From a virus, in IMG/VR virus record IMGVR_UViG_3300042922_000982, positions 62,001 through 126,000 of that record: a stretch of 64,000 bases of DNA; one strand, given 5' to 3'. The translations under genes and the position numbers were made by a program. The notes under the pieces are model-generated. The model was not told where the DNA came from and ran no database searches. It was given only the letters and a program-made list of their open reading frames with translations. Numbering within the stretch: position 1 is the stretch's first letter; each line of letters begins with the position of its first letter. Positions 1-64,000 of this stretch are shown in pieces.

Positions 1-1
1 C

Positions 2-67
2 TGCGGCGACCCCGGCAACACCCCCGATTGTGACGGGTGCGGGCCCAACAGCCCGCGCCCCTTGTAA
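2..67 (+). CDS. 3' end of a hypothetical zinc-binding protein (partial)
   Basis: Frame 2 is open from the window edge to a TAA at 65-67 and ends with CGDPGNTPDCDGCGP plus a short tail. The clustered cysteines look like half of a zinc site, as in many proteins of this arm. The stop overlaps the ribosome binding site of the next gene. The rest of the gene lies outside the window, so function cannot be judged. Confidence 0.5.
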   Translation, partial: CGDPGNTPDCDGCGPNSPRPL

Positions 68-77
68 GGAGCGCCCC

Positions 78-581
78 ATGGCCATACTACCCAAGCACCT
101 CTGGGCCAACAGCCCGGAGCGGCCCGCGCCCAACCCGGACAAGGTGCCCACCGCCGCCGACGCGGCGGAGATTGCCCTGTACATGGTGAACCCCACGGGC
201 ACCGGCCACGGCCGGTTGCGCTACTGGCGCTTCACGCTCGACGGCGCCACCTGCCAGCTGGACTGGGGCAGCCTCAAGATCACCTGCGACGGCGCCAACT
301 TCGGCGTCGGCTACCCGGAGCCTCCGGCCGCCAACACCGAGAAGAGCCCCGAGGCGCTCGCCGCGCACCTGGCGCTCCACCTCGATGGCATGGTGGCCGC
401 CGCCCGCGCCAAGATCGCCGATCGCAAGCAGACGCTCGCCAGCAGGCCGCGCGGCGTGCTGGTGTCTGCGGGCACCTACGCCCTGCTCGAAGCCGCCGCC
501 GCCAAGTCGGGCGCCGCCGACCTCGACACCTGGGCCGACGACCTGCTCCGCGAGCAGGCCACGGCCATCCTCACCCGTTAA
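78..581 (+). CDS. Hypothetical protein, 167 aa
   Basis: ATG at 78 is chosen because AAGGAG lies at 66-71; an upstream in-frame ATG at 30 has no such site. The middle contains two cysteines 12 residues apart (ATCQLDWGSLKITC). The second half is Ala-rich and probably helical, ending in an acidic then basic segment (DLDTWADDLLREQ). No family recognised. It is followed by a GC-rich leader with a small inverted repeat that is repeated at 23.45 kb. Confidence 0.75.
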   Translation: MAILPKHLWANSPERPAPNPDKVPTAADAAEIALYMVNPTGTGHGRLRYWRFTLDGATCQLDWGSLKITCDGANFGVGYPEPPAANTEKSPEALAAHLALHLDGMVAAARAKIADRKQTLASRPRGVLVSAGTYALLEAAAAKSGAADLDTWADDLLREQATAILTR

Positions 582-584
582 CCC

Positions 585-620
585 AGCCTGACGCCATCCG
601 TGGCGTAGAGGCCCTCACCC
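585..620 (+). repeat. Intergenic leader repeat, copy 1
   Basis: The segment agcctgacgccatccgtggc and its continuation to 620 recurs with few changes at 23451-23487. Both contain a CGCCA/TGGCG-type inverted repeat and both lie directly upstream of a gene with the standard AAGGAGAACCGCCATG start. Function unknown; a leader RNA hairpin is plausible. Confidence 0.4.
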
Positions 621-647
621 CCACCCCCAACGACAAGGAGAACCGCC

Positions 648-995
648 ATGACCTCACTCAACCCCCTCAAGCGCGAGGCCCCCCCGGCCTGGCTCAACCC
701 CATCTGGAGCTACGTCGGCATCTTGCGCAGCGTGAACCGGGTCGCCGACCCCACGCGCCGCGAGGCCATGCTCGCCGAGGCGGTGGCCACCGGCTACTTG
801 GATCAGGGCGCGGCCGACACCTACGCGGTCACGCTCGCCACCGCCGGGCGCATCAACGACGAGCGGCTGCGCCAGCTGGAGCAGAGCCGCGTCAACCTGG
901 CGACCGCCCGGCAGGCGATCGAGCAGGAGGAGTGGGCGCTCAAGGTGGACGCCGAGATCATGCGCATCGCCATGGGCAAGGACGGCGGGGAGTGA
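648..995 (+). CDS. Hypothetical helical protein, 115 aa
   Basis: Starts with the stereotyped AAGGAGAACCGCCATG leader. The N-terminal third is Pro/Trp-rich (PPAWLNPIWSYVG); the remainder looks all-helical with heptad-like spacing in the last 40 residues. Its TGA overlaps the GTG of the next gene as GTGA, so the two are probably translationally coupled. No family recognised. Confidence 0.75.
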   Translation: MTSLNPLKREAPPAWLNPIWSYVGILRSVNRVADPTRREAMLAEAVATGYLDQGAADTYAVTLATAGRINDERLRQLEQSRVNLATARQAIEQEEWALKVDAEIMRIAMGKDGGE

Positions 996-1330
996 CAGGC
1001 CCCGCGTGCTGCGGGCCCATGCGCCGGGTCGGCATCGGCTGGAAGTGTCCGGGGTGCCGCGCCTACGTCCCGTCCCGATGGCAGCTCAAGGACATCGCCC
1101 TGGTGGCGGTGCTGCGGCTCGCCTCGGTGCGCGACATGGACGGCCCGGACACCTACACGGGCCTGGTGGCGCTCTACCCCGAGGCGCCGCCCAAGGTGCT
1201 CTGGCGCAAGATGGAGCAAGCCGACGACAAGCGGCTCACCGAGGGCAGCCTGCGCTGGGCCCGGCTCACCCCGGCGGGGACGGCCATGCTCGAACGCCTG
1301 GAGGCCGAGGAACTGGCCGGTGGGCGCTAG
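992..1330 (+). CDS. Zinc-ribbon plus winged-helix-like protein, 112 aa
   Basis: GTG start at 992, inside the GTGA overlap with the previous gene. The first 22 residues carry CC and CPGC pairs separated by 13 residues, which fits a zinc ribbon. The C-terminal half, ending LTPAGTAMLERLEAEE, resembles the last helix and wing of a winged-helix DNA-binding domain. A DNA-binding role is therefore possible but is an inference. Its 3' end overlaps the next start. Confidence 0.7.
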   Translation: MTGPACCGPMRRVGIGWKCPGCRAYVPSRWQLKDIALVAVLRLASVRDMDGPDTYTGLVALYPEAPPKVLWRKMEQADDKRLTEGSLRWARLTPAGTAMLERLEAEELAGGR

Positions 1331-1529
1331 GGGGCTTCCGGGGCGCGGCAAGTGCCCCTGCTGCCGCCAGTGGTGCCTGCCGTACCACCGCAACGATCAC
1401 GACTGCATCGGAGCGATCGCCGAGAACCTGGGCCTGGCCTGGGACGACGCGCTCGCCGTCTACCACGAGGTCCGCGAGGATCAAGTCAACGAGCGCCGCG
1501 CCAAGCGGCAGAGAAAGGCGACGCCATGA
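1320..1529 (+). CDS. Small zinc-binding hypothetical protein, 69 aa
   Basis: GTG start overlapping the previous gene by 11 nt. Near the N-terminus CPCCRQWCLPYHRNDHDC supplies several Cys and His ligands. The C-terminus is a basic helix (VNERRAKRQRK). Small size, zinc cluster and basic tail suggest nucleic-acid or protein binding, but no family is recognised. The stop overlaps the following ATG (ATGA). Confidence 0.65.
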   Translation: MGARGLPGRGKCPCCRQWCLPYHRNDHDCIGAIAENLGLAWDDALAVYHEVREDQVNERRAKRQRKATP

Positions 1530-1798
1530 GACACCAAGCACCAACGACAAGAAAGCCCGCGCGGGCCTCCGGGCACGCGCTCAAAATGGAGTGGTCGGGC
1601 GAGCGCGGCGCCGAGTCGTCGAGTACCGGCTTCTGCAAGTGCGGCTGGAGCGAGTCGGCGGGCGGCCAGCGCGAGGTGCGCAACGAGTACCGGCACCACC
1701 TGGCTCAGGTGCAGAGGCGGCGCGACGAGGGCAAGCCGGATCCCGCCTTCGAGGTGACCATGGACTCGCCGTGGCACCCCGATAACGGAGGCGCGTAA
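1526..1798 (+). CDS. Hypothetical protein, 90 aa
   Basis: The ATG at 1526 sits in an ATGA overlap with the upstream stop, which decides the start against longer in-frame options. A CKCGW motif lies mid-protein, preceded by a Ser/Glu-rich stretch and followed by a charged helix. The stop overlaps the next start (TAATG). Unknown function; part of a tightly coupled run of small genes. Confidence 0.65.
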   Translation: MRHQAPTTRKPARASGHALKMEWSGERGAESSSTGFCKCGWSESAGGQREVRNEYRHHLAQVQRRRDEGKPDPAFEVTMDSPWHPDNGGA

Positions 1799-2022
1799 TG
1801 CCGTACATTCGCATCGATAGCCACCGCTCGCGCGGGTACGTGCTGGGGGCCTGCCAGGACCCCACATCCGCCCATTGGTCGATGGAGCGGCACGCCACCG
1901 GCGGCTTCTACCTGGTGAGCGACGCCGACCTGGACCGGCTGGCCCGCAGCCGCAAAATTGACAAGCGCATCCGTTTCACGCAGGTCGTCAAGGTGGACGA
2001 TCTGCGCCCCTGCACCCCCTGA
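1798..2022 (+). CDS. Hypothetical protein, 74 aa
   Basis: ATG overlaps the previous TAA by one base. The sequence has the look of a compact alpha/beta domain: two short strands at the N-terminus (MPYIRIDS), a helix with DADLDRLARSRKIDKR, and a final strand TQVVKVDDL. No cysteine cluster, no family recognised. Confidence 0.65.
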   Translation: MPYIRIDSHRSRGYVLGACQDPTSAHWSMERHATGGFYLVSDADLDRLARSRKIDKRIRFTQVVKVDDLRPCTP

Positions 2023-2037
2023 CCGAAAGGATCCCCC

Positions 2038-2379
2038 ATGCCCAGCGAGCACAAGAAACAACGGCAGCATAACTACGTGTCGAGCATCCAGCGGCGGCTG
2101 CACGCGAGCGCCACGCACAACACCGCCATCGAGTCAGAGAACGCCCGGATGCGCGAAGAGTTGGAGCATGCGAAGCGCATTTTCGAGGCCCTGCCGGGCC
2201 CCGGCGCCATGTTGACCGCCAAGCGGATCGACACCTTCCTCGGCACCCTCGAGCCCGACTGGACGGCGCGCTTCCGCGCGACGCTCAAGGAGCTGAAGGA
2301 CCTCCCCGAGCCCGAGTTCCAGGCCCGCGTGCAAGCGGCCAAGGAAGCGGCGAAAGCCGCCCAGACCCCCACTTCGTAG
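2038..2379 (+). CDS. Hypothetical coiled-coil protein, 113 aa
   Basis: Begins 15 nt after the previous stop behind a GAAAGGA ribosome site. The first 55 residues are basic then heptad-rich (SENARMREELEHAKRIFEAL), suggesting a short coiled coil; the C-terminus is Ala/Lys-rich. No family recognised. Confidence 0.7.
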   Translation: MPSEHKKQRQHNYVSSIQRRLHASATHNTAIESENARMREELEHAKRIFEALPGPGAMLTAKRIDTFLGTLEPDWTARFRATLKELKDLPEPEFQARVQAAKEAAKAAQTPTS

Positions 2380-2405
2380 ATCCCCCACCATCAAGGAGAA
2401 CCGCC

Positions 2406-3293
2406 ATGAGCAATTCCACACCCCCAACGCCCCGGCCGCCCCGCCGGGTGCACCCCGAGTTCCTCGCGGGCTACACCCAGGCCCTTCAAGACGTCGGCGA
2501 GACGATCGCCGCCATGGAGAACCTGAGCGACGAGGACAAGGGGCGCATCGGCTGGGGCCTGTTCCTCAAGGTCACCCTGGGCGTAAACGGCAAGTACGAG
2601 GCGCACGACACGGAGCGCCCGAACGTGACGGCCGCGATCGCCGAAACGGTCGACGGCATCATCGACTGCCTCAACCACCTGGGCGGGGTGCGCAAGCACC
2701 CGCGCGTCGGCCAGACGGTCGAAATTCAGGCGGCCAAGCCGCGCGGCGCCAAGGTCGGCTGGGGCTACGAGGGCGCAAGCACGGTCTACTGCCTCGCGTG
2801 CAAGCCGGAGGAGCGCATCAACCTGCTGCCCTTCTACGAGACCGATTTGGCCGACCTCAAGACCGCCAAGCACAGCGGCCGGTGCGACAGCTGCGCCGCC
2901 GACCTGGGGCCCGCCAAGCACTGGCACGTCCGGGTCTACGAGGGCGCAAGCAGCGCGCCCTACCAGGACGATGCGCACGCCACGGACGCGCTGGCGCGCC
3001 AGGGTGTGAGCTACTGGAAGGCGCACGCCCGGCCGGGATCCAACATCACCAAGGATTCCTGCACCCGCGCCGAGTGCCAGCCGACGGGGCCGAACGGGCA
3101 CCGCGCGATCGTGCCCGCGCCGAGCGGCTTCCCCATCCTCACCGAGGGCGAGGCGGCCCGCGAGGCGCTGCGCCCGCCCCAGCGCGCAGCCACGCCCGAG
3201 GCCGTGTGCGGCGAGTGCGGCGCGAGCTACCCGTACACGGGCGATCGCCAAGAGCGGCCCCTGCGCTGCCCCCGGTGCCGGGGGAAGGCATGA
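2406..3293 (+). CDS. Multi-zinc-finger hypothetical protein, 295 aa
   Basis: Standard AAGGAGAACCGCCATG start. The first 100 residues are helical; from about residue 125 onward there are at least three Cys pairs (CLAC, CDSC, CGEC with CPRC at the end). The last 40 residues form a classical zinc ribbon, CGECGASYPYTG then CPRC. Four-base overlap (ATGA) with the next gene. Role unknown; a nucleic-acid-binding scaffold is one possibility. Confidence 0.75.
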   Translation: MSNSTPPTPRPPRRVHPEFLAGYTQALQDVGETIAAMENLSDEDKGRIGWGLFLKVTLGVNGKYEAHDTERPNVTAAIAETVDGIIDCLNHLGGVRKHPRVGQTVEIQAAKPRGAKVGWGYEGASTVYCLACKPEERINLLPFYETDLADLKTAKHSGRCDSCAADLGPAKHWHVRVYEGASSAPYQDDAHATDALARQGVSYWKAHARPGSNITKDSCTRAECQPTGPNGHRAIVPAPSGFPILTEGEAAREALRPPQRAATPEAVCGECGASYPYTGDRQERPLRCPRCRGKA

Positions 3294-3619
3294 GCGCGCC
3301 CGTTACATTCGAGCGCTCGGTCGAGGTCGTCTATGACGGCCTCGACTACCCGCGCTCCGACCTGGTGTTCAAGGTCGCGGGCCCCGGCGGCCAGCTCTGG
3401 TACACGATCGACGTCGTCCTCAACTGCGGCCCGATCAGCGGCAGCCTGGGCTACACCAACAAGGCCGGGGAGTACGAGGACCACCTGCACTACCCCATCC
3501 AGATGGCTTGCGAGAAAGCCTTCAACGAGGGCGGCCCGGAGGCCCTGTATGCCGTGATGGAGGCGTACTACATCGATCACATCTACCTGTTCACCGACGA
3601 CGAGGACGACACCCCATGA
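3290..3619 (+). CDS. Hypothetical protein, 109 aa
   Basis: ATG in an ATGA overlap with the upstream gene. Predicted beta-rich N-terminal half (VEVVYDGLDYPRSDLVFKV) and a C-terminal helix that ends in an acidic run (TDDEDDT). No family recognised. The stop overlaps the next ATG, so it belongs to the same translationally coupled run. Confidence 0.65.
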   Translation: MSAPVTFERSVEVVYDGLDYPRSDLVFKVAGPGGQLWYTIDVVLNCGPISGSLGYTNKAGEYEDHLHYPIQMACEKAFNEGGPEALYAVMEAYYIDHIYLFTDDEDDTP

Positions 3620-3969
3620 CCCCACGCAAACCCAAGCCGGGCTCGGACGGCGAGTGGCTGATCGACATCAACCTGGCTTATACGCGCGGCGAGCTGCGCG
3701 AGATCCTGCGGCGCTACGGCTACGAGGGCACCGAGGCGCAAGTCCAAGTCCTGGCCCGCGAGTTCGACCATGCGTACTCGGGCGCGCTCAACTTCGCGGC
3801 GGGCGAGTCCTACCAGGGCATCGAGGGCATGGCCCTGCGGGGGGCGATCGCCGAGGGGCACCTGCCGCTCACCGCGTCGGGCCGAACCCTGCTGTACGCG
3901 GCGAGCGATGAGCCTCGCAACGAGGCGGGGCTGGCGCTCGCCCCCATGCCCGACTGGAGGGCCACATGA
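3616..3969 (+). CDS. Hypothetical protein, 117 aa
   Basis: ATGA overlap with the previous stop fixes the start. Mostly helical; GELREILRRYGYEGTEAQVQ resembles a small helical DNA- or protein-binding unit. No conserved catalytic pattern. Overlaps the following start by four bases. Confidence 0.65.
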   Translation: MTPRKPKPGSDGEWLIDINLAYTRGELREILRRYGYEGTEAQVQVLAREFDHAYSGALNFAAGESYQGIEGMALRGAIAEGHLPLTASGRTLLYAASDEPRNEAGLALAPMPDWRAT

Positions 3970-4220
3970 CCAAGGATACCCCCCCTATGTTAACCAGACG
4001 ACCGCGCAAATCCAAACCCTACGCCCCGAAGGAGATCATGACCGTGACGTGGGGGGTGTCGGCCTCGTGCGTCCGCCTGCCGGACGGGCGCTACGAGGTC
4101 ACGTTCCACATCGGCGCCACCCCGCACACGGCCGTCGGCATGACGGCCCGCGACGCCTGGCACCGCGCCTGCCTGCGCTACCAGGACACGCAAAACGGCA
4201 ACGGGGGGCGCGCGTCATGA
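3966..4220 (+). CDS. Hypothetical protein, 84 aa
   Basis: ATGA-coupled to its neighbours on both sides. A basic N-terminal tail (TRRPRKSKPYAPK) is followed by what looks like a three-stranded sheet plus one helix (GMTARDAWHRACLRYQD), a layout seen in small dsRBD-like or DUF-type folds. Assignment not possible. Confidence 0.65.
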   Translation: MTKDTPPMLTRRPRKSKPYAPKEIMTVTWGVSASCVRLPDGRYEVTFHIGATPHTAVGMTARDAWHRACLRYQDTQNGNGGRAS

Positions 4221-4825
4221 GCGCGCCCGCCTTCCGCCTGCTCGCCATCTGTCCGGCGTGCGACGGCGAGATTCGGGCAGGCGCCTTGAGTGACGCCCAG
4301 GGCCTTCAAGAGGGCGAGACGCGCGTCATCTTCAACGACACGCACAAGGGGCAGCATTGTGAGACGTGCGGCAAGGCGTACCGCATCACCTTCACCGGCA
4401 CCGGCGGCGGCGGCTTCACGGTCGCCGTCGAGCCGAACCCCGAAGGCGATCGCGGGCGCTACGCCGTCCTGCTCAAGCTAGACGCGCCGGGGCTCGAAAG
4501 CCCCCTCTTCGTCCTGCTCGATCGCCCCGGCCTGCCGAGCCAGTACTACATCGAGGAGGGCTCGTGCCCGACCAACTTCACCGACGAGATCGTCAAGGTC
4601 TACGAGGTGGCCGACGGCCGGGTGGAGGGCCGGGCCGTTGACGACGACCCCCACGGCCTGTTCACCATGGTCGGCTGGCTGCCGCACCCCGGCGATCGCA
4701 CCAACGAGGAGAGCCAGGCGTTCGAGGCCCAATGGCTCACCGTCATGGAGGCGATCGCCGCATCCCTCAAGGAGACCCCCAACGCCGCGTGGTATCCCGA
4801 ATGGGGTATCGAGCTGCCCGAGTGA
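4217..4825 (+). CDS. Hypothetical zinc-binding protein, 202 aa
   Basis: ATGA-coupled start. The N-terminus carries CPACDGEIRAG and, 38 residues on, CETCGKAY, together a four-Cys zinc site. A beta-rich middle follows and then a helical C-terminus. Last member of the coupled run 2406-4825. No family recognised. Confidence 0.7.
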   Translation: MSAPAFRLLAICPACDGEIRAGALSDAQGLQEGETRVIFNDTHKGQHCETCGKAYRITFTGTGGGGFTVAVEPNPEGDRGRYAVLLKLDAPGLESPLFVLLDRPGLPSQYYIEEGSCPTNFTDEIVKVYEVADGRVEGRAVDDDPHGLFTMVGWLPHPGDRTNEESQAFEAQWLTVMEAIAASLKETPNAAWYPEWGIELPE

Positions 4826-4839
4826 AAGGAGGCCCCGCC

Positions 4840-5094
4840 ATGGAGGCCATCGAGGACTGGCGGTGCCCCAAGTGCCGCCACACGTTCAAGACCCTGCGCG
4901 GCTTCGACCGGCACAAGTGCAAGCCGGATCCGCAAGCGGCCGGGCGCGCGGGCCAGCTGTTCGACGCGGGGGTTCGGCAAGCCGCCGCCTACCAGGCCGC
5001 CCACAAGCGGGCCCAACCCCCGGAGCGCCGGGGGCGCAAGCCCAAGCCCCGCACAACCAGCCAAGAAGGAGAAACCCGTGACACCCCAAGATGA
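4840..5094 (+). CDS. C2H2-type zinc-finger protein, 84 aa
   Basis: ATG at 4840 follows a strong AAAGGAGG site (4825-4832). The first 25 residues are a compact finger, CPKCRHTFKTLRGFDRHKC. The rest is a basic, Pro/Arg-rich tail (ERRGRKPKPRT). Small fingers of this kind usually bind nucleic acid or protein; target unknown. Overlaps the next gene by 17 nt. Confidence 0.7.
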   Translation: MEAIEDWRCPKCRHTFKTLRGFDRHKCKPDPQAAGRAGQLFDAGVRQAAAYQAAHKRAQPPERRGRKPKPRTTSQEGETRDTPR

Positions 5095-5299
5095 CGACGT
5101 GTCGATTCCCGGCTTCGCCGGGCCTCGCCGCATGAGCGCCCGGCAAGCCCGCGCCGAGGGCTTCGAGGTGGCGGCGCACGTCCCCGACGACGCCCAGATG
5201 GACGTGTGGGGCACCCCGGACAAGCCCGAGCCCGAGCCCGAGGGCTACAGCCTCGAAACCCTGATCCTGGCCTCGGCCTGGCGCATCCGCCTGCCGTAA
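5078..5299 (+). CDS. Hypothetical protein, 73 aa
   Basis: GTG start at 5078 behind AAGGAGAAACCC, inside the previous gene's 3' end. Contains an acidic DKPEPEPEPEG-type linker before a C-terminal hydrophobic helix (LETLILASAWRIRLP). No family recognised; the small size leaves some doubt. Confidence 0.55.
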   Translation: MTPQDDDVSIPGFAGPRRMSARQARAEGFEVAAHVPDDAQMDVWGTPDKPEPEPEGYSLETLILASAWRIRLP

Positions 5300-5330
5300 C
5301 CCCCTACCCCCAACCCGAAAGGAAAACCCC

Positions 5331-5516
5331 ATGCCCAAGGAGAAAAAGCCCAACTTCATCAGCGCCGCGTTCACGCGGTTCATGGTGGGGCTCTGCTACA
5401 AGATGGCGGCGGTGCTGCAACAGCGCCACCCCGCCTACCAGCACATGACCGTCGATCAGGTGTACGAGGCGGTTTACGACCGCACCGCCAAGAAGCTGGG
5501 CCGCCAGAATGGATAG
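5331..5516 (+). CDS. Hypothetical protein, 61 aa
   Basis: ATG behind GAAAGGAAAACCCC. Short basic protein (KEKKPNFISAAFTRFMVG) with a possible amphipathic helix, then a helical C-terminus. The stop overlaps the following gene start. Function unknown. Confidence 0.6.
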   Translation: MPKEKKPNFISAAFTRFMVGLCYKMAAVLQQRHPAYQHMTVDQVYEAVYDRTAKKLGRQNG

Positions 5517-5766
5517 CCGCCAACTGGCCAACCTGCTGCTCGGCGACTTGCGCCAGGCCGGAATCGTCGTCACCAAGGACGGCGAGCCCGCCATCGAAGA
5601 GGCGCATGCCGCGATCGTGGAGCGGCTGAGCCACTTCACCAACGACGCAACCGTGCGAACCCTCGATCGGGCCCTCGGGGCGATCGGCTCTGCCTCGCAA
5701 GCCCTCGACGACATTCGGGAGCAAGTCCGCGAGGCCAAGGAGCTGCAAATTCGCGATGTCAGATAA
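5509..5766 (+). CDS. Hypothetical helical protein, 85 aa
   Basis: Overlaps the previous gene by 8 nt. Appears all-helical with a coiled-coil-like end (ALDDIREQVREAKELQ). Last gene before a 154-nt regulatory gap. The final codons lie inside the 5' arm of an 8-bp inverted repeat. Confidence 0.65.
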   Translation: MDSRQLANLLLGDLRQAGIVVTKDGEPAIEEAHAAIVERLSHFTNDATVRTLDRALGAIGSASQALDDIREQVREAKELQIRDVR

Positions 5767-5779
5767 TATCAATTATCTG
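5760..5779. promoter_or_regulatory. AT-rich perfect inverted repeat (operator-like)
   Basis: CAGATAAT-atca-ATTATCTG, a perfect 8-bp dyad with a 4-nt spacer, stands out in this GC-rich genome. It overlaps the stop of the upstream gene and precedes a hairpin and promoter. A repressor operator or weak terminator are both possible. Confidence 0.4.
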
Positions 5780-5801
5780 GCAAACGCCCGAAAGCCGCGC
5801 C

Positions 5802-5830
5802 AACACTAGCTCGTTTTTCGGGCTCGTGTT
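5802..5830 (+). terminator. Hairpin upstream of promoter at 5830
   Basis: AACACTAGCTCG and CGGGCTCGTGTT pair over 12 positions with one mismatch and one G-U around a TTTTT loop. It lacks a following T-run, so a role as terminator is uncertain. The extended -10 box begins at its 3' end. Confidence 0.35.
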
Positions 5831-5837
5831 ACCCTGG
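5827..5837 (+). promoter_or_regulatory. Extended -10 promoter
   Basis: TG-t-TACCCT-GG fits the TGnTAnnnTGG pattern seen repeatedly in this genome; no clear -35. Expected start near 5842, about 80 nt before the gene at 5921. The start coincides with a 9-bp dyad, CCCGCGATC (5843-5851) and GATCGCGGG (5869-5877), which could be a leader hairpin or an operator. Confidence 0.45.
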
Positions 5838-5920
5838 AAAACCCCGCGATCTGGCCTTGATCTGGCGTGATCGCGGGCATAAACTATTGACAACACGCAC
5901 CCTTAACTTGGAGGACCGCC

Positions 5921-6181
5921 ATGTCACTTGATACCCACCGCGCCATGCGCACCGACAAGCCCATGCCCATCTTGATGGCCCTCGAAGGCACCGCGCCGCG
6001 CGTGATCGACACGACCACGGACATCGAGGCCGCCCGGCACATCGCCCAGCACTACGTGGCGAGCTACCTGCGCACCTGGAACGCCAACGGGGCCCCCGCG
6101 CCCGCTCCCCGGTTCAACGCCAGCTGGAACGGGATCGCGGTGCTCGCGGGCGGGGCCGTGATTATCGAGGTAGACGAGTGA
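5921..6181 (+). CDS. Hypothetical protein, 86 aa
   Basis: First gene after the 5.77-5.92 kb regulatory gap, with GGAGG at 5910-5914. A mixed alpha/beta protein with a helical middle (DIEAARHIAQHYVASYLR) and a C-terminal hydrophobic strand (GIAVLAGGAVIIEV). Being first in a new transcription unit it may be expressed independently of the upstream block. Unknown function. Confidence 0.65.
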   Translation: MSLDTHRAMRTDKPMPILMALEGTAPRVIDTTTDIEAARHIAQHYVASYLRTWNANGAPAPAPRFNASWNGIAVLAGGAVIIEVDE

Positions 6182-6522
6182 GCGCGCCCCTGACCCGCCA
6201 CGTGGTGATCAACGGCCGGACCGAGGTCCGCACGGTGCACCACCTCCCCGGCTTGGGCTACCAGGATCACAAGACCGGCCACATGTACTACGAGGCCGAC
6301 GTCTTCACCAGCTACGGCGAGGCGTACGCCGTGCGCCGGGGGCACGGGCGCGAAGCCTGCTCGCCGTCGGGCAAGACGATCGCCTATCCGCTCTACGAGC
6401 ACGACCTCTTCAACATCGAGGGGTACGATTGCGACGGCCCCACCACCCTTCCCCTGGGCGACCTCGACTGGTTGATCGCCCGCTTGCAGGCCATCAAGGC
6501 CGCCACCCCGCCCCCCCACTAG
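6178..6522 (+). CDS. Hypothetical protein, 114 aa
   Basis: GTG at 6178 in a GTGA overlap with the previous gene. Rich in His, Tyr and Gly; beta strands dominate the first 80 residues. Ends in a short proline run. No recognised family. Confidence 0.6.
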   Translation: MSAPLTRHVVINGRTEVRTVHHLPGLGYQDHKTGHMYYEADVFTSYGEAYAVRRGHGREACSPSGKTIAYPLYEHDLFNIEGYDCDGPTTLPLGDLDWLIARLQAIKAATPPPH

Positions 6523-6551
6523 GCCCGCGCCAACGGGCAAGGAGAACCGCC

Positions 6552-7115
6552 ATGACCCACGAAAGCAAGCTCATCACCGTAACCCCCGCCCTCAAGGTGA
6601 AGCAGTTTGACTCGCGCTACTATGGAGGCCCGTACGGCGGCGTCCCTCACTCCGGATCCAGGAACTACCGCATCGCCCCCGAGAACGCCTCCGACAAGGT
6701 CGAGGATTCGATCGGTCAGGTCTGCTTCGAACGCGGGCACGGCTGGGCCGCTTTCCTGTACCGCGATCGTGCGCAGGCGATCCAGCTGATCCACGATCCC
6801 GTCTCGGGCACCCGGTACTGGGACACCAAGGACCTGGCCATCGCCGCCCTGGTTAAGCACCGAGCCGACCCCGCCAAGGTCGAGCGGCTCGAACGGACGC
6901 ACCGCCTGCACACCGAGGCCAGAGACCTCCGCGAGCTGGCGGGCAAGCTCCAGGGCGCGCTCAACGCCGCCCGTCGCCTGGAGAACGGCATCGACAACGG
7001 CCGGGTGGTCGCGATCGCCCGTGAGCTGGACGAGATGATGCTGCACGCGATCAAGCTGACGGACGAGGCCAAGGCGATTAACCTGGCGGCCCGTCAAGGC
7101 GTACCGATCGATTAA
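6552..7115 (+). CDS. Hypothetical protein, 187 aa
   Basis: ATG in the standard leader; the 30 nt before it (GCCCGCGCCAACGGGC then AAGGAGAACCGCC) are identical to those before the gene at 7226 and can form a short GCCCG/CGGGC hairpin. The first half is Tyr/Gly-rich; the second half is a long coiled-coil candidate (KVERLERTHRLHTEARDLRE). Unknown function. Confidence 0.7.
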   Translation: MTHESKLITVTPALKVKQFDSRYYGGPYGGVPHSGSRNYRIAPENASDKVEDSIGQVCFERGHGWAAFLYRDRAQAIQLIHDPVSGTRYWDTKDLAIAALVKHRADPAKVERLERTHRLHTEARDLRELAGKLQGALNAARRLENGIDNGRVVAIARELDEMMLHAIKLTDEAKAINLAARQGVPID

Positions 7116-7121
7116 CACCCG

Positions 7122-7159
7122 CCGGGCCCCCAGGAACGGTTTTCCGGGGGCCCGGATAA
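7122..7159 (+). promoter_or_regulatory. Class 2 promoter element, copy 1
   Basis: GGAACGG (7133-7139), 14 nt, GGATAA (7154-7159). The flanks form a perfect 10-bp hairpin CCGGGCCCCC (7122-7131) with GGGGGCCCGG (7146-7155). Unlike other copies it is not followed by TAGTAGGGAGG. It lies between genes ending at 7115 and starting at 7226. Confidence 0.55.
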
Positions 7160-7225
7160 CGAAACACAGGTGCCCCACCGTGGGGCGCCGATAGCCGCCC
7201 GCGCCAACGGGCAAGGAGAACCGCC

Positions 7226-7867
7226 ATGACCACTGGAGTCGTTCATCGCTACATCGCCGATCTCGTCAAGGTGCGCCACGCCCCCGTGCGCTATGATCAC
7301 GCGGCGAGCCGATACCTGGACCTCGACAACGACGTCTTTTACCCCAAGGACCGCGTCTGGGACTACAAGAAGAACGCCCAGGAGGCCAACGATCCGGCCA
7401 CCGCCGAGGAGGTCCTGCTCGCCATGGCCGTGGAGGTGGTGGCCGCCGCGCCGGGCGAGTTTAGCTTCGACGGGCTCGTCGATCACCTGCTCGCGCCGCG
7501 CCGCGCGCCGCTGATCTCGACCCCGGCGCGCGACGCGCGCCTACGCGCGCTGCCGCACCACCACGCCCTGCGCACGGCCGACATGACCATGGTGCACGTC
7601 CGGCCCCGGCTGGAGCGGGTGATCCGCGAGGCGGTCGCCAAGGAGGGCTTTATCGAGGTGGGCATCTGGCGCAGCCTCTACCCGGCCGGGCACCACTACC
7701 CCTGTGACGTGTGGGACGTGCGAAAGCGCGAGTTCGCGGCCAGGGGGCTCACCCGCCGGGCGGCCGAGCTTGAAATGGTGCGGCTCGCCAAGGCGAACGG
7801 CTCGCGCTACCAGGTGGTGGCCGATCACCAGACGCTCGACTCCTATTACCCGTACGGGCAGGACTAG
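7226..7867 (+). CDS. Hypothetical protein, 213 aa
   Basis: Standard AAGGAGAACCGCCATG start about 67 nt after class 2 promoter copy 1. Rich in His, Arg and Asp (RLRALPHHHALRTADMTM). The end carries DHQTLDSYYPYGQD. A predicted alpha/beta protein without a motif I can tie to an enzyme. Confidence 0.7.
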   Translation: MTTGVVHRYIADLVKVRHAPVRYDHAASRYLDLDNDVFYPKDRVWDYKKNAQEANDPATAEEVLLAMAVEVVAAAPGEFSFDGLVDHLLAPRRAPLISTPARDARLRALPHHHALRTADMTMVHVRPRLERVIREAVAKEGFIEVGIWRSLYPAGHHYPCDVWDVRKREFAARGLTRRAAELEMVRLAKANGSRYQVVADHQTLDSYYPYGQD

Positions 7868-7871
7868 CGCC

Positions 7872-8192
7872 ATGGGCACCTGGATGATCTACCGCACCCC
7901 TCACGCGCGCAGCACGCACTTCTGCCGGGACGTGCTGGAGGCGCTTGACCGGGCGATCGCCCGCGCCAAGCTCATGGCCGAGGACGGCATCCCCATCACG
8001 CGGCACGGCGCCCGGCACTGGTCGGACGGCGTGGAGCAAGGCGGTCACGAGATTCGCGTCGTGACCGGCCCCGCCTGGAAGGCGCGCGCCGTCGAGCGCG
8101 CCATGGAAACCCTGCTCACCCCTGCCCCCTACCCGGCCGCCCTGCACAACGGGGCGGCCATCACCGAGGAGAATCCCCATGCCCATCACTGA
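7872..8192 (+). CDS. Hypothetical protein, 106 aa
   Basis: Begins 4 nt after the previous stop. N-terminus MGTWMIYRTPHARSTHFCR; central helix DRAIARAKLMAEDGIP. The end overlaps the next gene by 14 nt. No family recognised. Confidence 0.65.
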   Translation: MGTWMIYRTPHARSTHFCRDVLEALDRAIARAKLMAEDGIPITRHGARHWSDGVEQGGHEIRVVTGPAWKARAVERAMETLLTPAPYPAALHNGAAITEENPHAHH

Positions 8193-8634
8193 GACCCCCT
8201 ACGGGGTGATCGACACCTGCGACGGCTGCGGCAAGCGCATCCGCGACAACACGACGCGCACCGTCATCCTCGAGCCCGGCGAGGGCCCCCGCCCGGCCAA
8301 GGAGGTCTGGCACGTCACCTGCCACGCCGTGCACATGAAGGCGCTCGGCTACGTCATGACCCAGCGCGACGGCGAGTGGGGCTGGGACTTGGCCCCCGAG
8401 CCCGACGTGACGATCACCTGGGGCTCAACGGTGTTCAAGCCCGCGCGCGGCGCCTGCGCCATGGCGGGCTGCGATCACCCGCCGGTCGTGATCCTCACGA
8501 CGATCACGGGCACGAAGCACCACATGGAGGCGTGCTCGGAGCACGGCGCGACGGTGCTCGACTTCGTGCGCGAGCGCGATCGCTACCGCCGCATCGGCCA
8601 GGAGATCGTGCCCATCACGGAGGTGGTTCAATGA
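8179..8634 (+). CDS. LIM-like zinc-binding protein, 151 aa
   Basis: Starts at an ATG behind GAGGAGAATCCCC. The pattern CDGCGKRI, then WHVTCHAVH about 36 residues on, is reminiscent of a half LIM or treble-clef zinc site. Further Cys and His (CAMAGCDH, HMEACSEH) can form a second site. Likely structural zinc; binding partner unknown. ATGA overlap with the next gene. Confidence 0.7.
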   Translation: MPITETPYGVIDTCDGCGKRIRDNTTRTVILEPGEGPRPAKEVWHVTCHAVHMKALGYVMTQRDGEWGWDLAPEPDVTITWGSTVFKPARGACAMAGCDHPPVVILTTITGTKHHMEACSEHGATVLDFVRERDRYRRIGQEIVPITEVVQ

Positions 8635-9095
8635 CCATGGACCCCACCCACCCCAGCTTCGGGGCGCCCCGGCCCCTCGATCGCATCCCCATGCGCTTCA
8701 CGCTCGACCTGATCGTGAGCCCGCAGTCCGACAAGGGCCCCATGCCCGAGCCGGGGGACATCGCGGCGGGCATCACCGCGATCCTGAAGGACTCGTTCTC
8801 GATGTCGGTCGGCGTGGGCGGCGGGTTCGTGCAGAGCCTGCGCCTCTTGCCCGCCATCGCGTCGGAGGCACCGCGTCGGCACGCGCCGTCTGAGCGGGCG
8901 ATCGTGGTGAGCGCCCCCGTGGGGGCCAAGGCGATCCACGTCGACATGCCCCACCGGCAAAGCGACGCGGTCGAGATCGCCCTGGTGAACGACGACATGA
9001 TCGACACCGGCATCCTGATGGATCCGGACACGGCCGAGGCGCTCGCGCACGCCATCCTGTTCCAGGTGGCGCGTCGGCGCGCCAACCCCTTGTAA
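8631..9095 (+). CDS. Hypothetical protein, 154 aa
   Basis: ATGA-coupled to the upstream gene. Alternating strand-helix pattern with a glycine loop (SVGVGGGFVQSLRLLP). Ends with a helix (DTAEALAHAILFQVARRR). Followed by a 9-bp GC hairpin. No family recognised. Confidence 0.65.
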   Translation: MTMDPTHPSFGAPRPLDRIPMRFTLDLIVSPQSDKGPMPEPGDIAAGITAILKDSFSMSVGVGGGFVQSLRLLPAIASEAPRRHAPSERAIVVSAPVGAKAIHVDMPHRQSDAVEIALVNDDMIDTGILMDPDTAEALAHAILFQVARRRANPL

Positions 9096-9105
9096 GAACA
9101 CCCCA

Positions 9106-9125
9106 GGGGCCTCCCCGGAGGCCCC
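9106..9125 (+). terminator. GC-rich intergenic hairpin
   Basis: GGGGCCTCC-cc-GGAGGCCCC, a perfect 9-bp stem directly after the stop codon. No T-run follows, so it is either a weak or factor-dependent terminator or an RNA-stability hairpin. Similar palindromes follow several other genes of this arm. Confidence 0.35.
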
Positions 9126-9171
9126 GCTTGCCCCGCTGCCGGTTATCCGGAAACACCGAAAGGACTCCGCC

Positions 9172-9789
9172 ATGCTCCGCCTCTACGCCCAAATCACCCG
9201 CACCGCCCCCGCTCGCCGGGGCGGGAAGACCTATTACAGCGCCGTCGTGCGCCTGGGGCCCCCGGCGCTCTCGAGCGGCCACACCGAAGACGACCTGCTG
9301 GCCGTCCAGGCGATCAACACCACGCTGGTCACCGCGACGACCGTCAAGCCCCGGCCCCACTGGGGGTCGGTAGTCGGCGAGGTGATCGCCTCGGCGCGCG
9401 CCTTCTTCACCGTGCCCGACCGCGAGGTCAAGCTGGAGGTCTACGTGCCCGCGTTCACGGACGACGTCGCGACGCCCAAGCCGCTCGTCTACACGTTCAT
9501 CTTCGTCGAGTCCGAGCCCACCATGGAGTGGAACACGCCCCTGCCGCCCGGCGTGATGGCCACCCGCGACTTCACCATCGGCGATCGCGCGTTCATGGCG
9601 CGCGGGGTCTACGCCCTCACCGGCAGCCACCCGCACGACGGCCTGGTCGACATGCGCGATCACGCCTGCGGCGCGACGCACTTCGCCATCCCCATGATCG
9701 ACTTCGTGATCGCCGTGCGCGACGGCCGGTTCATCGCGGCCACGCGCCAGGTGGTGAAGCACCCCGAGTCCTTCGCGGTGGAGGCGTAG
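9172..9789 (+). CDS. Hypothetical protein, 205 aa
   Basis: ATG behind GAAAGGACTCCGCC. Largely beta-stranded (VKLEVYVPAF, KPLVYTFIFVESEP), with a His/Asp-rich stretch near the end (SHPHDGLVDMRDHACG). Could be a compact beta-sandwich, but no family is recognised. Confidence 0.7.
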   Translation: MLRLYAQITRTAPARRGGKTYYSAVVRLGPPALSSGHTEDDLLAVQAINTTLVTATTVKPRPHWGSVVGEVIASARAFFTVPDREVKLEVYVPAFTDDVATPKPLVYTFIFVESEPTMEWNTPLPPGVMATRDFTIGDRAFMARGVYALTGSHPHDGLVDMRDHACGATHFAIPMIDFVIAVRDGRFIAATRQVVKHPESFAVEA

Positions 9790-9792
9790 CCG

Positions 9793-10074
9793 ATGAAGCG
9801 TTCCAAGTTCAGCGACGAGCAGCTCGCCGAGTGGCGCAAGGGGCTCAAGAAGGGCGACAGCGTGCGATTGCTGCGCGGTTTTACCTTCAAGCAGGAACCG
9901 TACTCGGTGTCGCACGAGACCGTCCAGTCGATCAGCCCCACCGGCCGCATCACCGTGTATGGCTACACCTTCAACCCGGACGGCACCCAGCGCGGCGGCT
10001 CGCGCGAGTCCGACGTCCGCATCGAGCCGTTCGCCCTGACACCCAAGAAGGAGGCCCCCAATGGCCAGCAGTAA
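9793..10074 (+). CDS. Hypothetical protein, 93 aa
   Basis: Starts 3 nt after the previous stop. A short helix (DEQLAEWRKGLKKGDSV) precedes an SH3-like beta-rich body (VRLLRGFTF, ITVYGYTFNPDG). KGDxVRLLRG is typical of small beta-barrel DUFs. Overlaps the next gene by 14 nt. Confidence 0.65.
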   Translation: MKRSKFSDEQLAEWRKGLKKGDSVRLLRGFTFKQEPYSVSHETVQSISPTGRITVYGYTFNPDGTQRGGSRESDVRIEPFALTPKKEAPNGQQ

Positions 10075-10747
10075 CCCAGCGATCGCCCTCTATCGCTACA
10101 GCGTGCCCCCCGAGGACACCGTCCAGGGCTGGGGCATCTTCTTGATCGACAGCGTGGGCACGTTCACCTGCGTCACGGACTACGGAAACTATGCCTTCGC
10201 CTGGCGCCACACGGGCTACCACGACTTCCGGCGCTGGATCGTGGACATGGGCGAGCGGATCGCCAGCACGGGCTACTGCGACTACCTCTGCTCCAAGCTC
10301 GGCCGCGAGACCGCCTTCGATCCCGATCACTCCTTCGAGAAGATCGCGCGCTGCATCCTCGAGTCGCGGCGCGAGGGGCGCATCCCCGCCGATGCGACCG
10401 AAGCCGACGAATGGGCCCGGCGGGGGCGCAAGCATCCCTGGTATTACCACTTCGGCCCGTACGGCGGGCCCTACGACGGCGCGCGCGAGCAGTACGACCT
10501 GGCCGTGCAATTGCGCGACGGCGAGATCAGCCCCGACCTGTACGTCAACGACTCGCGGCTGTGCGACGCCTACGAATACCTGAGCTATGACTACCCGGCC
10601 GACCTGAAAATGTTCGCCACGCGACTGATGCCGCGCCTGGCCGCGATGGTGCGCCAGGAGCTTGAGGCCGAAGGGCTCTTGGGCGCCTGCTACACCTGCG
10701 GCGCCGACGTCCCCGCCTGCGGGCATCAGCAACCCCAGGCCAGCTAG
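10061..10747 (+). CDS. Hypothetical protein, 228 aa
   Basis: ATG behind AAGGAGGCCCCC. N-terminal beta strands with aromatic content (WGIFLIDSVGTFTCV, YAFAWRHTGYHDFRRW), a long helical middle, and a short C-terminal zinc knuckle-like CYTCGADVPACGH. Unknown function; sits just upstream of the DHH-family gene, possibly in the same operon. Confidence 0.7.
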   Translation: MASSNPAIALYRYSVPPEDTVQGWGIFLIDSVGTFTCVTDYGNYAFAWRHTGYHDFRRWIVDMGERIASTGYCDYLCSKLGRETAFDPDHSFEKIARCILESRREGRIPADATEADEWARRGRKHPWYYHFGPYGGPYDGAREQYDLAVQLRDGEISPDLYVNDSRLCDAYEYLSYDYPADLKMFATRLMPRLAAMVRQELEAEGLLGACYTCGADVPACGHQQPQAS

Positions 10748-10776
10748 TCCACCCCACCTGCCGAAAGGATCCACCC

Positions 10777-11616
10777 ATGAGCACACCCCCGATTCGCGTA
10801 TTCTACCACGCCAACTGCACCGACGGCTTCGCCGCCGCCTTCTCAGCCTGGTTCAAGTTCAAGGACGACGCCACCTACCACGCGATCAACTATGGCCAGG
10901 CCATGCCCGCGATCGCCGACGGTGAGCGCGTCTACTTCCTCGACATCTGCCCGCCGCGCGCCGCGCTCGAAGCCCTGGCCGCGCGCTGCGAGGTGGTCGT
11001 GCTCGATCACCACGTCACCTCCGAGCAGGATATGGCCGGGCTTTCCTATGCCTACTTCGACAGCAAGCGTTCGGGCGCCATGCTCGCGTGGCGCTTCTTC
11101 CACCCGCAGACCCCGGCCCCGAGCGTGATCGACTACGTGCAGGATCGCGACCTGTGGCGCTGGGCGCTGCCGCACAGCCGCGAGGTATCGGCGGCCATCC
11201 GGACGCACCCCAAGGACTTCGAGGTCTGGCTGGCCCTGACCGGCCCCGGCGTGATCGGCGATCTTGTCACGCAAGGGTCGGCCGTCCTGGCCGCCCAGGC
11301 GATCGAGGTGGGCATCTTGGTCGCGCACGCGCGCCTGGGCACCGTGGCGGGCCACCAGGTGCCCGTGGTCAACACGGCAATCCACATCTCTGAAACCGGG
11401 GAGGCGCTGTGCGCGGCCTACCCCGACGCGCCCTTCGCCGCGACCTTCTACGTGGGCGCGGACGGCCGCGAGCGCTGGAGCCTGCGCGCCCACAACGGCT
11501 TCGACGTGTCGGTGGTGGCGCGCCTGCTCGGCGGCGGCGGCCACCGGGCGGCGGCCGGATTCAACCGCGAGGCGGCCCCCGCCGTCGTGATGACCCCGGA
11601 GGTGACCCCGTGCTGA
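10777..11616 (+). CDS. DHH/DHHA1-family phosphoesterase, 279 aa
   Basis: Motifs of the DHH superfamily are visible in order: HANCTDG near residue 11, a conserved Asp in VYFLDICP (residue 56), LDHHVT with the signature DHH at 77-79, an Asp in DYVQDRDLWRW near 118-128, and a C-terminal DHHA1 glycine loop GGGGHRAAAGF near 250. Family members are Mn-dependent phosphoesterases acting on short oligonucleotides, cyclic dinucleotides or ssDNA ends (NrnA, GdpP, RecJ). Length fits the NrnA-like class. Likely roles are nanoRNA recycling or removal of signalling nucleotides; the substrate cannot be told from sequence. ATG behind GAAAGGATCCACCC. Confidence 0.9.
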   Translation: MSTPPIRVFYHANCTDGFAAAFSAWFKFKDDATYHAINYGQAMPAIADGERVYFLDICPPRAALEALAARCEVVVLDHHVTSEQDMAGLSYAYFDSKRSGAMLAWRFFHPQTPAPSVIDYVQDRDLWRWALPHSREVSAAIRTHPKDFEVWLALTGPGVIGDLVTQGSAVLAAQAIEVGILVAHARLGTVAGHQVPVVNTAIHISETGEALCAAYPDAPFAATFYVGADGRERWSLRAHNGFDVSVVARLLGGGGHRAAAGFNREAAPAVVMTPEVTPC

Positions 11617-12470
11617 GCCCGAGCAAGATCACCCCGCCTGCGCGCTACACTTTCCTCGCGCGCAGGCTGAATCGGCACCGCTACCACCTGACGGCCCTCG
11701 CGGGCGGCGGCGATCCGCTGTGCGGCAACGACGACGAGGTCAGCGAGCAGACCATGGAGTACCTGCGCGGCGAGTTCACGCCCGCCGAGAAGGTCTGCCG
11801 GGAGTGCTACGCCCTAGCGGGCGCGCCCTTCCCCTACCCCGATCCGGGCCCGGCGCCTGAAATCGTGCCGGGGGAGGTCGAGCTGCGCTGGCACCTGCCT
11901 GACGGCGCCGCCGAGCCGGAACAGGTGCTCATGCGCAGGCGCGCCACGCGCGGATGGGAGAGCGCTGTGCCGGTGGAGACGGCCCGCAGCCGCGTGTTCA
12001 CCTGCTACCTGTTCAGCTACCCCACGCGCGAGGAGGCGATCGCCGCGCAGCTGGCCATCGAGGAGAAGCGGCTGGCGCCCGAGATCGCCTACGTGCAGCG
12101 GCTGCGGGACGCCCTGCGCGGCGGCCGGGCCGCCGGTGGCCAGCCGCGACTGGACGCCATCGCGGCGCGGCTGGAGGTGGCCACGCCCGCGCCGTGGGGC
12201 TACGGCAGCAACTTCGTCTCGACGCCGGGGCCGAACGGCCGCTTTGTGGCCATGTCGCCCAAGCCCGACGATCCGTACGCGGCGCCGCAGCAGGCGGGCA
12301 ACCTGGCCTTCATCTGCCACGCGCGCGCCGACGTGCCCGACCTGTTGAAGGTGGCGCGCGCGGCGCGGGAGGTACTCGACGCGGCCCCGGCCGCGCAGGC
12401 CGACACCCCGGTGGCGTGGATGGCGGCGTTGCAGAACCTGGCCGCCGTGCTCGACTCCCTCGACGGGTAA
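11610..12470 (+). CDS. Hypothetical protein, 286 aa
   Basis: GTG at 11610 behind GGAGGTGACCCC, overlapping the end of the DHH gene by 7 nt, so probably co-translated with it. Scattered Cys (CGNDDE, CRECYAL) in the first 60 residues. The C-terminal 130 residues are helical with WGYGSNFVSTPGPNGRFVAM. No family recognised. A strong terminator follows. Confidence 0.7.
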   Translation: MLSPSKITPPARYTFLARRLNRHRYHLTALAGGGDPLCGNDDEVSEQTMEYLRGEFTPAEKVCRECYALAGAPFPYPDPGPAPEIVPGEVELRWHLPDGAAEPEQVLMRRRATRGWESAVPVETARSRVFTCYLFSYPTREEAIAAQLAIEEKRLAPEIAYVQRLRDALRGGRAAGGQPRLDAIAARLEVATPAPWGYGSNFVSTPGPNGRFVAMSPKPDDPYAAPQQAGNLAFICHARADVPDLLKVARAAREVLDAAPAAQADTPVAWMAALQNLAAVLDSLDG

Positions 12471-12501
12471 AGGGGCGCGGTCAAGAAACGTGACCCAGGT
12501 G

Positions 12502-12533
12502 GGCGGAAGGGCAAGGATCCTTCCGCCTTTTTT
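12502..12533 (+). terminator. Intrinsic terminator
   Basis: GGCGGAAGG and CCTTCCGCC form a 9-bp stem around an 8-nt loop, followed by TTTTTT. It closes the unit with the DHH gene and lies 36 nt before class 2 promoter copy 2. Confidence 0.85.
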
Positions 12534-12569
12534 GTCGTTTGGGGTAAAAAGGGGGCCTCGGGGCCTTGA

Positions 12570-12596
12570 GGAACGGTTTTTCTTGGGGCAGGATAG
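12570..12596 (+). promoter_or_regulatory. Class 2 promoter element, copy 2
   Basis: GGAACGG (12570-12576), 14 nt, GGATAG (12591-12596), followed by TAGTAGGGG. The flanks can pair as GCCTTGAG/CTTGGGGC using G-U pairs although the bases differ from other copies. Precedes the 57-aa gene at 12654. Confidence 0.65.
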
Positions 12597-12653
12597 AAGG
12601 TAGTAGGGGCGGGCGCGTGTCCGCCGCCACACCGGCCGAAAGGAGGCCCCACC

Positions 12654-12827
12654 ATGCAGACCTCGACACCCACGGCGCGCTACCGCGTCGAGCGGCTCGC
12701 ACGGGGGCGGAAACGCCCCTTGTGGCTGGCCGTGGACGGCGCGACCGGCGCCACTCTGCACCCCTTCCCCACCCAGCGCATGGCCGTCCAGTACGTCGGC
12801 CTGCGCAACACCGAGCCGGGCCTGTAG
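12654..12827 (+). CDS. Small hypothetical protein, 57 aa
   Basis: ATG behind AAAGGAGGCCCC (12639-12650), an excellent ribosome site, right after promoter copy 2. Sequence begins MQTSTPTARYRVERLARGRK and continues with WLAVDGATGATLHPFPT, suggesting a small beta-rich domain. Too short for most gene finders but well supported by signals. Unknown function. Confidence 0.7.
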   Translation: MQTSTPTARYRVERLARGRKRPLWLAVDGATGATLHPFPTQRMAVQYVGLRNTEPGL

Positions 12828-12846
12828 GGCCCAGAGGAGAACCGCC

Positions 12847-13365
12847 ATGACCACCGCCAAAGCCAAGAAGAGTCAACCCCAGCCGATCGCCAGCGAGTTT
12901 AACGGCCGCGTCGCCCAGGTGCGGCCCGACCTCACCATGAACCCGTACGCGGGCGCCATTGGTCGGCTCGCGCTGCACCCCAAGCGCGGCACCATGGAGC
13001 TTCACGTCTTGCAGGGCGTGGGCTACCTGGCCATCGAGGGGCTCACCGCCGACGAGATCACCCTGCTCGAAGGCCCGACCGCCGAGGCGCTGGTGCGGGG
13101 CGAGGTGTTCAAGCGCACGCTCGCCACCGCTCGCGTGCCCGCCATCACGGCGCACCAGCCGACGGTGGCCTACTTGATGCGCGCGGCCTACATGGTGCCG
13201 CTCGACGGCGCCGACACCTTCATGATCCAGCTGGGCACCTGGTCGGATGAGCAGGCGGCCATCAAACGGGACATGGACGACGCGGGCGTGCACCCGGCGC
13301 TCTACGAGCTGATGCGCACGGCGCGCGAGATGAAGAGCCCGTACCTCTGGCTCGTGATCGCCTAG
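12847..13365 (+). CDS. Hypothetical protein, 172 aa
   Basis: Standard AAGGAGAACCGCCATG-type start, 19 nt after the small gene. Basic N-terminal tail, then alternating strands and helices, with IEGLTADEITLLEGPTAEAL in the middle and a helical end. No family recognised. Followed within 25 nt by promoter copy 3. Confidence 0.7.
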   Translation: MTTAKAKKSQPQPIASEFNGRVAQVRPDLTMNPYAGAIGRLALHPKRGTMELHVLQGVGYLAIEGLTADEITLLEGPTAEALVRGEVFKRTLATARVPAITAHQPTVAYLMRAAYMVPLDGADTFMIQLGTWSDEQAAIKRDMDDAGVHPALYELMRTAREMKSPYLWLVIA

Positions 13366-13387
13366 CGATCGAGGCCCAGGGCCCCCA

Positions 13388-13453
13388 GGAACGGTTTTTT
13401 CGGGGCCTGGATAGTAGAGAGTAGGGAGGGGGCCGGTTGCCCGGCGCCCTCCC
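13388..13453 (+). promoter_or_regulatory. Class 2 promoter element, copy 3, with leader hairpin
   Basis: GGAACGG (13388-13394), exactly 14 nt, GGATAG (13409-13414). The expected transcript start falls near GTAGGGAGGG. From 13424 the leader forms a hairpin: GGGAGGG with CCCTCCC (13447-13453) and GCCGG with CCGGC around TTGC. Upstream flank GGCCCC pairs with GGGGCC across the T-run. Confidence 0.7.
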
Positions 13454-13485
13454 CCGTCACCCCCACCGTCAAAAGGAGAACCGCC

Positions 13486-13902
13486 ATGACCACCAAGACC
13501 AGCACCCGCACCTCCCGCGCGCCCAAGGCGAAAGCCATGGCCGTGGACCCCCGGCCCAAGACCAAGCTGCCGCGCAAGCGTCGCTCGGACGCGGGCGTGC
13601 CGCGCACCCTCGACAAGCCGCGCATGGGCTTCCTCGCCGACCTGTTCGCCGAGGCGCCCGTGCACACCCCGGCCCCGGAGGAGCGCACCTTCTGGATCAC
13701 CGAGTCGCCCAGCGGCTTGTACCTGGTGCGCCCCACCGAGTTCGAGGCGCGCGTGGCCGTGAACAAGTGCGGCAACCGCGCGATCGGCACGGTGAAAGCG
13801 AAGGACTACCACGCCGCCACGCTCCTGGCCATGGCCATGGAGCAGCGCGACTACCCCGGCGACGCCCGCTTCGTCCGCGCTACCCGCGCGGCGCGCGCTT
13901 AA
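13486..13902 (+). CDS. Hypothetical basic protein, 138 aa
   Basis: Standard leader start downstream of promoter copy 3. The first 40 residues are very basic and probably disordered (TRTSRAPKAKAMAVDPRPK, KLPRKRRSD), as in nucleic-acid-binding proteins; a small alpha/beta domain follows (RTFWITESPSGLYLVRPTEF). Function unknown. Confidence 0.65.
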   Translation: MTTKTSTRTSRAPKAKAMAVDPRPKTKLPRKRRSDAGVPRTLDKPRMGFLADLFAEAPVHTPAPEERTFWITESPSGLYLVRPTEFEARVAVNKCGNRAIGTVKAKDYHAATLLAMAMEQRDYPGDARFVRATRAARA

Positions 13903-13916
13903 GGGAGGATCCTGCC

Positions 13917-14510
13917 ATGACGAACGTGATCCAGAGCAAGCAGAACCTGTGCAGCGCCCTCTCCTACGGCGTCGCCGTCGACCTGACCCGCTTGACCGGC
14001 GCCAAGTGGGCGGGCTCGGTGGACCCCAAGCTGGAGGCCACCGTACACCTGCGCCGCGAGGACGGCCTGGCGCTCACCATGGTCCTGACGGGCAACCGCT
14101 GGACGATCGGCTGGAGCGCGGGCTACGGCGTGGACAGCCTGGCCAACTGGGTGCCGACCGGCGCCTGGCCGCAGAGCATCGGGCTCGCCTTCGATCGCCC
14201 CAGCTCGCGCTTCGCGGGCGAGATCGTCCGGCGGCTCTTGCCGGGCGCGGAAGCGGCCCAGACGGCGGCCATCGCGCGCCGGGACGCGGCCGAGCGGTTT
14301 GATCAGGAAACCGGGGAGGCGATCGCCGAGGTGGCCGCCGCTCTGGGCACCACGGCGCACGGCGCGCGCGGCGACAAGGCCATGACCACGTTCGGGCGCA
14401 CCGCGATCGAGGCGGAGGCGTCCGGCTCGAATGTGACGCTGTCCATCACCAACCTGGACCCCGGCCTGGCGGCCCGCATCATCAAGCTGATCGCCAAGGC
14501 GGACCGCTAG
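13917..14510 (+). CDS. Hypothetical protein, 197 aa
   Basis: ATG behind AAGGGAGGATCCTGCC. An N-terminal alpha/beta region with Trp-containing strands (NRWTIGWSAGYGVD) and a helical C-terminal half. Ends with a helix, PGLAARIIKLIAKADR. No family recognised. Confidence 0.65.
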   Translation: MTNVIQSKQNLCSALSYGVAVDLTRLTGAKWAGSVDPKLEATVHLRREDGLALTMVLTGNRWTIGWSAGYGVDSLANWVPTGAWPQSIGLAFDRPSSRFAGEIVRRLLPGAEAAQTAAIARRDAAERFDQETGEAIAEVAAALGTTAHGARGDKAMTTFGRTAIEAEASGSNVTLSITNLDPGLAARIIKLIAKADR

Positions 14511-14525
14511 TCCCGCCCCCCTACC

Positions 14526-14547
14526 GCCCCGGCCGCCCGGCCGGGGC
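14526..14547. repeat. GC-rich intergenic palindrome
   Basis: GCCCCGGCCG-cc-CGGCCGGGGC, a perfect 10-bp stem after the stop codon and just before the next ribosome site. No T-run. One of several similar palindromes after genes in this arm. Confidence 0.35.
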
Positions 14548-14563
14548 ATCGAGGAGAGCCGCC

Positions 14564-14749
14564 ATGCCCGACCACGATCACGACCTGCGCGCGCGCATCA
14601 TCTACCCGCCGCTCACCCAGGAAAATATCCACGCCACGATCAACGAGCTGGAGCGTTGCCGGGCCACTGGCCCCAAGACGCAAAAGCACGTCGCCGTCGC
14701 CATCAAGCACCTGCGCAAAGCGCTGCTGTCCGCCTACAAAGGCGAGTAA
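14564..14749 (+). CDS. Hypothetical helical protein, 61 aa
   Basis: ATG behind GAGGAGAGCCGCC. His/Asp-rich start (MPDHDHDLRARIIYPP), then two predicted helices with Lys/Arg (KHVAVAIKHLRKALLSAYKG). Possibly a small nucleic-acid or protein adaptor; no family recognised. Confidence 0.6.
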   Translation: MPDHDHDLRARIIYPPLTQENIHATINELERCRATGPKTQKHVAVAIKHLRKALLSAYKGE

Positions 14750-14762
14750 GAGGACCCCCGCC

Positions 14763-15191
14763 ATGACCCAGAAGCACCTGATCACCCCCACGATCGCCGC
14801 CGCCCTGCCGACCGCCGAGAGCGAGGAGCGCGGCTACGCCGGGTGGTCGCCCGGCGGCGACTACCTGGGCTGGCCCAAGGAGGGCTGGACCAGCAACCAG
14901 GAGTATGCCACCTCGGCCGAGTTTATCGAAGCGTACGCGGGCGCCGACCCCGAGCTGAATTTGGTGGCCGACTTCTACTTCACGCCGCACACCGACGCCG
15001 ACGACCAGCCCGACGGCACCTTCGGCCTGCTCCTCTGGATGCTGCACCCGCGCAAGGGCGCCGGGCGCGGCATCACGGTCAAGCTGGTCGACGAGGGCGA
15101 CCTCGACGCCATCAAGGCGATCCTGCGCGAGAGCTTCGTCCAGCACCAGAAGCACTTCGCCTGGGCGATCGCCGACACCCCCTCCCCATAG
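14763..15191 (+). CDS. Hypothetical protein, 142 aa
   Basis: Begins 13 nt downstream of the previous stop. Aromatic- and acid-rich middle (GWSPGGDYLGWPKEGW, ADFYFTPHTDADDQPDG) and a helical C-terminus (DLDAIKAILRESFVQHQK). The first residues (LITPTIAAALPT) faintly recall DUF2958, but the rest does not match, so it is left unassigned. Confidence 0.65.
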   Translation: MTQKHLITPTIAAALPTAESEERGYAGWSPGGDYLGWPKEGWTSNQEYATSAEFIEAYAGADPELNLVADFYFTPHTDADDQPDGTFGLLLWMLHPRKGAGRGITVKLVDEGDLDAIKAILRESFVQHQKHFAWAIADTPSP

Positions 15192-15246
15192 TCCCGCCCC
15201 CTACCGCACCGGCCACCCGGCCGGGGCCCGCCCAAGGAGTACCGTC

Positions 15247-15489
15247 ATGCCCCACCGTCAACCGCGCCCCAAAGCGGGCGATATCGCCGTCATCAAGCAC
15301 CCCACCGGCACCTTCCGGGGGCCGATCCAGTCGGTGTCCAACATGGGCACCGTCGAGGAGCCCAACTGGTACATCGAGTTCACCCATGACGCCCTGAGCC
15401 ACGCGCGCACGGGCGACCCCGGCTACTGGAAGCAGCGGATCGACGGCGGCACCGTCAGCTTCATTCCGCAGGAGGTGGCCGATGCGTAG
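15247..15489 (+). CDS. Hypothetical protein, 80 aa
   Basis: ATG behind AAGGAGTACCGTC. A basic start (HRQPRPKAGDIAVIKHPTG) leads into a short beta-rich domain of the KOW/SH3 type (GDIAVIKHPTGTFRGPI). Such folds often bind RNA or ribosomal parts, but this is only a fold impression. Overlaps the next gene by 8 nt. Confidence 0.6.
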   Translation: MPHRQPRPKAGDIAVIKHPTGTFRGPIQSVSNMGTVEEPNWYIEFTHDALSHARTGDPGYWKQRIDGGTVSFIPQEVADA

Positions 15490-16234
15490 CGCCCGCTTCA
15501 CCGTTCGGCCCATGGGGGGCCGCGTCCGCACCCCCGAGGACTCCCTGCGCGCCAAGGCCGCCATCAGCCTGAAGCATGCGCATGGCGATCTGCTCAAGCT
15601 GCTGGTCTCGGACGGCCCGGACTACGTCGACGACCCGGAGGCGGCCGGGGCGATCAACCTGGCCGACGGCCTGGTGTCGTTCGGGCGCGTGTGGCCCATG
15701 GACACGCCCAACATGGCCATGAGCTACGCCAAGCTGCATCCGCTCTACCCCGGCGAGTGGGGCACCTTCACCGTGCGTCCCCTCACCGCGCGCGAGTGGG
15801 AGGCCATCCCGTACAAGAAGCGGCTGGAGTGCACCTTCTTGACGATCATCTACGAGTGGCCCGAGGGTCCGGACTACAACCCGCCCCCCGAGCGTCCGCC
15901 CCTGCACATCGCCGACGTCGTGCCGGTGAAGCAGCTGCAAGCGGCGATCGACACGGCCTTTCAGGCGATCGAAAGCGAGCGCGCCCTGCGCTTCGAGCGC
16001 GATCCGTGGGTGCTGACCCCGCAGACGCTGCCCGACGCGCTGGCGCGCTCGCTCGCCGAGCTGATCCCGATGGCCGAGGCTGCCAACCTCAACGACGGCC
16101 ACCCCCTGGGCATCGTGGAGGGCGCCAAGCGCGCGCTCCGCGAGTGGAGCGCCCTGGTCAACCCGACACCCCCGCCCCCGGCTTCTAGCCGGGGTATCGG
16201 GCCCCCAGGAACGGTTTTTTCGGGGCGTGGATAG
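15482..16234 (+). CDS. Hypothetical protein, 250 aa, stop inside promoter copy 4
   Basis: ATG overlapping the previous gene behind GGAGGTGGCCG. Long C-terminal helices with Ala/Glu; several Trp in the middle (GRVWPMDTPNMAMSYAKL). The reading frame runs through a proline stretch into class 2 promoter copy 4 and ends at the TAG that is part of the GGATAG box, so the last dozen residues are encoded by the promoter element. No family recognised. Confidence 0.7.
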   Translation: MRSARFTVRPMGGRVRTPEDSLRAKAAISLKHAHGDLLKLLVSDGPDYVDDPEAAGAINLADGLVSFGRVWPMDTPNMAMSYAKLHPLYPGEWGTFTVRPLTAREWEAIPYKKRLECTFLTIIYEWPEGPDYNPPPERPPLHIADVVPVKQLQAAIDTAFQAIESERALRFERDPWVLTPQTLPDALARSLAELIPMAEAANLNDGHPLGIVEGAKRALREWSALVNPTPPPPASSRGIGPPGTVFSGRG

Positions 16235-16275
16235 CAGTTAGTAGGGAGGGGGGCCGGGCAACCGGCGCCCCGCCC
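16208..16275 (+). promoter_or_regulatory. Class 2 promoter element, copy 4, with leader hairpin
   Basis: GGAACGG (16208-16214), 14 nt, GGATAG (16229-16234), then TTAGTAGGGAGG. The leader hairpin 16244-16275 has a GCAA tetraloop, a GCCGG/CCGGC upper stem and a G-rich lower stem with one mismatch. It precedes the winged-helix gene at 16309. Confidence 0.7.
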
Positions 16276-16308
16276 CCGTTACCCCCACCGATGAAAGGAC
16301 ACCCCACC

Positions 16309-16596
16309 ATGCCCAAGACCACCACGCACCTGACGGACAACGAGATCAAGGTGATCAAGGCGATCGTCGAGAGCCCGTACGGCGAGGACCTCACCGACGA
16401 GACCTGGACGATGTACGTCGCCGAGGACGCCAAGCTCACCCCGCGCACCTTCCCCGGCGTCATGTCGAGCCTGGTGCAAAAGGGCCTGGCCGAGACGCGC
16501 GGCGATGGCAAGGAGGCCACCTGCAACCTCACGGACGCGGGCGCCGCGCTCTACAAGACCCACGCGGCCTTCCGTTCCGCGCAGGCCGAGGGCTAG
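16309..16596 (+). CDS. Winged-helix DNA-binding-like protein, 95 aa
   Basis: ATG at 16309 behind GAAAGGACACC; an upstream in-frame ATG at 16291 lacks a site. The whole protein fits a small winged helix: first helix DNEIKVIKAIVESPYG, then a recognition-helix-like segment PRTFPGVMSSLVQKGLAE, and a wing ending ATCNLTDAGAALYK. Similar in shape to MarR/PadR-type readers. It is first in its own unit behind promoter copy 4, so a transcription factor role is reasonable, though inferred. Confidence 0.7.
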   Translation: MPKTTTHLTDNEIKVIKAIVESPYGEDLTDETWTMYVAEDAKLTPRTFPGVMSSLVQKGLAETRGDGKEATCNLTDAGAALYKTHAAFRSAQAEG

Positions 16597-16600
16597 GGGG

Positions 16601-16837
16601 ATGCCGTGGACCGCGCCCATCGTCGCCTACGTCGACAACCTTGGTTACACCCGCTGCACCCGCTGCGCGCCTGCCGACAAGCGGCACCACCCCCAGTACG
16701 GAGACAACGCCGCGATGGAGGATCAGGCGTGCGACGTGTGCCACGTCGCCATCAAGACGACCCGGTCGTCGGAGTATGTGCAAATCGCCTGGGACGCCCG
16801 CGAGGCGCCCGAGTACGAATACCCGGTTATCGAGTAG
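16601..16837 (+). CDS. Small zinc-binding protein, 78 aa
   Basis: Starts 5 nt after the previous stop. Two Cys pairs, CTRC and CDVC, separated by about 27 residues, with two His between (RHHPQYG), look like one zinc site. Acidic C-terminus. Unknown function; adjacent to the winged-helix gene. Confidence 0.6.
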   Translation: MPWTAPIVAYVDNLGYTRCTRCAPADKRHHPQYGDNAAMEDQACDVCHVAIKTTRSSEYVQIAWDAREAPEYEYPVIE

Positions 16838-16847
16838 GCCCCACCCT

Positions 16848-16867
16848 GCCCCGGCGCGCGCCGGGGC
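16848..16867. repeat. GC-rich intergenic palindrome
   Basis: GCCCCGGCGC immediately followed by GCGCCGGGGC, a perfect uninterrupted 20-bp palindrome in the gap before the next gene. No T-run. Confidence 0.35.
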
Positions 16868-16895
16868 GCCACCCCCACCGTTAAGGAGTACCGCC

Positions 16896-17642
16896 ATGAC
16901 CACCCAGACCCCCGCCGCCATCGAGCGCACCCCCGCCGTCACCGCCCTGGCCCTGTGCCTGCGCCCCCTGTTCGACTACCACGTCGCCAACGCCGACCTG
17001 GTCGATGATCACTCGGTCGGCCTGTGCGTGTGCGCCGAGGTGAGCGACATCGCCTTCGCCGAGGGCCTGTTCGCCATCGTCAACGCGCCGCGCACCTTCT
17101 ACGAGGCGGGCCTGCGCATGCGCGGCACGTCGCGGAGCGATCGCATGGCCATCCTCGAGGCCGTGCGCGAGTACGTGATCGCCCACCCGCTCGGCGCCAT
17201 CCTCGAGAGCCGGGGCGGCTCGCTGCGGGCCGAGCGCCTGGGCATGTCGGGCGCCACCTACGATCGGCTCGACCTGGGCGGCCCGATCAACGAGAAGCTC
17301 GACCCCGTGATGGTGCAGCTGAGCTTCAACCGCCCCGAGGGCATGGAGCAGCCCGACGACGGCGAGACCGTCGCCATGCGGCTCGACGAGGAGGTGCTGA
17401 GCCACTACAAGCTCGCAGAGACGATTGACCGCTGGCTGATGGACGAATGGGCGCGCATCGGCTTCGGCTGGCGCTCGAAGGGGCGCACCTTCGACCTGCA
17501 CCGCGAGCTGACCGAGGTGGGCGCGCGCCTGGTGAAGGAGTGGACGCCCGCGCCGGGCGGCGAGCTGGACCCCGGCGTGGAGCTGCTTGTCGGCATGGCC
17601 GCGCAGGCGATCGCCGCCTACGGCCACGCGGAGGTGGCGTGA
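16896..17642 (+). CDS. Hypothetical protein, 248 aa
   Basis: Start in AAGGAGTACCGCCATG. Helical N-terminal domain (VTALALCLRPLFDYHVANAD), a central part with SYN-free charged loops, and a long helical C-terminus. No motif I can link to an enzyme. Ends with TGATG overlap into the next gene. Confidence 0.7.
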   Translation: MTTQTPAAIERTPAVTALALCLRPLFDYHVANADLVDDHSVGLCVCAEVSDIAFAEGLFAIVNAPRTFYEAGLRMRGTSRSDRMAILEAVREYVIAHPLGAILESRGGSLRAERLGMSGATYDRLDLGGPINEKLDPVMVQLSFNRPEGMEQPDDGETVAMRLDEEVLSHYKLAETIDRWLMDEWARIGFGWRSKGRTFDLHRELTEVGARLVKEWTPAPGGELDPGVELLVGMAAQAIAAYGHAEVA

Positions 17643-17977
17643 TGTTCGAGGTCATGAGCAAGCGGTGTAACCAGTGCCTGTTCGGCCCGAACCGGATCGT
17701 GGACGCGGACCGCAAGGCCGAGATCCTCGCCGAGTGCACGGCCACGGGGAAGCACTTCACCTGCCACAAGGCGACCATGCACTCGCGCAGCATGGACGTG
17801 TGCTGCCGGGGCTTCTGGGACGCCTTCCGGGTGTCGCACGCCACGCAGGGCATGCGATTGGCGCAGTACCTGCGGCCGGACGCGCCGTGGACCTTCATCG
17901 ATCCCGGCACGCTCAAGGTGGTGGGGCACGGGCTCACCCCACCCGAGGCGGCCCCGGCGGCAACGCCTACCGAGTGA
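17642..17977 (+). CDS. Cysteine-rich hypothetical protein, 111 aa
   Basis: ATG overlaps the previous TGA by one base. Cysteines are spread as CNQC, C, C, CC in the first 60 residues (KRCNQCLFGPNRIV, FTCHKATMH, DVCCRGFWD); with four or more ligands, this may be a zinc or iron-sulfur site. No family recognised. Followed by a terminator with an embedded promoter. Confidence 0.65.
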   Translation: MFEVMSKRCNQCLFGPNRIVDADRKAEILAECTATGKHFTCHKATMHSRSMDVCCRGFWDAFRVSHATQGMRLAQYLRPDAPWTFIDPGTLKVVGHGLTPPEAAPAATPTE

Positions 17978-17989
17978 GCCACGGCGGCG

Positions 17990-18000
17990 TGGTAGACTGG
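17990..18000 (+). promoter_or_regulatory. Extended -10 promoter abutting a terminator
   Basis: TG-g-TAGACT-GG. The predicted start (about 18005) falls inside the 5' arm of the terminator at 17999-18035, so new transcripts lack the lower half of the hairpin and can escape it. It would drive the gene at 18066. Confidence 0.5.
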
Positions 18001-18035
18001 CGGTCAGCAGGCAAGCAACCTGCTGGCCGCCTTTT
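17999..18035 (+). terminator. Intrinsic terminator
   Basis: GGCGGtCAGCAGG (17999-18011) pairs with CCTGCTGgCCGCC (18019-18031), followed by TTTT. It ends the unit that includes the Cys-rich gene. Confidence 0.85.
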
Positions 18036-18065
18036 CTCGTCTTCGCCTGCCGAAAGGATCCACCT

Positions 18066-18965
18066 GTGTCCCAATTCGACCCCGAGTTCCTCGACTTCAT
18101 CACCGACCACATGTCGGACGTCTTCAAGGCGTCCGCGTGCGGGCACTACGACGCGCTCAATTACAAGGATTGCGCCAACCACCTGGCCGTGCTGGCGTCT
18201 GAGACGGGCCTGCTCGGCTCCGAGACCCCCGAGGGCTTCTTGAACGCCGACGTGATCGACACGCTCTACAGCATGGCCACGGCCGCCTTCGCCTGCTTGA
18301 TGTGGAGCTACGGCGAAACCTTCGACCAGATGCGCGCACGCCTGAGCGATCGCCTGCTCGACACCCACCACGCCGCCTTCCACGCGGCCGACGGCTGGAT
18401 GGGGCTCGATCACTACCGGGGGCCGTCGTTCCAGCTGCTGACCGAAATCTTCAAGCTCGGCGGCGAAGTGAGCGCGGCAGCGGTCGAAATTGCCGATCCG
18501 GTGCCGCCCGGCAACGCCGCCTGCGAGAAGCAGCTCTGGGAGGTGCTCACAGCCATCCTGGCCGTGACGGCCACGGTCACGTTCATGCACGACGAGGTCC
18601 TCGAACGCGCGCAGGCGGCCCAGGAGGCGGCGAAAGAGTACCGCAAGCACGGCATGGGTGCGATGACCCTGATCGTCTGCGCGATCGCCGACCCCGACGT
18701 GTTCGCCTTCCCGCTCGGCGAGCACAACATCATGGCGCAGGTGGAGCGCAGGCTCGCGGGCAACATGCTGATCGCCTCGGTGGACCTCGACGAGGTCACG
18801 GCCTACCTGAGCGCCTGCGAGGCCAAGGACAACCTGCCCATGGCCATGATGCCCGTGCTCGGCGTGTGCGTGCCGCAGCCGGACGGCACCATCGACACGG
18901 TCACGATCCTCGAGACGTTGCGCGAGGCGGCCATGCGCGAAGAGGGGCTCAACCCGGACGATTAA
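18066..18965 (+). CDS. Hypothetical helical protein, 299 aa
   Basis: GTG at 18066 behind GAAAGGATCCACCT. Almost entirely helical by eye; a hydrophobic stretch (LYSMATAAFACLMWSYG) could be a buried helix rather than a membrane span because flanks are polar. First gene after a terminator and promoter module, so expressed as its own unit. No family recognised. Confidence 0.7.
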   Translation: MSQFDPEFLDFITDHMSDVFKASACGHYDALNYKDCANHLAVLASETGLLGSETPEGFLNADVIDTLYSMATAAFACLMWSYGETFDQMRARLSDRLLDTHHAAFHAADGWMGLDHYRGPSFQLLTEIFKLGGEVSAAAVEIADPVPPGNAACEKQLWEVLTAILAVTATVTFMHDEVLERAQAAQEAAKEYRKHGMGAMTLIVCAIADPDVFAFPLGEHNIMAQVERRLAGNMLIASVDLDEVTAYLSACEAKDNLPMAMMPVLGVCVPQPDGTIDTVTILETLREAAMREEGLNPDD

Positions 18966-18993
18966 GCGCCCGATCGGGCCGCCAGGGCCCCCA

Positions 18994-19063
18994 GGAACGC
19001 TTTTTTCGGGGCGTGGATAGTAGATAGTAGGGAGGGGCTACCGGGCAACCGGCGGCCCCTCCT
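18994..19063 (+). promoter_or_regulatory. Class 2 promoter element, copy 5, with leader hairpin
   Basis: GGAACGC (18994-19000), 14 nt, GGATAG (19015-19020), then TAGATAGTAGGGAGG. Leader hairpin 19030-19063: GGAGGGGC with GCCCCTCC, internal loop, CCGG/CCGG, GCAA loop. Stem bases differ from copies 3 and 4 yet pairing is kept. Confidence 0.7.
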
Positions 19064-19096
19064 CCGTCACCCCCATCACCGAAAGGAGCGCTCACC

Positions 19097-19498
19097 ATGC
19101 GCATCACCATCCACACCACCGCCACCGAGTCCACCAACGAGCAGAGCCGCACCTACACGGAGCTGCCGATCGCCACCTCCTCCATGTTCACGCACGGCCC
19201 CTGCGACCCCTTCACGATCGTCGCGCACAACGGCGAGGTCGAGTCGGCCTGCACCGTGATCCTGCACGGGCCGAACGGGCACCTGTTCATCATCCTACTC
19301 ACCGGCACGGCCAACGACATCCGGACGATCTTCTGGAACCTGTATTGCAACGCCTACGGCGTGCGCCAGAAGACCTGGGTCGGCGAGATCTACAACACGA
19401 TCGCCGACCACCTGCCCAAGTGCCTGGAGTGCGAGGGCCAGGTGGACGCCACCGGCTGGTGCGCGGCCCGCTGCTGCCCGACGGCCCTCACCTGCTAA
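19097..19498 (+). CDS. Hypothetical protein, 133 aa
   Basis: ATG behind GAAAGGAGCGCTCACC. Beta-rich first half with Thr repeats (MRITIHTTATESTNEQS) and a C-terminal Cys cluster, CLEC then CAARCC and a final C, suggesting a zinc site at the tail. No family recognised. Confidence 0.65.
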   Translation: MRITIHTTATESTNEQSRTYTELPIATSSMFTHGPCDPFTIVAHNGEVESACTVILHGPNGHLFIILLTGTANDIRTIFWNLYCNAYGVRQKTWVGEIYNTIADHLPKCLECEGQVDATGWCAARCCPTALTC

Positions 19499-19508
19499 GC
19501 CCCCACCG

Positions 19509-19530
19509 CCCCCGGCCGCACGGCCGGGGG
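19509..19530 (+). terminator. GC-rich hairpin after stop
   Basis: CCCCCGGCCG-ca-CGGCCGGGGG, a perfect 10-bp stem followed by CTTCC. The poor T-run makes termination uncertain. Confidence 0.4.
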
Positions 19531-19550
19531 CTTCCCCGGAGGATACCGCC

Positions 19551-19859
19551 ATGGGAAACTTGAACCGCTACCCGGACGACCTGAAGGAATGGAAGGACGA
19601 ATGGCTCACCACCGAGGCCGGGCACCACGCCTTCATGGCGCGAGTCGGCCGTGACCCCGAGGAGCGCGCCGCGTCGGCTGCGCGCGTGAAAGAGCTCAAC
19701 GCCGAGATCGCCCGCCGCTACCCCGACCGCGACGCGCTGATCGAGGAGATCATCCGGCGCCACCTGGAGCGCACCAGCGAAACGGACGCCAGCATCGCCA
19801 ACCTCCGCCGCTGGTGGCAGGATCAGCCCACCGCCGATCTGCAAGCCGCCCTCGAGTAA
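19551..19859 (+). CDS. Hypothetical helical protein, 102 aa
   Basis: ATG behind GGAGGATACCGCC. Charged helices with many Arg/Glu (EERAASAARVKELNAEIARR) and Trp pairs (LRRWWQDQ). Probably a helical bundle. Unknown function. Confidence 0.65.
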   Translation: MGNLNRYPDDLKEWKDEWLTTEAGHHAFMARVGRDPEERAASAARVKELNAEIARRYPDRDALIEEIIRRHLERTSETDASIANLRRWWQDQPTADLQAALE

Positions 19860-19887
19860 CGCCACCCCCCAACCAAGGAGAACCGCC

Positions 19888-20121
19888 ATGACCACCGCCA
19901 ACGCCCCCACCCACCTGGTCGGCACCAAGATCACCTTCTCGATCCCCGTGACGGCCGATACCGACGACGCGGCGATCGACGCCGCGCTCAAGCGCCTCAC
20001 CGACGCCCTGCGCCAAGCCTTCCCCGAGGCCGCGCCGCCGCGCCTCTCGGACGCCGCCGCGTCGCGCATCTACCCCGTGAGCCGGGTGTCCGACCCGCTC
20101 GCTGCCCGCCCGGTTGCTTAA
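19888..20121 (+). CDS. Hypothetical protein, 77 aa
   Basis: Standard AAGGAGAACCGCCATG start. One strand (TKITFSIPVTA) and one helix (DDAAIDAALKRLTDALRQ) suggest a small ferredoxin-like half-domain. No family recognised. Confidence 0.6.
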   Translation: MTTANAPTHLVGTKITFSIPVTADTDDAAIDAALKRLTDALRQAFPEAAPPRLSDAAASRIYPVSRVSDPLAARPVA

Positions 20122-20134
20122 GGAGACCCCCGCC

Positions 20135-20515
20135 ATGCGCCAAGTGCACACCCACCCCGACGGCCGCCGCTTCACGCTCTGCCAGGGCGACGATTTCAAG
20201 GACGGCGATCGCGTGATCCTGATCAGCAATCCGCTCTACCCCCTGCACGCCCCGGTGATCGGCACCTTCTCGAAGCCGCACGCCACGGGCGGAACGGTCA
20301 CCTACTACGCCGACCGCGACGGCGACGAGCCCGGCGAGCTTGAAACCGACGCCATCACCCTCGAATGGGTGTCCTACAAGGCCATGCTGCCCGCCACGGC
20401 CGCCGCGCTCGACTGGGTGGCCTCCGACCTGGAGGCCCAGGCGGGGCGGTTCCGGCGGCTTCGCGAGCAGCTGTACGGCACGGCCACCGGCGACGTCGAT
20501 CGCCCGCTGCCGTGA
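20135..20515 (+). CDS. Hypothetical protein, 126 aa
   Basis: ATG at 20135 behind TTAAGGAGACCCCCGCC. Beta-rich N-terminal 80 residues with KDGDRVILISNPLYPL, similar to small barrel domains, then a coiled-coil-like helix (LEAQAGRFRRLREQLYG). GTGA overlap with the next gene. Confidence 0.65.
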   Translation: MRQVHTHPDGRRFTLCQGDDFKDGDRVILISNPLYPLHAPVIGTFSKPHATGGTVTYYADRDGDEPGELETDAITLEWVSYKAMLPATAAALDWVASDLEAQAGRFRRLREQLYGTATGDVDRPLP

Positions 20516-20655
20516 AGCGCCCCGCCCCCCTGCCCTGCCAATTCTGCGGGCGTGCCGACGGTGACGTCGGCACGCGCCAGATCGGGCACGACATCCTGTC
20601 CCGCGTGTGCGACCCCTGCACGGCCCTGCGCCGCGCCGCGCGTCGCCGCCCCTAG
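20512..20655 (+). CDS. Mini zinc-ribbon protein, 47 aa
   Basis: GTG start in a GTGA overlap with the upstream gene. Two Cys pairs, CQFC and CDPC, 24 residues apart, with a basic end (LRRAARRRP), make a minimal zinc ribbon. Short, but the overlap, coding bias and zinc pattern support it. Confidence 0.55.
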   Translation: MKRPAPLPCQFCGRADGDVGTRQIGHDILSRVCDPCTALRRAARRRP

Positions 20656-20670
20656 CCCATGGAGACCCCC

Positions 20671-21204
20671 ATGACCGAGCACATCAACACCCCGCTGCCC
20701 CTGCCGACGGCCCCGCAGCCCTACGACAACCTGAACCGCGCCTTCCGGGCCCTGTGCAAGCGCGAGGGCACCGCGCTGGATTGCTACCACGACCCTCGAG
20801 ACGTCGACGAGGTGTTCGGCCACGCCAGCCTGGTCGACGCGTTCCTGGTCGACGTGATCAAGAGCAAGCACTGGCGCGCGCGCGCCAACCCGGATGGCCT
20901 CCTCGACCTGGTCGTGCCCGGCGAGGTCGAGATCGTGGCGTACCGGGTCATCCAGCCCGCCGATCGCGCCTGGGGGCCGCGCGTGGTGCAGGAGGTGCCC
21001 CTGCTGCCGCCCCTGAGCAACGCGGATGAGGAGGGCATCAACATGACCCTCGACACGTTCGTCTCGCAGATCATGGGCTGCCTGGCCATGTCGGGCGAGC
21101 TGGCGCTTGCTCGCCAAAGCGGCCCCAACGGCGAGGACCCCGACGAGGAACCCTGCGGCCAGTGCGGCCGGGTGGATTGCGTCTGCGACGAGGAGGAGGA
21201 ATAG
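20671..21204 (+). CDS. Hypothetical protein with zinc tail, 177 aa
   Basis: ATG at 20671 has GGAG 7 nt upstream; an ATG at 20659 would destroy that site and is not preferred. A mixed alpha/beta body (AFLVDVIKSKHW) ends with an acidic CGQCGRVDCVC tail that could hold zinc. No family recognised. Confidence 0.65.
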   Translation: MTEHINTPLPLPTAPQPYDNLNRAFRALCKREGTALDCYHDPRDVDEVFGHASLVDAFLVDVIKSKHWRARANPDGLLDLVVPGEVEIVAYRVIQPADRAWGPRVVQEVPLLPPLSNADEEGINMTLDTFVSQIMGCLAMSGELALARQSGPNGEDPDEEPCGQCGRVDCVCDEEEE

Positions 21205-21206
21205 CC

Positions 21207-21386
21207 ATGGCCGTGAATGGCAAGCACAAGAAAACCTGCGGCTCGACGCGCTGCGAGCGGTGCTACGGCGAGATGGTCAACACGCGCCGGAAGCGCGAGC
21301 CCCAGCCCGGCGATCGCAAGAAGATCGCCAGCATGGCGAGTCAGGTGGCCGAGGCGATCGCCCCGGAGCCCCCGCGCGCCCAGTAA
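21207..21386 (+). CDS. Small zinc-binding protein, 59 aa
   Basis: ATG behind GAGGAGGAATAGCC, 2 nt after the previous stop. C-x5-C-x2-C pattern (KKTCGSTRCERCYG) and a basic region, then a helix. Followed by a strong terminator that closes the unit. Confidence 0.65.
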   Translation: MAVNGKHKKTCGSTRCERCYGEMVNTRRKREPQPGDRKKIASMASQVAEAIAPEPPRAQ

Positions 21387-21394
21387 CCCCCTGC

Positions 21395-21428
21395 ACGCCA
21401 GGCCCCCGTCGCGGGGCCTGGCGTTTTT
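21395..21428 (+). terminator. Intrinsic terminator
   Basis: ACGCCAGGCCCC (21395-21406) and GGGGCCTGGCGT (21413-21424) form a perfect 12-bp stem, continuing into TTTT. Confidence 0.9.
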
Positions 21429-21453
21429 GCGTCGGTGGGCCCCTGATCGGAGG

Positions 21454-21459
21454 TAGGAT
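21454..21459 (+). promoter_or_regulatory. Candidate -10 box
   Basis: TAGGAT followed by GG, just after the terminator; the predicted start (about 21466) gives a 28-nt leader to the gene at 21494 and argues against an in-frame ATG at 21458. No extended TG and no clear -35. Confidence 0.35.
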
Positions 21460-21493
21460 GGGCCTGCTTAACCATCACTTGAGGAGGATTGAC

Positions 21494-22177
21494 ATGCCCA
21501 TTCCCGTGAACACGGCCCCCGCCGACTTGCAGCCCGCGCTGATCGTCGCCTGCAACGAGCTGTCGGATCGCGTCGATGTGCCCCGTGAGGGCACCCGCGC
21601 GCCCGAGTCCTGGGTGCGCTACTTCGCCGCCCGCCCCGGCAGCATCGACCTGGCCAAGCTCGGCGCCATCTGGGCGGCCGTCGTCTACACCGACGCGACC
21701 AAGCAGACGGTGGCCGCCGCCAACGCCGTCCCGGTGATCGATTGCGACGTGGCGACCACGGCCGCGCTCGCCGCCAACACCCTCACCGCTGGCGAGCTGG
21801 TGGCCTCCGCCAACGGCGCGCTCGCCAACATCGACGGCCAGGCCCCCGCGCTCAAGAAGATCGTCCTGGTGAAAAACGAGGCAGACGCCACCAAGCTCGG
21901 CTTCTACGTGATCACCGACCTGGGCTCGGCGGGCACCCCCTGGAAGATGAAGCGCGTTCCGGGCGCCACCTTGCAGAACAAGGCCGCCACGCTGGTCAAG
22001 ACCGGCACGGCCAACGCGAACAAGGTCTTCCGCATCACCACGGCCAACCCGATCGTGGCGGGCACCACGGCGATCGCCTTCGCCGAGCTGGCCTCCGCCA
22101 GCGCGGTCGAGGCCCTCTTCGAGGTGGCCACCGCCTTGCAGCCGACCGTCGGCCTGGTGCTCTCGCCCAAGCTGTAA
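21494..22177 (+). CDS. Hypothetical protein, 227 aa, single-gene unit
   Basis: ATG behind GAGGAGGATTGAC. A Thr/Ala/Val-rich, beta-leaning protein (LTAGELVASANGALANIDGQ; KTGTANANKVFRI) with a style common in virion decoration or major secreted phage proteins. It is the only gene between two very strong terminators, which suggests high, independent expression. A structural or cement role is a guess; no family recognised. Confidence 0.7.
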   Translation: MPIPVNTAPADLQPALIVACNELSDRVDVPREGTRAPESWVRYFAARPGSIDLAKLGAIWAAVVYTDATKQTVAAANAVPVIDCDVATTAALAANTLTAGELVASANGALANIDGQAPALKKIVLVKNEADATKLGFYVITDLGSAGTPWKMKRVPGATLQNKAATLVKTGTANANKVFRITTANPIVAGTTAIAFAELASASAVEALFEVATALQPTVGLVLSPKL

Positions 22178-22191
22178 GCACACAACCCCAA

Positions 22192-22236
22192 GGGGCGGTC
22201 CGCATGGTACGATCCATGCGGACCGCCCCCTTTTTT
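22192..22236 (+). terminator. Strong intrinsic terminator with promoter in its loop
   Basis: GGGGCGGTCCGCATGG (22192-22207) and its exact complement (22214-22229) form a perfect 16-bp stem followed by CTTTTTT. The 6-nt loop is TACGAT. Confidence 0.95.
22205..22213 (+). promoter_or_regulatory. Extended -10 promoter inside terminator loop
   Basis: TG-g-TACGAT; the hexamer is exactly the loop of the terminator. Predicted start near 22220 lies in the 3' arm, so transcripts from here carry no hairpin and reach the gene at 22250 with a 30-nt leader. Confidence 0.45.
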
Positions 22237-22249
22237 ACGGAGAACCGCC

Positions 22250-23128
22250 ATGTCCAAACCGCCTCGCCCCAGATTCATCGTCACGTCCTCGCCCCATATG
22301 GCCGACGATTTCTTCCGCTCCCGGCACGAGATCGCCAAGAGCGTCACTGTGCGGCGCGTCCCGGCCGCCGAGTTCCCGCCTTTGCCCAGGGCGGCCTCGT
22401 GGGGCACGGCGGCCACGGTGCCCCTCGTGGGGGCCCCGACGGCGGCGCCGTTCAGCGTGCCCGAGCGCACGCCCGATCACGCGGCGATCGCCGGGCACAT
22501 CACGCGCCTGATCGCCCACCTGCACACGCCGCCCCCCATGCCCGAGCCCACCAACGTCATGCGCGGCCTGCTCGCACCCGATCTGCGCGAGGCGATCGCG
22601 CGGCAGCGGCAGGGTGCCGACCTGTTCAGGCAGGCGGCCCAACGCGACGCGGAGGGCATCGCCACCGGCCGCATCGAGCTGCGCGCGGACAACCGCGTCC
22701 CGCCGGATCAGGTGCACCTGTTCGATCGCGCCGGGCGCCGCACAGGTGCGATCACCAACCTCGACAACGACACCCTCTCGGCCCCATGGCCCACCGGCGT
22801 ATGGGCGGGCGACCCCCGCGAGGAGGCCCCGTGGCCGTACCGGCCGCGCCGGGGTGGCGGCTTCATGCAGATGGACGAGCAAGCCTTCAAGCCGAAGGAG
22901 CCCCCGATGCGGACGATCGCCTTCAAGTGCCGGGGCTGCGGCGCCACGGGCGTGGTCGACGTGCCCGAGCCCATCTTCAACGACGTGGGGGTGAAGGTGG
23001 TCGTGGACATGACGCAACAGGCCACGGCCGACGGCTGCCTCAAGTGCATGGACGCGGTGCATGGGCTCGGCTACTCGATCGGTGTGACCTACCCCTACCC
23101 GGCCGACTGGCTCGAGCCCCGGCGGTAG
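22250..23128 (+). CDS. Hypothetical protein with C-terminal zinc finger, 292 aa
   Basis: ATG in GGAGAACCGCCATG. The first 200 residues are Pro/Arg-rich and partly disordered, with a helical segment at 80-130. The last 75 residues hold CRGCGATG and CLKC, a four-Cys zinc site. No family recognised. Promoter copy 6 follows immediately. Confidence 0.7.
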   Translation: MSKPPRPRFIVTSSPHMADDFFRSRHEIAKSVTVRRVPAAEFPPLPRAASWGTAATVPLVGAPTAAPFSVPERTPDHAAIAGHITRLIAHLHTPPPMPEPTNVMRGLLAPDLREAIARQRQGADLFRQAAQRDAEGIATGRIELRADNRVPPDQVHLFDRAGRRTGAITNLDNDTLSAPWPTGVWAGDPREEAPWPYRPRRGGGFMQMDEQAFKPKEPPMRTIAFKCRGCGATGVVDVPEPIFNDVGVKVVVDMTQQATADGCLKCMDAVHGLGYSIGVTYPYPADWLEPRR

Positions 23129-23136
23129 GGCCCCCA

Positions 23137-23208
23137 GGAACGGTTTTTTCGGGGCCTGGATAGCAGGTAGTAGGGAGGGCTGGGCGGCACGCGCCGCGCA
23201 CCCCTCCC
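23137..23208 (+). promoter_or_regulatory. Class 2 promoter element, copy 6, with leader hairpin
   Basis: GGAACGG (23137-23143), 14 nt, GGATAG (23158-23163), then GTAGTAGGGAGG. Leader 23173-23208: GGGAGGG with CCCTCCC and GCGGC with GCCGC. The leader body is shared almost exactly with copy 7. Confidence 0.7.
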
Positions 23209-23225
23209 CGCTACGGAGAACCGCC

Positions 23226-23432
23226 ATGGACACCCCACCCACCGTCACCATCCCCGATCGCCTGTACCGCGCCGCCGTGCGGCTCGTCAATAGCACCTTC
23301 CCCGGCGCCGCGCCCACGCACGGCCTGATGGGTGCCTGCTTCGTGGAGACGCCCGCCGGGCGCATCCTCGGCGCGGGCCCCAGCTTCCGCGAGGCGTACG
23401 TCGTCGCGGCCGAGCGCCTGGCCGCCCGCTAA
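23226..23432 (+). CDS. Hypothetical protein, 68 aa
   Basis: Start in GGAGAACCGCCATG downstream of promoter copy 6. Small mixed protein ending in a helix (FREAYVVAAERLAAR). No family recognised. Confidence 0.6.
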   Translation: MDTPPTVTIPDRLYRAAVRLVNSTFPGAAPTHGLMGACFVETPAGRILGAGPSFREAYVVAAERLAAR

Positions 23433-23450
23433 CCCCACCCCCGTCACCCC

Positions 23451-23487
23451 AGCCTTCCGCCACCCGTGGCGTGGAGGCCCCACCGTT
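23451..23487 (+). repeat. Intergenic leader repeat, copy 2
   Basis: Near copy of 585-620, with the GCCAC/GTGGC dyad preserved, again directly upstream of a standard translational start. Confidence 0.4.
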
Positions 23488-23502
23488 ACAAGGAGAACCG
23501 CC

Positions 23503-23931
23503 ATGGGACACTACCTCACGCACACCACCCTCGATCACGCCATCACCTACGCCACCAACGAGCCCGAGACGGCCGTCATTCACGTCCTGACCGACCCCAA
23601 GCTGGGGCCGATCACCACCACGAGTACCGACGCGGCCATGTACGCCCTGCGCCAGGGGGCCACGCACCACCTGACGCTCAACGGCCCCAAGCTGGTCGAG
23701 CCCGAGAACTACAAGCCCGCGCCGCTGCCGCCCAAGGCCGAGGGCTACGCAAACGTGGCCGTGTTCGAGCCGTACGGCCTGGGCAAGCGCGACCTGGTCG
23801 ACGTGTACGTGCGCCTGGTGGGCGCCCGCGTCGAGATCCAGCTCGACGACAAGCAGGCGAAAACGATGCACGCGAACGCCACCTCCTTGATCAACCTGCC
23901 CCACACCACTTGCGCCATCTTCTGGCGGTGA
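23503..23931 (+). CDS. Hypothetical protein, 142 aa
   Basis: Standard leader start. Thr/His-rich beginning (HYLTHTTLDHAITYATNE) and a beta-leaning C-terminus with DLVDVYVRLVGARVEIQLDD. No family recognised; separated by a few bases from the next gene. Confidence 0.65.
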   Translation: MGHYLTHTTLDHAITYATNEPETAVIHVLTDPKLGPITTTSTDAAMYALRQGATHHLTLNGPKLVEPENYKPAPLPPKAEGYANVAVFEPYGLGKRDLVDVYVRLVGARVEIQLDDKQAKTMHANATSLINLPHTTCAIFWR

Positions 23932-23945
23932 AAGGACCCTACGCC

Positions 23946-24254
23946 ATGACGAACCTCAACACCCCCGCCCCCCTGGCCCCCGAGGCCGCCCTCACGGCCA
24001 CCGTCGCCGCCTTGCAGGGCGTCTTGCAAAGCATCGAGCGCGGTGACACCGGCACCACGCCGTCGGTGCGCCGGATGATCGCCCAGGCGATCGCGATCGG
24101 CTGCACGACGCTCGGCGACCCCGAGGGCGCATCCGACGCGGAATCCAAGCAGGATCCGCCCGAGCCGAAGGGCCTGAGCCCGGAGGACTACTTCGCCGGG
24201 CCGCGCCCGTACCGCGCGCTGGGCGGGCACCCCCGCTCGACCCTGCTGCGCTAG
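23946..24254 (+). CDS. Hypothetical protein, 102 aa
   Basis: ATG behind AAAGGACCCTACGCC. A helical first half (VAALQGVLQSIERGD) with a TTPSVRRMIAQAIAIG helix, then a disordered Pro/Glu-rich tail. No family recognised. Confidence 0.6.
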   Translation: MTNLNTPAPLAPEAALTATVAALQGVLQSIERGDTGTTPSVRRMIAQAIAIGCTTLGDPEGASDAESKQDPPEPKGLSPEDYFAGPRPYRALGGHPRSTLLR

Positions 24255-24264
24255 GGGGCCGCCG

Positions 24265-24582
24265 ATGACGACCCCGAAGATCACCAGGAAGGCCAAGGGC
24301 CTGCTCGACAAGCCCCTGGTCCTCGACGCCATGATGAACGGCCGGTACGTCGTGGAGACGAAGGCGGGCCGTTTCGTCGGCGCCTTCGACACCATGGGGG
24401 AGGCGCAAGAGGCCGCATTCAACGACGAGCGGGCGGCGCACCACGAGCTGCACTACCCGCTCGACGAGCAGGCCCTGCGCAAGCTCAGGATCCGCATGCT
24501 CGAAATCCCGAGCGACGAGCGGGTGGTGCGGGCGATCGCCGCGCTTGACGACGCCATGAAAAAGCGCGGGGTCACCGCGTAG
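24265..24582 (+). CDS. Hypothetical protein, 105 aa
   Basis: ATG behind GGGGGCCGCCG, 11 nt after the previous stop. Central strands (MNGRYVVETKAGRFVGAFD) followed by helices rich in Glu/His/Arg. Ends a few bases before promoter copy 7. Confidence 0.6.
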   Translation: MTTPKITRKAKGLLDKPLVLDAMMNGRYVVETKAGRFVGAFDTMGEAQEAAFNDERAAHHELHYPLDEQALRKLRIRMLEIPSDERVVRAIAALDDAMKKRGVTA

Positions 24583-24590
24583 GGCCGCCA

Positions 24591-24664
24591 GGAACGGTTT
24601 TTCACCCGCCTGGATAACAGGTGGCAGGGAGGGCTGGGCGGCACGCGCCGCGCACCCCCCCCCC
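24591..24664 (+). promoter_or_regulatory. Class 2 promoter element, copy 7, with leader hairpin
   Basis: GGAACGG (24591-24597), 14 nt, GGATAA (24612-24617), then CAGGGAGG. The 14-nt spacer has a different sequence (CACCCGCC in place of CGGGGCC) but the same length. The leader repeats that of copy 6 with a weaker lower stem. Confidence 0.65.
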
Positions 24665-24696
24665 GCGCCACCCCCATCGTCGCGAGGAGAATCGCC

Positions 24697-24966
24697 ATGC
24701 AAGTCAAGATCAAGCAGAACTGGGCCAACGGCTTCTGGTGGGTGCAGCCCGCCTGCGATCGCTCGCGGCTCGTGCTGCGCGCCGACGAGCGCGATAACGG
24801 CATGATGAACAACGAGGCCGTCGCCGAGCTGGCCGGGCGTGAATGGCTGCAAGCCTTCCTGCATGGCGCCCACCCCGCCGACGCCTGGCACCTGATCGAG
24901 GTGCCCGTCCAGCACCGGCTCAACCAGCGCGCCTCGGCGATCATGACCGCCGACAGCGCGCGCTAG
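24697..24966 (+). CDS. Hypothetical protein, 89 aa
   Basis: ATG behind GAGGAGAATCGCC, downstream of promoter copy 7. Trp-rich N-terminus (QNWANGFWWVQPACD) and a helical body. No family recognised. Confidence 0.6.
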   Translation: MQVKIKQNWANGFWWVQPACDRSRLVLRADERDNGMMNNEAVAELAGREWLQAFLHGAHPADAWHLIEVPVQHRLNQRASAIMTADSAR

Positions 24967-25007
24967 TCCCCACCCCCGTTACCCCCACCGCTACAAGGAG
25001 AACCGCC

Positions 25008-25541
25008 ATGACCCACACCGCCCCCGCCACGCGCATCATCACGGCGCACCGCGCCCTCAACGAGCCCGCCCCCGGCACCGACGCCGTGGGCAGCTACCTC
25101 TACATGATCGGCCCCGACGGCGAGCGCCGCCGCGTGACCCCGGTGGTCGACGCCAAGGAGCTGCTCTACAACTGGATCGACCGCCAGGGCTGGGAGCGCG
25201 TGCTGCCGATCGTGCCCGGCACCCCGGCCGCCTTCACGCGCGAGGTCCGCGTGGACTACGACGAGTGGGAGCCGAACGCCCCGGCCCCGGAGCGCCCGGA
25301 CACCACGCGCGTCGAGCGCGCGGGCGAGGGCACCGAGCACGATCGCCACATGGTCTACGACGGCGACACCTACCTGGGCTATGTGCGCTACGGCTCCTTC
25401 AACAACTGGGAGGTCGCGCGCTGGGAGCCCTGGCAGGACGGCCCGCACACGATCGCCTTCATGCACACGCTCGACATGGCGATCGACAAGCTGGCCCAGG
25501 CCGCGCGCGCGAACCGTGGCGCGCTCGGCCCGCGCTACTAG
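25008..25541 (+). CDS. Hypothetical protein, 177 aa
   Basis: Standard AAGGAGAACCGCCATG start. Alternating strands with many Tyr/Trp/Asp (VRVDYDEWEPNAPAPERPD; GSFNNWEVARWEPWQDG), then a C-terminal helix. No catalytic motif recognised. Confidence 0.65.
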   Translation: MTHTAPATRIITAHRALNEPAPGTDAVGSYLYMIGPDGERRRVTPVVDAKELLYNWIDRQGWERVLPIVPGTPAAFTREVRVDYDEWEPNAPAPERPDTTRVERAGEGTEHDRHMVYDGDTYLGYVRYGSFNNWEVARWEPWQDGPHTIAFMHTLDMAIDKLAQAARANRGALGPRY

Positions 25542-25551
25542 GGGCGCGCCC

Positions 25552-25812
25552 ATGCCCCGCCGCAAGTACGACCCGCTCGACACGGCCCGCGCCCCCTTTT
25601 ACACCTGCATCATCTGCGGGGGGCTGGGGGCCTGGCTGGCCGAGCCCACCGTGACGGGAGGGCCCAAGGGCTGGCCCTCTTTTCGCCTCTACACCTGCGA
25701 CGCGCACTTGGCGGAAGGCATCCGCAAGCTGCCGCGCCGCGTCTATGGCTACCCCGGCCGGGTGCGCGTGACGCACATTCCCGGCGTGACCGAGGAGAAC
25801 CGCAATGGCTAA
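25552..25812 (+). CDS. Zinc-binding hypothetical protein, 86 aa
   Basis: Begins 10 nt after the previous stop. CIICGG and CDAH pairs about 35 residues apart can form a treble-clef-like zinc site; ends basic. Overlaps the next start by 8 nt. Confidence 0.6.
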   Translation: MPRRKYDPLDTARAPFYTCIICGGLGAWLAEPTVTGGPKGWPSFRLYTCDAHLAEGIRKLPRRVYGYPGRVRVTHIPGVTEENRNG

Positions 25813-26137
25813 CACGATCCCCCCCGCCCTGCCCGAGCCCATCCGCGCGGCGATCGCCGAGTTCGACGACTACCGCGCGAGCAAGCGAGACTTCGGCACC
25901 TGCGACACCGAGCCGGACGGCGTGTTTCACTACGTCATCCGGCAGGCGTACGAGCGCAAGCCCTTCCCCATCAACTTGAACGCCGACCGCTGGGAAATCT
26001 TCGATGGGCCCGGCGCCGACGCGGTGGCCGACGGGCTCAACGATCGCGCCCGCAAGGTCTACGACGCCATCCTCAAGCATGCCACCTCGGACGACAAGCC
26101 CGCCCTGGCGGGCTACGCCTGGCGCGTGCGCTTCTAA
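25805..26137 (+). CDS. Hypothetical protein, 110 aa
   Basis: ATG behind GAGGAGAACCGCA, inside the previous 3' end. Helical, with DAVADGLNDRARKVYDAIL and a C-terminal basic strand (AGYAWRVRF). No family recognised. Confidence 0.6.
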   Translation: MANTIPPALPEPIRAAIAEFDDYRASKRDFGTCDTEPDGVFHYVIRQAYERKPFPINLNADRWEIFDGPGADAVADGLNDRARKVYDAILKHATSDDKPALAGYAWRVRF

Positions 26138-26146
26138 GTCCTCCCG

Positions 26147-26168
26147 CCCCGGTGCCGGTGCACCGGGG
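26147..26168. repeat. GC-rich intergenic palindrome
   Basis: CCCCGGTGC-cggt-GCACCGGGG, a perfect 9-bp stem after the stop and before the next leader. No T-run. Confidence 0.35.
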
Positions 26169-26211
26169 CCCTTCCCCGTCACCCCCTCGATTCCCGACAA
26201 GGAGAACCGCC

Positions 26212-27408
26212 ATGAGCACCCTCACCTCCGACGCCTACGGCTGGCCGCAGCCCCCGGCAACCTCCATCTGCGGCCAGTGCGGCCACGTGGCCTGCCTGGC
26301 GCCCGACGCCCCCGCGCGCTACACCTGCGCCACCTGCCAATTCGTCATGCCCTACGACCCCGGCCCCGTGATGGGCTACGCCTGGAACCGGGATCCGGCC
26401 GCGCCCTACTGCCTGGCGCACCGGCCCGGCACCGACGAGACGTCCGCGCGCCAGGACACGCCCGACCTGTACCTGCGCGAGGTGACGGTGACCGACTTGC
26501 CCGCCGTCGTGGCGGCGGGCAACGCCGGGATCCGCTGCTGCGTGTGCGGCGCCCCCCTGCGCTCGGCGGAGGACCTCGCGGCCGATCGCGAGCACGAGGC
26601 CGCCATGAACGCGCACAACGCCGAGATGGCCGCGTACCTCGAAGCGAACCCGCCCGAGGACGACAGCCTGGCCGCCCACCTGAAGGACACGCTCGCGCGC
26701 ATCCCCGATGGCCCCGCCTTCGTGCTGGCGCGCAACTTCATCCTGAACCGGATCGACGGGCAAGACGGCTGCGATTGCTACGACGGCGCGCCCGATTGCC
26801 CGCCGCCCGGCCGCGTGCGCTGCGAGTTCTGCGAGGGCATCGCCGCGCTCGAGGCCATGGGCGATCGCGGCAAGGAGGCGCTCGCCAGGCTGCAAGACTT
26901 CGCCTCCGAAGCGTACGCCATGCGCCGCGCGGTGCGCATGGTCGAGGCGATGAACAAGAGCACGAGCCCCGAGGGCATGGCCATCCTGCGCGCGGCCATG
27001 CAAGCCTACCCCAAGCACGGCTTCGGCCCGGTGCCCACCGAGGACACCCCCCACGGCCTCCGCTACCACTGGCTGGTGCCCTACCCCACGCCGCACCACC
27101 TCGACCTGGCCGGGTACGAGAACCGGCAAGTCGAGGTGACGGAGACCTGGGTCGTGAACGGTGCGATTCCGAATGTGCCCGAGTGCAAGCTGCCGCTCAG
27201 CGGGGCGATCGGCGCGATCGGCCTCGCGGTGGAGTGGCACATGAATCCACCCAGCAGCACGCACCTGAGCGTCTCCGTCCCCGTGATCGACCCCGCCAAG
27301 GTGCGCGCGGCGGCGGCCACCCTTCACGGCCACGGGGCGATTGACGTGTTCGTCGAGCGCATCACCACCGAGCGCGAGGACATCGCCCCGCCCTCCCTCA
27401 CCGTCTAA
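26212..27408 (+). CDS. Multi-zinc hypothetical protein, 398 aa
   Basis: Standard leader start at 26212; the longer in-frame option has no ribosome site. N-terminal zinc ribbon (CGQCGHVAC and CATCQ), a second cluster at about residue 105 (CCVCGAPL), and a third around residue 185-205 (CDCYDGAPDC and CEFCEG). The C-terminal 120 residues are beta-rich and free of Cys. One of the largest left-arm proteins; role unknown. Confidence 0.75.
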   Translation: MSTLTSDAYGWPQPPATSICGQCGHVACLAPDAPARYTCATCQFVMPYDPGPVMGYAWNRDPAAPYCLAHRPGTDETSARQDTPDLYLREVTVTDLPAVVAAGNAGIRCCVCGAPLRSAEDLAADREHEAAMNAHNAEMAAYLEANPPEDDSLAAHLKDTLARIPDGPAFVLARNFILNRIDGQDGCDCYDGAPDCPPPGRVRCEFCEGIAALEAMGDRGKEALARLQDFASEAYAMRRAVRMVEAMNKSTSPEGMAILRAAMQAYPKHGFGPVPTEDTPHGLRYHWLVPYPTPHHLDLAGYENRQVEVTETWVVNGAIPNVPECKLPLSGAIGAIGLAVEWHMNPPSSTHLSVSVPVIDPAKVRAAAATLHGHGAIDVFVERITTEREDIAPPSLTV

Positions 27409-27459
27409 CCCCACCCCCTGGGCTGCCCGCGCGGGCGGCCCCAACAAGAGGAGAGTCCC

Positions 27460-27891
27460 ATGAGCACCATCGAGAACCCGGCCCACTCGGTCGTCTTGTC
27501 CGCCCCCATTCCCGAGCAGATGCACATCGTCCATGCGATCCTGAGCCAATGGTGGCTGCAAGCCAACGGCGGCGGCAGCACCCCCGAGGGCGACGAGCAC
27601 GCGAGCGGCCAGGCCCGATTGGCCCTGGCCGCCCTGCACCAATCGGCCTGGCCCATGACCGACGGCCAGCTGATCCCCATCCAGGGCGCCATCGAGGCCC
27701 TGGGGCGTCACCGTGCCAGCCTGTCGGTGCGCGCGCCCGGCACCGTCGACCTGTATGACCACCTGCGCGCGGTGTTGTCGGTGATCGCCCTCAAGAACGC
27801 CTTTGTCGAGGGCGCGCTCGCGATCGCCATGAAAGACGTGGCGCCCGGCAGCCTGCCGACCGGCTTCGAGCCCGGCGCGGAGGTGAGCTGA
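27460..27891 (+). CDS. Hypothetical protein, 143 aa
   Basis: ATG behind AAGAGGAGAGTCCC. Predominantly helical (ALAALHQSAWPMTDGQL). Ends with TGATG coupling to the following gene. No family recognised. Confidence 0.65.
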   Translation: MSTIENPAHSVVLSAPIPEQMHIVHAILSQWWLQANGGGSTPEGDEHASGQARLALAALHQSAWPMTDGQLIPIQGAIEALGRHRASLSVRAPGTVDLYDHLRAVLSVIALKNAFVEGALAIAMKDVAPGSLPTGFEPGAEVS

Positions 27892-28475
27892 TGCGCCCGC
27901 CGATCACCCTCCCCGACGTAACGATCGCCATGGGCAACGACGGCCGCTGGCACGTCAGCACCTGGGCGCACACCAAGCTCGGCACCGTGCTGCCCCTGTC
28001 GGCCTCGACCGCCACGGTTACGCTCTCCTGGCACGCCGACAAGCAGCCCGCGTGGGAGAACGAGTGGACCCATGGCTCCTACTCGGTCATCGGCGTCGAC
28101 CTGATGCGCGGGGCCGTGCAGAGCCTGCTCGATCGAGTCAATGCCCTGCGCCTCCCGAGCGAGGACCTCGCCCCGGCCGACAACGCGGCCGAATTGCATG
28201 GGGCGGCACAAGTGCCCGCCGGGGATGCTTCAGGCACCCTGTCGGGGCAGCAGGAGGGCAAGGCGGAGCCGTTGGGCTACGCCTTCGCGCACGGCCTCTG
28301 CCAGAAGCTCGACGCGCACCTCGGAAGCCTGAGCGCCCAGCTGGCTGGTGGCACCGCCACCCCCGAGCTTGTCGCCCGGCACGTCCGCAAGTCGATCAAG
28401 GGCATGCGCACCTTGATCGATCGCATCGAGTTCCACACCGGCTGCAACGCGCAAGAGGCCCCCACCGATGCCTGA
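27891..28475 (+). CDS. Hypothetical protein, 194 aa
   Basis: ATG overlaps the previous TGA by one base. An N-terminal beta domain with Trp (GRWHVSTWAHTKLG) and a helical C-terminal half with HVRKSIKGMRTLIDRIEFH. No family recognised. Overlaps the next gene by 8 nt. Confidence 0.65.
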   Translation: MRPPITLPDVTIAMGNDGRWHVSTWAHTKLGTVLPLSASTATVTLSWHADKQPAWENEWTHGSYSVIGVDLMRGAVQSLLDRVNALRLPSEDLAPADNAAELHGAAQVPAGDASGTLSGQQEGKAEPLGYAFAHGLCQKLDAHLGSLSAQLAGGTATPELVARHVRKSIKGMRTLIDRIEFHTGCNAQEAPTDA

Positions 28476-28704
28476 GCCGCCCGTACCCCCCGCGCGGCGC
28501 ACACCCACCGCGCACGCCGCGCACACGAAGCCCTGTGGGTGCGCCTCCCCGGAGGCAGCCTTCACCACCTGCCCGTGCGGCGCCTGCTACGACGCCACCG
28601 TGCTGAGCTTCCACGCCTTCCGCTGCTACGATTGCGGGCGCGTGCGCAGCAGCAATCCCCACCCCCGACCGAAAGGAGCCCCCGATGGCTTGCCAAAAAT
28701 GTGA
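28468..28704 (+). CDS. Small zinc-binding protein, 78 aa
   Basis: Three Cys groups (CGCAS, CPCGAC, CYDCG) arranged as in double zinc ribbons, in a Pro/His-rich protein. Overlaps both neighbours. No family recognised. Confidence 0.55.
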   Translation: MPEPPVPPARRTPTAHAAHTKPCGCASPEAAFTTCPCGACYDATVLSFHAFRCYDCGRVRSSNPHPRPKGAPDGLPKM

Positions 28705-29314
28705 CGCCGAAGCCCTGGCCAGCGAGCTTCGCGCCATGCCCCCCGACGCCTTCCACGCCCTGCACCGGCACCACGCCGAGGCGCGCACGAAGGCGGGCGA
28801 GGAGTACTCGCGGCTCAACGACATCGTTCACGCCTACGACCGCGAGCTGGACCTTCGCCAGCGCGAGGTCAACCAGGGCCTGCGCGAGTCGAACAAGCAC
28901 CCGCTCAACAGCGAGCGGCCGTCGGTGCACCCGAACGTCCCGCTCATGACGCCCCAGGTGATCGCCTTGATCACGTCGGCGGCGAGCGCCCTGCACTACG
29001 CGGGCAGGCACGGGCGCCTGCCGTCGGGCGGCGAGGAGCGCGGCAACGCGATCGATTGCCTCGACATGAGCAAGCAGCTGAGCGCGGCGATCGCCAAGGG
29101 CCCGAGGTACAAATGGGGCACCGCCCGCGAGACCGGCGAGGGCGCCATGACCGGCCGCCACCTGGTGCTCGCCAACGCGGAGGTGGGCGAGGGCACCCTG
29201 AGCGCCTGCGGCATGGCGGTCCACCTGACCGGCGCGCCGGGAGCGCAGACCGGCTGCTCGGCCTGCGAGCAACTCGCCGACGATCACCCCGAGGTCATCG
29301 AGCGCAAGTCCTGA
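28685..29314 (+). CDS. Hypothetical protein, 209 aa
   Basis: ATG behind GAAAGGAGCCCCCG, overlapping the previous gene by 20 nt. Begins with CQKC and ends near CSAC, with a long charged helix between (YDRELDLRQREVNQGLRES). A strong terminator follows 16 nt later. Confidence 0.65.
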   Translation: MACQKCDAEALASELRAMPPDAFHALHRHHAEARTKAGEEYSRLNDIVHAYDRELDLRQREVNQGLRESNKHPLNSERPSVHPNVPLMTPQVIALITSAASALHYAGRHGRLPSGGEERGNAIDCLDMSKQLSAAIAKGPRYKWGTARETGEGAMTGRHLVLANAEVGEGTLSACGMAVHLTGAPGAQTGCSACEQLADDHPEVIERKS

Positions 29315-29329
29315 CCCCCACGCACCTGC

Positions 29330-29363
29330 AAGGCCCGGCCGCACCACGCGGCCGGGCCTTTTG
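29330..29363 (+). terminator. Intrinsic terminator
   Basis: AAGGCCCGGCCGC (29330-29342) and GCGGCCGGGCCTT (29348-29360) form a 13-bp stem, followed by TTGT. Confidence 0.85.
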
Positions 29364-29375
29364 TCGTTTGGCCCA

Positions 29376-29404
29376 TTGGATCCGGCCGGGCGCGGTGCTA
29401 TAAT
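29376..29404 (+). promoter_or_regulatory. Sigma-70-type promoter (TTGGAT, 17 nt, TATAAT)
   Basis: The best host-type promoter in the window: -35 TTGGAT (29376-29381), 17-nt spacer, extended -10 TG-c-TATAAT (29399-29404). Start near 29411, leader of about 31 nt to the gene at 29442. Confidence 0.8.
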
Positions 29405-29441
29405 GTGTTATGTTTCACCTGCCTGCCGAAAGGAGCCCGCC

Positions 29442-29759
29442 ATGGCCGTCCGCGATCCCGAGAGCCACCTGCGCCAGGCCATCGAGGAGGCCGTGCACCA
29501 CCTCAAGCACGCCCGCCGCCCGATCGCGATCGTCGGCTACTCCCCGGTCGATGCCGCCCTCGAGACCCTGGAGCGCGCCCTGCGCGGCGTGACGCCCGCG
29601 CCCGATTGCCTGGAGGGCGCGCACCCCGCCGACTTCCGCCTCACCACCGGGCAGCCCGAGGTCGACCCGGTGCACGCCTGCGCCGCGCACCTGCCGCTCG
29701 CCCTGAGCCGCTACAAGAACGCCCAGGTGGTTGCGCTTGAGCAAGCAGGCGTGGTATAG
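29442..29759 (+). CDS. Hypothetical helical protein, 105 aa
   Basis: ATG at 29442 behind GAAAGGAGCCCGCC, driven by the promoter at 29376. Helical first half (LRQAIEEAVHHLKHARRP) and His/Asp-rich second half. The stop codon TAG lies within the -10 box of the next promoter. Last protein gene of the left arm; unknown function. Confidence 0.65.
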   Translation: MAVRDPESHLRQAIEEAVHHLKHARRPIAIVGYSPVDAALETLERALRGVTPAPDCLEGAHPADFRLTTGQPEVDPVHACAAHLPLALSRYKNAQVVALEQAGVV

Positions 29760-29760
29760 T
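29731..29760 (+). promoter_or_regulatory. Extended -10 promoter for a short RNA
   Basis: TTGCGC (29731-29736), 18 nt, TG-g-TATAGT (29755-29760). No plus-strand gene follows; a terminator begins 37 nt after the -10 box. Confidence 0.5.
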
Positions 29761-29766
29761 CGCGGC

Positions 29767-29830
29767 TGCTTGTCTGGCTTCAACGGTTCTCATCCGAAAG
29801 GCCCGGTCCCTGTGGACCGGGCCTTTTGGT
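29767..29830 (+). ncRNA. Candidate short non-coding RNA
   Basis: Interval between the predicted start of the 29755 promoter and the end of the terminator, about 60 nt. It holds no reading frame with a ribosome site. The first 30 nt include a GGCTTCAACGG stretch that could be a single-stranded seed. Could also be a by-product of a terminator-promoter module. Confidence 0.35.
29797..29827. terminator. Bidirectional intrinsic terminator
   Basis: AAAGGCCCGGTCC-ctgt-GGACCGGGCCTTT followed by T on the plus strand; on the minus strand the same stem is followed by TTTCGG. It separates the plus-strand arm from the minus-strand DUF1643 gene. Confidence 0.85.
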
Positions 29831-29834
29831 GTCT

Positions 29835-30470
29835 TTAGCCCCACACGCCGTAGGTGTTCGGCTTCGGCGGCACCGGGCCGTCGGCGGCCGGGCCCGGCCG
29901 CCGGGGCTGCGTCGCCTTCGGCGCGGGCGGGGTGTAGGGCGTCACCTCGGCGTCGGAGCGAACGTAGAGCGGGTGGCGCGGGTGACCATCCTTCGTGGTG
30001 CCGAGCGCGTGGAGCTGCTTGTCCGGCACCTCGCGGGCGAGCAAGTCGAGCACCTCGCGATCGCGGCCCCGGTAGGTGCCGTCGGTGCCCCACGCGGCCA
30101 CGGGGATGTCGGCGCGGCGGACCGCCTCGACGATCGCGCGGTCGTTGGCGGCACTCGACGGCTCGTCGACGGTGCGCAGGCCCTTCGGGTCGGTCGAGCG
30201 CAGATCGAATAGGTTGACGACCTCCAGCCGCCCGGCGCCCAGGCGCTTGGCGTGCTTGACGCAGCGCGTCACGGTCGGGTCGAGCTTGAAGGCGTCCGCG
30301 ACCGAGGGATTCAGCATCAAGAACGTGGCCGTCTTGGGGTTGTCGGGATCCCACTCGCGGGTCAGGTGCTGGCGGTGCGTGCGCGCCTGGTTGAACACGG
30401 CCGAGGCGCGGCCGTGGGGGCCGTCGTCCTGGTGGTCGATCACCAATTCGGGGGCGAGGTAGTCGGGCAT
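29835..30470 (-). CDS. DUF1643-family protein, 211 aa
   Basis: The sequence has the marks of this family: FLMLNPSVADAFKLDPTVTR, VVNLFDLRSTDP, ANDRAIVEA, AAWGTDGTYRGRD and LGTTKDGHPRHPLY, in that order. DUF1643 proteins are common in phages and bacteria and have no settled biochemical role. The start (30470) follows GAAAGGAGGACCGCC. The gene ends at the bidirectional terminator. Its C-terminus is a Pro-rich tail beyond the usual domain. Confidence 0.85.
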   Translation of the reverse strand: MPDYLAPELVIDHQDDGPHGRASAVFNQARTHRQHLTREWDPDNPKTATFLMLNPSVADAFKLDPTVTRCVKHAKRLGAGRLEVVNLFDLRSTDPKGLRTVDEPSSAANDRAIVEAVRRADIPVAAWGTDGTYRGRDREVLDLLAREVPDKQLHALGTTKDGHPRHPLYVRSDAEVTPYTPPAPKATQPRRPGPAADGPVPPKPNTYGVWG

Positions 30471-30494
30471 GGCGGTCCTCCTTTCAAGGGAGCC

Positions 30495-30504
30495 CCATGA
30501 TAGC
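30495..30504 (-). promoter_or_regulatory. -10 promoter for the DUF1643 gene
   Basis: GC-TATCAT-GG on the minus strand, immediately downstream of a 12-bp hairpin (30507-30536: CAAGACCCtCGG-caag-CCGgGGGTCTTG). The leader to the ATG is about 20 nt. Confidence 0.45.
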
Positions 30505-30506
30505 GC

Positions 30507-30536
30507 AAGACCCCCGGCTTGCCGAGGGTCTTGCTG
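30507..30536 (-). terminator. Hairpin downstream of tRNA-like gene 1
   Basis: Minus-strand CAAGACCC..GGGTCTTG stem with a CAAG loop, ending the tRNA-like transcript before the DUF1643 promoter. No long T-run. Confidence 0.5.
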
Positions 30537-30550
30537 GCCTTGACGGCCCA

Positions 30551-30639
30551 TGGCGCTGGGGCGGGACTCGAACCCGCATGCCCCGCTCGGGGGCAAGGTT
30601 GCGCACACACCCTCCGTCTACCGTCTTCCGGCACCCAGC
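30551..30639 (-). tRNA. tRNA-like gene 1 (class II, Ser-like G73-CCA)
   Basis: The 3' end has a canonical T arm (GCGGG-TTCGAGT-CCCGC), acceptor strand CCCAGC, G73 and an encoded CCA. The 5' strand GCTGGG starts 7 nt after the -10 box, i.e. at the expected transcript start. A long variable arm (GCCCC-cgag-CGGGGC-type) and D arm GCCGGAAGACGGTAGACGG fit class II (Ser/Leu). Oddities: the acceptor is 6 bp if G73-CCA is used (7 bp with C1-G72 leaves no discriminator), and the anticodon arm has a mismatch and a non-standard loop, so the anticodon cannot be read safely. Could be a degenerate or specialised tRNA. Confidence 0.6.
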
Positions 30640-30643
30640 GGTT

Positions 30644-30655
30644 CCAGTGTAGCAC
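30644..30655 (-). promoter_or_regulatory. Extended -10 promoter of tRNA-like gene 1
   Basis: Minus strand TG-c-TACACT-GG. It lies just downstream of a 12-bp hairpin that ends the previous tRNA-like gene. The spacing puts +1 at the mature 5' end. Confidence 0.55.
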
Positions 30656-30663
30656 GCAAACGG

Positions 30664-30693
30664 CAACACACCCCGGCGATCGCCGGGGTGTGT
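30664..30693 (-). terminator. Hairpin downstream of tRNA-like gene 2
   Basis: Minus-strand ACACACCCCGGC-gatc-GCCGGGGTGTGT, a perfect 12-bp stem followed by TGCCGTTT. It separates the two tRNA-like genes. Confidence 0.6.
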
Positions 30694-30695
30694 CG

Positions 30696-30836
30696 TGACC
30701 GGAGCAGGACTCGAACCTGCAAGGGCTTGTCCCACGGGTTTCCCCGCACCCGCCGTTCACGGCGAGCAGCCTATCTCCCACGTCTGAGGTGGGTAGTCGT
30801 CCTTTCAGGCAGCGTATGCCATTCCGCCACCCGGCC
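30696..30836 (-). tRNA. tRNA-like gene 2 (Leu-CAG-like, 141 nt)
   Basis: Ends match a tRNA: 5' GGCCGGG pairs with 3' TCCGGTC (two G-U pairs), then A73; T arm GCAGG-TTCGAGT-CCTGC; D arm TGGCGGAATGGCATACGC resembles tRNA-Leu. A perfect 5-bp, 7-nt loop arm CCCAC-CTCAGAC-GTGGG (30777-30793) would give anticodon CAG (Leu). The molecule is 141 nt, about 53 nt longer than a class II tRNA. The extra length lies between the D arm and the anticodon arm and in the variable region, which itself holds a CGGG-GAAA-CCCG tetraloop hairpin. Could be an insertion-bearing tRNA or a tRNA-like RNA with another function. CCA is not encoded. Confidence 0.5.
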
Positions 30837-30841
30837 GGTGG

Positions 30842-30853
30842 CCAGTGTAGCAT
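30842..30853 (-). promoter_or_regulatory. Extended -10 promoter of tRNA-like gene 2
   Basis: Minus strand TG-c-TACACT-GG, identical in its -10 box to the promoter of tRNA-like gene 1; +1 falls at or next to the first acceptor base. Confidence 0.55.
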
Positions 30854-30870
30854 GCGATCGCCACATACAC

Positions 30871-30902
30871 CCAGGCCCCGGACCGTGGGGTCCGGGGCCT
30901 GG
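30871..30902. terminator. 14-bp GC-rich hairpin
   Basis: CCAGGCCCCGGACC-gtgg-GGTCCGGGGCCTGG, perfectly paired. No T-run on either side; possibly a transcription barrier between the promoter of tRNA-like gene 2 and the region to its right. Confidence 0.45.
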
Positions 30903-30904
30903 GT

Positions 30905-31297
30905 GCGTCTACCCCCTCTGAGAGGAAGGTTGAAAGGGTGGGGTTTTGGCAAGGTGATCCCCGAACTTCGGAGCAAGCTCCGGGCGCCACGCAGGGCGAC
31001 GCCACCTGCACCGTGTAAATTTCCAACTCAATCCCAACTCTTGCAAGCGGGGCGGGGTCGGCCACGGTGCGCCTCGAATCTGGTGGGGCTGCGCGGCGGG
31101 ATTGAGGCCCGCCGTCAAGCCGCTCTGATGCAAGGGAGCGACCACCATTCACGCGATTTCAGGTCGCGCTAACCGAGGGATTGTTCGCCGCTGGGCGCCC
31201 CCACTCCTTGCCGAGCCTGGGAAAGCTTGCCGGGGCTGCCTGCCGGGGCCGAAACCCCCGCCGCCGCCGCCGTGCGCTGCGAACAAGCTAATATTAA
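30905..31297. other. Unassigned 390-bp intergenic region
   Basis: No open frame here has a ribosome site or credible composition. Several short hairpins are visible (CGGAG-caag-CTCCG; GGCGGG-attgag-GCCCGCC; CGCGA/TCGCG; GCACCGTG with CACGGTGC 47 nt apart) plus a rare AT-rich patch (31013-31050). It is closed on the right by a terminator that works in both directions. It could encode a structured RNA or hold replication or packaging signals; nothing known is recognised. Confidence 0.4.
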
Positions 31298-31336
31298 CCC
31301 GCCCCTAACCTGGCTGGCAAGGGGCGGGCCTGTTTT
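31298..31336. terminator. Bidirectional intrinsic terminator
   Basis: CCCGCCCCT and AGGGGCGGG pair over 9 bp; followed on plus by CCTGTTTTTT and on minus by TTAATATTAG. On the minus strand it ends the long right-arm transcript after the gene at 31338. Confidence 0.8.
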
Positions 31337-31337
31337 T

Positions 31338-31565
31338 TCACGAATTGATCGCCGATTCGTCGCGGGCCACCACCTGCTCGTAGACGATGTCCTCGGCTAC
31401 GAGCCAATCGTGGACCGCCTGTTCGGCGTCGTCGAGGCTTGATCTGGCGATGGTGATCTGCAAGGTGCGGGGCCTGGGAAGATCCTTCAAGTGCAGGGTG
31501 GTGGTGCGCTCCGCTGATACGAAGCGCACCCCCGACACCGTCACCTGGAAGGTCGTCTGTTCCAT
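31338..31565 (-). CDS. Hypothetical protein, 75 aa
   Basis: Last gene of the right arm, 21 nt after the 2128-aa gene. Beta-rich first half (TFQVTVSGVRFVSAERTT) and an acidic helical end (DDAEQAVHDWLVAEDIVYEQ). No good ribosome site is visible, so it may depend on coupling. Function unknown. Confidence 0.6.
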   Translation of the reverse strand: MEQTTFQVTVSGVRFVSAERTTTLHLKDLPRPRTLQITIARSSLDDAEQAVHDWLVAEDIVYEQVVARDESAINS

Positions 31566-31586
31566 GGCCCCGGCCCTGCCGATCGC

Positions 31587-34500
31587 CTACTCCAGATCCG
31601 GCTCGGCGTGCCCGGCGGTACGGCCGGGCGCGCGATCGCTGCGTTTCTTGCCCATGAACTGGGCCTTCACGCGAGCGGGAGCCGCCTCGGCACCTTCCAC
31701 CCGGCCGAAGCGCGCCGCCTGGCGCACCTCGCCTGCCAGCTTCTGCTTGCGGGCAACCGCGATCCCCTTCTTCTCGTCCAGGGTCGAGACCCCGGCCGTG
31801 TGCGAGCGGGTGATGACGCGGTGCACGATCGCCTTCGGCACCGAGCCGGTGAGGCGGGCGTGACGCCCGTAGAGCTGCTCCAGGTTGGCCTGGTTGTAGT
31901 CGCCGTCCAGGTCGATCAGGTGCGTGCCGCGACCCAGGTTGACACCCGAGGCCGCGATGTTCGAGCTGACGACCAGGATCTTGTGCGCCTCGTTCTCGTT
32001 GAAGCTCTTGACCGTATCGTTGCGCGAGGCGCTGATGCGGGTGTCGTGCTTCTCGACAGGCGACGTCTCCTCGTCCTCCGCGCCCGGCTCGGGCGTGAAG
32101 TCCTCGTCGGTGCCGCCCGCCTCCTCGTGCGCCGCCTTCAGCTCGTCTTGCGACGCGCGGATGACGCCGTACTTGTAGCCCAGGCGATCGGCATCGGCGC
32201 CGCCCGCCATCTTCTGCACGTCGGCATGGGCCCGCTTGAGGCGTTCGTACGTGTTGGACGTCTCGGGGAAGGTGCTGAGGCGATCGCGGGTGTCCGCGTG
32301 CGCCCGCGCCACCGCCTTGAGGTTGCGGTGCTCGACCTCCTCCTCGTGCGTCAGACCGCCCGCCGCCGCCTTGGCGGACAGGTGGTTGTGGCGCTCGTAG
32401 GCGTGCTTCGTGTTGTCGTGGGTGTCTTGCAGGCTGGCCTTGAGGGCCTGGTGCTTGGTCGCCTCTTCGTGCATCTGGCGCTCGATCGGCTCCAGGCTGC
32501 TCTCGAGGTGGCGCTTGGCGTTGGCGCCCGAGTACTCGCCCATCACGCGCTTGGCCACCCCTTCGAGGTGGTTCTGGCCGTTGACGCGCTTGGAGGCGAG
32601 GATGATCTTGGCGTGGGGGTCGTTGCGCATGATCTCGCGCACCTTGTCCTCCACGGCCTTGATCTTGTGAGCGTGAAGCTCCTCCTCCGAGTGGGCGATC
32701 GCCGCCAGGGCGCCCTTGCCGATCTTGCCGTCCTTGCCGCCGCCCTCGATCGCGCTCATGGCGCCAGAGCTGTGAAGCTCCTCGTGGTGGCGTTGGATCA
32801 TGGCGTCGTGCTCGGGGCCGAGATCGACGTGCATGTCCTGCAACTGGGCCGACGGGGGACGCATCTCGGCGTCGAGGTCCTCGTTGGTGGAGGTCACCAT
32901 GTAGCGGCTGAGCTTGTTACCCAGCTCGGCCTTCTTCTCCTCGTTGATGCCGATCAGGTGGCCGGTCGACTCGTCCTTGATGCCGTAGTTCTTGATGAAC
33001 TGCTTCTCGGTGCCGAGATCGTGCTGGCCACGGTGCGTCATGTTGACGAGGTTGAGCTGCTCGCCCAGGTGGTTCTGGATCGGCGTGCCCGTGAGCGCCA
33101 TGACGCCCTTGGCCCGGCCGTGCTGCGACGCCTTCAAGCCCGCGTCCTCGTGGTCGAGGCCGTGGATGTAGGCGTCCACCACCCGGCGCTGGCCGCCCTG
33201 CGTGCCCGCGCGGTTGAGCGTGTGCGCCTCGTCGACGATCACGCCGTCGAAGCCCTGCTCTTTCAGGTGCTGGGCGATCGGCTTGCCGCCCACCTTCTTG
33301 TTGCCGTGCACCGGGGCGCCGTCCTCGCCGAACAGCTCGTGCGCCTTGATGTTGTGCTCCGCCTCCAGGGCCGCCTGGACCTCGGGCCGGTGCAGATCAT
33401 CGTGCGTGAGCCCCTTGTCGCGCATCACGTCCGCGAGCTTGACCGCCCCGATGCGGGTGGCCTTGTTCGCGAGCATGGAGCGCGTGACGACGTGGTACTT
33501 CGCGTTCGGGCTGATGTCCTTGCCGAACGAGATCTCGCCGCCCTCGTGGTGATCACCGGCGCCGGGCAGGTGCGGCTTCATGCCGAAGAAGGCCGCCGCG
33601 TCGTCTTTCCAGGCTTTCGCCTGGGTGGTGGAGGGCACCACGACCAGGTGCTTCTGCGCCGCGTCCGGGTTCTTCACCTTGGCAAGCTCGGCCGCCGCGA
33701 GCGCGGAGCTGGTCTTGCCGTTGCCGACGCCGAGCGCGCTGATGGTGCGCTGCCCGCCGTTGACGTAGTGGTGAATCATCTTCTGCTGGTGCTTGGTGAA
33801 CCCGATCTGACGGCCGTTGGTGTCGCCGTTGATGTGGCTCAACAGGCCAGGGATCGCCGTGGTCGCCTTGCCCTCGGGGCCGTAGACGTGAGAGCCCAGC
33901 TCGTCGAAGCCGTTGATCTGGTCGGCTGCGAGGGCCGCTTTTTGGCGGACCTGCTGCAAGCGCGGCAGGATGTCGCCGCGCAGCTTGACGCCGCCGAGCA
34001 GGTGCGTGATGCGGTCGACCGCCTCCATGGGCACGACCAGCCCGCGCTTGCCGCCCTTGGCGTTGGCCAGCTGGCCGTAGCCTTCCTCTTTCAGCATGCC
34101 GAGCACCTGGGCGATCGCGTGCGCCTTGCGGATCGCCTGCGATTGCTCGGTGGTGGTGCCGAGGTTGGCGTCTTCCAGCCCGCCGAGGCCGTGCTTCTCG
34201 CCCAGCTCCTTGATGATGGCCTGCTCTTGCGCCTGGGTGGGCGTGCCCTTCCAGAACATCTTGTGCTTGACCATCGCGTTGGCCAGCTCGATCAGCTTGC
34301 CCTCGGGATCGGTGGGGTCCGACGGCAGGCTCAGAATGGCGCGCGGCTCGGGCGCGTCGATCTCGGGCAGGCCGTCCTTGACGCGCTGCTTGTTCGCCTT
34401 CAGGCGCGCCTTGCGCTCGTCGGCGGACTCGGGCTGCTCCATCTGGATGGTGGGCACGTCGGCGTGGGCCTTGCGGTCCGCGTCGGCGAGCTTGGCGTCG

Positions 34501-37500
34501 ACGATCGCCTTCTCCTCGGGCGTGTGGGCCTCGAAGTAGGCGTGGGCCTTCTCGCGGCTCCAGTTGCCCAGGGCGGTCATCTTGTCCTGCTTGGCGTCGT
34601 AGCCCGCGAAGAGCTGCTTGCCGTTGTGCTCCACCGGCCCCTGGTGCTGGGCCAGGCCGCCGGTCTCGCCGATGATCTCGTGCAGGCGCTTGCCCGCCAG
34701 GTTGCCCTGGGTGATCACGGGCGACCCCTTGTGGTCGTACGTGACATGCATGAGCCAGTGGCTGTTGCCGTTGGAGAGGTGCACCACCGAGCTGGTGCCC
34801 GCCAGCGCGCGCAGCTTGCGGTTGAGGTCGTCGGCGGTGTGGATCACGGTGTCGCCGAGCAAGCCGCCCCAGTACTGATCCTTCACGCGGCCGTCGGCGC
34901 CGATGTGAATGTCGATGTCGTGGCCGTCGTGCGTGCGCGCGGTGAACGTGCGCGTGCCGTCGTCTTGCTGGGCGCCTTCCTTGAAGTCGACCGGGGCGTC
35001 CTCTGCCGCCGCCTTCGCCTTCTCGCCCTTGGTGGCCGTCTTGCGCACCTTGCCGTCGGCGACGGTGCGCTTGTGGCCCGCGATCTGCTTGGCGACGTGC
35101 TCGCTCAGGTCGTTGCCCGAGCTGTTCTGAATGGCCGCGTCGAGCTCCTTGTTGAAGTCGACCGCCAGGTTCTTGTTGTCGAGCCCCAGGTGGCGGTACA
35201 GCGCGGCGGCCGGGATGGTCCCGTCCTTCTTGCTGCCGGGCACCTGCGTCCCGTGCTCCGTCTCCGCGAACAGCTCGGTCTTGTGACCCTTCTTGCTCTT
35301 GGCGTCGTAGCTCTGGCGGACGTGAACGTGGACCGTCTTGCCCTCGTGCTGGATGGTGAACTTGTGCTCTTTCGCCGCCTTCTCGTCATCCGCGTGGCTG
35401 TGATCGCCGAAGTCGCCGCCGCCCGACAGGTGCGCGTGAAGCTCGGAGATGTGCTTGCCCACGAAGGCCGAGGGACCGGCGGCAATCTGGCCGCCCTTGG
35501 TGATGTACACGGCGCGCCCGTGCATGGTGATCCAGCGCCCGCCGGGGTACTTCGAGAGCATCTCGGCGCCGATCCCCTTGAGGATCAGGTCGTCGAAGGG
35601 CTCGTCAACGCCCGCGACCAGCGCGTCGGCCACCCGGTAGGTCAGGCTGCCGGTGTAGCTCTTGGCGATCGCCTCGTCCACCTGGGACAGAGAACCCGGC
35701 CCGGCAAACGCCGCCATCTGGAAGATGAGGCCGTTGGCGCGGTCGACCACGGTCCAGACGCGATCGTCGCCGCCCAGGCTCTTGACCAGGCCGGTGTCGG
35801 CCAGCCACATCTTCACCGTGCGCTGCGGCTCGGCGTCGAGGGGCCGATCCTCGAACACGAAGGCCATCAAGCGGCCCTCGGCGGTGTAGGGCATCAGCCC
35901 CTTGGTCAGCTCGGTGCCGTGGAAGTCCTGGAGGTCGCCCGCCAGCTGGAGGTGCTGCTTGGCGTTCATGAGCATCTTGCGGCCGGTGCCGGGGTGGTAG
36001 CCCAGGCGCTCGAACACGTCCGACACCGCGATCCAGCTCTTCTTGCCGCCCACCACGTCCTTGGTGGACTTGGGGGTGGTCAGCATGGCCATGTAGTCGC
36101 CCTTCCACTTGAGGAGGTTGAGCGCCAGCTGGTACTTCTGGCCGTTCGGGTTGACCTTCGAGGGCTTGACGCCGCCGTTGACCAGCATGCGATTGACGAT
36201 CATGTGATCGTTAATGGCCACGGGCTCGCGATCGGCGGCTTGCAGGAGCGCCTTGTACTCCTTGCCCTTGCGCTGATCCTTGGGCACCTTGCGCACCGCG
36301 CTCTTGGCCGCCTGGATCTCGGCGTTCTGCGCGTTCAGGTCGTCCTTGGCGCGCTTGAGGCCCTCGGCCATGGCCGGAACGTGCTCGTGCTTGAGCATGT
36401 CCTTGAGCGCCTTGCCGCCGTCCTCGAGGCCCGCCGACACGACCACGGCGTAGCGCGCGCGGGGGTCGGGAATTTGCGCGATCGCCGCGCCCATGAGGGC
36501 CTGCAACCGCTCCGAGTGATCGGCTTGCGCCACCTGGGCGAGCGGGTCGACGCCCTTGCCCTCGACCAGATCGCCGAGCGTGCCCGCTTGATCATCGTCG
36601 CCCGCCGGGGCGTCGAGGTGGGCGGCCACGACCTCGTGGGCCAGGCGCGACAGGCGCTTGACCTCGGCCGTTTCGACCTGCATGGCGTGAGCCAGCTCGG
36701 TGTCGGTGGCCGGGCGGCCAAGCTCCGTCTCCAGGGCGCCGCGCACGCGGCTCATCTGGGTCAGGCTGGTGTTGTCGGCCTGCGACACGCGAATGGGGCT
36801 GACGCCCATGATGTCGCGCCACTTGCGGCTCAACTCCTGATCGACGGTGCCCGCCACCTGATCGTGCAGGCTGGTGATGCGCTCGGTGGGGTCGTGGCGA
36901 CCGATCACCTGCCACGCGCTCATGCGGGCGTGCTGCGCCATGTCGGCGAAGAACGAATTGCTCGCCGGGCGGCCCTTCTCGTCGACGGAGGCCGTCATGC
37001 CGAGCTTGCGCATCCAGTTACCGGCGATCGCCACGATCTTCGGCTCCATGTTGCGCAGGGTCGCTTCTTTCACCCGGCGCTCCAGCTCCGGGGTGTAGTC
37101 CTTGTAGCCCTTGAGCTTCTCGCGGATCCGCTGCTTCGCCTCGTCGCCGTCGGCGAGGAAGAGCTGGCCTTCGAGCTTCTTCTTCTCGGCGAACTTGCCG
37201 AGGTGCTCCTCGAACACCGCCTGCTTCTGCACGCGGGCCGCCGCGCCCTCGGCGCTGTCCTTCTTGAGGCCCGGAATGTCGAACAGGGGGGCGGGCTTGC
37301 CGAGCGTCACCTTGGCCGGGGCCGCCGCCGTGTTCACCTTCGCGCGCACGTCGGGCTCGGCCCAGGCAAGCGAGCCCTGCGGGCCCACGCCGGGGAGCGT
37401 CTTGGGGGTCTTGGGCTTGGCGGCGGCCTTCGTCGCCTTCGTTTTCTTGCCGCCCGCCTCGCCGTGGGTGCCCACGGTCAGGACCGGCTGCTTGGCGTGC

Positions 37501-37973
37501 GCCTTGACCTTGCCGCCCACATGGACGCCGGTCTTGCCCGCCTTGGCGGCAGCCTTGGTGGCCGGGGCGATCGCCGCCGCCTTCTTGGGCGATTGCGCCT
37601 TGAGGGCCGTGCTGGCCTTGCCCGTGGTGGGCTTGGTCGGCGCCTTGGCGACGGCCTTGGCCTTCACCTTGGCCTTCGGCGCGGCCACGGTGGCCGCCTT
37701 GCCCGCCTTCTTCGCGGGCTGGGCGCCCACGGGCTTGGCCTTGGGCACCGCCGCGCTGGCCTTGCCCTTGGTGCCCTTGACGGCCGCCTTGGTGGCCTTG
37801 GGGGCCGCGCCCGCTTTCGCGTCCTTCTTCTTGAGCTTCGCTTCCTCCAGAAGCTTGGCCGCGAGCGCGCTCACGACCTTTTTCTTGTTGACGTTGCGGG
37901 TGGTCTCGCGCACCTGGTAGACCGTGCCCGTTTTGGTGTGGCTCTGGTGAGCCTTCACCCTTTCGGTACTCAT
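31587..37973 (-). CDS. Giant polyvalent protein: sigma-70-like region plus SNF2 helicase, 2128 aa
   Basis: ATG at 37973 has GGAGG 9 nt upstream; the ATG at 37982 has none at a usable distance. Order of parts: residues 1-45 a motif shared with two neighbours (VKAHQSHTKTGTVYQVRE); about 45-200 Lys/Ala/Pro-rich and histone-like. About 300-530 resembles sigma-70 regions 2 to 3/4 (MEPKIVAIAGNWMRKLGM, QVIGRHDPTERI, then LETELGRPATDTELAHAM and LDAPAGDDDQAGTLGDLVEG). About 900-1200 contains GRWITMHGRAVYITKGG as in head-associated proteins. About 1410-2050 is an SNF2/DEAD-type helicase: Walker A GVGNGKTSSA, DEAH in GVIVDEAHTLN, TGTPIQN, and the QLYGRHARLTG motif VI. Such multi-domain proteins next to MuF genes are thought to be packaged and injected (polyvalent proteins). 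The sigma call is from pattern reading only. The end is basic. Confidence 0.85.
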   Translation of the reverse strand: MSTERVKAHQSHTKTGTVYQVRETTRNVNKKKVVSALAAKLLEEAKLKKKDAKAGAAPKATKAAVKGTKGKASAAVPKAKPVGAQPAKKAGKAATVAAPKAKVKAKAVAKAPTKPTTGKASTALKAQSPKKAAAIAPATKAAAKAGKTGVHVGGKVKAHAKQPVLTVGTHGEAGGKKTKATKAAAKPKTPKTLPGVGPQGSLAWAEPDVRAKVNTAAAPAKVTLGKPAPLFDIPGLKKDSAEGAAARVQKQAVFEEHLGKFAEKKKLEGQLFLADGDEAKQRIREKLKGYKDYTPELERRVKEATLRNMEPKIVAIAGNWMRKLGMTASVDEKGRPASNSFFADMAQHARMSAWQVIGRHDPTERITSLHDQVAGTVDQELSRKWRDIMGVSPIRVSQADNTSLTQMSRVRGALETELGRPATDTELAHAMQVETAEVKRLSRLAHEVVAAHLDAPAGDDDQAGTLGDLVEGKGVDPLAQVAQADHSERLQALMGAAIAQIPDPRARYAVVVSAGLEDGGKALKDMLKHEHVPAMAEGLKRAKDDLNAQNAEIQAAKSAVRKVPKDQRKGKEYKALLQAADREPVAINDHMIVNRMLVNGGVKPSKVNPNGQKYQLALNLLKWKGDYMAMLTTPKSTKDVVGGKKSWIAVSDVFERLGYHPGTGRKMLMNAKQHLQLAGDLQDFHGTELTKGLMPYTAEGRLMAFVFEDRPLDAEPQRTVKMWLADTGLVKSLGGDDRVWTVVDRANGLIFQMAAFAGPGSLSQVDEAIAKSYTGSLTYRVADALVAGVDEPFDDLILKGIGAEMLSKYPGGRWITMHGRAVYITKGGQIAAGPSAFVGKHISELHAHLSGGGDFGDHSHADDEKAAKEHKFTIQHEGKTVHVHVRQSYDAKSKKGHKTELFAETEHGTQVPGSKKDGTIPAAALYRHLGLDNKNLAVDFNKELDAAIQNSSGNDLSEHVAKQIAGHKRTVADGKVRKTATKGEKAKAAAEDAPVDFKEGAQQDDGTRTFTARTHDGHDIDIHIGADGRVKDQYWGGLLGDTVIHTADDLNRKLRALAGTSSVVHLSNGNSHWLMHVTYDHKGSPVITQGNLAGKRLHEIIGETGGLAQHQGPVEHNGKQLFAGYDAKQDKMTALGNWSREKAHAYFEAHTPEEKAIVDAKLADADRKAHADVPTIQMEQPESADERKARLKANKQRVKDGLPEIDAPEPRAILSLPSDPTDPEGKLIELANAMVKHKMFWKGTPTQAQEQAIIKELGEKHGLGGLEDANLGTTTEQSQAIRKAHAIAQVLGMLKEEGYGQLANAKGGKRGLVVPMEAVDRITHLLGGVKLRGDILPRLQQVRQKAALAADQINGFDELGSHVYGPEGKATTAIPGLLSHINGDTNGRQIGFTKHQQKMIHHYVNGGQRTISALGVGNGKTSSALAAAELAKVKNPDAAQKHLVVVPSTTQAKAWKDDAAAFFGMKPHLPGAGDHHEGGEISFGKDISPNAKYHVVTRSMLANKATRIGAVKLADVMRDKGLTHDDLHRPEVQAALEAEHNIKAHELFGEDGAPVHGNKKVGGKPIAQHLKEQGFDGVIVDEAHTLNRAGTQGGQRRVVDAYIHGLDHEDAGLKASQHGRAKGVMALTGTPIQNHLGEQLNLVNMTHRGQHDLGTEKQFIKNYGIKDESTGHLIGINEEKKAELGNKLSRYMVTSTNEDLDAEMRPPSAQLQDMHVDLGPEHDAMIQRHHEELHSSGAMSAIEGGGKDGKIGKGALAAIAHSEEELHAHKIKAVEDKVREIMRNDPHAKIILASKRVNGQNHLEGVAKRVMGEYSGANAKRHLESSLEPIERQMHEEATKHQALKASLQDTHDNTKHAYERHNHLSAKAAAGGLTHEEEVEHRNLKAVARAHADTRDRLSTFPETSNTYERLKRAHADVQKMAGGADADRLGYKYGVIRASQDELKAAHEEAGGTDEDFTPEPGAEDEETSPVEKHDTRISASRNDTVKSFNENEAHKILVVSSNIAASGVNLGRGTHLIDLDGDYNQANLEQLYGRHARLTGSVPKAIVHRVITRSHTAGVSTLDEKKGIAVARKQKLAGEVRQAARFGRVEGAEAAPARVKAQFMGKKRSDRAPGRTAGHAEPDLE

Positions 37974-38011
37974 ACGCTCCATCCTCCTATTGGCATGGGA
38001 TTGGCGTTCCG

Positions 38012-38020
38012 AGCGTAGCA
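38012..38020 (-). promoter_or_regulatory. Extended -10 promoter of the giant gene
   Basis: Minus strand TG-c-TACGCT, start near 38005, leader about 32 nt. It follows the hairpin at 38065-38105. Confidence 0.45.
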
Positions 38021-38064
38021 CGGGCAAGCAGCCGAAAAGGCACCATTTGACACCTTAGACGCAA

Positions 38065-38105
38065 TTATCCCCGAGGTGGGCCTGTTGGGCCTTCCTCGGG
38101 GATAA
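38065..38105 (-). terminator. Hairpin downstream of tRNA-like gene 3
   Basis: TTATCCCCGAG and CTCGGGGATAA form a perfect 11-bp stem; minus strand continues TTGCGTCT. Likely terminator of the tRNA-like transcript. Confidence 0.55.
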
Positions 38106-38128
38106 CTGCGGACTCCCGCCATGGGAGA

Positions 38129-38278
38129 TGGCGCCGTGGCAGGAATCGAACCTGCGATCTGAGGCTTCTCTGTTCCCGGCCGCCTGGGGGAGGTACTCCC
38201 GAACCGGGCGATATGGCCCCTCTCTCTACCTGGGTCGGGGTCTTGCAGGCACCCCTTCCGCCTGATGGTCATCACGGC
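38129..38278 (-). tRNA. tRNA-like gene 3 (150 nt, G73-CCA)
   Basis: 3' end: T arm GCAGG-TTCGATT-CCTGC, acceptor CACGGC, G73 and encoded CCA. 5' strand GCCGTG begins exactly 7 nt after the -10 box. A 5-bp arm GGGGT/ACCCC with a 9-nt loop containing CTGCAAG sits at the normal place for an anticodon arm (would read GCA), followed by about 80 nt of structured variable region, including GGGAG-tac-CTCCC. Total 150 nt is far above normal. As in gene 1 the acceptor is one pair short when G73-CCA is taken at face value. Could be a tRNA with a giant variable arm or a tRNA-like regulatory RNA. Confidence 0.5.
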
Positions 38279-38282
38279 GGGA

Positions 38283-38292
38283 CCAGTATACC
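38283..38292 (-). promoter_or_regulatory. -10 promoter of tRNA-like gene 3
   Basis: Minus strand GG-TATACT-GG, matching the GGTAnnCTGG box seen at 17991, 45728 and 48282. It overlaps the end of the upstream kinase-like gene (no gap). Confidence 0.55.
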
Positions 38293-38293
38293 C

Positions 38294-38662
38294 TCATGCG
38301 TAATCGATCGCCACCACGCGATCGCCCCAGCGGCCCACGTTGCTGTCGTCGAGGTCCTCGGTGAGCCCCGCGAACATGGCCGGGCACCATACCCATCCCT
38401 CCGGCAGCGGCTCGGCGCGGGCCATCACGTTGAGCCACCCGCCGGGGGACGCCCAGAGGGTCGGGCACAGCCGGAAGTGCCCCCGGTGCTGGGCCCACAC
38501 CGACGCCTCGTTCATGTTGGACAAGAGCCCCCACAGGAACGCGTACCACCCGGCCGTCACGATGGGCACCTTCACCACCACGCCCCCGATCAAGAGGGCA
38601 TGGCGGGTGGCGCCGGTGGCGATCGCCAACCGGCCGGGCAAGCGGCGCGCCAGGCCCCTCAC
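38294..38662 (-). CDS. Minimal kinase-like protein, 122 aa
   Basis: GTG at 38662 in a GTGA overlap with the upstream gene. Motifs in order suggest a stripped-down protein-kinase/APH fold: GGVVVKVP (ATP-site Lys), SNMNEASVW (helix Glu), LCPTLWASPGGWLNVM (hinge-like), LTEDLDDSNVG (catalytic loop with Asp and Asn) and VVAIDYA (DFG/DYG-like). Phages often carry short proteins of this kind of unknown activity. At 122 aa it lacks much of a normal C-lobe, so it may be a pseudokinase or a specialised enzyme. Its position in the head-protein module hints at packaging with the virion. Confidence 0.55.
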   Translation of the reverse strand: MRGLARRLPGRLAIATGATRHALLIGGVVVKVPIVTAGWYAFLWGLLSNMNEASVWAQHRGHFRLCPTLWASPGGWLNVMARAEPLPEGWVWCPAMFAGLTEDLDDSNVGRWGDRVVAIDYA

Positions 38663-40569
38663 CACAGCAGGGGCGCCTCGGTGTCGCGCGGCACGGTAAC
38701 GACCGCGTCGCGATCGCCGCGCCAATCGCCCACGCTCTTGGCGAGCCCGCCGCCGTGAATCTCGGCGTAGGTCAGCTGGGTCTCCTTCACCCCCTTGAAC
38801 TCCTTGTGCGCCTTCACCTTGGCCGACATGTCGTAGGTGGTGCCCGGCTTGAGGCCGGTCGGCTTGGGGCTGAACCAGGAGGCCAAGTTGCCCTGCTCGT
38901 CGGTGAACTTGTGCAGGTAGCTGGTGCCCCAGGCGTTGGTGATGGGGCGCGGCTCCTCGAGCAGCTTGAACTTGCCGGTCACGGGCGCGCCCGGCACGCC
39001 GATGTGGCCCGAGCGCTTCGGCGCGTTGACCATGCCGTTGGCGCGGGCGTCTTTCGCCGCCGTATTGGCCGCCTTGATGGCCGTGCGCTCCGCCTGCTCG
39101 GGGTCGACGGGCGCGGGCCTCGGCGCCGCCGCCTTGAGGGGCCGCCCGGTGCCGACCAGCTTGTGCGCGAGCGCCACGTCGCGCGGCGACGGGTTCTGCT
39201 TGACCAGGTGGAAGCCGTCGTAGTCGAAGCCCGCGTCCATGAGGATGCGCCGCAGCCCCCTGGAGGTCTGCGGGAAGGTCAGATTGACGCCCAGGCCCCG
39301 CTTATTGGGGCCCTCGCCGTGCCGGACGGCGCCGTTGTAGCCGTCGTAGGTGCCGGGCGTGCCCATGTCGGGGCTGACGCCGTGATCGAGCCCGGTCACG
39401 CTGTAACCCGCGTGATCGACCTGCGAATTGCCGATGATCACATGGCCGAACGGGCCCAGCACGACATGGTGGCCCTGCGTGCCGGGGCCGAGGTAGACGT
39501 GGTGGTCGTCGCCGAGCTTGACCACGTCGCCGGGGCTCAGGGGCGCCTGGGCGCCGTCCTTGCCCGCCTTGTCGTTGGCGATCGCCCCGGTGTGGGTGAT
39601 GCCGCGCTGCCTCAACTCGTAGTCGACGTCCGGCGGCAGGGCCGGGCCTGCGGGTGGCTTGCTCATCTTCTTCGGTTCCCCGGGCGTTTTGTCCACCTTC
39701 ACGGCCAGCCTTGGCTCGCGTTCGGTGGGCTTGGCGGTCGCCCGCTTCACTTTACCCTCCGCCGGGGCCTTCGCGCCAGATGCCTCGGGCTTGAGCGTGT
39801 GCGCCTTCGGCTTGACGAGCTTGGGCGCCTTGCCGGGCGCGGCGTCCTTCTTGACGGCCGCCTTCGGCGGCGCCTTGTCCGCCTTGACGGTCGCCTTCGG
39901 CTCGGGGGCGGGCTTGGGCGCCTGCTTCTTCACCGTGGCGATCGCCGCCTTGGTGGTCTTGGGCTTGGCGGCGGCCTTGGTCGCCTTGGGGGCCGCGCCC
40001 GCCTTCGCGTCCGGCTTGACCTTCTTGGCGGGGGCCTGCTTCGCCACGGCGGCCTTCGGCTTGGCGGCCGGTTTCACCGGGGTCGCCTTGACGGCGGGCT
40101 TCGGGGCCCTGACGGCGGGCTTGGGGCGGTTGACGCGCAGGTGATCGTGCGCCGCTTTCACCCAGGCCGCCGTGGCCGTGTCGACCGGGTGGGTCGTGTC
40201 GTTGGTGAAGGTGTACTTGTCGCGGGCCGTGGCGATCGCCGCCTTGATGTCGGGGATGGCCATGCCCTGGAAGTGCGCCCGGTGCTCCAGATAGACCTTG
40301 TCCGCGAGCGCCTTGAGCCGGGGGTCGGTCAGCCGATCAATGAAATCGCTGGCCTCCTTGGCCGTGATCGGCGCCGAGGCCGGGGCCGTCGCCGCGCGCG
40401 CCTCGATAGCCATCTGGCTCGCCATGGCGGCCACCAGCGCCCGCTTGTTGACGTTGGCGGTGTGTGCGCGCACCTGCGCCACCTTGCCGCCCTTGGTGCG
40501 GCGCTGGTGCGCCCGCACGTTGACCAGGGCCTTGTTCAGCCCGTCGATCGCCTGATCCACCTGTCCCAT
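38659..40569 (-). CDS. Lys/Ala/Pro-rich head-module protein, 636 aa
   Basis: Starts behind GCAGGAGGGCACC. N-terminal motif VRAHQRRTKGGKVAQVRAHT followed by VNKRALVAAM, shared with both neighbours. Residues about 140-330 are histone H1-like (KPAAKPKAAVAKQAPAKKV), suited to DNA or capsid contacts. The C-terminal 280 residues have a compact globular look with many His and Gly (LGDDHHVYLGPGTQGHHVVL) and end in LPRDT-like charged residues. Likely a packaged polyvalent protein; enzymatic role unknown. Confidence 0.75.
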   Translation of the reverse strand: MGQVDQAIDGLNKALVNVRAHQRRTKGGKVAQVRAHTANVNKRALVAAMASQMAIEARAATAPASAPITAKEASDFIDRLTDPRLKALADKVYLEHRAHFQGMAIPDIKAAIATARDKYTFTNDTTHPVDTATAAWVKAAHDHLRVNRPKPAVRAPKPAVKATPVKPAAKPKAAVAKQAPAKKVKPDAKAGAAPKATKAAAKPKTTKAAIATVKKQAPKPAPEPKATVKADKAPPKAAVKKDAAPGKAPKLVKPKAHTLKPEASGAKAPAEGKVKRATAKPTEREPRLAVKVDKTPGEPKKMSKPPAGPALPPDVDYELRQRGITHTGAIANDKAGKDGAQAPLSPGDVVKLGDDHHVYLGPGTQGHHVVLGPFGHVIIGNSQVDHAGYSVTGLDHGVSPDMGTPGTYDGYNGAVRHGEGPNKRGLGVNLTFPQTSRGLRRILMDAGFDYDGFHLVKQNPSPRDVALAHKLVGTGRPLKAAAPRPAPVDPEQAERTAIKAANTAAKDARANGMVNAPKRSGHIGVPGAPVTGKFKLLEEPRPITNAWGTSYLHKFTDEQGNLASWFSPKPTGLKPGTTYDMSAKVKAHKEFKGVKETQLTYAEIHGGGLAKSVGDWRGDRDAVVTVPRDTEAPLLW

Positions 40570-40597
40570 GGTGCCCTCCTGCCCCTATGCCCGAGCC

Positions 40598-42223
40598 CTA
40601 CTGCTCGTGGCCCTCCTGCGCGCGCTCGTGAAGGATGCTCGTGTACACGTCCGCCGCCGTACCCAGCGCGTGCAGCGGGTTGAGGCCGTGGCCCTTCTTG
40701 CCGTGCCCCTTGCCCTGTTTCTTGCCGTCGGCGTCGTGCGGCCCCTCGGGCAACTCGGGCGCCGTGCCGGGGAGGTCGTCCGCGTGATCGTGCGGATCCG
40801 AATCGTCGGCCACCGGGGGCTCGGCGCTCGCGCCGTCGGCCGCCGGGGCCTCGGCGGGTTCCGGGGCGCCCTCCTGGCCATCCTGGGCGCCCTCCGTGGG
40901 GGTGTCCGGGGCGGGGGTTGTGCCCTTCTTCTTGCCGCCCTGCTGCTCGCCGGTGTTGGCGTCCGTGACCGGCCATTCGCGCGTGGGGCGATCGCCGTCG
41001 CCCTCCGCGTCGGGCGCGGGGGCGCTGGGCGGCTCGGGCTCGGCCACCCCCGGCATGGGGGCCATGCGAGGCGCGTGCGGCGCCGCCGGAATGACCTCGT
41101 CGGCCGGAACCTGGGCCTGATCGGCCTCCGCCGTGGCGCGCTCCTCGTAATTGCCGACCCGCTCGGTGTGGGCGTCCTCGAGGGCCGCGTGCTGCTCGGT
41201 GGCGGTGGTGCCCGCAGGCGCCTTGGGGGGCGCCTTGCCCTCGGCCTTCGCCTTTTGGGCGGCCTTGTCGTGCTCGGCTTGCGCCTGCGTGGCCTCCTTG
41301 TCGGCGGCGGCGGCCAGGTCGGCCTTGGCCTTGACCTCGGCCTCGGTGGGCAGGGTGTTCACGGCCTGGCGAATGTCGGCCCAGGCGGTGTCCCACGCCG
41401 GGCCCTCGTGGCCGTTCGATTCGGTGTGGGCGTTGAAGTGGTGACCGAGGGCGATCGCCTCCTCTTTGGTGCTGGCCTGCATGGCCGCCACCTCGAAGTG
41501 GCCGGGGGTCTTGAGCTTGTCCGCCCCGCCGCGCACGAATCCGGGCACCGACGTGGGCGTCTTGGCCTCGCCGCTGCGCAGGCCGTCCGGGCTGGCCTGG
41601 CGCGCCTTGACCTTCACGCTGGAGCGCACGTCCGACGAGTCCCAGCCGCTCGCGGCCTGGCGGACCGCCTCGTACTGGCCGAGGACGTGGCCGTGCTCCG
41701 GGCTGCCCGGCGGCAGGGCGCGCAGGTGCGCGAGCATCTGGCTGCCCGCCTCGTGGAGGTGGTGCGGCGCGTCCGTGCCCATGGCCTGCTTGGAGGCCGC
41801 CTTCGGCTTGCCCTTGCCCTCGGCGCGCTTGGCGTTGGATGTTTTACCGGCGGCCGGGCCGGGGGCGGGGGCGTCGTGCGCCACCCGCTTGGCGCCGAGC
41901 TTGCTCAGGCGATCGGCGTGCGCGGCGCTGCCCGCGACGTGGAATTGGCCCCGGTGCGCGAAGATGGCCGCGCCGGGGGTCTTATTGGCGTGGGCTACCG
42001 CCTTTTTCTTGGAGGCGAAGGTGGTCACCTCGCCGCCCGCGCGCATCTTGGCGATCGCATCCACCATGGCCGTCTTGTTGACGGTCATCTGGTGCTGCTT
42101 GACCTGGATGACGTGCCCGTCTTTCGCGTGGGACTCGTGCGCCCGAACGTCGGTCATGCCCTTGACCATGTCCTCCAGCGCGGCGAGCGCCGTGTTCAGC
42201 TTGCCCCCGTTCGACGTGCCCAT
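40598..42223 (-). CDS. Head-module protein, 541 aa
   Basis: Begins one base after the MuF gene ends (start 42223). The N-terminus has VRAHESHAKDGHVIQVKQHQ and VNKTAMVDAIAKM, the shared module motif. Residues about 150-290 (HLHEAGSQMLAHLRALPPGS ... WDTAWADIRQAV) are paralogous to the C-terminal domain of the Nudix-MuF protein. The C-terminal half is an acidic Pro/Ala/Asp-rich, probably disordered region. Likely virion-associated; role unknown. Confidence 0.75.
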   Translation of the reverse strand: MGTSNGGKLNTALAALEDMVKGMTDVRAHESHAKDGHVIQVKQHQMTVNKTAMVDAIAKMRAGGEVTTFASKKKAVAHANKTPGAAIFAHRGQFHVAGSAAHADRLSKLGAKRVAHDAPAPGPAAGKTSNAKRAEGKGKPKAASKQAMGTDAPHHLHEAGSQMLAHLRALPPGSPEHGHVLGQYEAVRQAASGWDSSDVRSSVKVKARQASPDGLRSGEAKTPTSVPGFVRGGADKLKTPGHFEVAAMQASTKEEAIALGHHFNAHTESNGHEGPAWDTAWADIRQAVNTLPTEAEVKAKADLAAAADKEATQAQAEHDKAAQKAKAEGKAPPKAPAGTTATEQHAALEDAHTERVGNYEERATAEADQAQVPADEVIPAAPHAPRMAPMPGVAEPEPPSAPAPDAEGDGDRPTREWPVTDANTGEQQGGKKKGTTPAPDTPTEGAQDGQEGAPEPAEAPAADGASAEPPVADDSDPHDHADDLPGTAPELPEGPHDADGKKQGKGHGKKGHGLNPLHALGTAADVYTSILHERAQEGHEQ

Positions 42224-42224
42224 G

Positions 42225-44069
42225 CTACTTGCCCCCCTTCGCGGCCCGGATGGCCGCCTTCAACTCGCTCCACACCCGGTCCCACTCGGGCCCCGTCACC
42301 CTGGCATGCGCCTTGTAGGACTCCATGTAGTGCGCCAAATCGACAAGCTCGTCGCGATCGCCCGCCATGTGGATGGCCAGCTCGAATTGGCGCGGGCTCT
42401 TCAGGTGCGCCGCGCCCCCCGTGACGAACGCGGGGGCATCCCCGAGCGGATCCGGCTTGGGCGGGGTGCGCCGGGCATGCCAATCGCTCACCGCGCCGCG
42501 CAGGGCCTCGTACTGCTTATGGACGTGCGCGTGGGCCTCGGAGCCGGGCCTTAGCGTGCGCAGGTGAGTGAGCGTCTGCATGGCGGCGGCGTGCAGGTGA
42601 TCGGGGTGCTTGAGCCCCACCGCCTGCGGCATGGTCATGCGCGGGGCGTGCGCGGTGCCCTCCTCGAGATCCGCCTCGGCGGGCTTGCCCTTCTTGGCCG
42701 GTTTCGGCTTGGGTTTCGGCTTGGCGATCGCCTTCTCCATGGCCCACAGGGCGCCCTTGGCGATCGCGTCCATGCTCGGCGGCGCGGGCTCGGGCGCGAT
42801 GGTCGCGACCAGGGCGGTGAGCGCCCCTAGCTCGTAGGTGTAGGGATTGGCGCCCGGCACGCGGCGCGCGGCCAGGCTCTTGACGATCTTGCCCACGGGT
42901 TTGGCCCTCCAGTTGTCGGGTTCTTTGGCCGCCACCGGGCTGGTGTGCGGGTAGCAGCGGCAGCGGGGATGCAGGGGTAGCAAATTGAGGATCTGGAGCA
43001 GGGAGTACTTGCGCCCCTCGTGCGGCGCGCAGTGCTTGCAGACCTTGTCGTCGCCCATGGTGCGCAAGTAGACGTATTTATAGCCGTGCGCGCGCAGCAC
43101 GTCGGCCACGCCGTGCGCGTAGCCCGCCGCCACCATGCACTCGGCGATCAGCTTGCTGCGGTGCATGCTATAGAGCTTGGAGAGCAGCGTGTCGACGTCG
43201 GCGGCCTCCCCGCGCGCGGCGATCATGGCCAGTTGGGTCTCGGTGGTGGCGCGGATGCGCCGCACGTTGCGCCGGGCGATCGCCTCCAGGCGCTTCTTGG
43301 TGGCGCCCCTGAACCCGCGCGTGCGATCGGGCGGCAGCTTGCCCCCTTTCGCGTCGTTGAGGATGGCGCGCGCGGCCTCGGCGCGGCCGAGCTTGGCGGC
43401 GCGCTCCAGGGCGTGCATGGTGAGGTCCGCGCCCTCCGCGTCGGAGCCCTTGTAGCGCGGCCGGGCCAAGTCCGAGAGCACCGGCCGGGCCTTGGGGTGC
43501 CCCTTGGGGTAGGGGGTGCCGATGGCCTTGGACAGCGTGAGGCCCTTCTCGCTCGCGATCGCCCGGACGTGCGCTTCGAGCCACGGCGCGAAGGCGTCTG
43601 CGAGCACCCGCTCGACGCGCAGGCGCTCGTCGGTGAGGTCCAGCTCCTGCATGAGCCCGCGCGCCTTCTGCCCGACGAGCGCGCGGATGATCTCGCGGGT
43701 GGGCGGCATCAGCTTGGCCGGTAGCTGATCGGGGTAGACCCAGCGGGCCTCGTCGCTCTCGCGCTCGGCGATGCGGAGGGCGCCCTCGGGGTGGCGCATC
43801 AGGAACGCCTTACCCACGCCGCCGGGGAAGGTGTAGTCCTGCGAGATGCCGGTATACGTGGCCGTGAGCCCGGTTTCCTCGAGTAGCTCGCGGTGCGCGC
43901 CCGCCAAAAACGACTCGCCGGGCTCCTTGCCGCCGCCGGGCAGGTTCCAGTGATCGCCGAACAACTCCTCGGTGGCGGGGCGGTGAAGCAGCAGCACGCG
44001 GCCCTGCGGGTCGACGACAACCGCGCGGGTGCCGGGCTTGAATTTCCAGGCGTCAGAAGCTTCGGGCAT
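42225..44069 (-). CDS. Nudix hydrolase-MuF minor head protein fusion, 614 aa
   Basis: Start at 44069 chosen because GAGG lies 6 nt upstream; an ATG 6 nt earlier lacks spacing. Residues 46-68 are a perfect Nudix box (G-x5-E-x7-REL-x-EE-x-GL, in GGKEPGESFLAGAHRELL). Residues about 330-375 carry the MuF signature: DDKVCKHCAPHEG and LPLHPRCRCYPH. The last 140 residues repeat a domain found in the next gene (HLHAAAMQTLTHLRTLRPGS). MuF proteins are portal-associated head proteins often fused to effector domains; Nudix enzymes hydrolyse nucleoside diphosphates linked to X. A packaged enzyme that cleans or alters nucleotide, cap or NAD-type substrates after injection is plausible. Confidence 0.85.
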   Translation of the reverse strand: MPEASDAWKFKPGTRAVVVDPQGRVLLLHRPATEELFGDHWNLPGGGKEPGESFLAGAHRELLEETGLTATYTGISQDYTFPGGVGKAFLMRHPEGALRIAERESDEARWVYPDQLPAKLMPPTREIIRALVGQKARGLMQELDLTDERLRVERVLADAFAPWLEAHVRAIASEKGLTLSKAIGTPYPKGHPKARPVLSDLARPRYKGSDAEGADLTMHALERAAKLGRAEAARAILNDAKGGKLPPDRTRGFRGATKKRLEAIARRNVRRIRATTETQLAMIAARGEAADVDTLLSKLYSMHRSKLIAECMVAAGYAHGVADVLRAHGYKYVYLRTMGDDKVCKHCAPHEGRKYSLLQILNLLPLHPRCRCYPHTSPVAAKEPDNWRAKPVGKIVKSLAARRVPGANPYTYELGALTALVATIAPEPAPPSMDAIAKGALWAMEKAIAKPKPKPKPAKKGKPAEADLEEGTAHAPRMTMPQAVGLKHPDHLHAAAMQTLTHLRTLRPGSEAHAHVHKQYEALRGAVSDWHARRTPPKPDPLGDAPAFVTGGAAHLKSPRQFELAIHMAGDRDELVDLAHYMESYKAHARVTGPEWDRVWSELKAAIRAAKGGK

Positions 44070-44101
44070 GGGCATCCTCGGGGAAACGGGCGATCGGACC
44101 T

Positions 44102-44111
44102 CCATTGTAGC
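44102..44111 (-). promoter_or_regulatory. -10 promoter of the Nudix-MuF gene
   Basis: Minus strand GC-TACAAT-GG, start near 44097, leader 28 nt. Directly follows the strong hairpin at 44128-44167. Confidence 0.5.
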
Positions 44112-44127
44112 GGCAGATGCGTCCGAA

Positions 44128-44167
44128 AGGGCCGAAACCGCCAGGCCGCTTGTGGGCCTGGCGGTTT
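44128..44167 (-). terminator. 16-bp palindromic hairpin
   Basis: CCGAAACCGCCAGGCC and GGCCTGGCGGTTTCGG pair perfectly around a 7-nt loop; on the minus strand the 3' arm contains TTT and continues CCCTTTCGG. It separates the gene ending at 44192 from the Nudix-MuF unit. Confidence 0.7.
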
Positions 44168-44191
44168 CGGGATAACGGGCGATCGCCGCAC

Positions 44192-44626
44192 TTACGCCTG
44201 GGCGGGCGATTCCGGGGCGGGGTCGCCCGCGATAGCGAGCAGGAGCTTGCGGTAGCCGTCGTCCTGGGCGATCGCCAGGTTGTCGCGCTCGCCGCTGCCG
44301 GGCTGCGCCAGCACATGGGACGTGGCGATGGCGAACCCGAGCAGGACGTGCATCCGCTGGGGGAGCGTCTCCGGATTCGGCGGCATCGCGATCGCCTCGT
44401 ACTCGGCGGCCAACGCGGCCAGGGCCGGTTTGTCGAGCGCGAGGGTCATCTGCAAGGGCAGGAGCGCCGCCTTGCACTCGGCGACCACCTCCGCTCGGTG
44501 CGACGCCGGGAAGCGGTCCAGGGCGGTGAATAGCGAGCGGTAGCCCGCGCGCAGAGCGTCGAGGGCCGTAGCCATGGCCGCAGCGGCGGCGATCGTGGCC
44601 GGATCGTTGGCGTCAAGCGTCTCCAT
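44192..44626 (-). CDS. Hypothetical protein, 144 aa
   Basis: Start overlaps the previous gene's stop by one base (TAATG). Ala-rich, wholly helical by eye (MATALDALRAGYRSLFTALD; LALDKPALAALAAEYEAIAM). No family recognised. Position between portal and MuF genes suggests a head-assembly or chaperone role, which is unproven. Confidence 0.7.
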   Translation of the reverse strand: METLDANDPATIAAAAAMATALDALRAGYRSLFTALDRFPASHRAEVVAECKAALLPLQMTLALDKPALAALAAEYEAIAMPPNPETLPQRMHVLLGFAIATSHVLAQPGSGERDNLAIAQDDGYRKLLLAIAGDPAPESPAQA

Positions 44627-45624
44627 TACAGCTTACCCGCCTTGTCGGCCTTGGCGACCCGCTTGGCCTTGGTGCCGGGAACCCTGGAGAACAGGTCGTC
44701 GGCCACCGAGGCTGGCAGATCGGTGCTTTTGGGAATGGGCGCCACCTTCTTCTCGGGCGCGGCGGCCTCGGCCTCGCGCAATCGGGCAATCAGGGTCGCC
44801 TTCTCGTCGGCGGTGAGGGTGTGCCCGTCGATCGTCACATCCTTGGCGCCCTCGTACAGCGCCGCCATGCCGACCAGCCCGGTCAGGTCGTAGGTGGCGG
44901 CATCGAACGGCCCGTCGTCATCCTGCTCGTCGTCCTGCTCGGCGGCGGCGATCGCCGCGCCCAAAGGCGTCTCCGAGAAGGGCTTGGCGCCCTGGGCCTT
45001 GTCGGCTTCTTTTTGTTTGACCCAATCGGGGGCCGTGCGAATGGCCACGCGGTAGGCGTCCATGAGCTCGAATTCCTCGATCAGGTACGCGCCCTCCGCC
45101 TGTACCTGCAAGCCGCAACTCATGACGTCGCCGTGGCCGAACTCCATCTTCTCGTCGTCGTAGAGCCCGAAGCCCAAGAGGGCCACGCGATCGCCCTCCT
45201 TGCGCTGCGGGCGGCCGGTGCCGATGCTGGCCGACTCGAGGATGATGCTGACCTTCTCCTCGTCGAGGCGGATGTTGCCGGTGCGGCCGTCGGGCAAGAT
45301 GGGCGCCGAGCGCAGGACCAATTCGTAGAGGCCGCGCACCTTGAACGTGCGGTCGAGGAAATCGCCGTGGGCCTTGATGCGGAACTTGAGCTTGATGCCC
45401 TCCTCGTAGCCCGCATGCTTGAACTTGGCGACCGTCACGACGCCGTCGTCGGCGTCCTCGTCCTGGCCGACGTGCACGCAGCGGACGACGCAATTGAAGC
45501 GGTTATTGAACTTGTCGGGGTCGTAGTTGGCGCCGTCGGCGGCCAGCGAGCCGTCGGTGAGGTCGAGCCCCGGCGGCAGGCCGTCGAGGTTGGGGTCGGG
45601 CGCGGCAGATTCGATGATGGCCAT
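44626..45624 (-). CDS. Hypothetical protein, 332 aa
   Basis: ATG behind GAAAGGACACCACCGCC. The first 200 residues look like a beta-rich globular domain (IKLKFRIKAHGDFLDRTFKV; KVSIILESASIGTGRPQRK); an acidic linker (EQDDEQDDDG) and a helical, Lys-rich end follow. Located in the head module in its own transcription unit. A ssDNA-binding or structural role can be imagined, but no family is recognised. Confidence 0.7.
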   Translation of the reverse strand: MAIIESAAPDPNLDGLPPGLDLTDGSLAADGANYDPDKFNNRFNCVVRCVHVGQDEDADDGVVTVAKFKHAGYEEGIKLKFRIKAHGDFLDRTFKVRGLYELVLRSAPILPDGRTGNIRLDEEKVSIILESASIGTGRPQRKEGDRVALLGFGLYDDEKMEFGHGDVMSCGLQVQAEGAYLIEEFELMDAYRVAIRTAPDWVKQKEADKAQGAKPFSETPLGAAIAAAEQDDEQDDDGPFDAATYDLTGLVGMAALYEGAKDVTIDGHTLTADEKATLIARLREAEAAAPEKKVAPIPKSTDLPASVADDLFSRVPGTKAKRVAKADKAGKL

Positions 45625-45691
45625 GGCGGTGGTGTCCTTTCGGTGGTGGCGGAGGCGATCGCCCCCGGCTATGGGGGTGTAAACGGGTAAA

Positions 45692-45717
45692 CCCGGCGCC
45701 GCAGGGTCGGCGCCGGG
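45692..45717 (-). terminator. Hairpin abutting a promoter
   Basis: CCCGGCGCCG-accctg-CGGCGCCGGG on the minus strand, followed by TTTACCCGTTTAC. The -10 box at 45726-45721 touches its 5' arm. Confidence 0.6.
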
Positions 45718-45718
45718 T

Positions 45719-45728
45719 CCAGTATACC
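45719..45728 (-). promoter_or_regulatory. -10 promoter abutting a terminator
   Basis: Minus strand GG-TATACT-GG; predicted start near 45714 lies within the 5' arm of the hairpin, so new transcripts lose its first bases. Leads to the gene at 45624. Confidence 0.5.
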
Positions 45729-45747
45729 CCGTCGGGGCGGTTGCTTG

Positions 45748-45849
45748 CTACCGGGGCGGGTAGTACAGGATCACCGGCCGGATGATCCCGACGCGCGGCG
45801 GCTCGGGAGCGATCGCCGGAAGGGGCATGGGCTTGTGGGCGATCGCCAT
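45748..45849 (-). CDS. Very small hypothetical protein, 33 aa
   Basis: ATG immediately follows the stop of the upstream gene (TAGATG). Encodes MAIAHKPMPLPAIAPEPP then a hydrophobic end (RVGIIRPVILYYPPR). Supported by position and coding style only. Confidence 0.4.
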   Translation of the reverse strand: MAIAHKPMPLPAIAPEPPRVGIIRPVILYYPPR

Positions 45850-46074
45850 CTACGCCTCCGGCTCGGCGTCGGGGGCGTCGAGATCCTCGATCGTCACGCG
45901 GTAGCGGTGCCCGAAGGTGTAGGTGGCGGCGGTGGCCTGGGCGTCGACCAGGGTGACGGCCTGGTGCGCGCTCACGAGGCCGACCCGGAAGGCGTCCGCG
46001 CCGAGCGGGCCCTCGCCGGGGTGGCGCTCCAGGCGATCGCAGGTGCCGGTGTACTGGGTGATGATGCGGGGCAT
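45850..46074 (-). CDS. Hypothetical protein, 74 aa
   Basis: ATG behind GAAAGGACACCC. Beta-leaning small protein (QAVTLVDAQATAATYTFGHR, YRVTIEDLDAPDAEPEA). No family recognised. Confidence 0.6.
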   Translation of the reverse strand: MPRIITQYTGTCDRLERHPGEGPLGADAFRVGLVSAHQAVTLVDAQATAATYTFGHRYRVTIEDLDAPDAEPEA

Positions 46075-46096
46075 GGGTGTCCTTTCGGTGGTGGGG

Positions 46097-46354
46097 TCAG
46101 CGGCGGCCCCGTGGGGCCTGGTGCGAGCGGTTGGGGATGTGGTCCGGCTTGCGGCGGCGCCGCTTGCGGAAGCCTTTCGGCTTGGGCTTGGGGTTGGGGA
46201 TGTGCATCAAGAGGGGGCTATCGTCGTCCTCGAGGACCTCGAAGACGTGAACGAACACGCCGTCGAGGCGGAAGCCCTCGCGGGTGTTGCGGAAGTTGAG
46301 CGGCACGAAGGCGCCGTCGTCCGGCGATCGCCCATGGCCCTGCACACCCCCCAC
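46097..46354 (-). CDS. Hypothetical basic protein, 85 aa
   Basis: Probable GTG start at 46354, without a strong ribosome site, so the start is uncertain. A short beta region (GVFVHVFEVLEDDDSPLLMH) is followed by a strongly basic tail (PKPKPKGFRKRRRRK). Likely binds nucleic acid or capsid proteins; unknown. Confidence 0.5.
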   Translation of the reverse strand: MGGVQGHGRSPDDGAFVPLNFRNTREGFRLDGVFVHVFEVLEDDDSPLLMHIPNPKPKPKGFRKRRRRKPDHIPNRSHQAPRGRR

Positions 46355-46360
46355 GACCCG

Positions 46361-46513
46361 CTACGCCTCGGCCGTCTGTTCGGCGGGCTTTTCCTCGTCC
46401 TCATCCGGCTTCACCGCGCCGGGCCACACGCCCTGCAAGTGCGGGGCGATCGCCTTTTCGAGGTCCGGGTCGAGCACGTCGTTCATGCCCTTGCGCAGAT
46501 CGTTGTCGAACAT
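46361..46513 (-). CDS. Small hypothetical protein, 50 aa
   Basis: ATG at 46513 behind ACAAGGAGAAACCCC, 46 nt after the portal stop. Begins MFDNDLRKGMNDVLDPDLEK and ends with an acidic tail (DEDEEKPAEQTAEA). Well-supported start despite its size. Possibly a head-completion or scaffold-like peptide. Confidence 0.6.
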   Translation of the reverse strand: MFDNDLRKGMNDVLDPDLEKAIAPHLQGVWPGAVKPDEDEEKPAEQTAEA

Positions 46514-46559
46514 GGGGTTTCTCCTTGTGCTTGAACGGCTCGCGCCGTTCGTTGGGGGG

Positions 46560-48215
46560 TTACGCGGGCTCCTCGCTGCCGTCGGGGTTCACCTTGGGCA
46601 AGCTGGGGGGCGCTGCGCCCTGCGGGGCGCCTTGATCGCCCTGGGCGGCCTGCTGGCCACCGGGGGCGCCTTGCTGGGCATCCTGGCCGCCGTCCTGGCC
46701 GCCTTGATCGCCATCGTCGCCGTTCATCATGCCCTGCGCTTGCAGGTCGGCCTGCTTGTACATCTGCCACGCCTGGAACAGGGTCGGATCCTTGGGGATG
46801 TCGCCCCAGAATTGCTCCTCGGGGACGGCTTTCAGGTCGAATTCGGCGCGCACCTCGTTGACGGTCTTGATGCCCGCCTGCATGAACTTGGTGGCGGTGT
46901 CGACCTTGGTGCTGACCTGATCGGGGTCGAGGCCGGTCCAGGCGAATTCCAGCTCGCCTGAAGGGTCGAGCCGCGACATGATGTCGTCGTTGATGCCCGA
47001 TTGCAGGCGGTTGAGCAGGGGGATCAGGCCCTTCGATTGGCTGTGAACGAGCGTGGCCTCGTTGTTGCCCTGGTTGCCGAGCCCGCCCGGCTCGCCCGCG
47101 CCCTTGGCGCCGAAGCCGATCTCCTCGCGATCGCACTGGTAGAGCGCGCAGATGATCGTGATCAAGAAATCGAGCCACTCGTGGAACTCCATGTCCTTGT
47201 TGCTGTTCTTGATGCTCGTCCAGTTGACGCCCTTGCCCTCCTTGAAGGCCATGACCGGCACGCGGTGGCTGTTGCCGACGCCGGAGACCATGGCGTTCCA
47301 GTAGCGCGTGAAGTTCTCAAGCTGCTCGGAGGTGTACTGGCCCATCAGGCTCAAGACGCCCTCGGGGATGTTGCCGTGGGTGAAGTAACGGCTGTTGTAG
47401 GTCATGGAATTCAAGAAGCCGGTCACGGTCTCGATCATGCCCTCGACCTCGCTGAAGCCGTAGCCGTTGGCCGTCAGGTCGGTGCGCGGGTTGCGGATCC
47501 AGTAGGCCAGCTCGCGATCGGTGAAATCGGCGTAGGGCTGGCCGTTGACGATCTGCACGAAGGCGATCTCGTCGGATTCGTCGTGGGGGACGCCGCCGTA
47601 CCCGGCGCCGCGCATGCCGACCACCGACGCCATGTTGGCGTTCAAGAATCCGGCGTTGGCGCGGTAGCCGGGCGCGGCGATCTCGATGGTCGCGCCGTCG
47701 ACCGCGAACCAATCGAACAGGGCGCCCTTGGCATCGTCGCGAATTTCGATGGCCATGGCGTCCAGGTTGAGCGTGTCGCGGACGATCGCGCGCAGGAACG
47801 GATCCAGGCTGGGCCGCTTGCCCTTCTCGGGGGGCGCCACGCCGCACTTGAGGATGGTCTCCTCGTAGGCGCGCATCAGCTTCTTGGCCGCCGGGCCCGT
47901 GCGCTGATCGCGGTCCTTCATGCGCACCTCGAAGCCCATGTCGCCTTCGTAGTGCGGGCGGCGGGCGAAGCGGGCCACCTGGTTCTGGCGGGTCAGGATC
48001 ACCGCGCCGATCGGCTGGCAGGCGCGGGCCACCTCGCGCAGGGTGTGCAGGCTGAGGCTGTTGGCCTGGCGCGGGCGCGTGCCCATCACCTGCCACATGA
48101 CGTTGGTGGGGTCGTAGAGGTGCGCGTGCAGGGGGTTGATCGCGCCCGGCTGGGCCTGCGCCTGCGTCTGCGCCGCCTTGCCGCGTGCCAGCTTGTCCTT
48201 GTGCTTCTTCGCCAT
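46560..48215 (-). CDS. Portal protein, 551 aa
   Basis: Start at 48215 behind GGAGGCCCC. Portal-family features: a long alpha/beta core with ANGYGFSEVEGMIETVTGFL, NIPEGVLSLMG, and FHEWLDFLITIICALYQCD typical of the portal wing-stem region, then a glutamine/glycine-rich disordered tail (GQDAQQGAPGGQQAAQGD). The portal ring forms the DNA channel at the head vertex and docks the terminase. Position upstream of the MuF gene fits. Resembles the HK97-type portal class, though the subclass is not certain. Confidence 0.85.
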   Translation of the reverse strand: MAKKHKDKLARGKAAQTQAQAQPGAINPLHAHLYDPTNVMWQVMGTRPRQANSLSLHTLREVARACQPIGAVILTRQNQVARFARRPHYEGDMGFEVRMKDRDQRTGPAAKKLMRAYEETILKCGVAPPEKGKRPSLDPFLRAIVRDTLNLDAMAIEIRDDAKGALFDWFAVDGATIEIAAPGYRANAGFLNANMASVVGMRGAGYGGVPHDESDEIAFVQIVNGQPYADFTDRELAYWIRNPRTDLTANGYGFSEVEGMIETVTGFLNSMTYNSRYFTHGNIPEGVLSLMGQYTSEQLENFTRYWNAMVSGVGNSHRVPVMAFKEGKGVNWTSIKNSNKDMEFHEWLDFLITIICALYQCDREEIGFGAKGAGEPGGLGNQGNNEATLVHSQSKGLIPLLNRLQSGINDDIMSRLDPSGELEFAWTGLDPDQVSTKVDTATKFMQAGIKTVNEVRAEFDLKAVPEEQFWGDIPKDPTLFQAWQMYKQADLQAQGMMNGDDGDQGGQDGGQDAQQGAPGGQQAAQGDQGAPQGAAPPSLPKVNPDGSEEPA

Positions 48216-48237
48216 GGGGCCTCCGGTGATCAAAACG

Positions 48238-48277
48238 GCTGGGGGTGGGAATGCCAAGCAAGCACCCCACCCCCAGC
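48238..48277 (-). terminator. Intrinsic terminator before the portal gene
   Basis: GCTGGGGGTGGG and CCCACCCCCAGC pair perfectly; minus strand continues CGTTTTG. A smaller hairpin (CCCGCTGG/CCAGCGGG) lies just upstream. Confidence 0.75.
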
Positions 48278-48282
48278 TTACC
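48273..48282 (-). promoter_or_regulatory. -10 promoter overlapping the terminator
   Basis: Minus strand GG-TAAGCT-GG; its last bases are the first of the terminator stem. Start near 48268 would leave an incomplete hairpin, giving a 53-nt leader to the portal gene. Confidence 0.4.
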
Positions 48283-48320
48283 TCTACCCGCTGGCACCCA
48301 GCGGGCGTTTCGCCACCGAC

Positions 48321-49505
48321 TTACTCGGCGATCGCCCCGCTCTCGTCGGTGGGGGCCGCCGCCGGGGCGTCCGGGGCGTCCGGCGCCTCGCCCTTGGCCG
48401 CGCGGGCGCGGCGCTTCTCCTCGAGGGTGAGCGGGCGCTCGTGCCCCTTGCGGATCAAGCAGGTGTAACAGGCGTTGCAGCGCTGGCGCGCCACCACCTT
48501 GTCGTGCCCGCAATTGCCGCACACCACCCCGGCCGCCGATTGGCGCGGCGCCTTCGGCTCCTTGGCCGCCTTCGGCTCCTTGGCGGGCTTGGGTTCCTTG
48601 GCCGCCTTGGGCGCCTTCTCCTTCTTGGGGGCGGGCGCGGTGCCGTCGGGCGTGGTCCAGGTGGCCTTGCCCTTGGCCGGGGCGGGCGCGGTGAAGGGCT
48701 GTTCGATGACCGGCACCATCTCGCCGGTCGCTGCGTAGGGGCCGCTGGCCTTCTTCGGCTCGGCGATCGCCGCTTCGGCCGCCTCGCGGGTGGGGTAGAA
48801 GTTGTGGGGGCCGGGCACCTCGGCGTTCACGTACAGCGGCACCACGATCGTCTGGCCGTCGACCTCGTCGTGGCAGTAGCCGATCGGCTCGCGCTCCACC
48901 ACGCCCATGTCGGTGGCGATCGCCTCAAGGGCCGGGCCCTCGGCGGTGGCCAGGTGGGCATCCTGGGCGGCCTGGTGCGACGCGATCGCCAGGTCGGCGC
49001 CCGCCTGCTCGGCCGGGGTGGGGAAGGCGTCGGCCTGCAACTCGGCCTCGGAGAGCGTGGTGTCCTCGGCGTGGGGCGGGGTCGCCATGGCCGCGAGGGC
49101 CGCCTTGTTCTTCTTGCTGCGCACGGCCACCGGCTCATCGGCCGCCGGGGCCGCCTCGGGCTCGGCGATCGCCGCCTTGGCCTTCTTGGCCTTGGGGGCC
49201 GGGGCCTCGGTGTCGGCGGGCTCGTCGGCGTCGGTGTAGGCGGGCAGGTCGAGCACGTCGGCGAGATCCGGGTGCTTCTCGGCCATGATCACGCCGTAGG
49301 CGGTCGCGTAGGTGTTGTCGATGCTGACGTTGTAGTGCGTGCGCAGGTGCTTGAAGATGCCGCGCGGGGAGAGCTTCTGGCCCTCGGAGGCGGCCTGGAT
49401 GGCGCATTGGGTGAACTGGTTGGCGACCTTGGGGTTGCGGTCGTTGTAGCGCGCCACGTAGGCGCGGGATTCCTTGGTGATGGTGATGGCGTTCTGGGTG
49501 ACCAT
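48321..49505 (-). CDS. Ala/Pro/Lys-rich protein with zinc ribbon, 394 aa
   Basis: ATG at 49505 behind GAGAGGAGAACCCCGTCA. First 100 residues form a helical domain (ESRAYVARYNDRNPKVANQF; SPRGIFKHLRTHYNVSID). The middle is low-complexity with KEPKAAKEPKAPRQ repeats. Near residue 340 a zinc ribbon appears, CGNCGHDK then CNACYTCLIRKG. Directly upstream of the portal, so a scaffold, packaging or DNA-contact role is possible. No family recognised. Confidence 0.7.
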   Translation of the reverse strand: MVTQNAITITKESRAYVARYNDRNPKVANQFTQCAIQAASEGQKLSPRGIFKHLRTHYNVSIDNTYATAYGVIMAEKHPDLADVLDLPAYTDADEPADTEAPAPKAKKAKAAIAEPEAAPAADEPVAVRSKKNKAALAAMATPPHAEDTTLSEAELQADAFPTPAEQAGADLAIASHQAAQDAHLATAEGPALEAIATDMGVVEREPIGYCHDEVDGQTIVVPLYVNAEVPGPHNFYPTREAAEAAIAEPKKASGPYAATGEMVPVIEQPFTAPAPAKGKATWTTPDGTAPAPKKEKAPKAAKEPKPAKEPKAAKEPKAPRQSAAGVVCGNCGHDKVVARQRCNACYTCLIRKGHERPLTLEEKRRARAAKGEAPDAPDAPAAAPTDESGAIAE

Positions 49506-49627
49506 TGACGGGGTTCTCCTCTCGGTGTATAGTGGGGCCTTGCAACCTTTCCATGGCGGAAAGGCAGCGGTTCTCCGTAGGGCCTGGGATCTTGGCGGTT
49601 CCCTTGCCCGAAGAAGATGGGTCGGTT

Positions 49628-49894
49628 TCACCGGCCCTTTTTCTTTGACCATTTCCTGATGCGGCGCTCCGCGCGCTCGCGGCGCGCCGCCTCCCGCTTC
49701 TCGGCCCGGCGCTCGGCCCGATTGCGTGCGGCGCGGCGCGCAGCCTTCGTGGGCGGCTTGGGGAGGGCGATCGCCGGGGGCGTGAGCACATAGCTCGCAG
49801 GCACCGCCAGCGCCTGCGTCACCACCCGCTCGACCCAGGCCATCGCGGCCTTGAAATCGAGGCCCAGCGCGGCGGCGTCCGGCCGGTGGCTCAC
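49628..49894 (-). CDS. Hypothetical basic protein, 88 aa
   Basis: GTG at 49894 in a GTGA overlap with the upstream gene. Helical N-terminal half (AAMAWVERVVTQALAVPASY) and a strongly basic C-terminal helix (RRAARNRAERRAEKREAARR). A GGG-CGGT hairpin follows the stop. No family recognised. Confidence 0.6.
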   Translation of the reverse strand: MSHRPDAAALGLDFKAAMAWVERVVTQALAVPASYVLTPPAIALPKPPTKAARRAARNRAERRAEKREAARRERAERRIRKWSKKKGR

Positions 49895-50115
49895 TTCTTC
49901 TTGCCGCGCTGGCTGGCGCGGGCCTTGCGGGCGCGCTTGCCCGCCTGTCGTGCCTTGCCCTTACCGCGCGGCACACCCGCCCCGGCGCTGGGGGCCCGGC
50001 GCTCAGCGTAGACCGGGCGGCTGGCCAACGGATCGCCCATGGCCAGCGCGAGCGTGCCGAGCACGGCCAGCGACAAGGTGGGGCTCTGCTGGTAGGCGGG
50101 GGGCGTGTTCATCAT
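49891..50115 (-). CDS. Small protein with hydrophobic N-terminus, 74 aa
   Basis: First of two adjacent ATGs overlaps the upstream stop (ATGATGA). A hydrophobic stretch SLAVLGTLALAMG could be a weak membrane or signal segment; the C-terminal half is very basic (GKGKARQAGKRARKARASQ). Unknown function. Confidence 0.55.
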   Translation of the reverse strand: MMNTPPAYQQSPTLSLAVLGTLALAMGDPLASRPVYAERRAPSAGAGVPRGKGKARQAGKRARKARASQRGKKK

Positions 50116-50351
50116 GGCGTGTTCTCCAGGCCGTTGTAGGCGATCGCTATCGGGAAGGTCTGGTCGGGGGCGCCGGTATGGCTGAAGTAGGGCACCTCGC
50201 GGTGGCCGATGCGCACCACCCCGCGCTCGCTGCACGAGCCGTCCGGGTGCACGCGGCGCTCACGGCACTCGACGGCGATCGCGGGCGGCAGGGTGAAGGC
50301 TGGCGCGCCGGGAATCACCGGCTCGTCGTGCACGGCGGGCCCACTACGCAT
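50112..50351 (-). CDS. Hypothetical protein, 79 aa
   Basis: ATG overlaps the stop of the upstream gene by 8 nt. Beta-leaning (APAFTLPPAIAVECRERRV) with two Cys. No family recognised. Confidence 0.6.
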   Translation of the reverse strand: MRSGPAVHDEPVIPGAPAFTLPPAIAVECRERRVHPDGSCSERGVVRIGHREVPYFSHTGAPDQTFPIAIAYNGLENTP

Positions 50352-50745
50352 AGGGGCCGTCCTTCTCCATCGGCAAGCTGGCTATGAGCGCCTGCGCGAT
50401 CGCCATGGCCTCCATGGCCGCCATGCGGGCCAGGCGCGGGTTGCCGCGCATCCCGCTTTCAAGCAACGTCTGAACGGAGGGGTGCAGCGACACCAGCGGC
50501 TCGCCGTGCATCATGGCGTGGAGCGTGGTGCCCGCCTCCACCTTCAGCGGAATGATGGGCATCTGCTGCATCTGCCGGGCCATCTCGGCCGTGTGGCCCG
50601 GCGGCGTGGGCAGGGGCAGCGAGAAGGGGGCGCGGCGCACCGTCAAGGGGCGCGAGATGTGCGGGTGCTCGGTGAGCATGTGCGTCTCGTAGTCGGCGGC
50701 CGAATCGGCCACCTGCTTGCAAGACGGGCACCGGAAGCTTGGCAT
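50344..50745 (-). CDS. C2H2 zinc-finger protein, 133 aa
   Basis: ATG at 50745 in CAAGGAGAACCGCCATG. Residues 6-27 form a C2H2-like finger, CPSCKQVADSAADYETHMLT plus a further His. The rest is Met/Pro-rich and helical (GNPRLARMAAMEAMAIAQAL). First gene of a transcription unit with its own promoter. Confidence 0.65.
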   Translation of the reverse strand: MPSFRCPSCKQVADSAADYETHMLTEHPHISRPLTVRRAPFSLPLPTPPGHTAEMARQMQQMPIIPLKVEAGTTLHAMMHGEPLVSLHPSVQTLLESGMRGNPRLARMAAMEAMAIAQALIASLPMEKDGPYA

Positions 50746-50783
50746 GGCGGTTCTCCTTGGCGGTGGGGTTGTCGAATTGACGA

Positions 50784-50793
50784 GCATTGTAGC
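50784..50793 (-). promoter_or_regulatory. -10 promoter after terminator
   Basis: Minus strand GC-TACAAT-GC, start near 50779, leader 34 nt to the zinc-finger gene. It follows the hairpin at 50804-50842 directly. Confidence 0.45.
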
Positions 50794-50803
50794 GGAAAGA
50801 CGA

Positions 50804-50842
50804 GCCGCCGGGAAGTCCCTGCGGTGAGGGTTTCCCGGCGGC
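50804..50842 (-). terminator. Intrinsic terminator
   Basis: GCCGCCGGGAA and TTCCCGGCGGC form an 11-bp stem around a 17-nt loop; minus strand continues TCGTCTTT. Closes the unit ending with the nucleotidyltransferase-like gene. Confidence 0.65.
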
Positions 50843-50902
50843 GGCGCCTTCGTTCTAGTCGTTGCGGGCGATCGCCCGATTGTGACGAATTAGTCCGTCA
50901 GA

Positions 50903-51397
50903 TCAGGTGCCGGGGGGCGTCTGGGGGACGCCCCCGCGCCGATCGGCATCGAACACCCAGTCCGGGGTGCTATCGAGCCGCAGCCGGGGCGCCTCGCGGT
51001 ACGGGTCGGCCTCGTGGAGCGCCTGCACCTGGAAGTCGATGTTGCGCCGGTAGCGGTTGGACAACTGGCGCGATTGCTTGAGGTTGTCGTAGGCCCGGCG
51101 GTGCTCCCACGCCTCGGAATCGTTGGCGGCGCTCGTGATGGCCGAGCGCACGCGCACGTCCGTCACGCCGGGGATCCCGTAGAAGCGGGCCATCTCGTCG
51201 TCCTCGAGGACGACGCGTATGTCGAAATCGCGCGGCTGGGCGTCGGTGAGCGCCCCGCCGACCAGGTACACGGGCGCGCCGTAGCGCGCGGCGATGCTGT
51301 TCGCCTGGCGCCGGAACTTGAGGGCGAACCAGGTGTGGGCGGGGATGCCCTCGTCGGGGGCGGCGGGGGCGGCGGGGGTTGTCGTCTGGGGGTCCAT
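50903..51397 (-). CDS. Nucleotidyltransferase-fold protein, 164 aa
   Basis: The stretch APVYLVGGALTDAQPRDFDI followed by RVVLEDDEMARF fits the nucleotidyltransferase superfamily: a GG loop, then a D-x-D metal pair. A third acidic strand (NIDFQVQ) comes about 80 residues later. Minimal family members act as antitoxin-like MNT enzymes or add nucleotides to RNA or proteins. It is too short for a CCA-adding enzyme, although tRNA-like genes lie in the same genome. ATG behind CGGAGGTAGCCCC. Confidence 0.7.
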   Translation of the reverse strand: MDPQTTTPAAPAAPDEGIPAHTWFALKFRRQANSIAARYGAPVYLVGGALTDAQPRDFDIRVVLEDDEMARFYGIPGVTDVRVRSAITSAANDSEAWEHRRAYDNLKQSRQLSNRYRRNIDFQVQALHEADPYREAPRLRLDSTPDWVFDADRRGGVPQTPPGT

Positions 51398-51401
51398 GGG
51401 G

Positions 51402-51629
51402 CTACCTCCGGATCAAGCGAATGGCCAGGGCGGCGATATCGGCGCCGTAGGCCGCCAGGCTCAGCACGGTGTCTTTGTCCAGGGGGGCGTCGGCGCGGGC
51501 CATGGCGTCCGCGCGGGCGGCCACCGCCTTGGCGGCCGAGGCGATGCTGTTGAGCACCCCGCGCTGGGCGATCGTCGCGTTTCGGGCGTCCTCGGCGCGG
51601 GTGGTGGGGTCGTGGGGGTTACTGGGCAC
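51402..51629 (-). CDS. Hypothetical helical protein, 75 aa
   Basis: ATG overlaps the upstream gene by 11 nt. Ala-rich helices (IASAAKAVAARADAMARADA) and a hydrophobic C-terminal helix (LAAYGADIAALAIRLIRR) that may be amphipathic. No family recognised. Confidence 0.6.
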   Translation of the reverse strand: MPSNPHDPTTRAEDARNATIAQRGVLNSIASAAKAVAARADAMARADAPLDKDTVLSLAAYGADIAALAIRLIRR

Positions 51630-52191
51630 GGGCGGCCTCCTTGCGGCGTTGCATGAGGATGTCGGACACGGCCGTGGCGCACACGAAGGTCGCCTGGCCG
51701 CACTTGTGGGCGCGAATCTGGCCGCGCCGGATGCGGCAGTGAAGCCCGCTCTTGGTGTAGCCCAGCCGCTTGGCCGCCTCGGCGATCGGCAGCGCGGGCC
51801 ACGGGGGCGGGGCGTACTCGGCGCGCAACTTGTCCGCGTCGGCGGGGTCGAGGAACAGGAACTTGCCCTCGCCCGTGAGCGTGAAGCCGCGCCGCTTGAT
51901 CAGGCCGTTGAGCCCCCACGGATTCACACCCAGCTCGCGCGCCAGGTGCCGCACCGGGACGCCGTGGCGGTTGGCCTTGATGCCGTAGCGATCGCAGGCG
52001 CCGTAGAGCGCGCGCAGGTTGACCACGATGCCCCAGCGCTCGGCGAGCGTCTTGAGGATCACGCTGTAGTGCTCCAGCCCGTACACATCGGTCAGGTAGT
52101 CGCGGGCCTCCTGGCACCACGGCGCGCGCTTGCCCGTAGACTTGGGCCCGATCGCGCGCGGGCGGCTCGGGATGTTGTCCTTAACCGGCAT
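51619..52191 (-). CDS. Helix-turn-helix protein, paralog C of a triplet, 190 aa
   Basis: ATG behind GGAGGTATCCC. The first third (CQEARDYLTDVYGLEHY ... LYGACDRYGIKANRHG) and the last third (PIAEAAKRLGYTKSGLHC ... FVCATAVSDILM) match the two genes upstream in the same order. The C-terminal block has the shape of a MerR/excisionase-type helix-turn-helix, a helix plus reading helix followed by a short wing. Probably DNA-binding; target unknown. Confidence 0.75.
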   Translation of the reverse strand: MPVKDNIPSRPRAIGPKSTGKRAPWCQEARDYLTDVYGLEHYSVILKTLAERWGIVVNLRALYGACDRYGIKANRHGVPVRHLARELGVNPWGLNGLIKRRGFTLTGEGKFLFLDPADADKLRAEYAPPPWPALPIAEAAKRLGYTKSGLHCRIRRGQIRAHKCGQATFVCATAVSDILMQRRKEAARAQ

Positions 52192-52822
52192 GGGATACCT
52201 CCTTGGCCTTCGCCCGCTTGCGCCGCATGTGCTCGCGGCCGATCTCGCGCGTGCGCGCCCGCTGAATTTCGGGATCGCGCTCGGCGTACGCCCGCTGGGC
52301 CGCGCGGTTGGCGATCGCCTTGTCGGACACCGCCGTGGCGCACACCACCCAGGCGAAGCCGACCTTCTGCCCCTTGAGCCGCCCCTGCCGCAGCATCAAG
52401 ATGATCGCGGAGCGGGTGTAGCCCAGGCGGCGGGCGGCCTCTTCGGCCGTCATGTGCGGGTAGGTGGGTCGCGCGTACTTGGCGCGCAACATCTCGGCGA
52501 CCTCGTGGGTGACGAAGCGGTACTTGCCGCTCCCCCGGACCTCGTGCCCATGGCGACCCAGCCAGTTGCGCAGCGCCGGGGCGGCCACCCCCAACTCGGC
52601 TGCGAGGTCGGCGACGCAGGGGCCGTGACGGCCGTGCGCCGTGATGCCGAACCGGCGGGCCGCGCCCTCGACCGAATCGCGCGTGGCGCGGATGCCGTAG
52701 AGCTGGCGCAGCGATCGCGCGATGTCCACGGCCAGGCGCAATCCGTAATGCTCGATCAGGTAGTCCTTGGCCTGCGGGTGATCATCCCACATGACGTGGC
52801 CCTTGGGGCGGTTGCCGGGCAT
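52181..52822 (-). CDS. Helix-turn-helix protein, paralog B of a triplet, 213 aa
   Basis: TGATG overlap with the upstream paralog. N-terminal block QAKDYLIEHYGLRLAVDIAR and GAARRFGITAHGRHG, middle VADLAAELGVAAPALRNWLG (a second helix-turn-helix candidate), C-terminal block TAEEAARRLGYTRSAIILML with VVCATAVSDKAI. The end is a basic helix (IGREHMRRKRAKAKE). Role as paralog C. Confidence 0.75.
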   Translation of the reverse strand: MPGNRPKGHVMWDDHPQAKDYLIEHYGLRLAVDIARSLRQLYGIRATRDSVEGAARRFGITAHGRHGPCVADLAAELGVAAPALRNWLGRHGHEVRGSGKYRFVTHEVAEMLRAKYARPTYPHMTAEEAARRLGYTRSAIILMLRQGRLKGQKVGFAWVVCATAVSDKAIANRAAQRAYAERDPEIQRARTREIGREHMRRKRAKAKEVSHAG

Positions 52823-53433
52823 CAGCGGGCCTCCTTTCCTGCGATCGCCAGCTCGCGCTGCCGGGCCATGAGGATGTTCGACACGCCCGTCGCGCAGATG
52901 TGCACCGTGCGCCCCACCCGCGCGGCCTTCAACTCGCCGCGCGCCACCATGTTCATGATCGCGTCGCGGTGGTAGTGCAGCCGCTTGGCGGCCTCCTTGA
53001 GCGGGATGGTCGCGAAGGCGGGCTTGCGGTAGTGCGCGCGCACCTGCTCGGCCAACTCGTCCGGAATGATGCGGTGGCGCCGTTCGCTGCGCGTGGCGGC
53101 GGCCGGGCCCCCGAGCTTGAGCAGCGTGCGGTTCATGCACGGCACCGAAATGCCGCACTCGCGGGCCAGCATGGCGCCCGTCAGGCCGTAGCGCCGCGAC
53201 TTGATGCCGTAGCGTTGCGCCACGCCGTTGAGCGAGGCCGTCTCGACGTGCAGGCCCCAGCGGGCCTTGATCTCGGCGCACAACTCCGGGCCGGGCCGCG
53301 TGCCGTACTGGTCGATCACGAAATCGAGCAATCCGGGCACGCTGCGCCACCGGACGTAGGCGCAGGGCTTGCGCTTCTTCTTGGCGGCGGGCTCGCGCGT
53401 CTTTCGGGCGGGCTTGGCGGGGTTGGGGATCAC
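52822..53433 (-). CDS. Helix-turn-helix protein, paralog A of a triplet, 203 aa
   Basis: GTG at 53433 in a GTGA overlap with the upstream gene. A basic N-terminal extension (KTREPAAKKKRKP) precedes the shared blocks LLDFVIDQYGTRPGPELCAE, GVAQRYGIKSRRYG, MLARECGISVPCMNRTLL and PLKEAAKRLHYHRDAIMNMV with VHICATGVSNILM. Tandem triplication with strong divergence suggests three DNA targets or a hetero-oligomer. Confidence 0.75.
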   Translation of the reverse strand: MIPNPAKPARKTREPAAKKKRKPCAYVRWRSVPGLLDFVIDQYGTRPGPELCAEIKARWGLHVETASLNGVAQRYGIKSRRYGLTGAMLARECGISVPCMNRTLLKLGGPAAATRSERRHRIIPDELAEQVRAHYRKPAFATIPLKEAAKRLHYHRDAIMNMVARGELKAARVGRTVHICATGVSNILMARQRELAIAGKEAR

Positions 53434-53918
53434 TTGGCGGTTCTCCTCTCGTACAGGTGCGCGGCGCCAAACGGGACGCACGCGCTGGCGTTGCGGCTGC
53501 ACATGTAGCCGGTGTACGCCTCGGCGTAAGGGGTTGAATGGACACAGGTGGCGCACGGGGCCGCCACCTCGGGCTCGGCCTGCGCCTCGGCGGCGGCGAT
53601 CGCCTCCATCTCGGCGAGGGACGGGGGCGGCGGGCCCACGTCGCGCAACTTCTTCCCGCGCGGCTCGTAGCGGGGGTCGGACACGTCGAGGACGTAGTAC
53701 CCCGGCACGCACGTCTCGCAGCGGTTCGCCCCGTAGTAGGGCGGCCAGAACCGCACGGCGCACTCCACGCACGAGACGCGCGTGCCGGGCGGCGGCGCAC
53801 CCGGCGATCGCCGCCGCCGGATCGCCTTCCCGCCCGGATTCTTCAGCGACGGCTTCGTCAGGGCCACGCCCCGGCCGATCGCCGCCGCCACGATGTAGTC
53901 CTTCGCGTCGCGCAGCAT
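53430..53918 (-). CDS. Zinc-finger protein with tail shared with the 917-aa protein, 162 aa
   Basis: Starts 3 nt after the upstream stop. A middle zinc site (CVECAVRF ... CETC) and a C-terminal unit CATCVHSTPYAEAYTG, CSRNASACVPFGAAHLYE that matches the C-terminus of the preceding protein (CGSCANARVNADAYTG, CLRNASACGPRGAALLHE). Basic N-terminus. The duplicated tail may be a targeting or partner-binding module. Confidence 0.65.
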   Translation of the reverse strand: MLRDAKDYIVAAAIGRGVALTKPSLKNPGGKAIRRRRSPGAPPPGTRVSCVECAVRFWPPYYGANRCETCVPGYYVLDVSDPRYEPRGKKLRDVGPPPPSLAEMEAIAAAEAQAEPEVAAPCATCVHSTPYAEAYTGYMCSRNASACVPFGAAHLYERRTAK

Positions 53919-53921
53919 GGG

Positions 53922-56675
53922 CTACCGCCGCGTCACGCTCGGGGCGGGCGTGCCCGGCTCGTGGAGCAGGGCCGCCCCGCGCGGGCCGCACGCGCTCGCG
54001 TTGCGCAGGCACTCGAACCCGGTATAGGCGTCCGCGTTGACCCTGGCATTCGCGCAGGAGCCGCATTTCTCCACGGCGGGGTCGCCGGAGGACTGACGCC
54101 TCGGCCCGGCGGGCGCGCCGGGCTTGCTGGCCATCGTGGGGGCGTTGGCGGGGGTGTCTCGCAGCGGGGTGGTCTTGGGGTTCTCCCGATCGGCGATGCG
54201 GCAGGGCGTGCAGATGCGCTGGTTGGCGCTGCCCTTGCGCTCGAAGTCCTGCTCGCAGCGCAGGCACGGCGGCAGCGCCCGCTCCTTCTCGTCGGCCGCG
54301 CGGCACTCCGGGCAGACCAGCTCGCGGCCGACCGGGGTGTAGGGCTTCTGGCAATCGCGGCGCTTGCAATTGCGCGGATCGAGCACCCGCTTGTAATTGT
54401 CCGCCGGGGCGCGCTTCGCCTGCACGGCGGGCACCACCGCCTCCACGACCGGATCCGGCGCGGCGATCGCCTTGTCACGGGCGGCGGCCTCCGCCGTGAT
54501 CGTGTCGCGCGCCCGGCAGGCCAAGCACGGGCCGGGCGCCGCGACCGAGTTCTCGCACGTCGGCGTCGCGCACCCGTACCGCACCGGCTCCTTCGGCTCG
54601 GGGGCCGCCTTCGGCTCGGGATCGGGCGTCACCTTCGCGGGGGCCTCGGTGACCTGATCCTCCAGGCACGGGCCGCACACCGTCCGGCCGTCCGACGGCT
54701 GGGCGGGGAACGAGCCGCCGCACATGGCGCACTCAATCGCCACGAACACCTCGTACGCGGCGGGGAGCTTGCCGTCGGCTACCGCGCGGTCGTACGCCTC
54801 GGCCTTCGGCAGGTATTTTTTGAGCGCCCGGCCCTGCGCCTCGGCGTTGATCTCCAGGTTGGACACCTCGGTCTTGAGCGCGTCACGCTCGGCGTTCGCC
54901 CGGCGGATGCCCTCCTCGGTGGCCTCCACCCGGTCGGTCAGCACCCGGTACGCCTGGGACACGTTGTCGGCGATCGCCCCCTCGGCGCGCCACACCAGGC
55001 TGGGGTCGATGCGATCGATGGCGCCGCCCACCGCCGAGAGCGTCTGCGTGGCCTCCCGCCCCCGGTGCACCCCGGCCTCGAGGACCTGGATGACGTTGAG
55101 CACGTTGTCGGCGAACGAGGTCGTGTTGTCCCAGGGCTGCTGCGTGTTGGCGATGACGTAGGCGCGCACGCGGTCCTGATCGGCACCCAGCCGGGCCAGT
55201 TGCCCGCCCGCGACGATCGCCTTGATGTTGGCGAGGAAGCCCTGCTCGTCGTCCCACACGGCGCCCAACTCGCGGAACCAAGCCGACACCGCCTCGATCG
55301 CCTCGATGCGCTCGGATAGGTACGCCTCGTCGGCCTCCACGGCGCGCAGCTTGACGTTGATCTCACGGGTGAGGCCCTCTAGCTCGGCGATCTTGGCCTC
55401 GGTTTCCGGGCTGGCGCCCGACGCCTTGAGCGCGGCCACCTGGCCGGACATGCGCTCGTAGTCGGCCGTTAGCTCGGTGTAGCCGATGATCAAGGTGTGC
55501 AGGTTGTCCCATAGTTCCTGCCCCTCGTCGTAGAACCCGGCCAGGCGCATGGAGGCCGCCACGTCGTTTCCGGCGTTGTGCAGCCGCTTGATGGTCTCCT
55601 CCTGGGCCAGGACCCGCTCGGCGTTGTGCTTGCCCTCGTCGCGGTAGCGCGCGCACTGAATCTTGAGGCTCTCCACGATCGGGAGCTTAGTGACGGGGTC
55701 GAGCTGCCCCTCGGGGTTCTCGGCGATCGCCTTGTGCGCGTCCGCCAACTGGAAGGTCAGGTCCTCGTTGAGCCCCTCCACCTCGCGCAGCCGCACCTTG
55801 GCGCGCTCGCACTGGTCGACGACCGCGTGGTAGGCCCGCGTCTGCTCGGCGAGCGCGCGCTCAAGATCGTCGCGCTTGGCCTGGCTCTCCTTGAGCGATT
55901 CGCGCAGCCCGTCCTCGCGGGTGATCGGGCCGGGGAAGCCGCCCTCCACGAGCCCCGCGAGGCGATCGCCGTGCGCCTGCTTGGCCCGCTCGGCCTCCAA
56001 CTGGGCCTGCACGTCGGATAGCTCCATGCGCAGGTGCGCCAGGTCCTTGGCGCCCGGCGTGTGCCCCCAAATTTGCAGGCGCATATCGAGGTCCTTGCAC
56101 TCGCGCCGCGCGGCCTCGAGATCCTGGTGCAGCCGGGTGATGGCCGCCACCGCCGCCGCCGTGGGCGTGACGCCCAGGTTGTCCACGAGCCCGGCGCCTG
56201 CGATCGCCCGGTGAATGGCCGCCGTGATGCCGGGCAGGGCCGCCTCCTCGGCCGCGCGCAACTCGTCGTGGCAAATGGCCAGCTCATGGCGCAGGAGCGC
56301 GATCGCCTCGGTCTCGTCGGCGGCCAGGGCCGCGCCCGCGATCGCCAGCTCGTCGATCAGGCTGCGCAGGGCGTGCAGGGTGGCCTCGATGGGCCCCTCG
56401 GCGGTGGCGTCGGGCGCCCATGGGATGTCGTGCGCCGCGCAGAGCGCCCCGATCCGCTTGAATCCCTCGTCGAGGGTGGCGATCGTCTGGCGGGCGGCGG
56501 TGGTGAGGGAATCGTCGGGCTTGTGGCGCGCGTTGCGGCGCAGCACCTCGACCTCTTTTTCACGCAGGGCCAGCTCGGCGGTGAGATCCGCGATCGATTG
56601 GGCCTGATGGACGGCGAGATCACGCCAGCGGGGCGTGAGGACGCCCTCGCGATCGGTAGGGACCAGATGGGACAT
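53922..56675 (-). CDS. Long coiled-coil protein with multiple zinc ribbons, 917 aa
   Basis: ATG at 56675 with CAGGAG 12-16 nt upstream. Residues about 20-640 are rich in heptads (LEAARRECKDLDMRLQI; RDDLERALAEQTRAYHAVVD; LEGLTREINVKLRAVEADEA), so a long rod is expected. From about residue 665 there are at least five zinc sites (CAMCGG/CGPC, CATPTCEN/CLAC, CKRRDC/CPEC, CLRCE/CTPC, CGSC/C). Could be a structural rod, packaging scaffold or a spacer protein; tape-measure function is unlikely from the zinc content and position. Comes after an extended -10 promoter at 56.79 kb. Confidence 0.75.
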   Translation of the reverse strand: MSHLVPTDREGVLTPRWRDLAVHQAQSIADLTAELALREKEVEVLRRNARHKPDDSLTTAARQTIATLDEGFKRIGALCAAHDIPWAPDATAEGPIEATLHALRSLIDELAIAGAALAADETEAIALLRHELAICHDELRAAEEAALPGITAAIHRAIAGAGLVDNLGVTPTAAAVAAITRLHQDLEAARRECKDLDMRLQIWGHTPGAKDLAHLRMELSDVQAQLEAERAKQAHGDRLAGLVEGGFPGPITREDGLRESLKESQAKRDDLERALAEQTRAYHAVVDQCERAKVRLREVEGLNEDLTFQLADAHKAIAENPEGQLDPVTKLPIVESLKIQCARYRDEGKHNAERVLAQEETIKRLHNAGNDVAASMRLAGFYDEGQELWDNLHTLIIGYTELTADYERMSGQVAALKASGASPETEAKIAELEGLTREINVKLRAVEADEAYLSERIEAIEAVSAWFRELGAVWDDEQGFLANIKAIVAGGQLARLGADQDRVRAYVIANTQQPWDNTTSFADNVLNVIQVLEAGVHRGREATQTLSAVGGAIDRIDPSLVWRAEGAIADNVSQAYRVLTDRVEATEEGIRRANAERDALKTEVSNLEINAEAQGRALKKYLPKAEAYDRAVADGKLPAAYEVFVAIECAMCGGSFPAQPSDGRTVCGPCLEDQVTEAPAKVTPDPEPKAAPEPKEPVRYGCATPTCENSVAAPGPCLACRARDTITAEAAARDKAIAAPDPVVEAVVPAVQAKRAPADNYKRVLDPRNCKRRDCQKPYTPVGRELVCPECRAADEKERALPPCLRCEQDFERKGSANQRICTPCRIADRENPKTTPLRDTPANAPTMASKPGAPAGPRRQSSGDPAVEKCGSCANARVNADAYTGFECLRNASACGPRGAALLHEPGTPAPSVTRR

Positions 56676-56791
56676 GCTTGGATGGGGCTCCTGCGACGGT
56701 GCCCCGGTTGCTACGCGGGACACAGGGGGAGGGGACAACGCCCGGCGATCGCGGAGGTGGGCCGCGATGGGGGCCGGGCAACGGGGTCAAC

Positions 56792-56800
56792 ATGGTAGCA
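56792..56800 (-). promoter_or_regulatory. Extended -10 promoter
   Basis: Minus strand TG-c-TACCAT, followed by GTTGACC. The leader to the 917-aa gene would be about 110 nt. An AT-rich patch (TTTATAACGCTTAA) lies about 30 nt upstream. Confidence 0.45.
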
Positions 56801-56866
56801 CAAACCAGCCCCCGCGCCCGTTAAGCGTTATAAACCGACACCGGGCAAGCGGGCTATGCGATGGGC

Positions 56867-57943
56867 CTATGCGTCGAAGGCCGTCCGCGTCCCGTACATG
56901 GTCGCGTCCCGCTCCTGCGCCTCGGCCTGCGCCTGGATATCGGCGAGCTTGGCCTTCATCTCGTCCCAGGCGGTGGCCCCGGTGCGATCGCGCACGGCTT
57001 CCACGCTCTCGACCGCTGCGCGCACCTTCTCGATGGTCATGCCGGGCTGCCGGGCGATCGCGAAGACCCGCTCCTCGCTGAGCGTCATTCCGGCGGGCTG
57101 GGGCGCCACCGACACCGCCTTGGCCATGGCCGCCGCGTACCCGTCCGCGCCCTTCTGGTACGCCGTGATCACGGCCTCGAACATGCGAAAGAACGCCTCG
57201 CGCGCCTCATCACCGATCGCCGCCGGTTGAGACTGTGTCTCCTGCGCCGGGGGCTTCGAGCGCTCCCCGACCATGCGCGCGCGGTTGGCCTCGTGGATGC
57301 GGGCCTCGGTGTGATCGATGAGCGCGAAAAACGCCGAGTGCCGGTGCCGGGGCTCGGCAGGCGGCGCGGCCACGGGCTCGGCGATCGCCTGCGCGCGATC
57401 ATCGGCGATTCGCCCCACCATGCCGCCGGGCACGGGCTCGTCGGCGCCGCGCTCGACCGTGGTGCCGTCGTAGGTGTAGACGAAGCCCGCCACGAGCCCC
57501 ATGCTGTCGAGCGAGGCGGCCAGGGGCGTCGGCATGACGGTGTAGCCCCGGTTCGTGGCCTCGTGCCATTGGCCCAGGTGGAAGCCGCCCGCCGTGGTGT
57601 GCGCGCGCACCCCCACCTGCGGCTCGGGCCAATCGATCAGCACCGAGCGCCGCGTGGCGATCGCCGCCTTGCGCCCCCACCAGGCCGGGCGCCTGAATTG
57701 CGGCCAGCGGGGAGCCGGGAGCCTGAGCGCCCAGCCGAGCGCGCCCCTGAGCTTGCCGTCCAGCTTGCCCTCGACGCCCCACTGGATGCCCCAGGCGAGC
57801 GCGATGATCACGCCGTTGATCGCCATGTTGGCGACGAGCGTCGGCGGGTGGATCTTGAGCACGGTCGGCAGGGCGATCAACGTGCCTGCGGTGATGCCGA
57901 TGGTGACGGGCCAGCCGATGTTGGGGACGAATTTCTTGGCCAT
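56867..57943 (-). CDS. Membrane-anchored hypothetical protein, 358 aa
   Basis: ATG behind AGAGGAGAACCGCGCC. Two N-terminal hydrophobic helices (GWPVTIGITAGTLIALPTVL and LVANMAINGVIIALAWGIQW) separated by a short loop, then a basic segment (RWPQFRRPAWWGRKAA), an alpha/beta middle and a helical C-terminus (YAAAMAKAVSVAPQPAGMTL). Lies directly downstream of the terminase region. Possibly an inner-membrane protein for injection or takeover; no family recognised. Confidence 0.7.
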   Translation of the reverse strand: MAKKFVPNIGWPVTIGITAGTLIALPTVLKIHPPTLVANMAINGVIIALAWGIQWGVEGKLDGKLRGALGWALRLPAPRWPQFRRPAWWGRKAAIATRRSVLIDWPEPQVGVRAHTTAGGFHLGQWHEATNRGYTVMPTPLAASLDSMGLVAGFVYTYDGTTVERGADEPVPGGMVGRIADDRAQAIAEPVAAPPAEPRHRHSAFFALIDHTEARIHEANRARMVGERSKPPAQETQSQPAAIGDEAREAFFRMFEAVITAYQKGADGYAAAMAKAVSVAPQPAGMTLSEERVFAIARQPGMTIEKVRAAVESVEAVRDRTGATAWDEMKAKLADIQAQAEAQERDATMYGTRTAFDA

Positions 57944-58006
57944 GGCGCGGTTCTCCTCTGGGGCGGGGCCCCCTGGTTGGCGGTGGAGTGCGGTTGCTTG
58001 CAGGCG

Positions 58007-58012
58007 ATGGTA
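58007..58012 (-). promoter_or_regulatory. Weak -10 candidate
   Basis: Minus strand TACCAT overlaps the stop of the upstream gene (TAGTACCAT). Same hexamer as the promoter at 56.79 kb, but no extended TG or -35. Confidence 0.25.
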
Positions 58013-58336
58013 CTACAGGCGGATCTGGATGGGCAAGTTGCACGCCGGGCACGGCGCCACCTTGGCGGTCACCTCGACCGTGACGTAGCCCTTGTGGTGC
58101 GGGCAATACACGTCGCGGGTGCGGGGCATCGCCGTGGCGGGCGCCTCCTCGCGCCGCTTGGCGATCGCCCGGCGGGTGTAGTCGACCATCATGTCGGCGG
58201 TGTGCTGCGCGTCGAGCCGCACGGGGTCCATGGCCGGGCCCGGCGGCAGGCCCTCGATGACGTCCGCGCCGCCCTGCTCGTAGCCGATCACGAACGCGTC
58301 TAGTTGATCCAGGGTGTAGTCGGGGGGAATTTGCAT
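58013..58336 (-). CDS. Zinc-ribbon protein sharing the terminase tail, 107 aa
   Basis: ATG behind CAGGAGACCCCC. The first 75 residues are helical; the last 30 (YCPHHKGYVTVEVTAK then PCPACNLPIQIRL) are nearly the same as the C-terminus of the large terminase upstream. The shared unit has C-x2-H and C-x2-C ligands. Perhaps a terminase-associated adaptor. Confidence 0.65.
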   Translation of the reverse strand: MQIPPDYTLDQLDAFVIGYEQGGADVIEGLPPGPAMDPVRLDAQHTADMMVDYTRRAIAKRREEAPATAMPRTRDVYCPHHKGYVTVEVTAKVAPCPACNLPIQIRL

Positions 58337-58360
58337 GGGGGTCTCCTGCTATGCCGGGCC

Positions 58361-60376
58361 CTAGAGCCGGGACTGGATGGGCAAGTCGCACACGGGGCAC
58401 GGCGCCACCTTCTCGGTCGCGTCGATCTCGACGTGCCCCTTGTGGTGGGGGCACCACACGTCGCGGGTGTTCTTGGGGCGATCGTCTTGCGGGTGGCGAT
58501 CGCCGTCTTGCACCGAGCCCGCCCCGCGCGGCAGGTCGAAGAACACGGACGCGCCTCCCGAGCGGGTGATCGCCTGGTGCGCGACCACCATGACCGCATC
58601 GAGCGCGTCGTCGGTCTGCACCGGGCCCGCCGTGGGGGCGTGGGCTGCGATCAGGCGCTTCTTTTTGGTGTTGCGGCCCTTGAGGCTCTTGAGCGCGGCC
58701 ATCATTTCGCGTTTGAGCAGCATGATCGAGTAGATCGGCCACTTGGTCTCGTCGTCGTCCCAGCCGTCTTTCTCAAGCTCCTTGTCGGCCATGGCCCACA
58801 ATTCCGGCGGCGTCTCGGGCAGGGCCAGGCGCTCCTCGAACACCAGCTGCTTGAAGTTGGTGGCCAGCTCGTCGTTGAAGACGTCCGTGAAGGTCGTCTT
58901 GATCGCGTTGATGCCCATGTCCTCGAGGTCCTGGATCATCTGGATGCTGCTGAATTGGTCGAAGGATACCTGCGTCACCGTGACCCGCTTGGCGATCCGC
59001 TTGATGAACGGCAGCAGCTCCTTGGTGTAACCCACCTCGCGGTTGAACGCGCGAATCAGGTCGATCACGACCACGCCCTTGCGGACGTGCCCGACGGCCA
59101 CCACGAGGCGATCGCCGCCTTCGGAGGTGTCGACGTGCACCACGCGCTCGTACTTGCGCGCGTCCTTGACGAACGCCTCTTCAAGCTCCCGATCCGAGAT
59201 GGTGCCGAGCGGCATGGCCGCCGTGCGCCCGGTCAGGGCGGTGTAGAGCTTGACCATGGCCTCGAATTGGCTCGCCACGTTGGGCAGCAGGTTCTTGGCG
59301 CCGGTGAAGAATTGCGCGCCGTACTCGGTCTCGGCGACGTCGGGGTCCTTGCGGTACTCGGCGGCGTAGTCGTCTTTCGTCTCGCCGGGGATCATCTCCC
59401 ACGAGGCCAGCTGCACCACGAGCGCGTTCTCGAACGTGCCCGCGATCGCCTGGCAGTACAACTCGTAGAGCACGCCGTCGGCCTCGGCGGGCGAGGACAG
59501 GATCAGCACGATGCCCTTCCCCTTGGCGCGGGTCTTGACCGCGCTTCGGATGGCGGTGTAGAGCGCGCGATCCGATCGAGGCCCCGACGTCTTCTCGGCG
59601 AAGGCGATCTCGTCGTGGATGTAAACGACCGTGTCACGGCCACGGCCCGACTTGGAGTTAGACGAGCCCCGCTCCGCCCACAGGTGCTTGCCGAACTTCA
59701 TCATGCCTTTGATCGGCGGGCTATACCGGCCGTTGAACCACTTGACGCGCTCGATGAAGCTGACGAACGCATCGAAGAACTCGCCCGCCTGCGCGGCCGA
59801 GGTGGCCACGTTCTGGATGCGCAGCGCCTTCAAGGCGGCCAGGTTGAACAGGGCGTGCGGGTTCGGCTGACTCAGGATGCGGTGGCCCTGGTGCCCGGCC
59901 GTGCCTGCCGCGAAGGTGGTCTTACCGCCGCCACGGCCGATGATCAGCACGATCGTCCGGGGCTCCGAGCTATTGTCGTCCAGGCTCTCGAAGACCTGGG
60001 CGTACGGGTTTTTGCGGCTCTTCAGGTACGCCCAATCGGCCACCTCGTCGTACCAGTAGACGCCCGCGTCGTCCTGCTCGACGCAATGGCCCATGGTGCG
60101 CATCAGCTTCTCGCCGTCGAAGCCCAAGCACATGGTCGCGGCATCGAACGGGTAGCGCGCCAGGCGCGTGTCGAGCGGCCGGTGATTGGCGGCGTTGTCG
60201 ATCACCTTGGCGAGCAGCCGCTGGCGCGGGCGCAGGATCATGTGCGCCCAGTCCTCGTGCTCCAGAAACACGTCGAGCGGCACGACCTCACCCGATTGAT
60301 CTGTGCCCTCTTCGAGCATCGAGATCATGCGGGTGTAGGCGTCGTCCGCCAGGATGGTCTTGCTCGCCACCGCCAT
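58361..60376 (-). CDS. Terminase large subunit, 671 aa
   Basis: ATPase: Walker A GRGGGKTT at about 147-154, Walker B VVYIHDE with acidic pair at about 255-256. Nuclease: acidic residues in VVHVDTSEGGDRL (about 414), QVSFDQFSSIQ and QTDDALDAV (about 590), the RNase H-like set of large terminases. It powers DNA packaging and cuts the concatemer. An extra C-terminal zinc ribbon (CPHHKGHVEIDATEK, CPVCDLPIQSRL) is unusual and is duplicated in the next gene. Just downstream of two small genes and a probable small terminase. Confidence 0.92.
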   Translation of the reverse strand: MAVASKTILADDAYTRMISMLEEGTDQSGEVVPLDVFLEHEDWAHMILRPRQRLLAKVIDNAANHRPLDTRLARYPFDAATMCLGFDGEKLMRTMGHCVEQDDAGVYWYDEVADWAYLKSRKNPYAQVFESLDDNSSEPRTIVLIIGRGGGKTTFAAGTAGHQGHRILSQPNPHALFNLAALKALRIQNVATSAAQAGEFFDAFVSFIERVKWFNGRYSPPIKGMMKFGKHLWAERGSSNSKSGRGRDTVVYIHDEIAFAEKTSGPRSDRALYTAIRSAVKTRAKGKGIVLILSSPAEADGVLYELYCQAIAGTFENALVVQLASWEMIPGETKDDYAAEYRKDPDVAETEYGAQFFTGAKNLLPNVASQFEAMVKLYTALTGRTAAMPLGTISDRELEEAFVKDARKYERVVHVDTSEGGDRLVVAVGHVRKGVVVIDLIRAFNREVGYTKELLPFIKRIAKRVTVTQVSFDQFSSIQMIQDLEDMGINAIKTTFTDVFNDELATNFKQLVFEERLALPETPPELWAMADKELEKDGWDDDETKWPIYSIMLLKREMMAALKSLKGRNTKKKRLIAAHAPTAGPVQTDDALDAVMVVAHQAITRSGGASVFFDLPRGAGSVQDGDRHPQDDRPKNTRDVWCPHHKGHVEIDATEKVAPCPVCDLPIQSRL

Positions 60377-60379
60377 GGG

Positions 60380-60778
60380 TCAGTCCTGCCGTTTCTGGGT
60401 GCGCGGCGCGTGCTGCGCCTCGATGGCGTGATCGGCGGCCAGGCTGCGCAAGTTGGCCGCGATCGCCGCCGCGCCGGGGTCGCCTAGCGCCTCCACCTGC
60501 CGGGCGATCGCGCTCAATTGCCGGTTCATGCGCATGAGCCGATCGGTGCTACCGGCCAGGGCCCGCAAATCCGCCAGGGCGGGCAGGAGGCCGTTGAGCG
60601 CACGGTGCGCGTCAAGCTCGGCCTGCCGGGCGCGGCCGTCGGGTGGAATCTCGACCATGTACGTGCCCGTCACATGGCACACCTCGAAGCGCGCTTCCGG
60701 GTCGTGCCGCTGGGCGATCTCCTCCGGGGTGGCCACCCGGTACAGGGGCTCGCCCTGGTGCGCGGTGGGGTTAGGCAT
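60380..60778 (-). CDS. Hypothetical protein, 132 aa
   Basis: ATG at 60778, overlapping the upstream gene by 8 nt. A beta segment (FEVCHVTGTYMVEIPPDGRA) and a helical C-terminus (LPALADLRALAGSTDRLMRM). Ends 3 nt before the terminase start, so probably co-translated with it. No family recognised. Confidence 0.65.
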   Translation of the reverse strand: MPNPTAHQGEPLYRVATPEEIAQRHDPEARFEVCHVTGTYMVEIPPDGRARQAELDAHRALNGLLPALADLRALAGSTDRLMRMNRQLSAIARQVEALGDPGAAAIAANLRSLAADHAIEAQHAPRTQKRQD

Positions 60779-61169
60779 CGCTTGCGCCCTCCGAGGCCCC
60801 TTGCCGGGCATCGTGGGGGCCGCGCTGGGCCATCGCGCGCCGCTCATCCTGGGCCGCATGGACGGCGCGGAGGACCTGGGTCTCCAGGTGGCGCAGCGCG
60901 GCGATCGCCACCTCGCCCAGCGGGGTGTCCGGGTCGGCGATCATGTGGTCCTTGTAGATGCCGGGGTAGTGCGATCGCAGGTAGTCCCGCAGCCGCTCGG
61001 GGTCGCCCAAGACGGCGACGCCTGTGCGGTCGGGGCCGAGCGCGTAGTCGATCCCGATCAGGACGTGTTCGCCCTGGGCCTGCTCGCCCTGCCACCGCTG
61101 GCCGGGGTCGGTGAAGGCGCGCGGGTTGGGGGTGGCGTTGAGGGCCTGCTCGGCGTGGGTGTCGTGCAT
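60771..61169 (-). CDS. Hypothetical protein, 132 aa
   Basis: Starts 3 nt after the probable small terminase. The segment VLIGIDYALGPDRTGVAVLG recalls the first strand of RNase H-like nucleases, but further acidic motifs of that fold are not evident; the rest is helical. Function unclear; sits in the packaging operon. Confidence 0.6.
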   Translation of the reverse strand: MHDTHAEQALNATPNPRAFTDPGQRWQGEQAQGEHVLIGIDYALGPDRTGVAVLGDPERLRDYLRSHYPGIYKDHMIADPDTPLGEVAIAALRHLETQVLRAVHAAQDERRAMAQRGPHDARQGASEGASDA

Positions 61170-61172
61170 GGG

Positions 61173-61871
61173 TTAGCTCCCTTGGCTCTGGAGGCGGGCG
61201 AGTTCCTTGGCGATCGCCCGCGCGTTTTCGGGACAGACGGTGTTGATGGCGCTCTGCACGTTGGTCATGAACCGTTCGAGCGCCTGGTAGTTGTAGAAGG
61301 TGCCGACCACGTTGTTGTACTTGTCCACGATGTCGGACACGGCCTTCTCGGCTTTCAGTGCCTCGCCCTCCAGCCGGGCGACGTCGCCGTAGCCCACCTG
61401 TAGCAGCGCGGGCTTGTGGCGCACCGTGATCTCGGACACCTCCTCGGCGCCGCAGCGCGTGCACAATCCGGGGTACTGGTGCCCGTCGGGGCTGCCGAGC
61501 ACAAAGTAGCGCGCGTGGCGGGCATCGAGCTCGATGCGCTTGGCGATCGCCTTCACGCGGCCGATCGCGTTGGTCAGCTCGGTTATCATGTCCAGGCCGC
61601 CGACCAGGGCGCCGACGCGGGTGGTGCTATCCGCCTGGGGCGGCAAGCCGCCTGCGGGCATGGCGCGCCCCACGCTACCCGCCACCTTGGCCGCGATCGC
61701 CGCCTCGGCCTTCTTGCGCAGCGCGATCGCCGTCGGCTTCGACACGCCGGTCACGGCCTTGACCTCCTCGAGCGTCACCTTGCGCCCGATCATGGCCGCC
61801 GCCTCGAGCAAGTCGATCACGGCGGGCAGTTGTTTGTCCTTCGGCAGCTTGCCGGGGCTAGTTTCCGACAC
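61173..61871 (-). CDS. Probable terminase small subunit, 232 aa
   Basis: N-terminal helix-turn-helix (IGRKVTLEEVKAVTGVSKPT with AIALRKKAEAAI), then a long helical oligomerisation-like region and one Cys pair (CTRCGAEE). Size, helix-turn-helix and position two small genes upstream of the large terminase fit a DNA-recognition subunit. No direct family match is claimed. Overlaps the upstream gene by 14 nt behind GAAAGGAGGCCGCC. Confidence 0.55.
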   Translation of the reverse strand: MSETSPGKLPKDKQLPAVIDLLEAAAMIGRKVTLEEVKAVTGVSKPTAIALRKKAEAAIAAKVAGSVGRAMPAGGLPPQADSTTRVGALVGGLDMITELTNAIGRVKAIAKRIELDARHARYFVLGSPDGHQYPGLCTRCGAEEVSEITVRHKPALLQVGYGDVARLEGEALKAEKAVSDIVDKYNNVVGTFYNYQALERFMTNVQSAINTVCPENARAIAKELARLQSQGS

Positions 61872-62739
61872 GGGCGGCCTCCTTTCGGCGTGGGCGGGCG
61901 TAGATGGGGCGGTTGCACAGCGCGGCGGGGCGATCGGCGCCGCCGTGGTGCTTGGCGTACTGGTGGCAGGCCGGGCAGCGGCCCCGCACGAAGCCCTTCC
62001 CGGTGCGATCGCACGGCGGGTTCACGCACACGGCGCCCCGGCGGGCGATCGCCTCGCGCCAGGCGACAAGCTCCTGCGCCGTGCGATCGCGATCGTGCTG
62101 CTCGTGGAATCGGGTGCACCCGGCGCAGCGCCCGTAGCGCGTCCGCCCCGCGATCGTCGGCCCGGCGCACACGATGCACGCGGGTCGGACGCCCGCGAGC
62201 CTGCTCTCCAGCGCGGCGATCGCCTCGCGCGTGATGTCCTCGCCATGCTTGCGCCGGTACACGTAGCACCTCACGCAGCGGCCCTTGCGCGGCTTCTCGG
62301 TGGGGGCCGTGCAGTTGACGCACTCGGACACGATCACCCGTTTCTGGCGCGGGCCCGTTTTCTCGTAGCCGGGCCCCCAGCCGCGCCGCTCGACGCCGTC
62401 GGTCGAGCCGCGCTGGTAGCCCGTGGGCGGGCGATCGACGCTGCGCAGGCGCCGGTACTCGTAGCACGCATGGCAGCGGCCCTTGCGGGGCTGCTCGGTG
62501 AGGCGCTTGCAGTTGCCGCAACAGACGGCGGGCTTGGGGGGGACGCCACTCGCGCGGCGCCGGGGCGCCCGGTCCGGATCGCGCTCGGTGCCGTAGCGGC
62601 GTATGTGGTTGTAGCACCTCACGCACCGCCCGGCGACCAGCTTGACGATCGCCCGGCCGTCGGGGCAGATGGCGTTGGCGCACACGCCGGGTGGGATCGG
62701 CTTCCGGCCGCCGCGCTGCGGGGCGAACACGCTACTCAT
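61858..62739 (-). CDS. Five-repeat zinc-array protein, 293 aa
   Basis: Five tandem units of a C-x2-4-C, about 10 residues, GRC-x2-C-x-Y/F, R-R pattern: VAGRCVRCYNHIRRYG, KGRCHACYEYRR, KGRCVRCYVYRRKHG, YGRCAGCTRFHEQH, RGRCPACHQYAKHHG. Each probably binds one zinc. Similar single units occur next to HNH endonucleases and in phage DNA-binding proteins. No catalytic domain is visible, so it may be a pure DNA- or RNA-reading array. ATG overlaps the 36-aa gene. Confidence 0.75.
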   Translation of the reverse strand: MSSVFAPQRGGRKPIPPGVCANAICPDGRAIVKLVAGRCVRCYNHIRRYGTERDPDRAPRRRASGVPPKPAVCCGNCKRLTEQPRKGRCHACYEYRRLRSVDRPPTGYQRGSTDGVERRGWGPGYEKTGPRQKRVIVSECVNCTAPTEKPRKGRCVRCYVYRRKHGEDITREAIAALESRLAGVRPACIVCAGPTIAGRTRYGRCAGCTRFHEQHDRDRTAQELVAWREAIARRGAVCVNPPCDRTGKGFVRGRCPACHQYAKHHGGADRPAALCNRPIYARPRRKEAARVGN

Positions 62740-62842
62740 GCGACACCTCGCGCGCGCCGGTGAACGCGCAGACGGCCAGGTGGGCGATCGCGTAGACGGC
62801 CACGGCCCCCAAAGACACGATCAACGGGTGGGCCTGGATCAC
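62732..62842 (-). CDS. Single-span membrane peptide, 36 aa
   Basis: GTG in a GTGA overlap with the repressor-like gene; the stop overlaps the next ATG. One clear hydrophobic helix (PLIVSLGAVAVYAIAHLAVC). Overlaps on both sides support it as a real gene. Could be a holin-like or regulatory micro-protein. Confidence 0.5.
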   Translation of the reverse strand: MIQAHPLIVSLGAVAVYAIAHLAVCAFTGAREVSHE

Positions 62843-63204
62843 GACGCGCCCTCCGCCGTGCCCGCAGGCGCGGGCATCTCGGCCGTGGTGGCGTCAATCA
62901 CCGCCATGGCGTCATCGAAGGTGAGCTTGTAGCCGCAATTCGGGCAGCATCCGGGCTTGCCGCCGCCGAAGGTCAGCCGGATGGCGCGGTTGCGCAGCGA
63001 CCCCGACACCACGATCAAGCCCTTGGCCGCCAGGCTCTTGAGGTGGTAGTCCACGGTGCTGGTGCTGCGCATGCCGAGCGCCTGGCCGATCTCGCGCACG
63101 GTGGGCGGGTAGCCCTCGGTGCTGAAGTACTCCTGAATGAACGCGAGCACGTCCAGGTGGCGGTCGGTCTGCGCCCGGTTGCGGGTCTTGACGGGGAGGG
63201 TCAT
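62839..63204 (-). CDS. LexA-like winged-helix repressor domain protein, 121 aa
   Basis: ATG behind GAGGAATCCGCC. Residues 15-75 match the LexA DNA-binding domain layout: LDVLAFIQEYFSTEGYPPTV, REIGQALGM, STSTVDYHLKSLAAKGLI. No LexA/S24 protease part follows; instead a short zinc knuckle (CCPNCGYKL) and a helix end the protein. Likely a transcription regulator; lacks the parts for self-cleavage. Confidence 0.8.
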   Translation of the reverse strand: MTLPVKTRNRAQTDRHLDVLAFIQEYFSTEGYPPTVREIGQALGMRSTSTVDYHLKSLAAKGLIVVSGSLRNRAIRLTFGGGKPGCCPNCGYKLTFDDAMAVIDATTAEMPAPAGTAEGAS

Positions 63205-63221
63205 GGCGGATTCCTCGGGTT

Positions 63222-63566
63222 CTAGAGGCGGAAGGACAACCGGCGGTCGGTGCCGAGCAGGGGGTGGCGGGTTTCGAGCAGCATGGCCGGGCGATCGCCG
63301 AGCTTCCAGCCGCCGTAGGACGGCGTGGGGTAGGTGTGCGCCACGCGGATGTCCTCGTACGCGAACCAGACGCGGTAGGCCGTCGGGACGTGGCGCGTGC
63401 GCGGGATCATGATCTTGCCGCAGGGCACGTAGTACGTCTCGGTGTGGGCGGGCACCACGTCGCGGTAGGTCACGACCGCCTCCACCGGCTCGATGTCTCG
63501 GCCGCACCCGCTCAGGGCCAACAGGGCAAGCTGGGCGATCGCCCAGCGCGCGACGACCCTACCCAC
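63222..63566 (-). CDS. Lipoprotein, 114 aa
   Basis: GTG at 63566 overlaps the end of a smaller lipoprotein by 8 nt. Signal peptide with lipobox LALSGC at residues 16-21 (VARWAIAQLALLALSGC). The mature part is beta-leaning (VEAVVTYRDVVPAHTETYYV). A pair of overlapping small lipoprotein genes recalls spanin-type lysis genes, but could equally be superinfection-exclusion proteins. Confidence 0.65.
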   Translation of the reverse strand: MGRVVARWAIAQLALLALSGCGRDIEPVEAVVTYRDVVPAHTETYYVPCGKIMIPRTRHVPTAYRVWFAYEDIRVAHTYPTPSYGGWKLGDRPAMLLETRHPLLGTDRRLSFRL

Positions 63567-63693
63567 GGGGGATGACCAGGCCAAGCGGGAGCCTGTGGCG
63601 CCGGGGCTCGAGGGCGCGCACCGGGCACCCGGCCAGCAAGGAGAGCGAGAGCGTGCCCGCGAGCAAGTAGAGCAGGCCGGACCTAGTCGGCAT
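63559..63693 (-). CDS. Tiny lipoprotein, 44 aa
   Basis: ATG at 63693 behind AGGAGGCCGCCC. N-terminal signal with lipobox LLAGC (residues 19-23) after SGLLYLLAGTLSLSLLAG. The mature part is about 20 residues, basic and Pro-rich. Overlaps the next lipoprotein gene, a layout seen for o-spanin-type proteins. Confidence 0.6.
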   Translation of the reverse strand: MPTRSGLLYLLAGTLSLSLLAGCPVRALEPRRHRLPLGLVIPRG

Positions 63694-64000
63694 GGGCGGC
63701 CTCCTGCTTGATCAGCACCTGGCGATCGCGGCTCTCGCGCACGATCCAGGCGTTGGCGTGCGGGAACCAGCCATCGAAGAAGGCCACGGCCGCCTCCACG
63801 GTGGGAAACACCGCATCTTTGATCCAATCGGCGGTGGGGTGGTAGTAGTTGTCGCAGAAGGTGCCGCGCTTGGTGAGCACCTGATCGTCGAGGGCGTAGG
63901 TGATCACCCAGCCCTCGTACGGCTTGCGCATGGTCTCGCCCTCGACCCTTGTAAGGAAGAACTCCTTGTACGCGCCGGGGGCGTGGAGCCGGAAGGCGAT
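63683..64000 (-). CDS. Hypothetical protein, 5' end outside the window
   Basis: The frame is open from the right edge; an internal ATG at 63931 has no ribosome site, so the true start probably lies beyond 64000. The visible part ends with aromatic-rich segments (RGTFCDNYYHPTADWIKDAV; VAFFDGWFPHANAWIVRES). Overlaps the tiny lipoprotein by 11 nt. No family recognised. Confidence 0.55.
   Translation of the reverse strand: MAFRLHAPGAYKEFFLTRVEGETMRKPYEGWVITYALDDQVLTKRGTFCDNYYHPTADWIKDAVFPTVEAAVAFFDGWFPHANAWIVRESRDRQVLIKQEAAHAD

Follow-up and report, generated by a model that had tools for sequence, protein, structure and literature searches.

Promoters read by ECF sigma factors are marked by a GGAAC -35 box, as for Streptomyces sigma-E and E. 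coli RpoE, together with a T-tract and a 16-nt spacing, and their -10 boxes include CGTC, GTC and TCTGA; stoperators, for their part, are typically multi-copy, intergenic repeats in one orientation. T-tract selectivity is cited, and 16/17-bp spacers are used, in work on ECF promoters (PMC6767563). Among phages, the late promoters of Salmonella phage 7-11, GTAAtg-(16)-aCTA, are read by the phage sigma gp47 (PMC8948821), and cluster K mycobacteriophages carry start-associated sequences of 13 bp, GGGATAGGAGCCC, in 11-19 copies near start codons (PMC3203893). Cyanobacterial SigF type-3 promoters consist of TAGGC (-32) and GGTAA (-12) (PMC2758279). Here we analyze a 64,000-nt stretch of DNA (the window, record positions 62001-126000) within a virus record that constitutes a 157,406 bp phage genome of 69% GC, and describe 17 two-box elements that quite probably serve as promoters of one private class driving the phage's small-gene forward arm.

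Results

A discrete motif family confined to the forward arm

The genome is laid out as a reverse arm (0-32 kb), a forward arm of many small genes (32.3-91.8 kb) and a second reverse arm (91.8-157 kb), with genes called by a script using Shine-Dalgarno and codon statistics and the whole record read piecewise. Small genes without family matches make up most of the forward arm's window part, and the arm overall also encodes beta clamp, DUF932, SpoVS-like and DHH genes. A first-pass annotation of the window had listed seven copies of GGAACGG-N14-GGATAR. Searching both strands for this pattern returns six exact sites plus 18994 with one mismatch (GGAACGC), and all seven sites lie on the + strand where they had been placed; at two mismatches, one further match appears in the window (116) vs 2.3 expected by chance. 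The corresponding window features are as follows.

1..29759, + strand: portion of the forward gene arm that lies in the window
7124..7173, + strand: promoter-like element 1, GGGCCCCCA-GGAACGGTTTTCCGGGGGCCC-GGATAA; core 7133-7159, hairpin 7169-7189, next gene 7226
12501-12528 plus T tail: intrinsic-terminator-like site just upstream of element 2
12561..12610, + strand: promoter-like element 2; core 12570-12596, hairpin 12606-12628, next gene 12654
13379..13428, + strand: promoter-like element 3; core 13388-13414, hairpin 13424-13453, next gene 13486
16199..16248, + strand: promoter-like element 4; core 16208-16234, hairpin 16244-16275, next gene 16309
18985..19034, + strand: promoter-like element 5, GGAACGC variant; core 18994-19020, hairpin 19030-19063, next gene 19097
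23128..23177, + strand: promoter-like element 6; core 23137-23163, hairpin 23173-23208, next gene 23226
24582..24631, + strand: promoter-like element 7; core 24591-24617, hairpin 24627-24660, next gene 24697

Across the whole record, GGAAC-N16-GGATA (equivalent to GGAACG-N15-GGATA) occurs 17 times in the forward direction and never in reverse; the whole set falls within the forward arm, spanning record positions 32336 to 86617, and the window takes in seven of its members. The earlier claims that the motif always follows the direction of transcription, and that it belongs to the left arm with no copy on the minus-strand arm, thus hold genome-wide, and the copies sit at gene boundaries on one strand rather than being spread at random over coding DNA and both strands. 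The genome-wide scan with a motif model that the first-pass annotation had proposed was carried out with a 50-column weight matrix, which recovers exactly these 17 copies, ten more than had been counted, at scores of 36 to 84 bits; elsewhere on either strand scores stay below 8, and the top score in 10 simulated genomes is -1.8. The matrix found no weaker or decayed relatives on either strand of the record, and the motif set forms a discrete family. GGAAC-16-GGATA also ranks first in an unbiased dyad search of gene gaps. The sequence GGAACGGTTTT has 15 occurrences on the + strand of the record and one on the - strand, the latter a half-copy (AAAAAAACCGTTCC) located where the two arms diverge, near record 32.3 kb.

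Placement in gene gaps, previously described as invariable, applies without qualification to 14 of the 17 copies; in the other three (record 49261, 61783 and 78208) the predicted ORF upstream runs into the motif and stops with the TAG that GGATAG contains. The last of these is window 16208, where the core of element 4 overlaps the 3' end of the preceding ORF, 15482-16234. Every copy is followed by a start codon at 69-145 nt. Such placement bears on whether the elements might, instead of being promoters, be operator sites bound by a repressor or silencer of the phage: they resemble stoperators in being multi-copy, intergenic and of single orientation, and the phage encodes several HTH proteins, but each copy stands just ahead of a gene with none away from gene starts, 50 bp are conserved with two boxes at fixed separation, and the motif gaps hold no other sigma70-like promoter (see below). 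We regard the operator explanation as unlikely.

The element had no match in Rfam, nor in a megablast search against phages, and the extended motif was matched neither in viral contigs nor in genome contigs, the pattern for the latter being long and exact. Looser patterns gave isolated matches in other contexts, which were judged to be chance.

Two invariant boxes within a 50-bp unit

The conserved unit spans ~50 bp, GGGCCCCCA-GGAACGGTTTTT(Y)-variable-GGATAG-YAGATAGTAGGG, and in the aligned copies conservation sets in 9 nt ahead of GGAAC and extends to ~40 nt past the start of that box, with the consensus GGGCCCCCA GGAACGGTTTTTyC gGGGCCT GGATAG yAGATAGTAGGGAGGG. The columns without variation are GGAACG, TTTT, GGATA, an AGG ~10 nt beyond the last and, in the upstream block, GG and a single C; GGAAC and GGATA are each present in 17/17 copies, and the boxes do not change while the spacer center, upstream flank and leader diverge. 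The first-pass annotation had described a spacer of changing sequence and fixed length: all 10 distinct spacers are indeed 14 nt long, but their sequence is not free throughout, as the initial 4-6 nt are always T. Inspected by eye, the spacer suggested a conserved hairpin with GGGCCCC (GGGCCCC...GGGGCC); this was seen in some copies only and was dropped.

A hairpin-bearing leader follows the boxes

Neither the 50-bp extent of the unit nor the leader hairpin, like the ten further copies, had been noted before. In 16 of 17 copies the boxes are followed, in order, by an RNA hairpin, a C-rich leader, a Shine-Dalgarno sequence and the start codon. The hairpin mostly begins 36 nt from the motif start, with stem sequences that differ among copies; at record 45909 it starts immediately after GGATAG, and the copy at record 61783 has no hairpin of note. 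Shuffle z-scores range from -0.6 to -5.1, with 8/17 below -2, so that, in DNA this GC-rich, not every hairpin stands out by itself. Leaders are 98% identical within two pairs, record 49261/80994 (the latter being element 5) and record 34331/43745, whose flanking DNA is unrelated; promoter and leader would therefore travel as a cassette, and spacers can differ between copies with a shared leader.

Two further explanations turn on these leaders. The boxes might be part of an RNA, that is, of a post-transcriptional leader element acting in processing, stabilization or translation of polycistronic messages, for which the conserved hairpin position (directly after GGATA in the 121-kb relative below) and the copying of leader cassettes between loci would speak. 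By inspection, though, the upstream half (GGGCCCCCAGGAACGGTTTTT) has no pairing common to all copies, and boxes that never vary, set at a fixed distance across unconstrained sequence, are more in keeping with recognition as DNA; we hold an RNA element to be quite improbable. That the similarity is a functionless artefact of a mobile repeat or recent duplication, as the two near-identical leader pairs might suggest, is very improbable given that flanks have diverged to about background, that spacers vary while boxes are invariant, and that copies with the same leader may have different spacers.

Sigma70-like boxes are absent from motif gaps

Sigma70-like -10 boxes ([GT][CGT]TANN[AC]T) number 27 in the 86 other gene gaps (11.2 kb), occur at 0.16 per kb in coding DNA, and do not occur in any of the 13 motif gaps, which total 1.68 kb and would be expected to contain about 4. 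Because of this absence, two promoter classes, as yet putative, seem to share out the gene gaps, although the exclusion hangs on those about 4 expected matches. The TTGACA / TATAAT consensus has no match between window positions 7000 and 26000, and the motif itself is not caught by the sigma70 scan. A start signal is needed at element 2, since the order at 12501-12570 is terminator-like hairpin, motif copy, gene.

A candidate reader

Another point against the promoter reading is that no sigma factor was detected in the record. Specifically, PF04542 (Sigma70 region 2) and PF08281 (ECF region 4) gave no match there, bearing in mind that divergent phage sigmas can escape profiles, while PF04545 (region 4) gave two sub-threshold matches, both in HTH genes. 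RpoB (PF00562) had no match in the record with positive controls, and single-subunit RNA polymerase (PF00940) had none in the phage, an uninformative outcome as its control was negative too. Pfam and PHROGs searches with nearly all predicted proteins named no sigma or polymerase among the matches listed. One of the PF04545 matches falls within a set of three tandem paralogous DNA-binding protein genes:

51619..53433, - strand: whole trio
51619-52191, - strand: first gene of the trio
52181-52822, - strand: middle gene
52822-53433, - strand: third gene

In the predicted structure of the middle protein (pLDDT 85), winged HTH domains of MerR-like type are arranged in tandem, and its similarity, at low significance, is to phage HTH and excisionase folds, not to a sigma factor. 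A homologue is present in the relative with its own bipartite family and none was detected in two relatives without one, a co-occurrence that covers four genomes, of which three are probably fragmentary. The trio thus makes a weak specificity-factor candidate.

A relative keeps one box and changes the other

Portal and capsid proteins share 30-36% identity with SPO1-like viruses, and an alignment search of viral contigs identified two nearer relatives at 52% portal identity, contigs of 121 kb (GC 71%) and 96 kb (GC 66%), which have the structural module in common with the phage. In the proposed scan of relatives, the phage's motif is absent from both, and the 121-kb contig has a bipartite family of its own. 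There, an unbiased dyad search of gaps puts CATAA-13-CGGAT as the top pair; the same search found nothing in the 96-kb relative or in a more distant 80-kb contig. The family, CATAAA-N12-CGGATA, has nine or so gap copies on both strands, along the transcription direction and mostly 63-75 nt ahead of a start codon, so that the second box is common to the two phages and the first is different. Its hairpin directly follows GGATA; a hairpin straight after GGATA(G), there and at record 45909, fits poorly with GGATA as a -10 and a start 7 nt downstream. Repeats from whole-genome dyad searches in relatives were mostly coding or tandem repeats, and the GGATAGGGG pattern gave scattered single matches only in eight more distant relatives.

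HIP1 (GCGATCGC), commonly frequent in cyanobacterial genomes (PMC4390886), occurs 191 times in the phage vs 6 expected (30-fold) and, with 69 and 92 copies, is also abundant in the two near relatives. This enrichment suggests a cyanobacterial host; given 69% GC, a Cyanobium-like one is our guess. ThyX, tried as a host clue, matched mostly Treponema and other spirochaetes at ~50% identity and was uninformative.

Discussion

The best reading of the 17 elements is that they are promoters, backed by their fixed spacing and orientation, the exclusion of sigma70 -10 boxes and the parallel family in a relative; the first-pass annotation had called them two-box promoters, and this geometry stands, while promoter activity, like start site, factor and timing, is inferred. 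GGAACG would act as a -35-like box and GGATA(G) as a -10-like box at a constant 16-nt separation, which puts about 21 bp, or two turns of the helix, between the box centers. The elements would be read by host core RNA polymerase carrying an alternative specificity factor: a phage protein that profile search did not recognize, or else a group-3/ECF sigma of the host; transcription would probably start in or adjoining YAGATAGTAGGG, and the mRNA would thus have a 5'-terminal hairpin ahead of its Shine-Dalgarno sequence.

Reading of these same promoters by a host group-3 sigma (e.g., an ECF-like SigG), so that the phage borrows a host stress regulon, is possible but doubtful; it is a branch of the promoter reading, and the likelihood we give it overlaps with that of the whole. 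In its favor, the -35 box GGAAC, the T-tract of the spacer and the spacing of 16 nt are typical of ECF promoters (PMC6767563), an RpoE-like promoter lies at cyanobacterial sigG and SigF reads TAGGC/GGTAA (PMC2758279), HIP1 enrichment points to a cyanobacterial host, and the profile search detected no phage sigma. Against it, GGATA is not among known ECF -10 boxes, the relative's wholly changed first box is easier to explain if the factor travels with the phage, and the extended pattern, though long and exact, went unmatched in genome contigs. A promoter code of the lineage's own, in which a phage-encoded non-sigma factor (perhaps the MerR-like HTH proteins) redirects host RNA polymerase and related phages keep GGATA while swapping the first box (GGAACG vs CATAAA), seems to us rather unlikely.

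If the promoter reading is true, the elements represent a second promoter class in an undescribed SPO1-like myovirus lineage, probably infecting cyanobacteria, with 17 testable start sites predicted from sequence alone. Furthermore, a related phage pair in which one promoter box is changed and the other kept would offer a handle on the specificity factor.

Among described systems, the elements share with SigF type-3 promoters a non-sigma70 character, two boxes, a G-rich -10 and the presumed host phylum, but neither box matches. Like the cluster K start-associated sequences, they are multi-copy, mostly in one orientation, outside structural genes and contain GGATAG; unlike them, GGATAG here lies ~50-120 nt before the start codon, is paired with GGAACG and is followed by YAGATAGTAGGG. 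The alternative-sigma resemblance proposed at first pass holds for GGAAC (17/17), the T-tract after it and the 16-nt spacing (17/17), but not for the second box, GGATA, where no CGTC, GTC or TCTGA is found; because this box does not pass as an ECF -10, we do not file the elements as ECF promoters, from which the conserved GGGCCCCCA upstream and YAGATAGTAGGG downstream further set them apart. Phage 7-11 is, by analogy, the nearest working analogue: both families are phage-specific and bipartite with 16-nt spacing, and host core RNA polymerase serves 7-11 as it is proposed to serve here. The boxes differ, there are 17 copies here vs 8 in 7-11, and 7-11 encodes the gp47 sigma, whereas Pfam profiles found none in this phage. 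Motif search alone failed in 7-11 (PMC8948821), whereas the family here is nearly invariant, and, as in 7-11, its two boxes stand at constant spacing ahead of one gene class.

Word usage and putative host

Across the whole record, window included, the HIP1 octamer GCGATCGC occurs 191 times against 6.3 expected, a 30-fold excess, and this over-representation points to a cyanobacterial host. Over the same sequence three hexamers are strongly depleted, namely CCCGGG (1 copy vs 260 expected), AGGCCT (1 vs 53) and CACGTG (2 vs 53).

Genes and arm junctions

The individual genes considered here are:

L011:6227-6610, + strand: putative SpoVS-like gene of the forward arm
window 30552-30640: tRNA-Ala
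window 51619-53433, - strand: three tandem paralogous HTH-protein genes

A PF04232 match was found among the forward-arm proteins and given by inspection to the gene at L011:6227-6610, which is likely SpoVS-like; homologues of this gene are present in both nearer relatives. For the HTH trio, the AlphaFold model of the middle protein shows tandem MerR-like domains.

ARAGORN calls the one tRNA-Ala; two more tRNA-like 3' halves (GGTTCGAGTCC and GGTTCGATTCC) were seen by eye in the gaps at window 30471-31586 and 37974-38293 (both - strand). A terminator-like hairpin lies at window 29760-29834, where the convergent forward and reverse arms meet, and at the divergent junction, outside the window at ~32.3 kb of the record, a reverse half-copy of the promoter-like element (AAAAAAACCGTTCC) stands opposite the first forward copy.

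Repeats in the 96-kb relative

The 96-kb relative (L116-L120) carries 48 forward and 8 reverse TTACACAGG repeats; 32 are located in gaps, and several sit immediately 5' of start codons.
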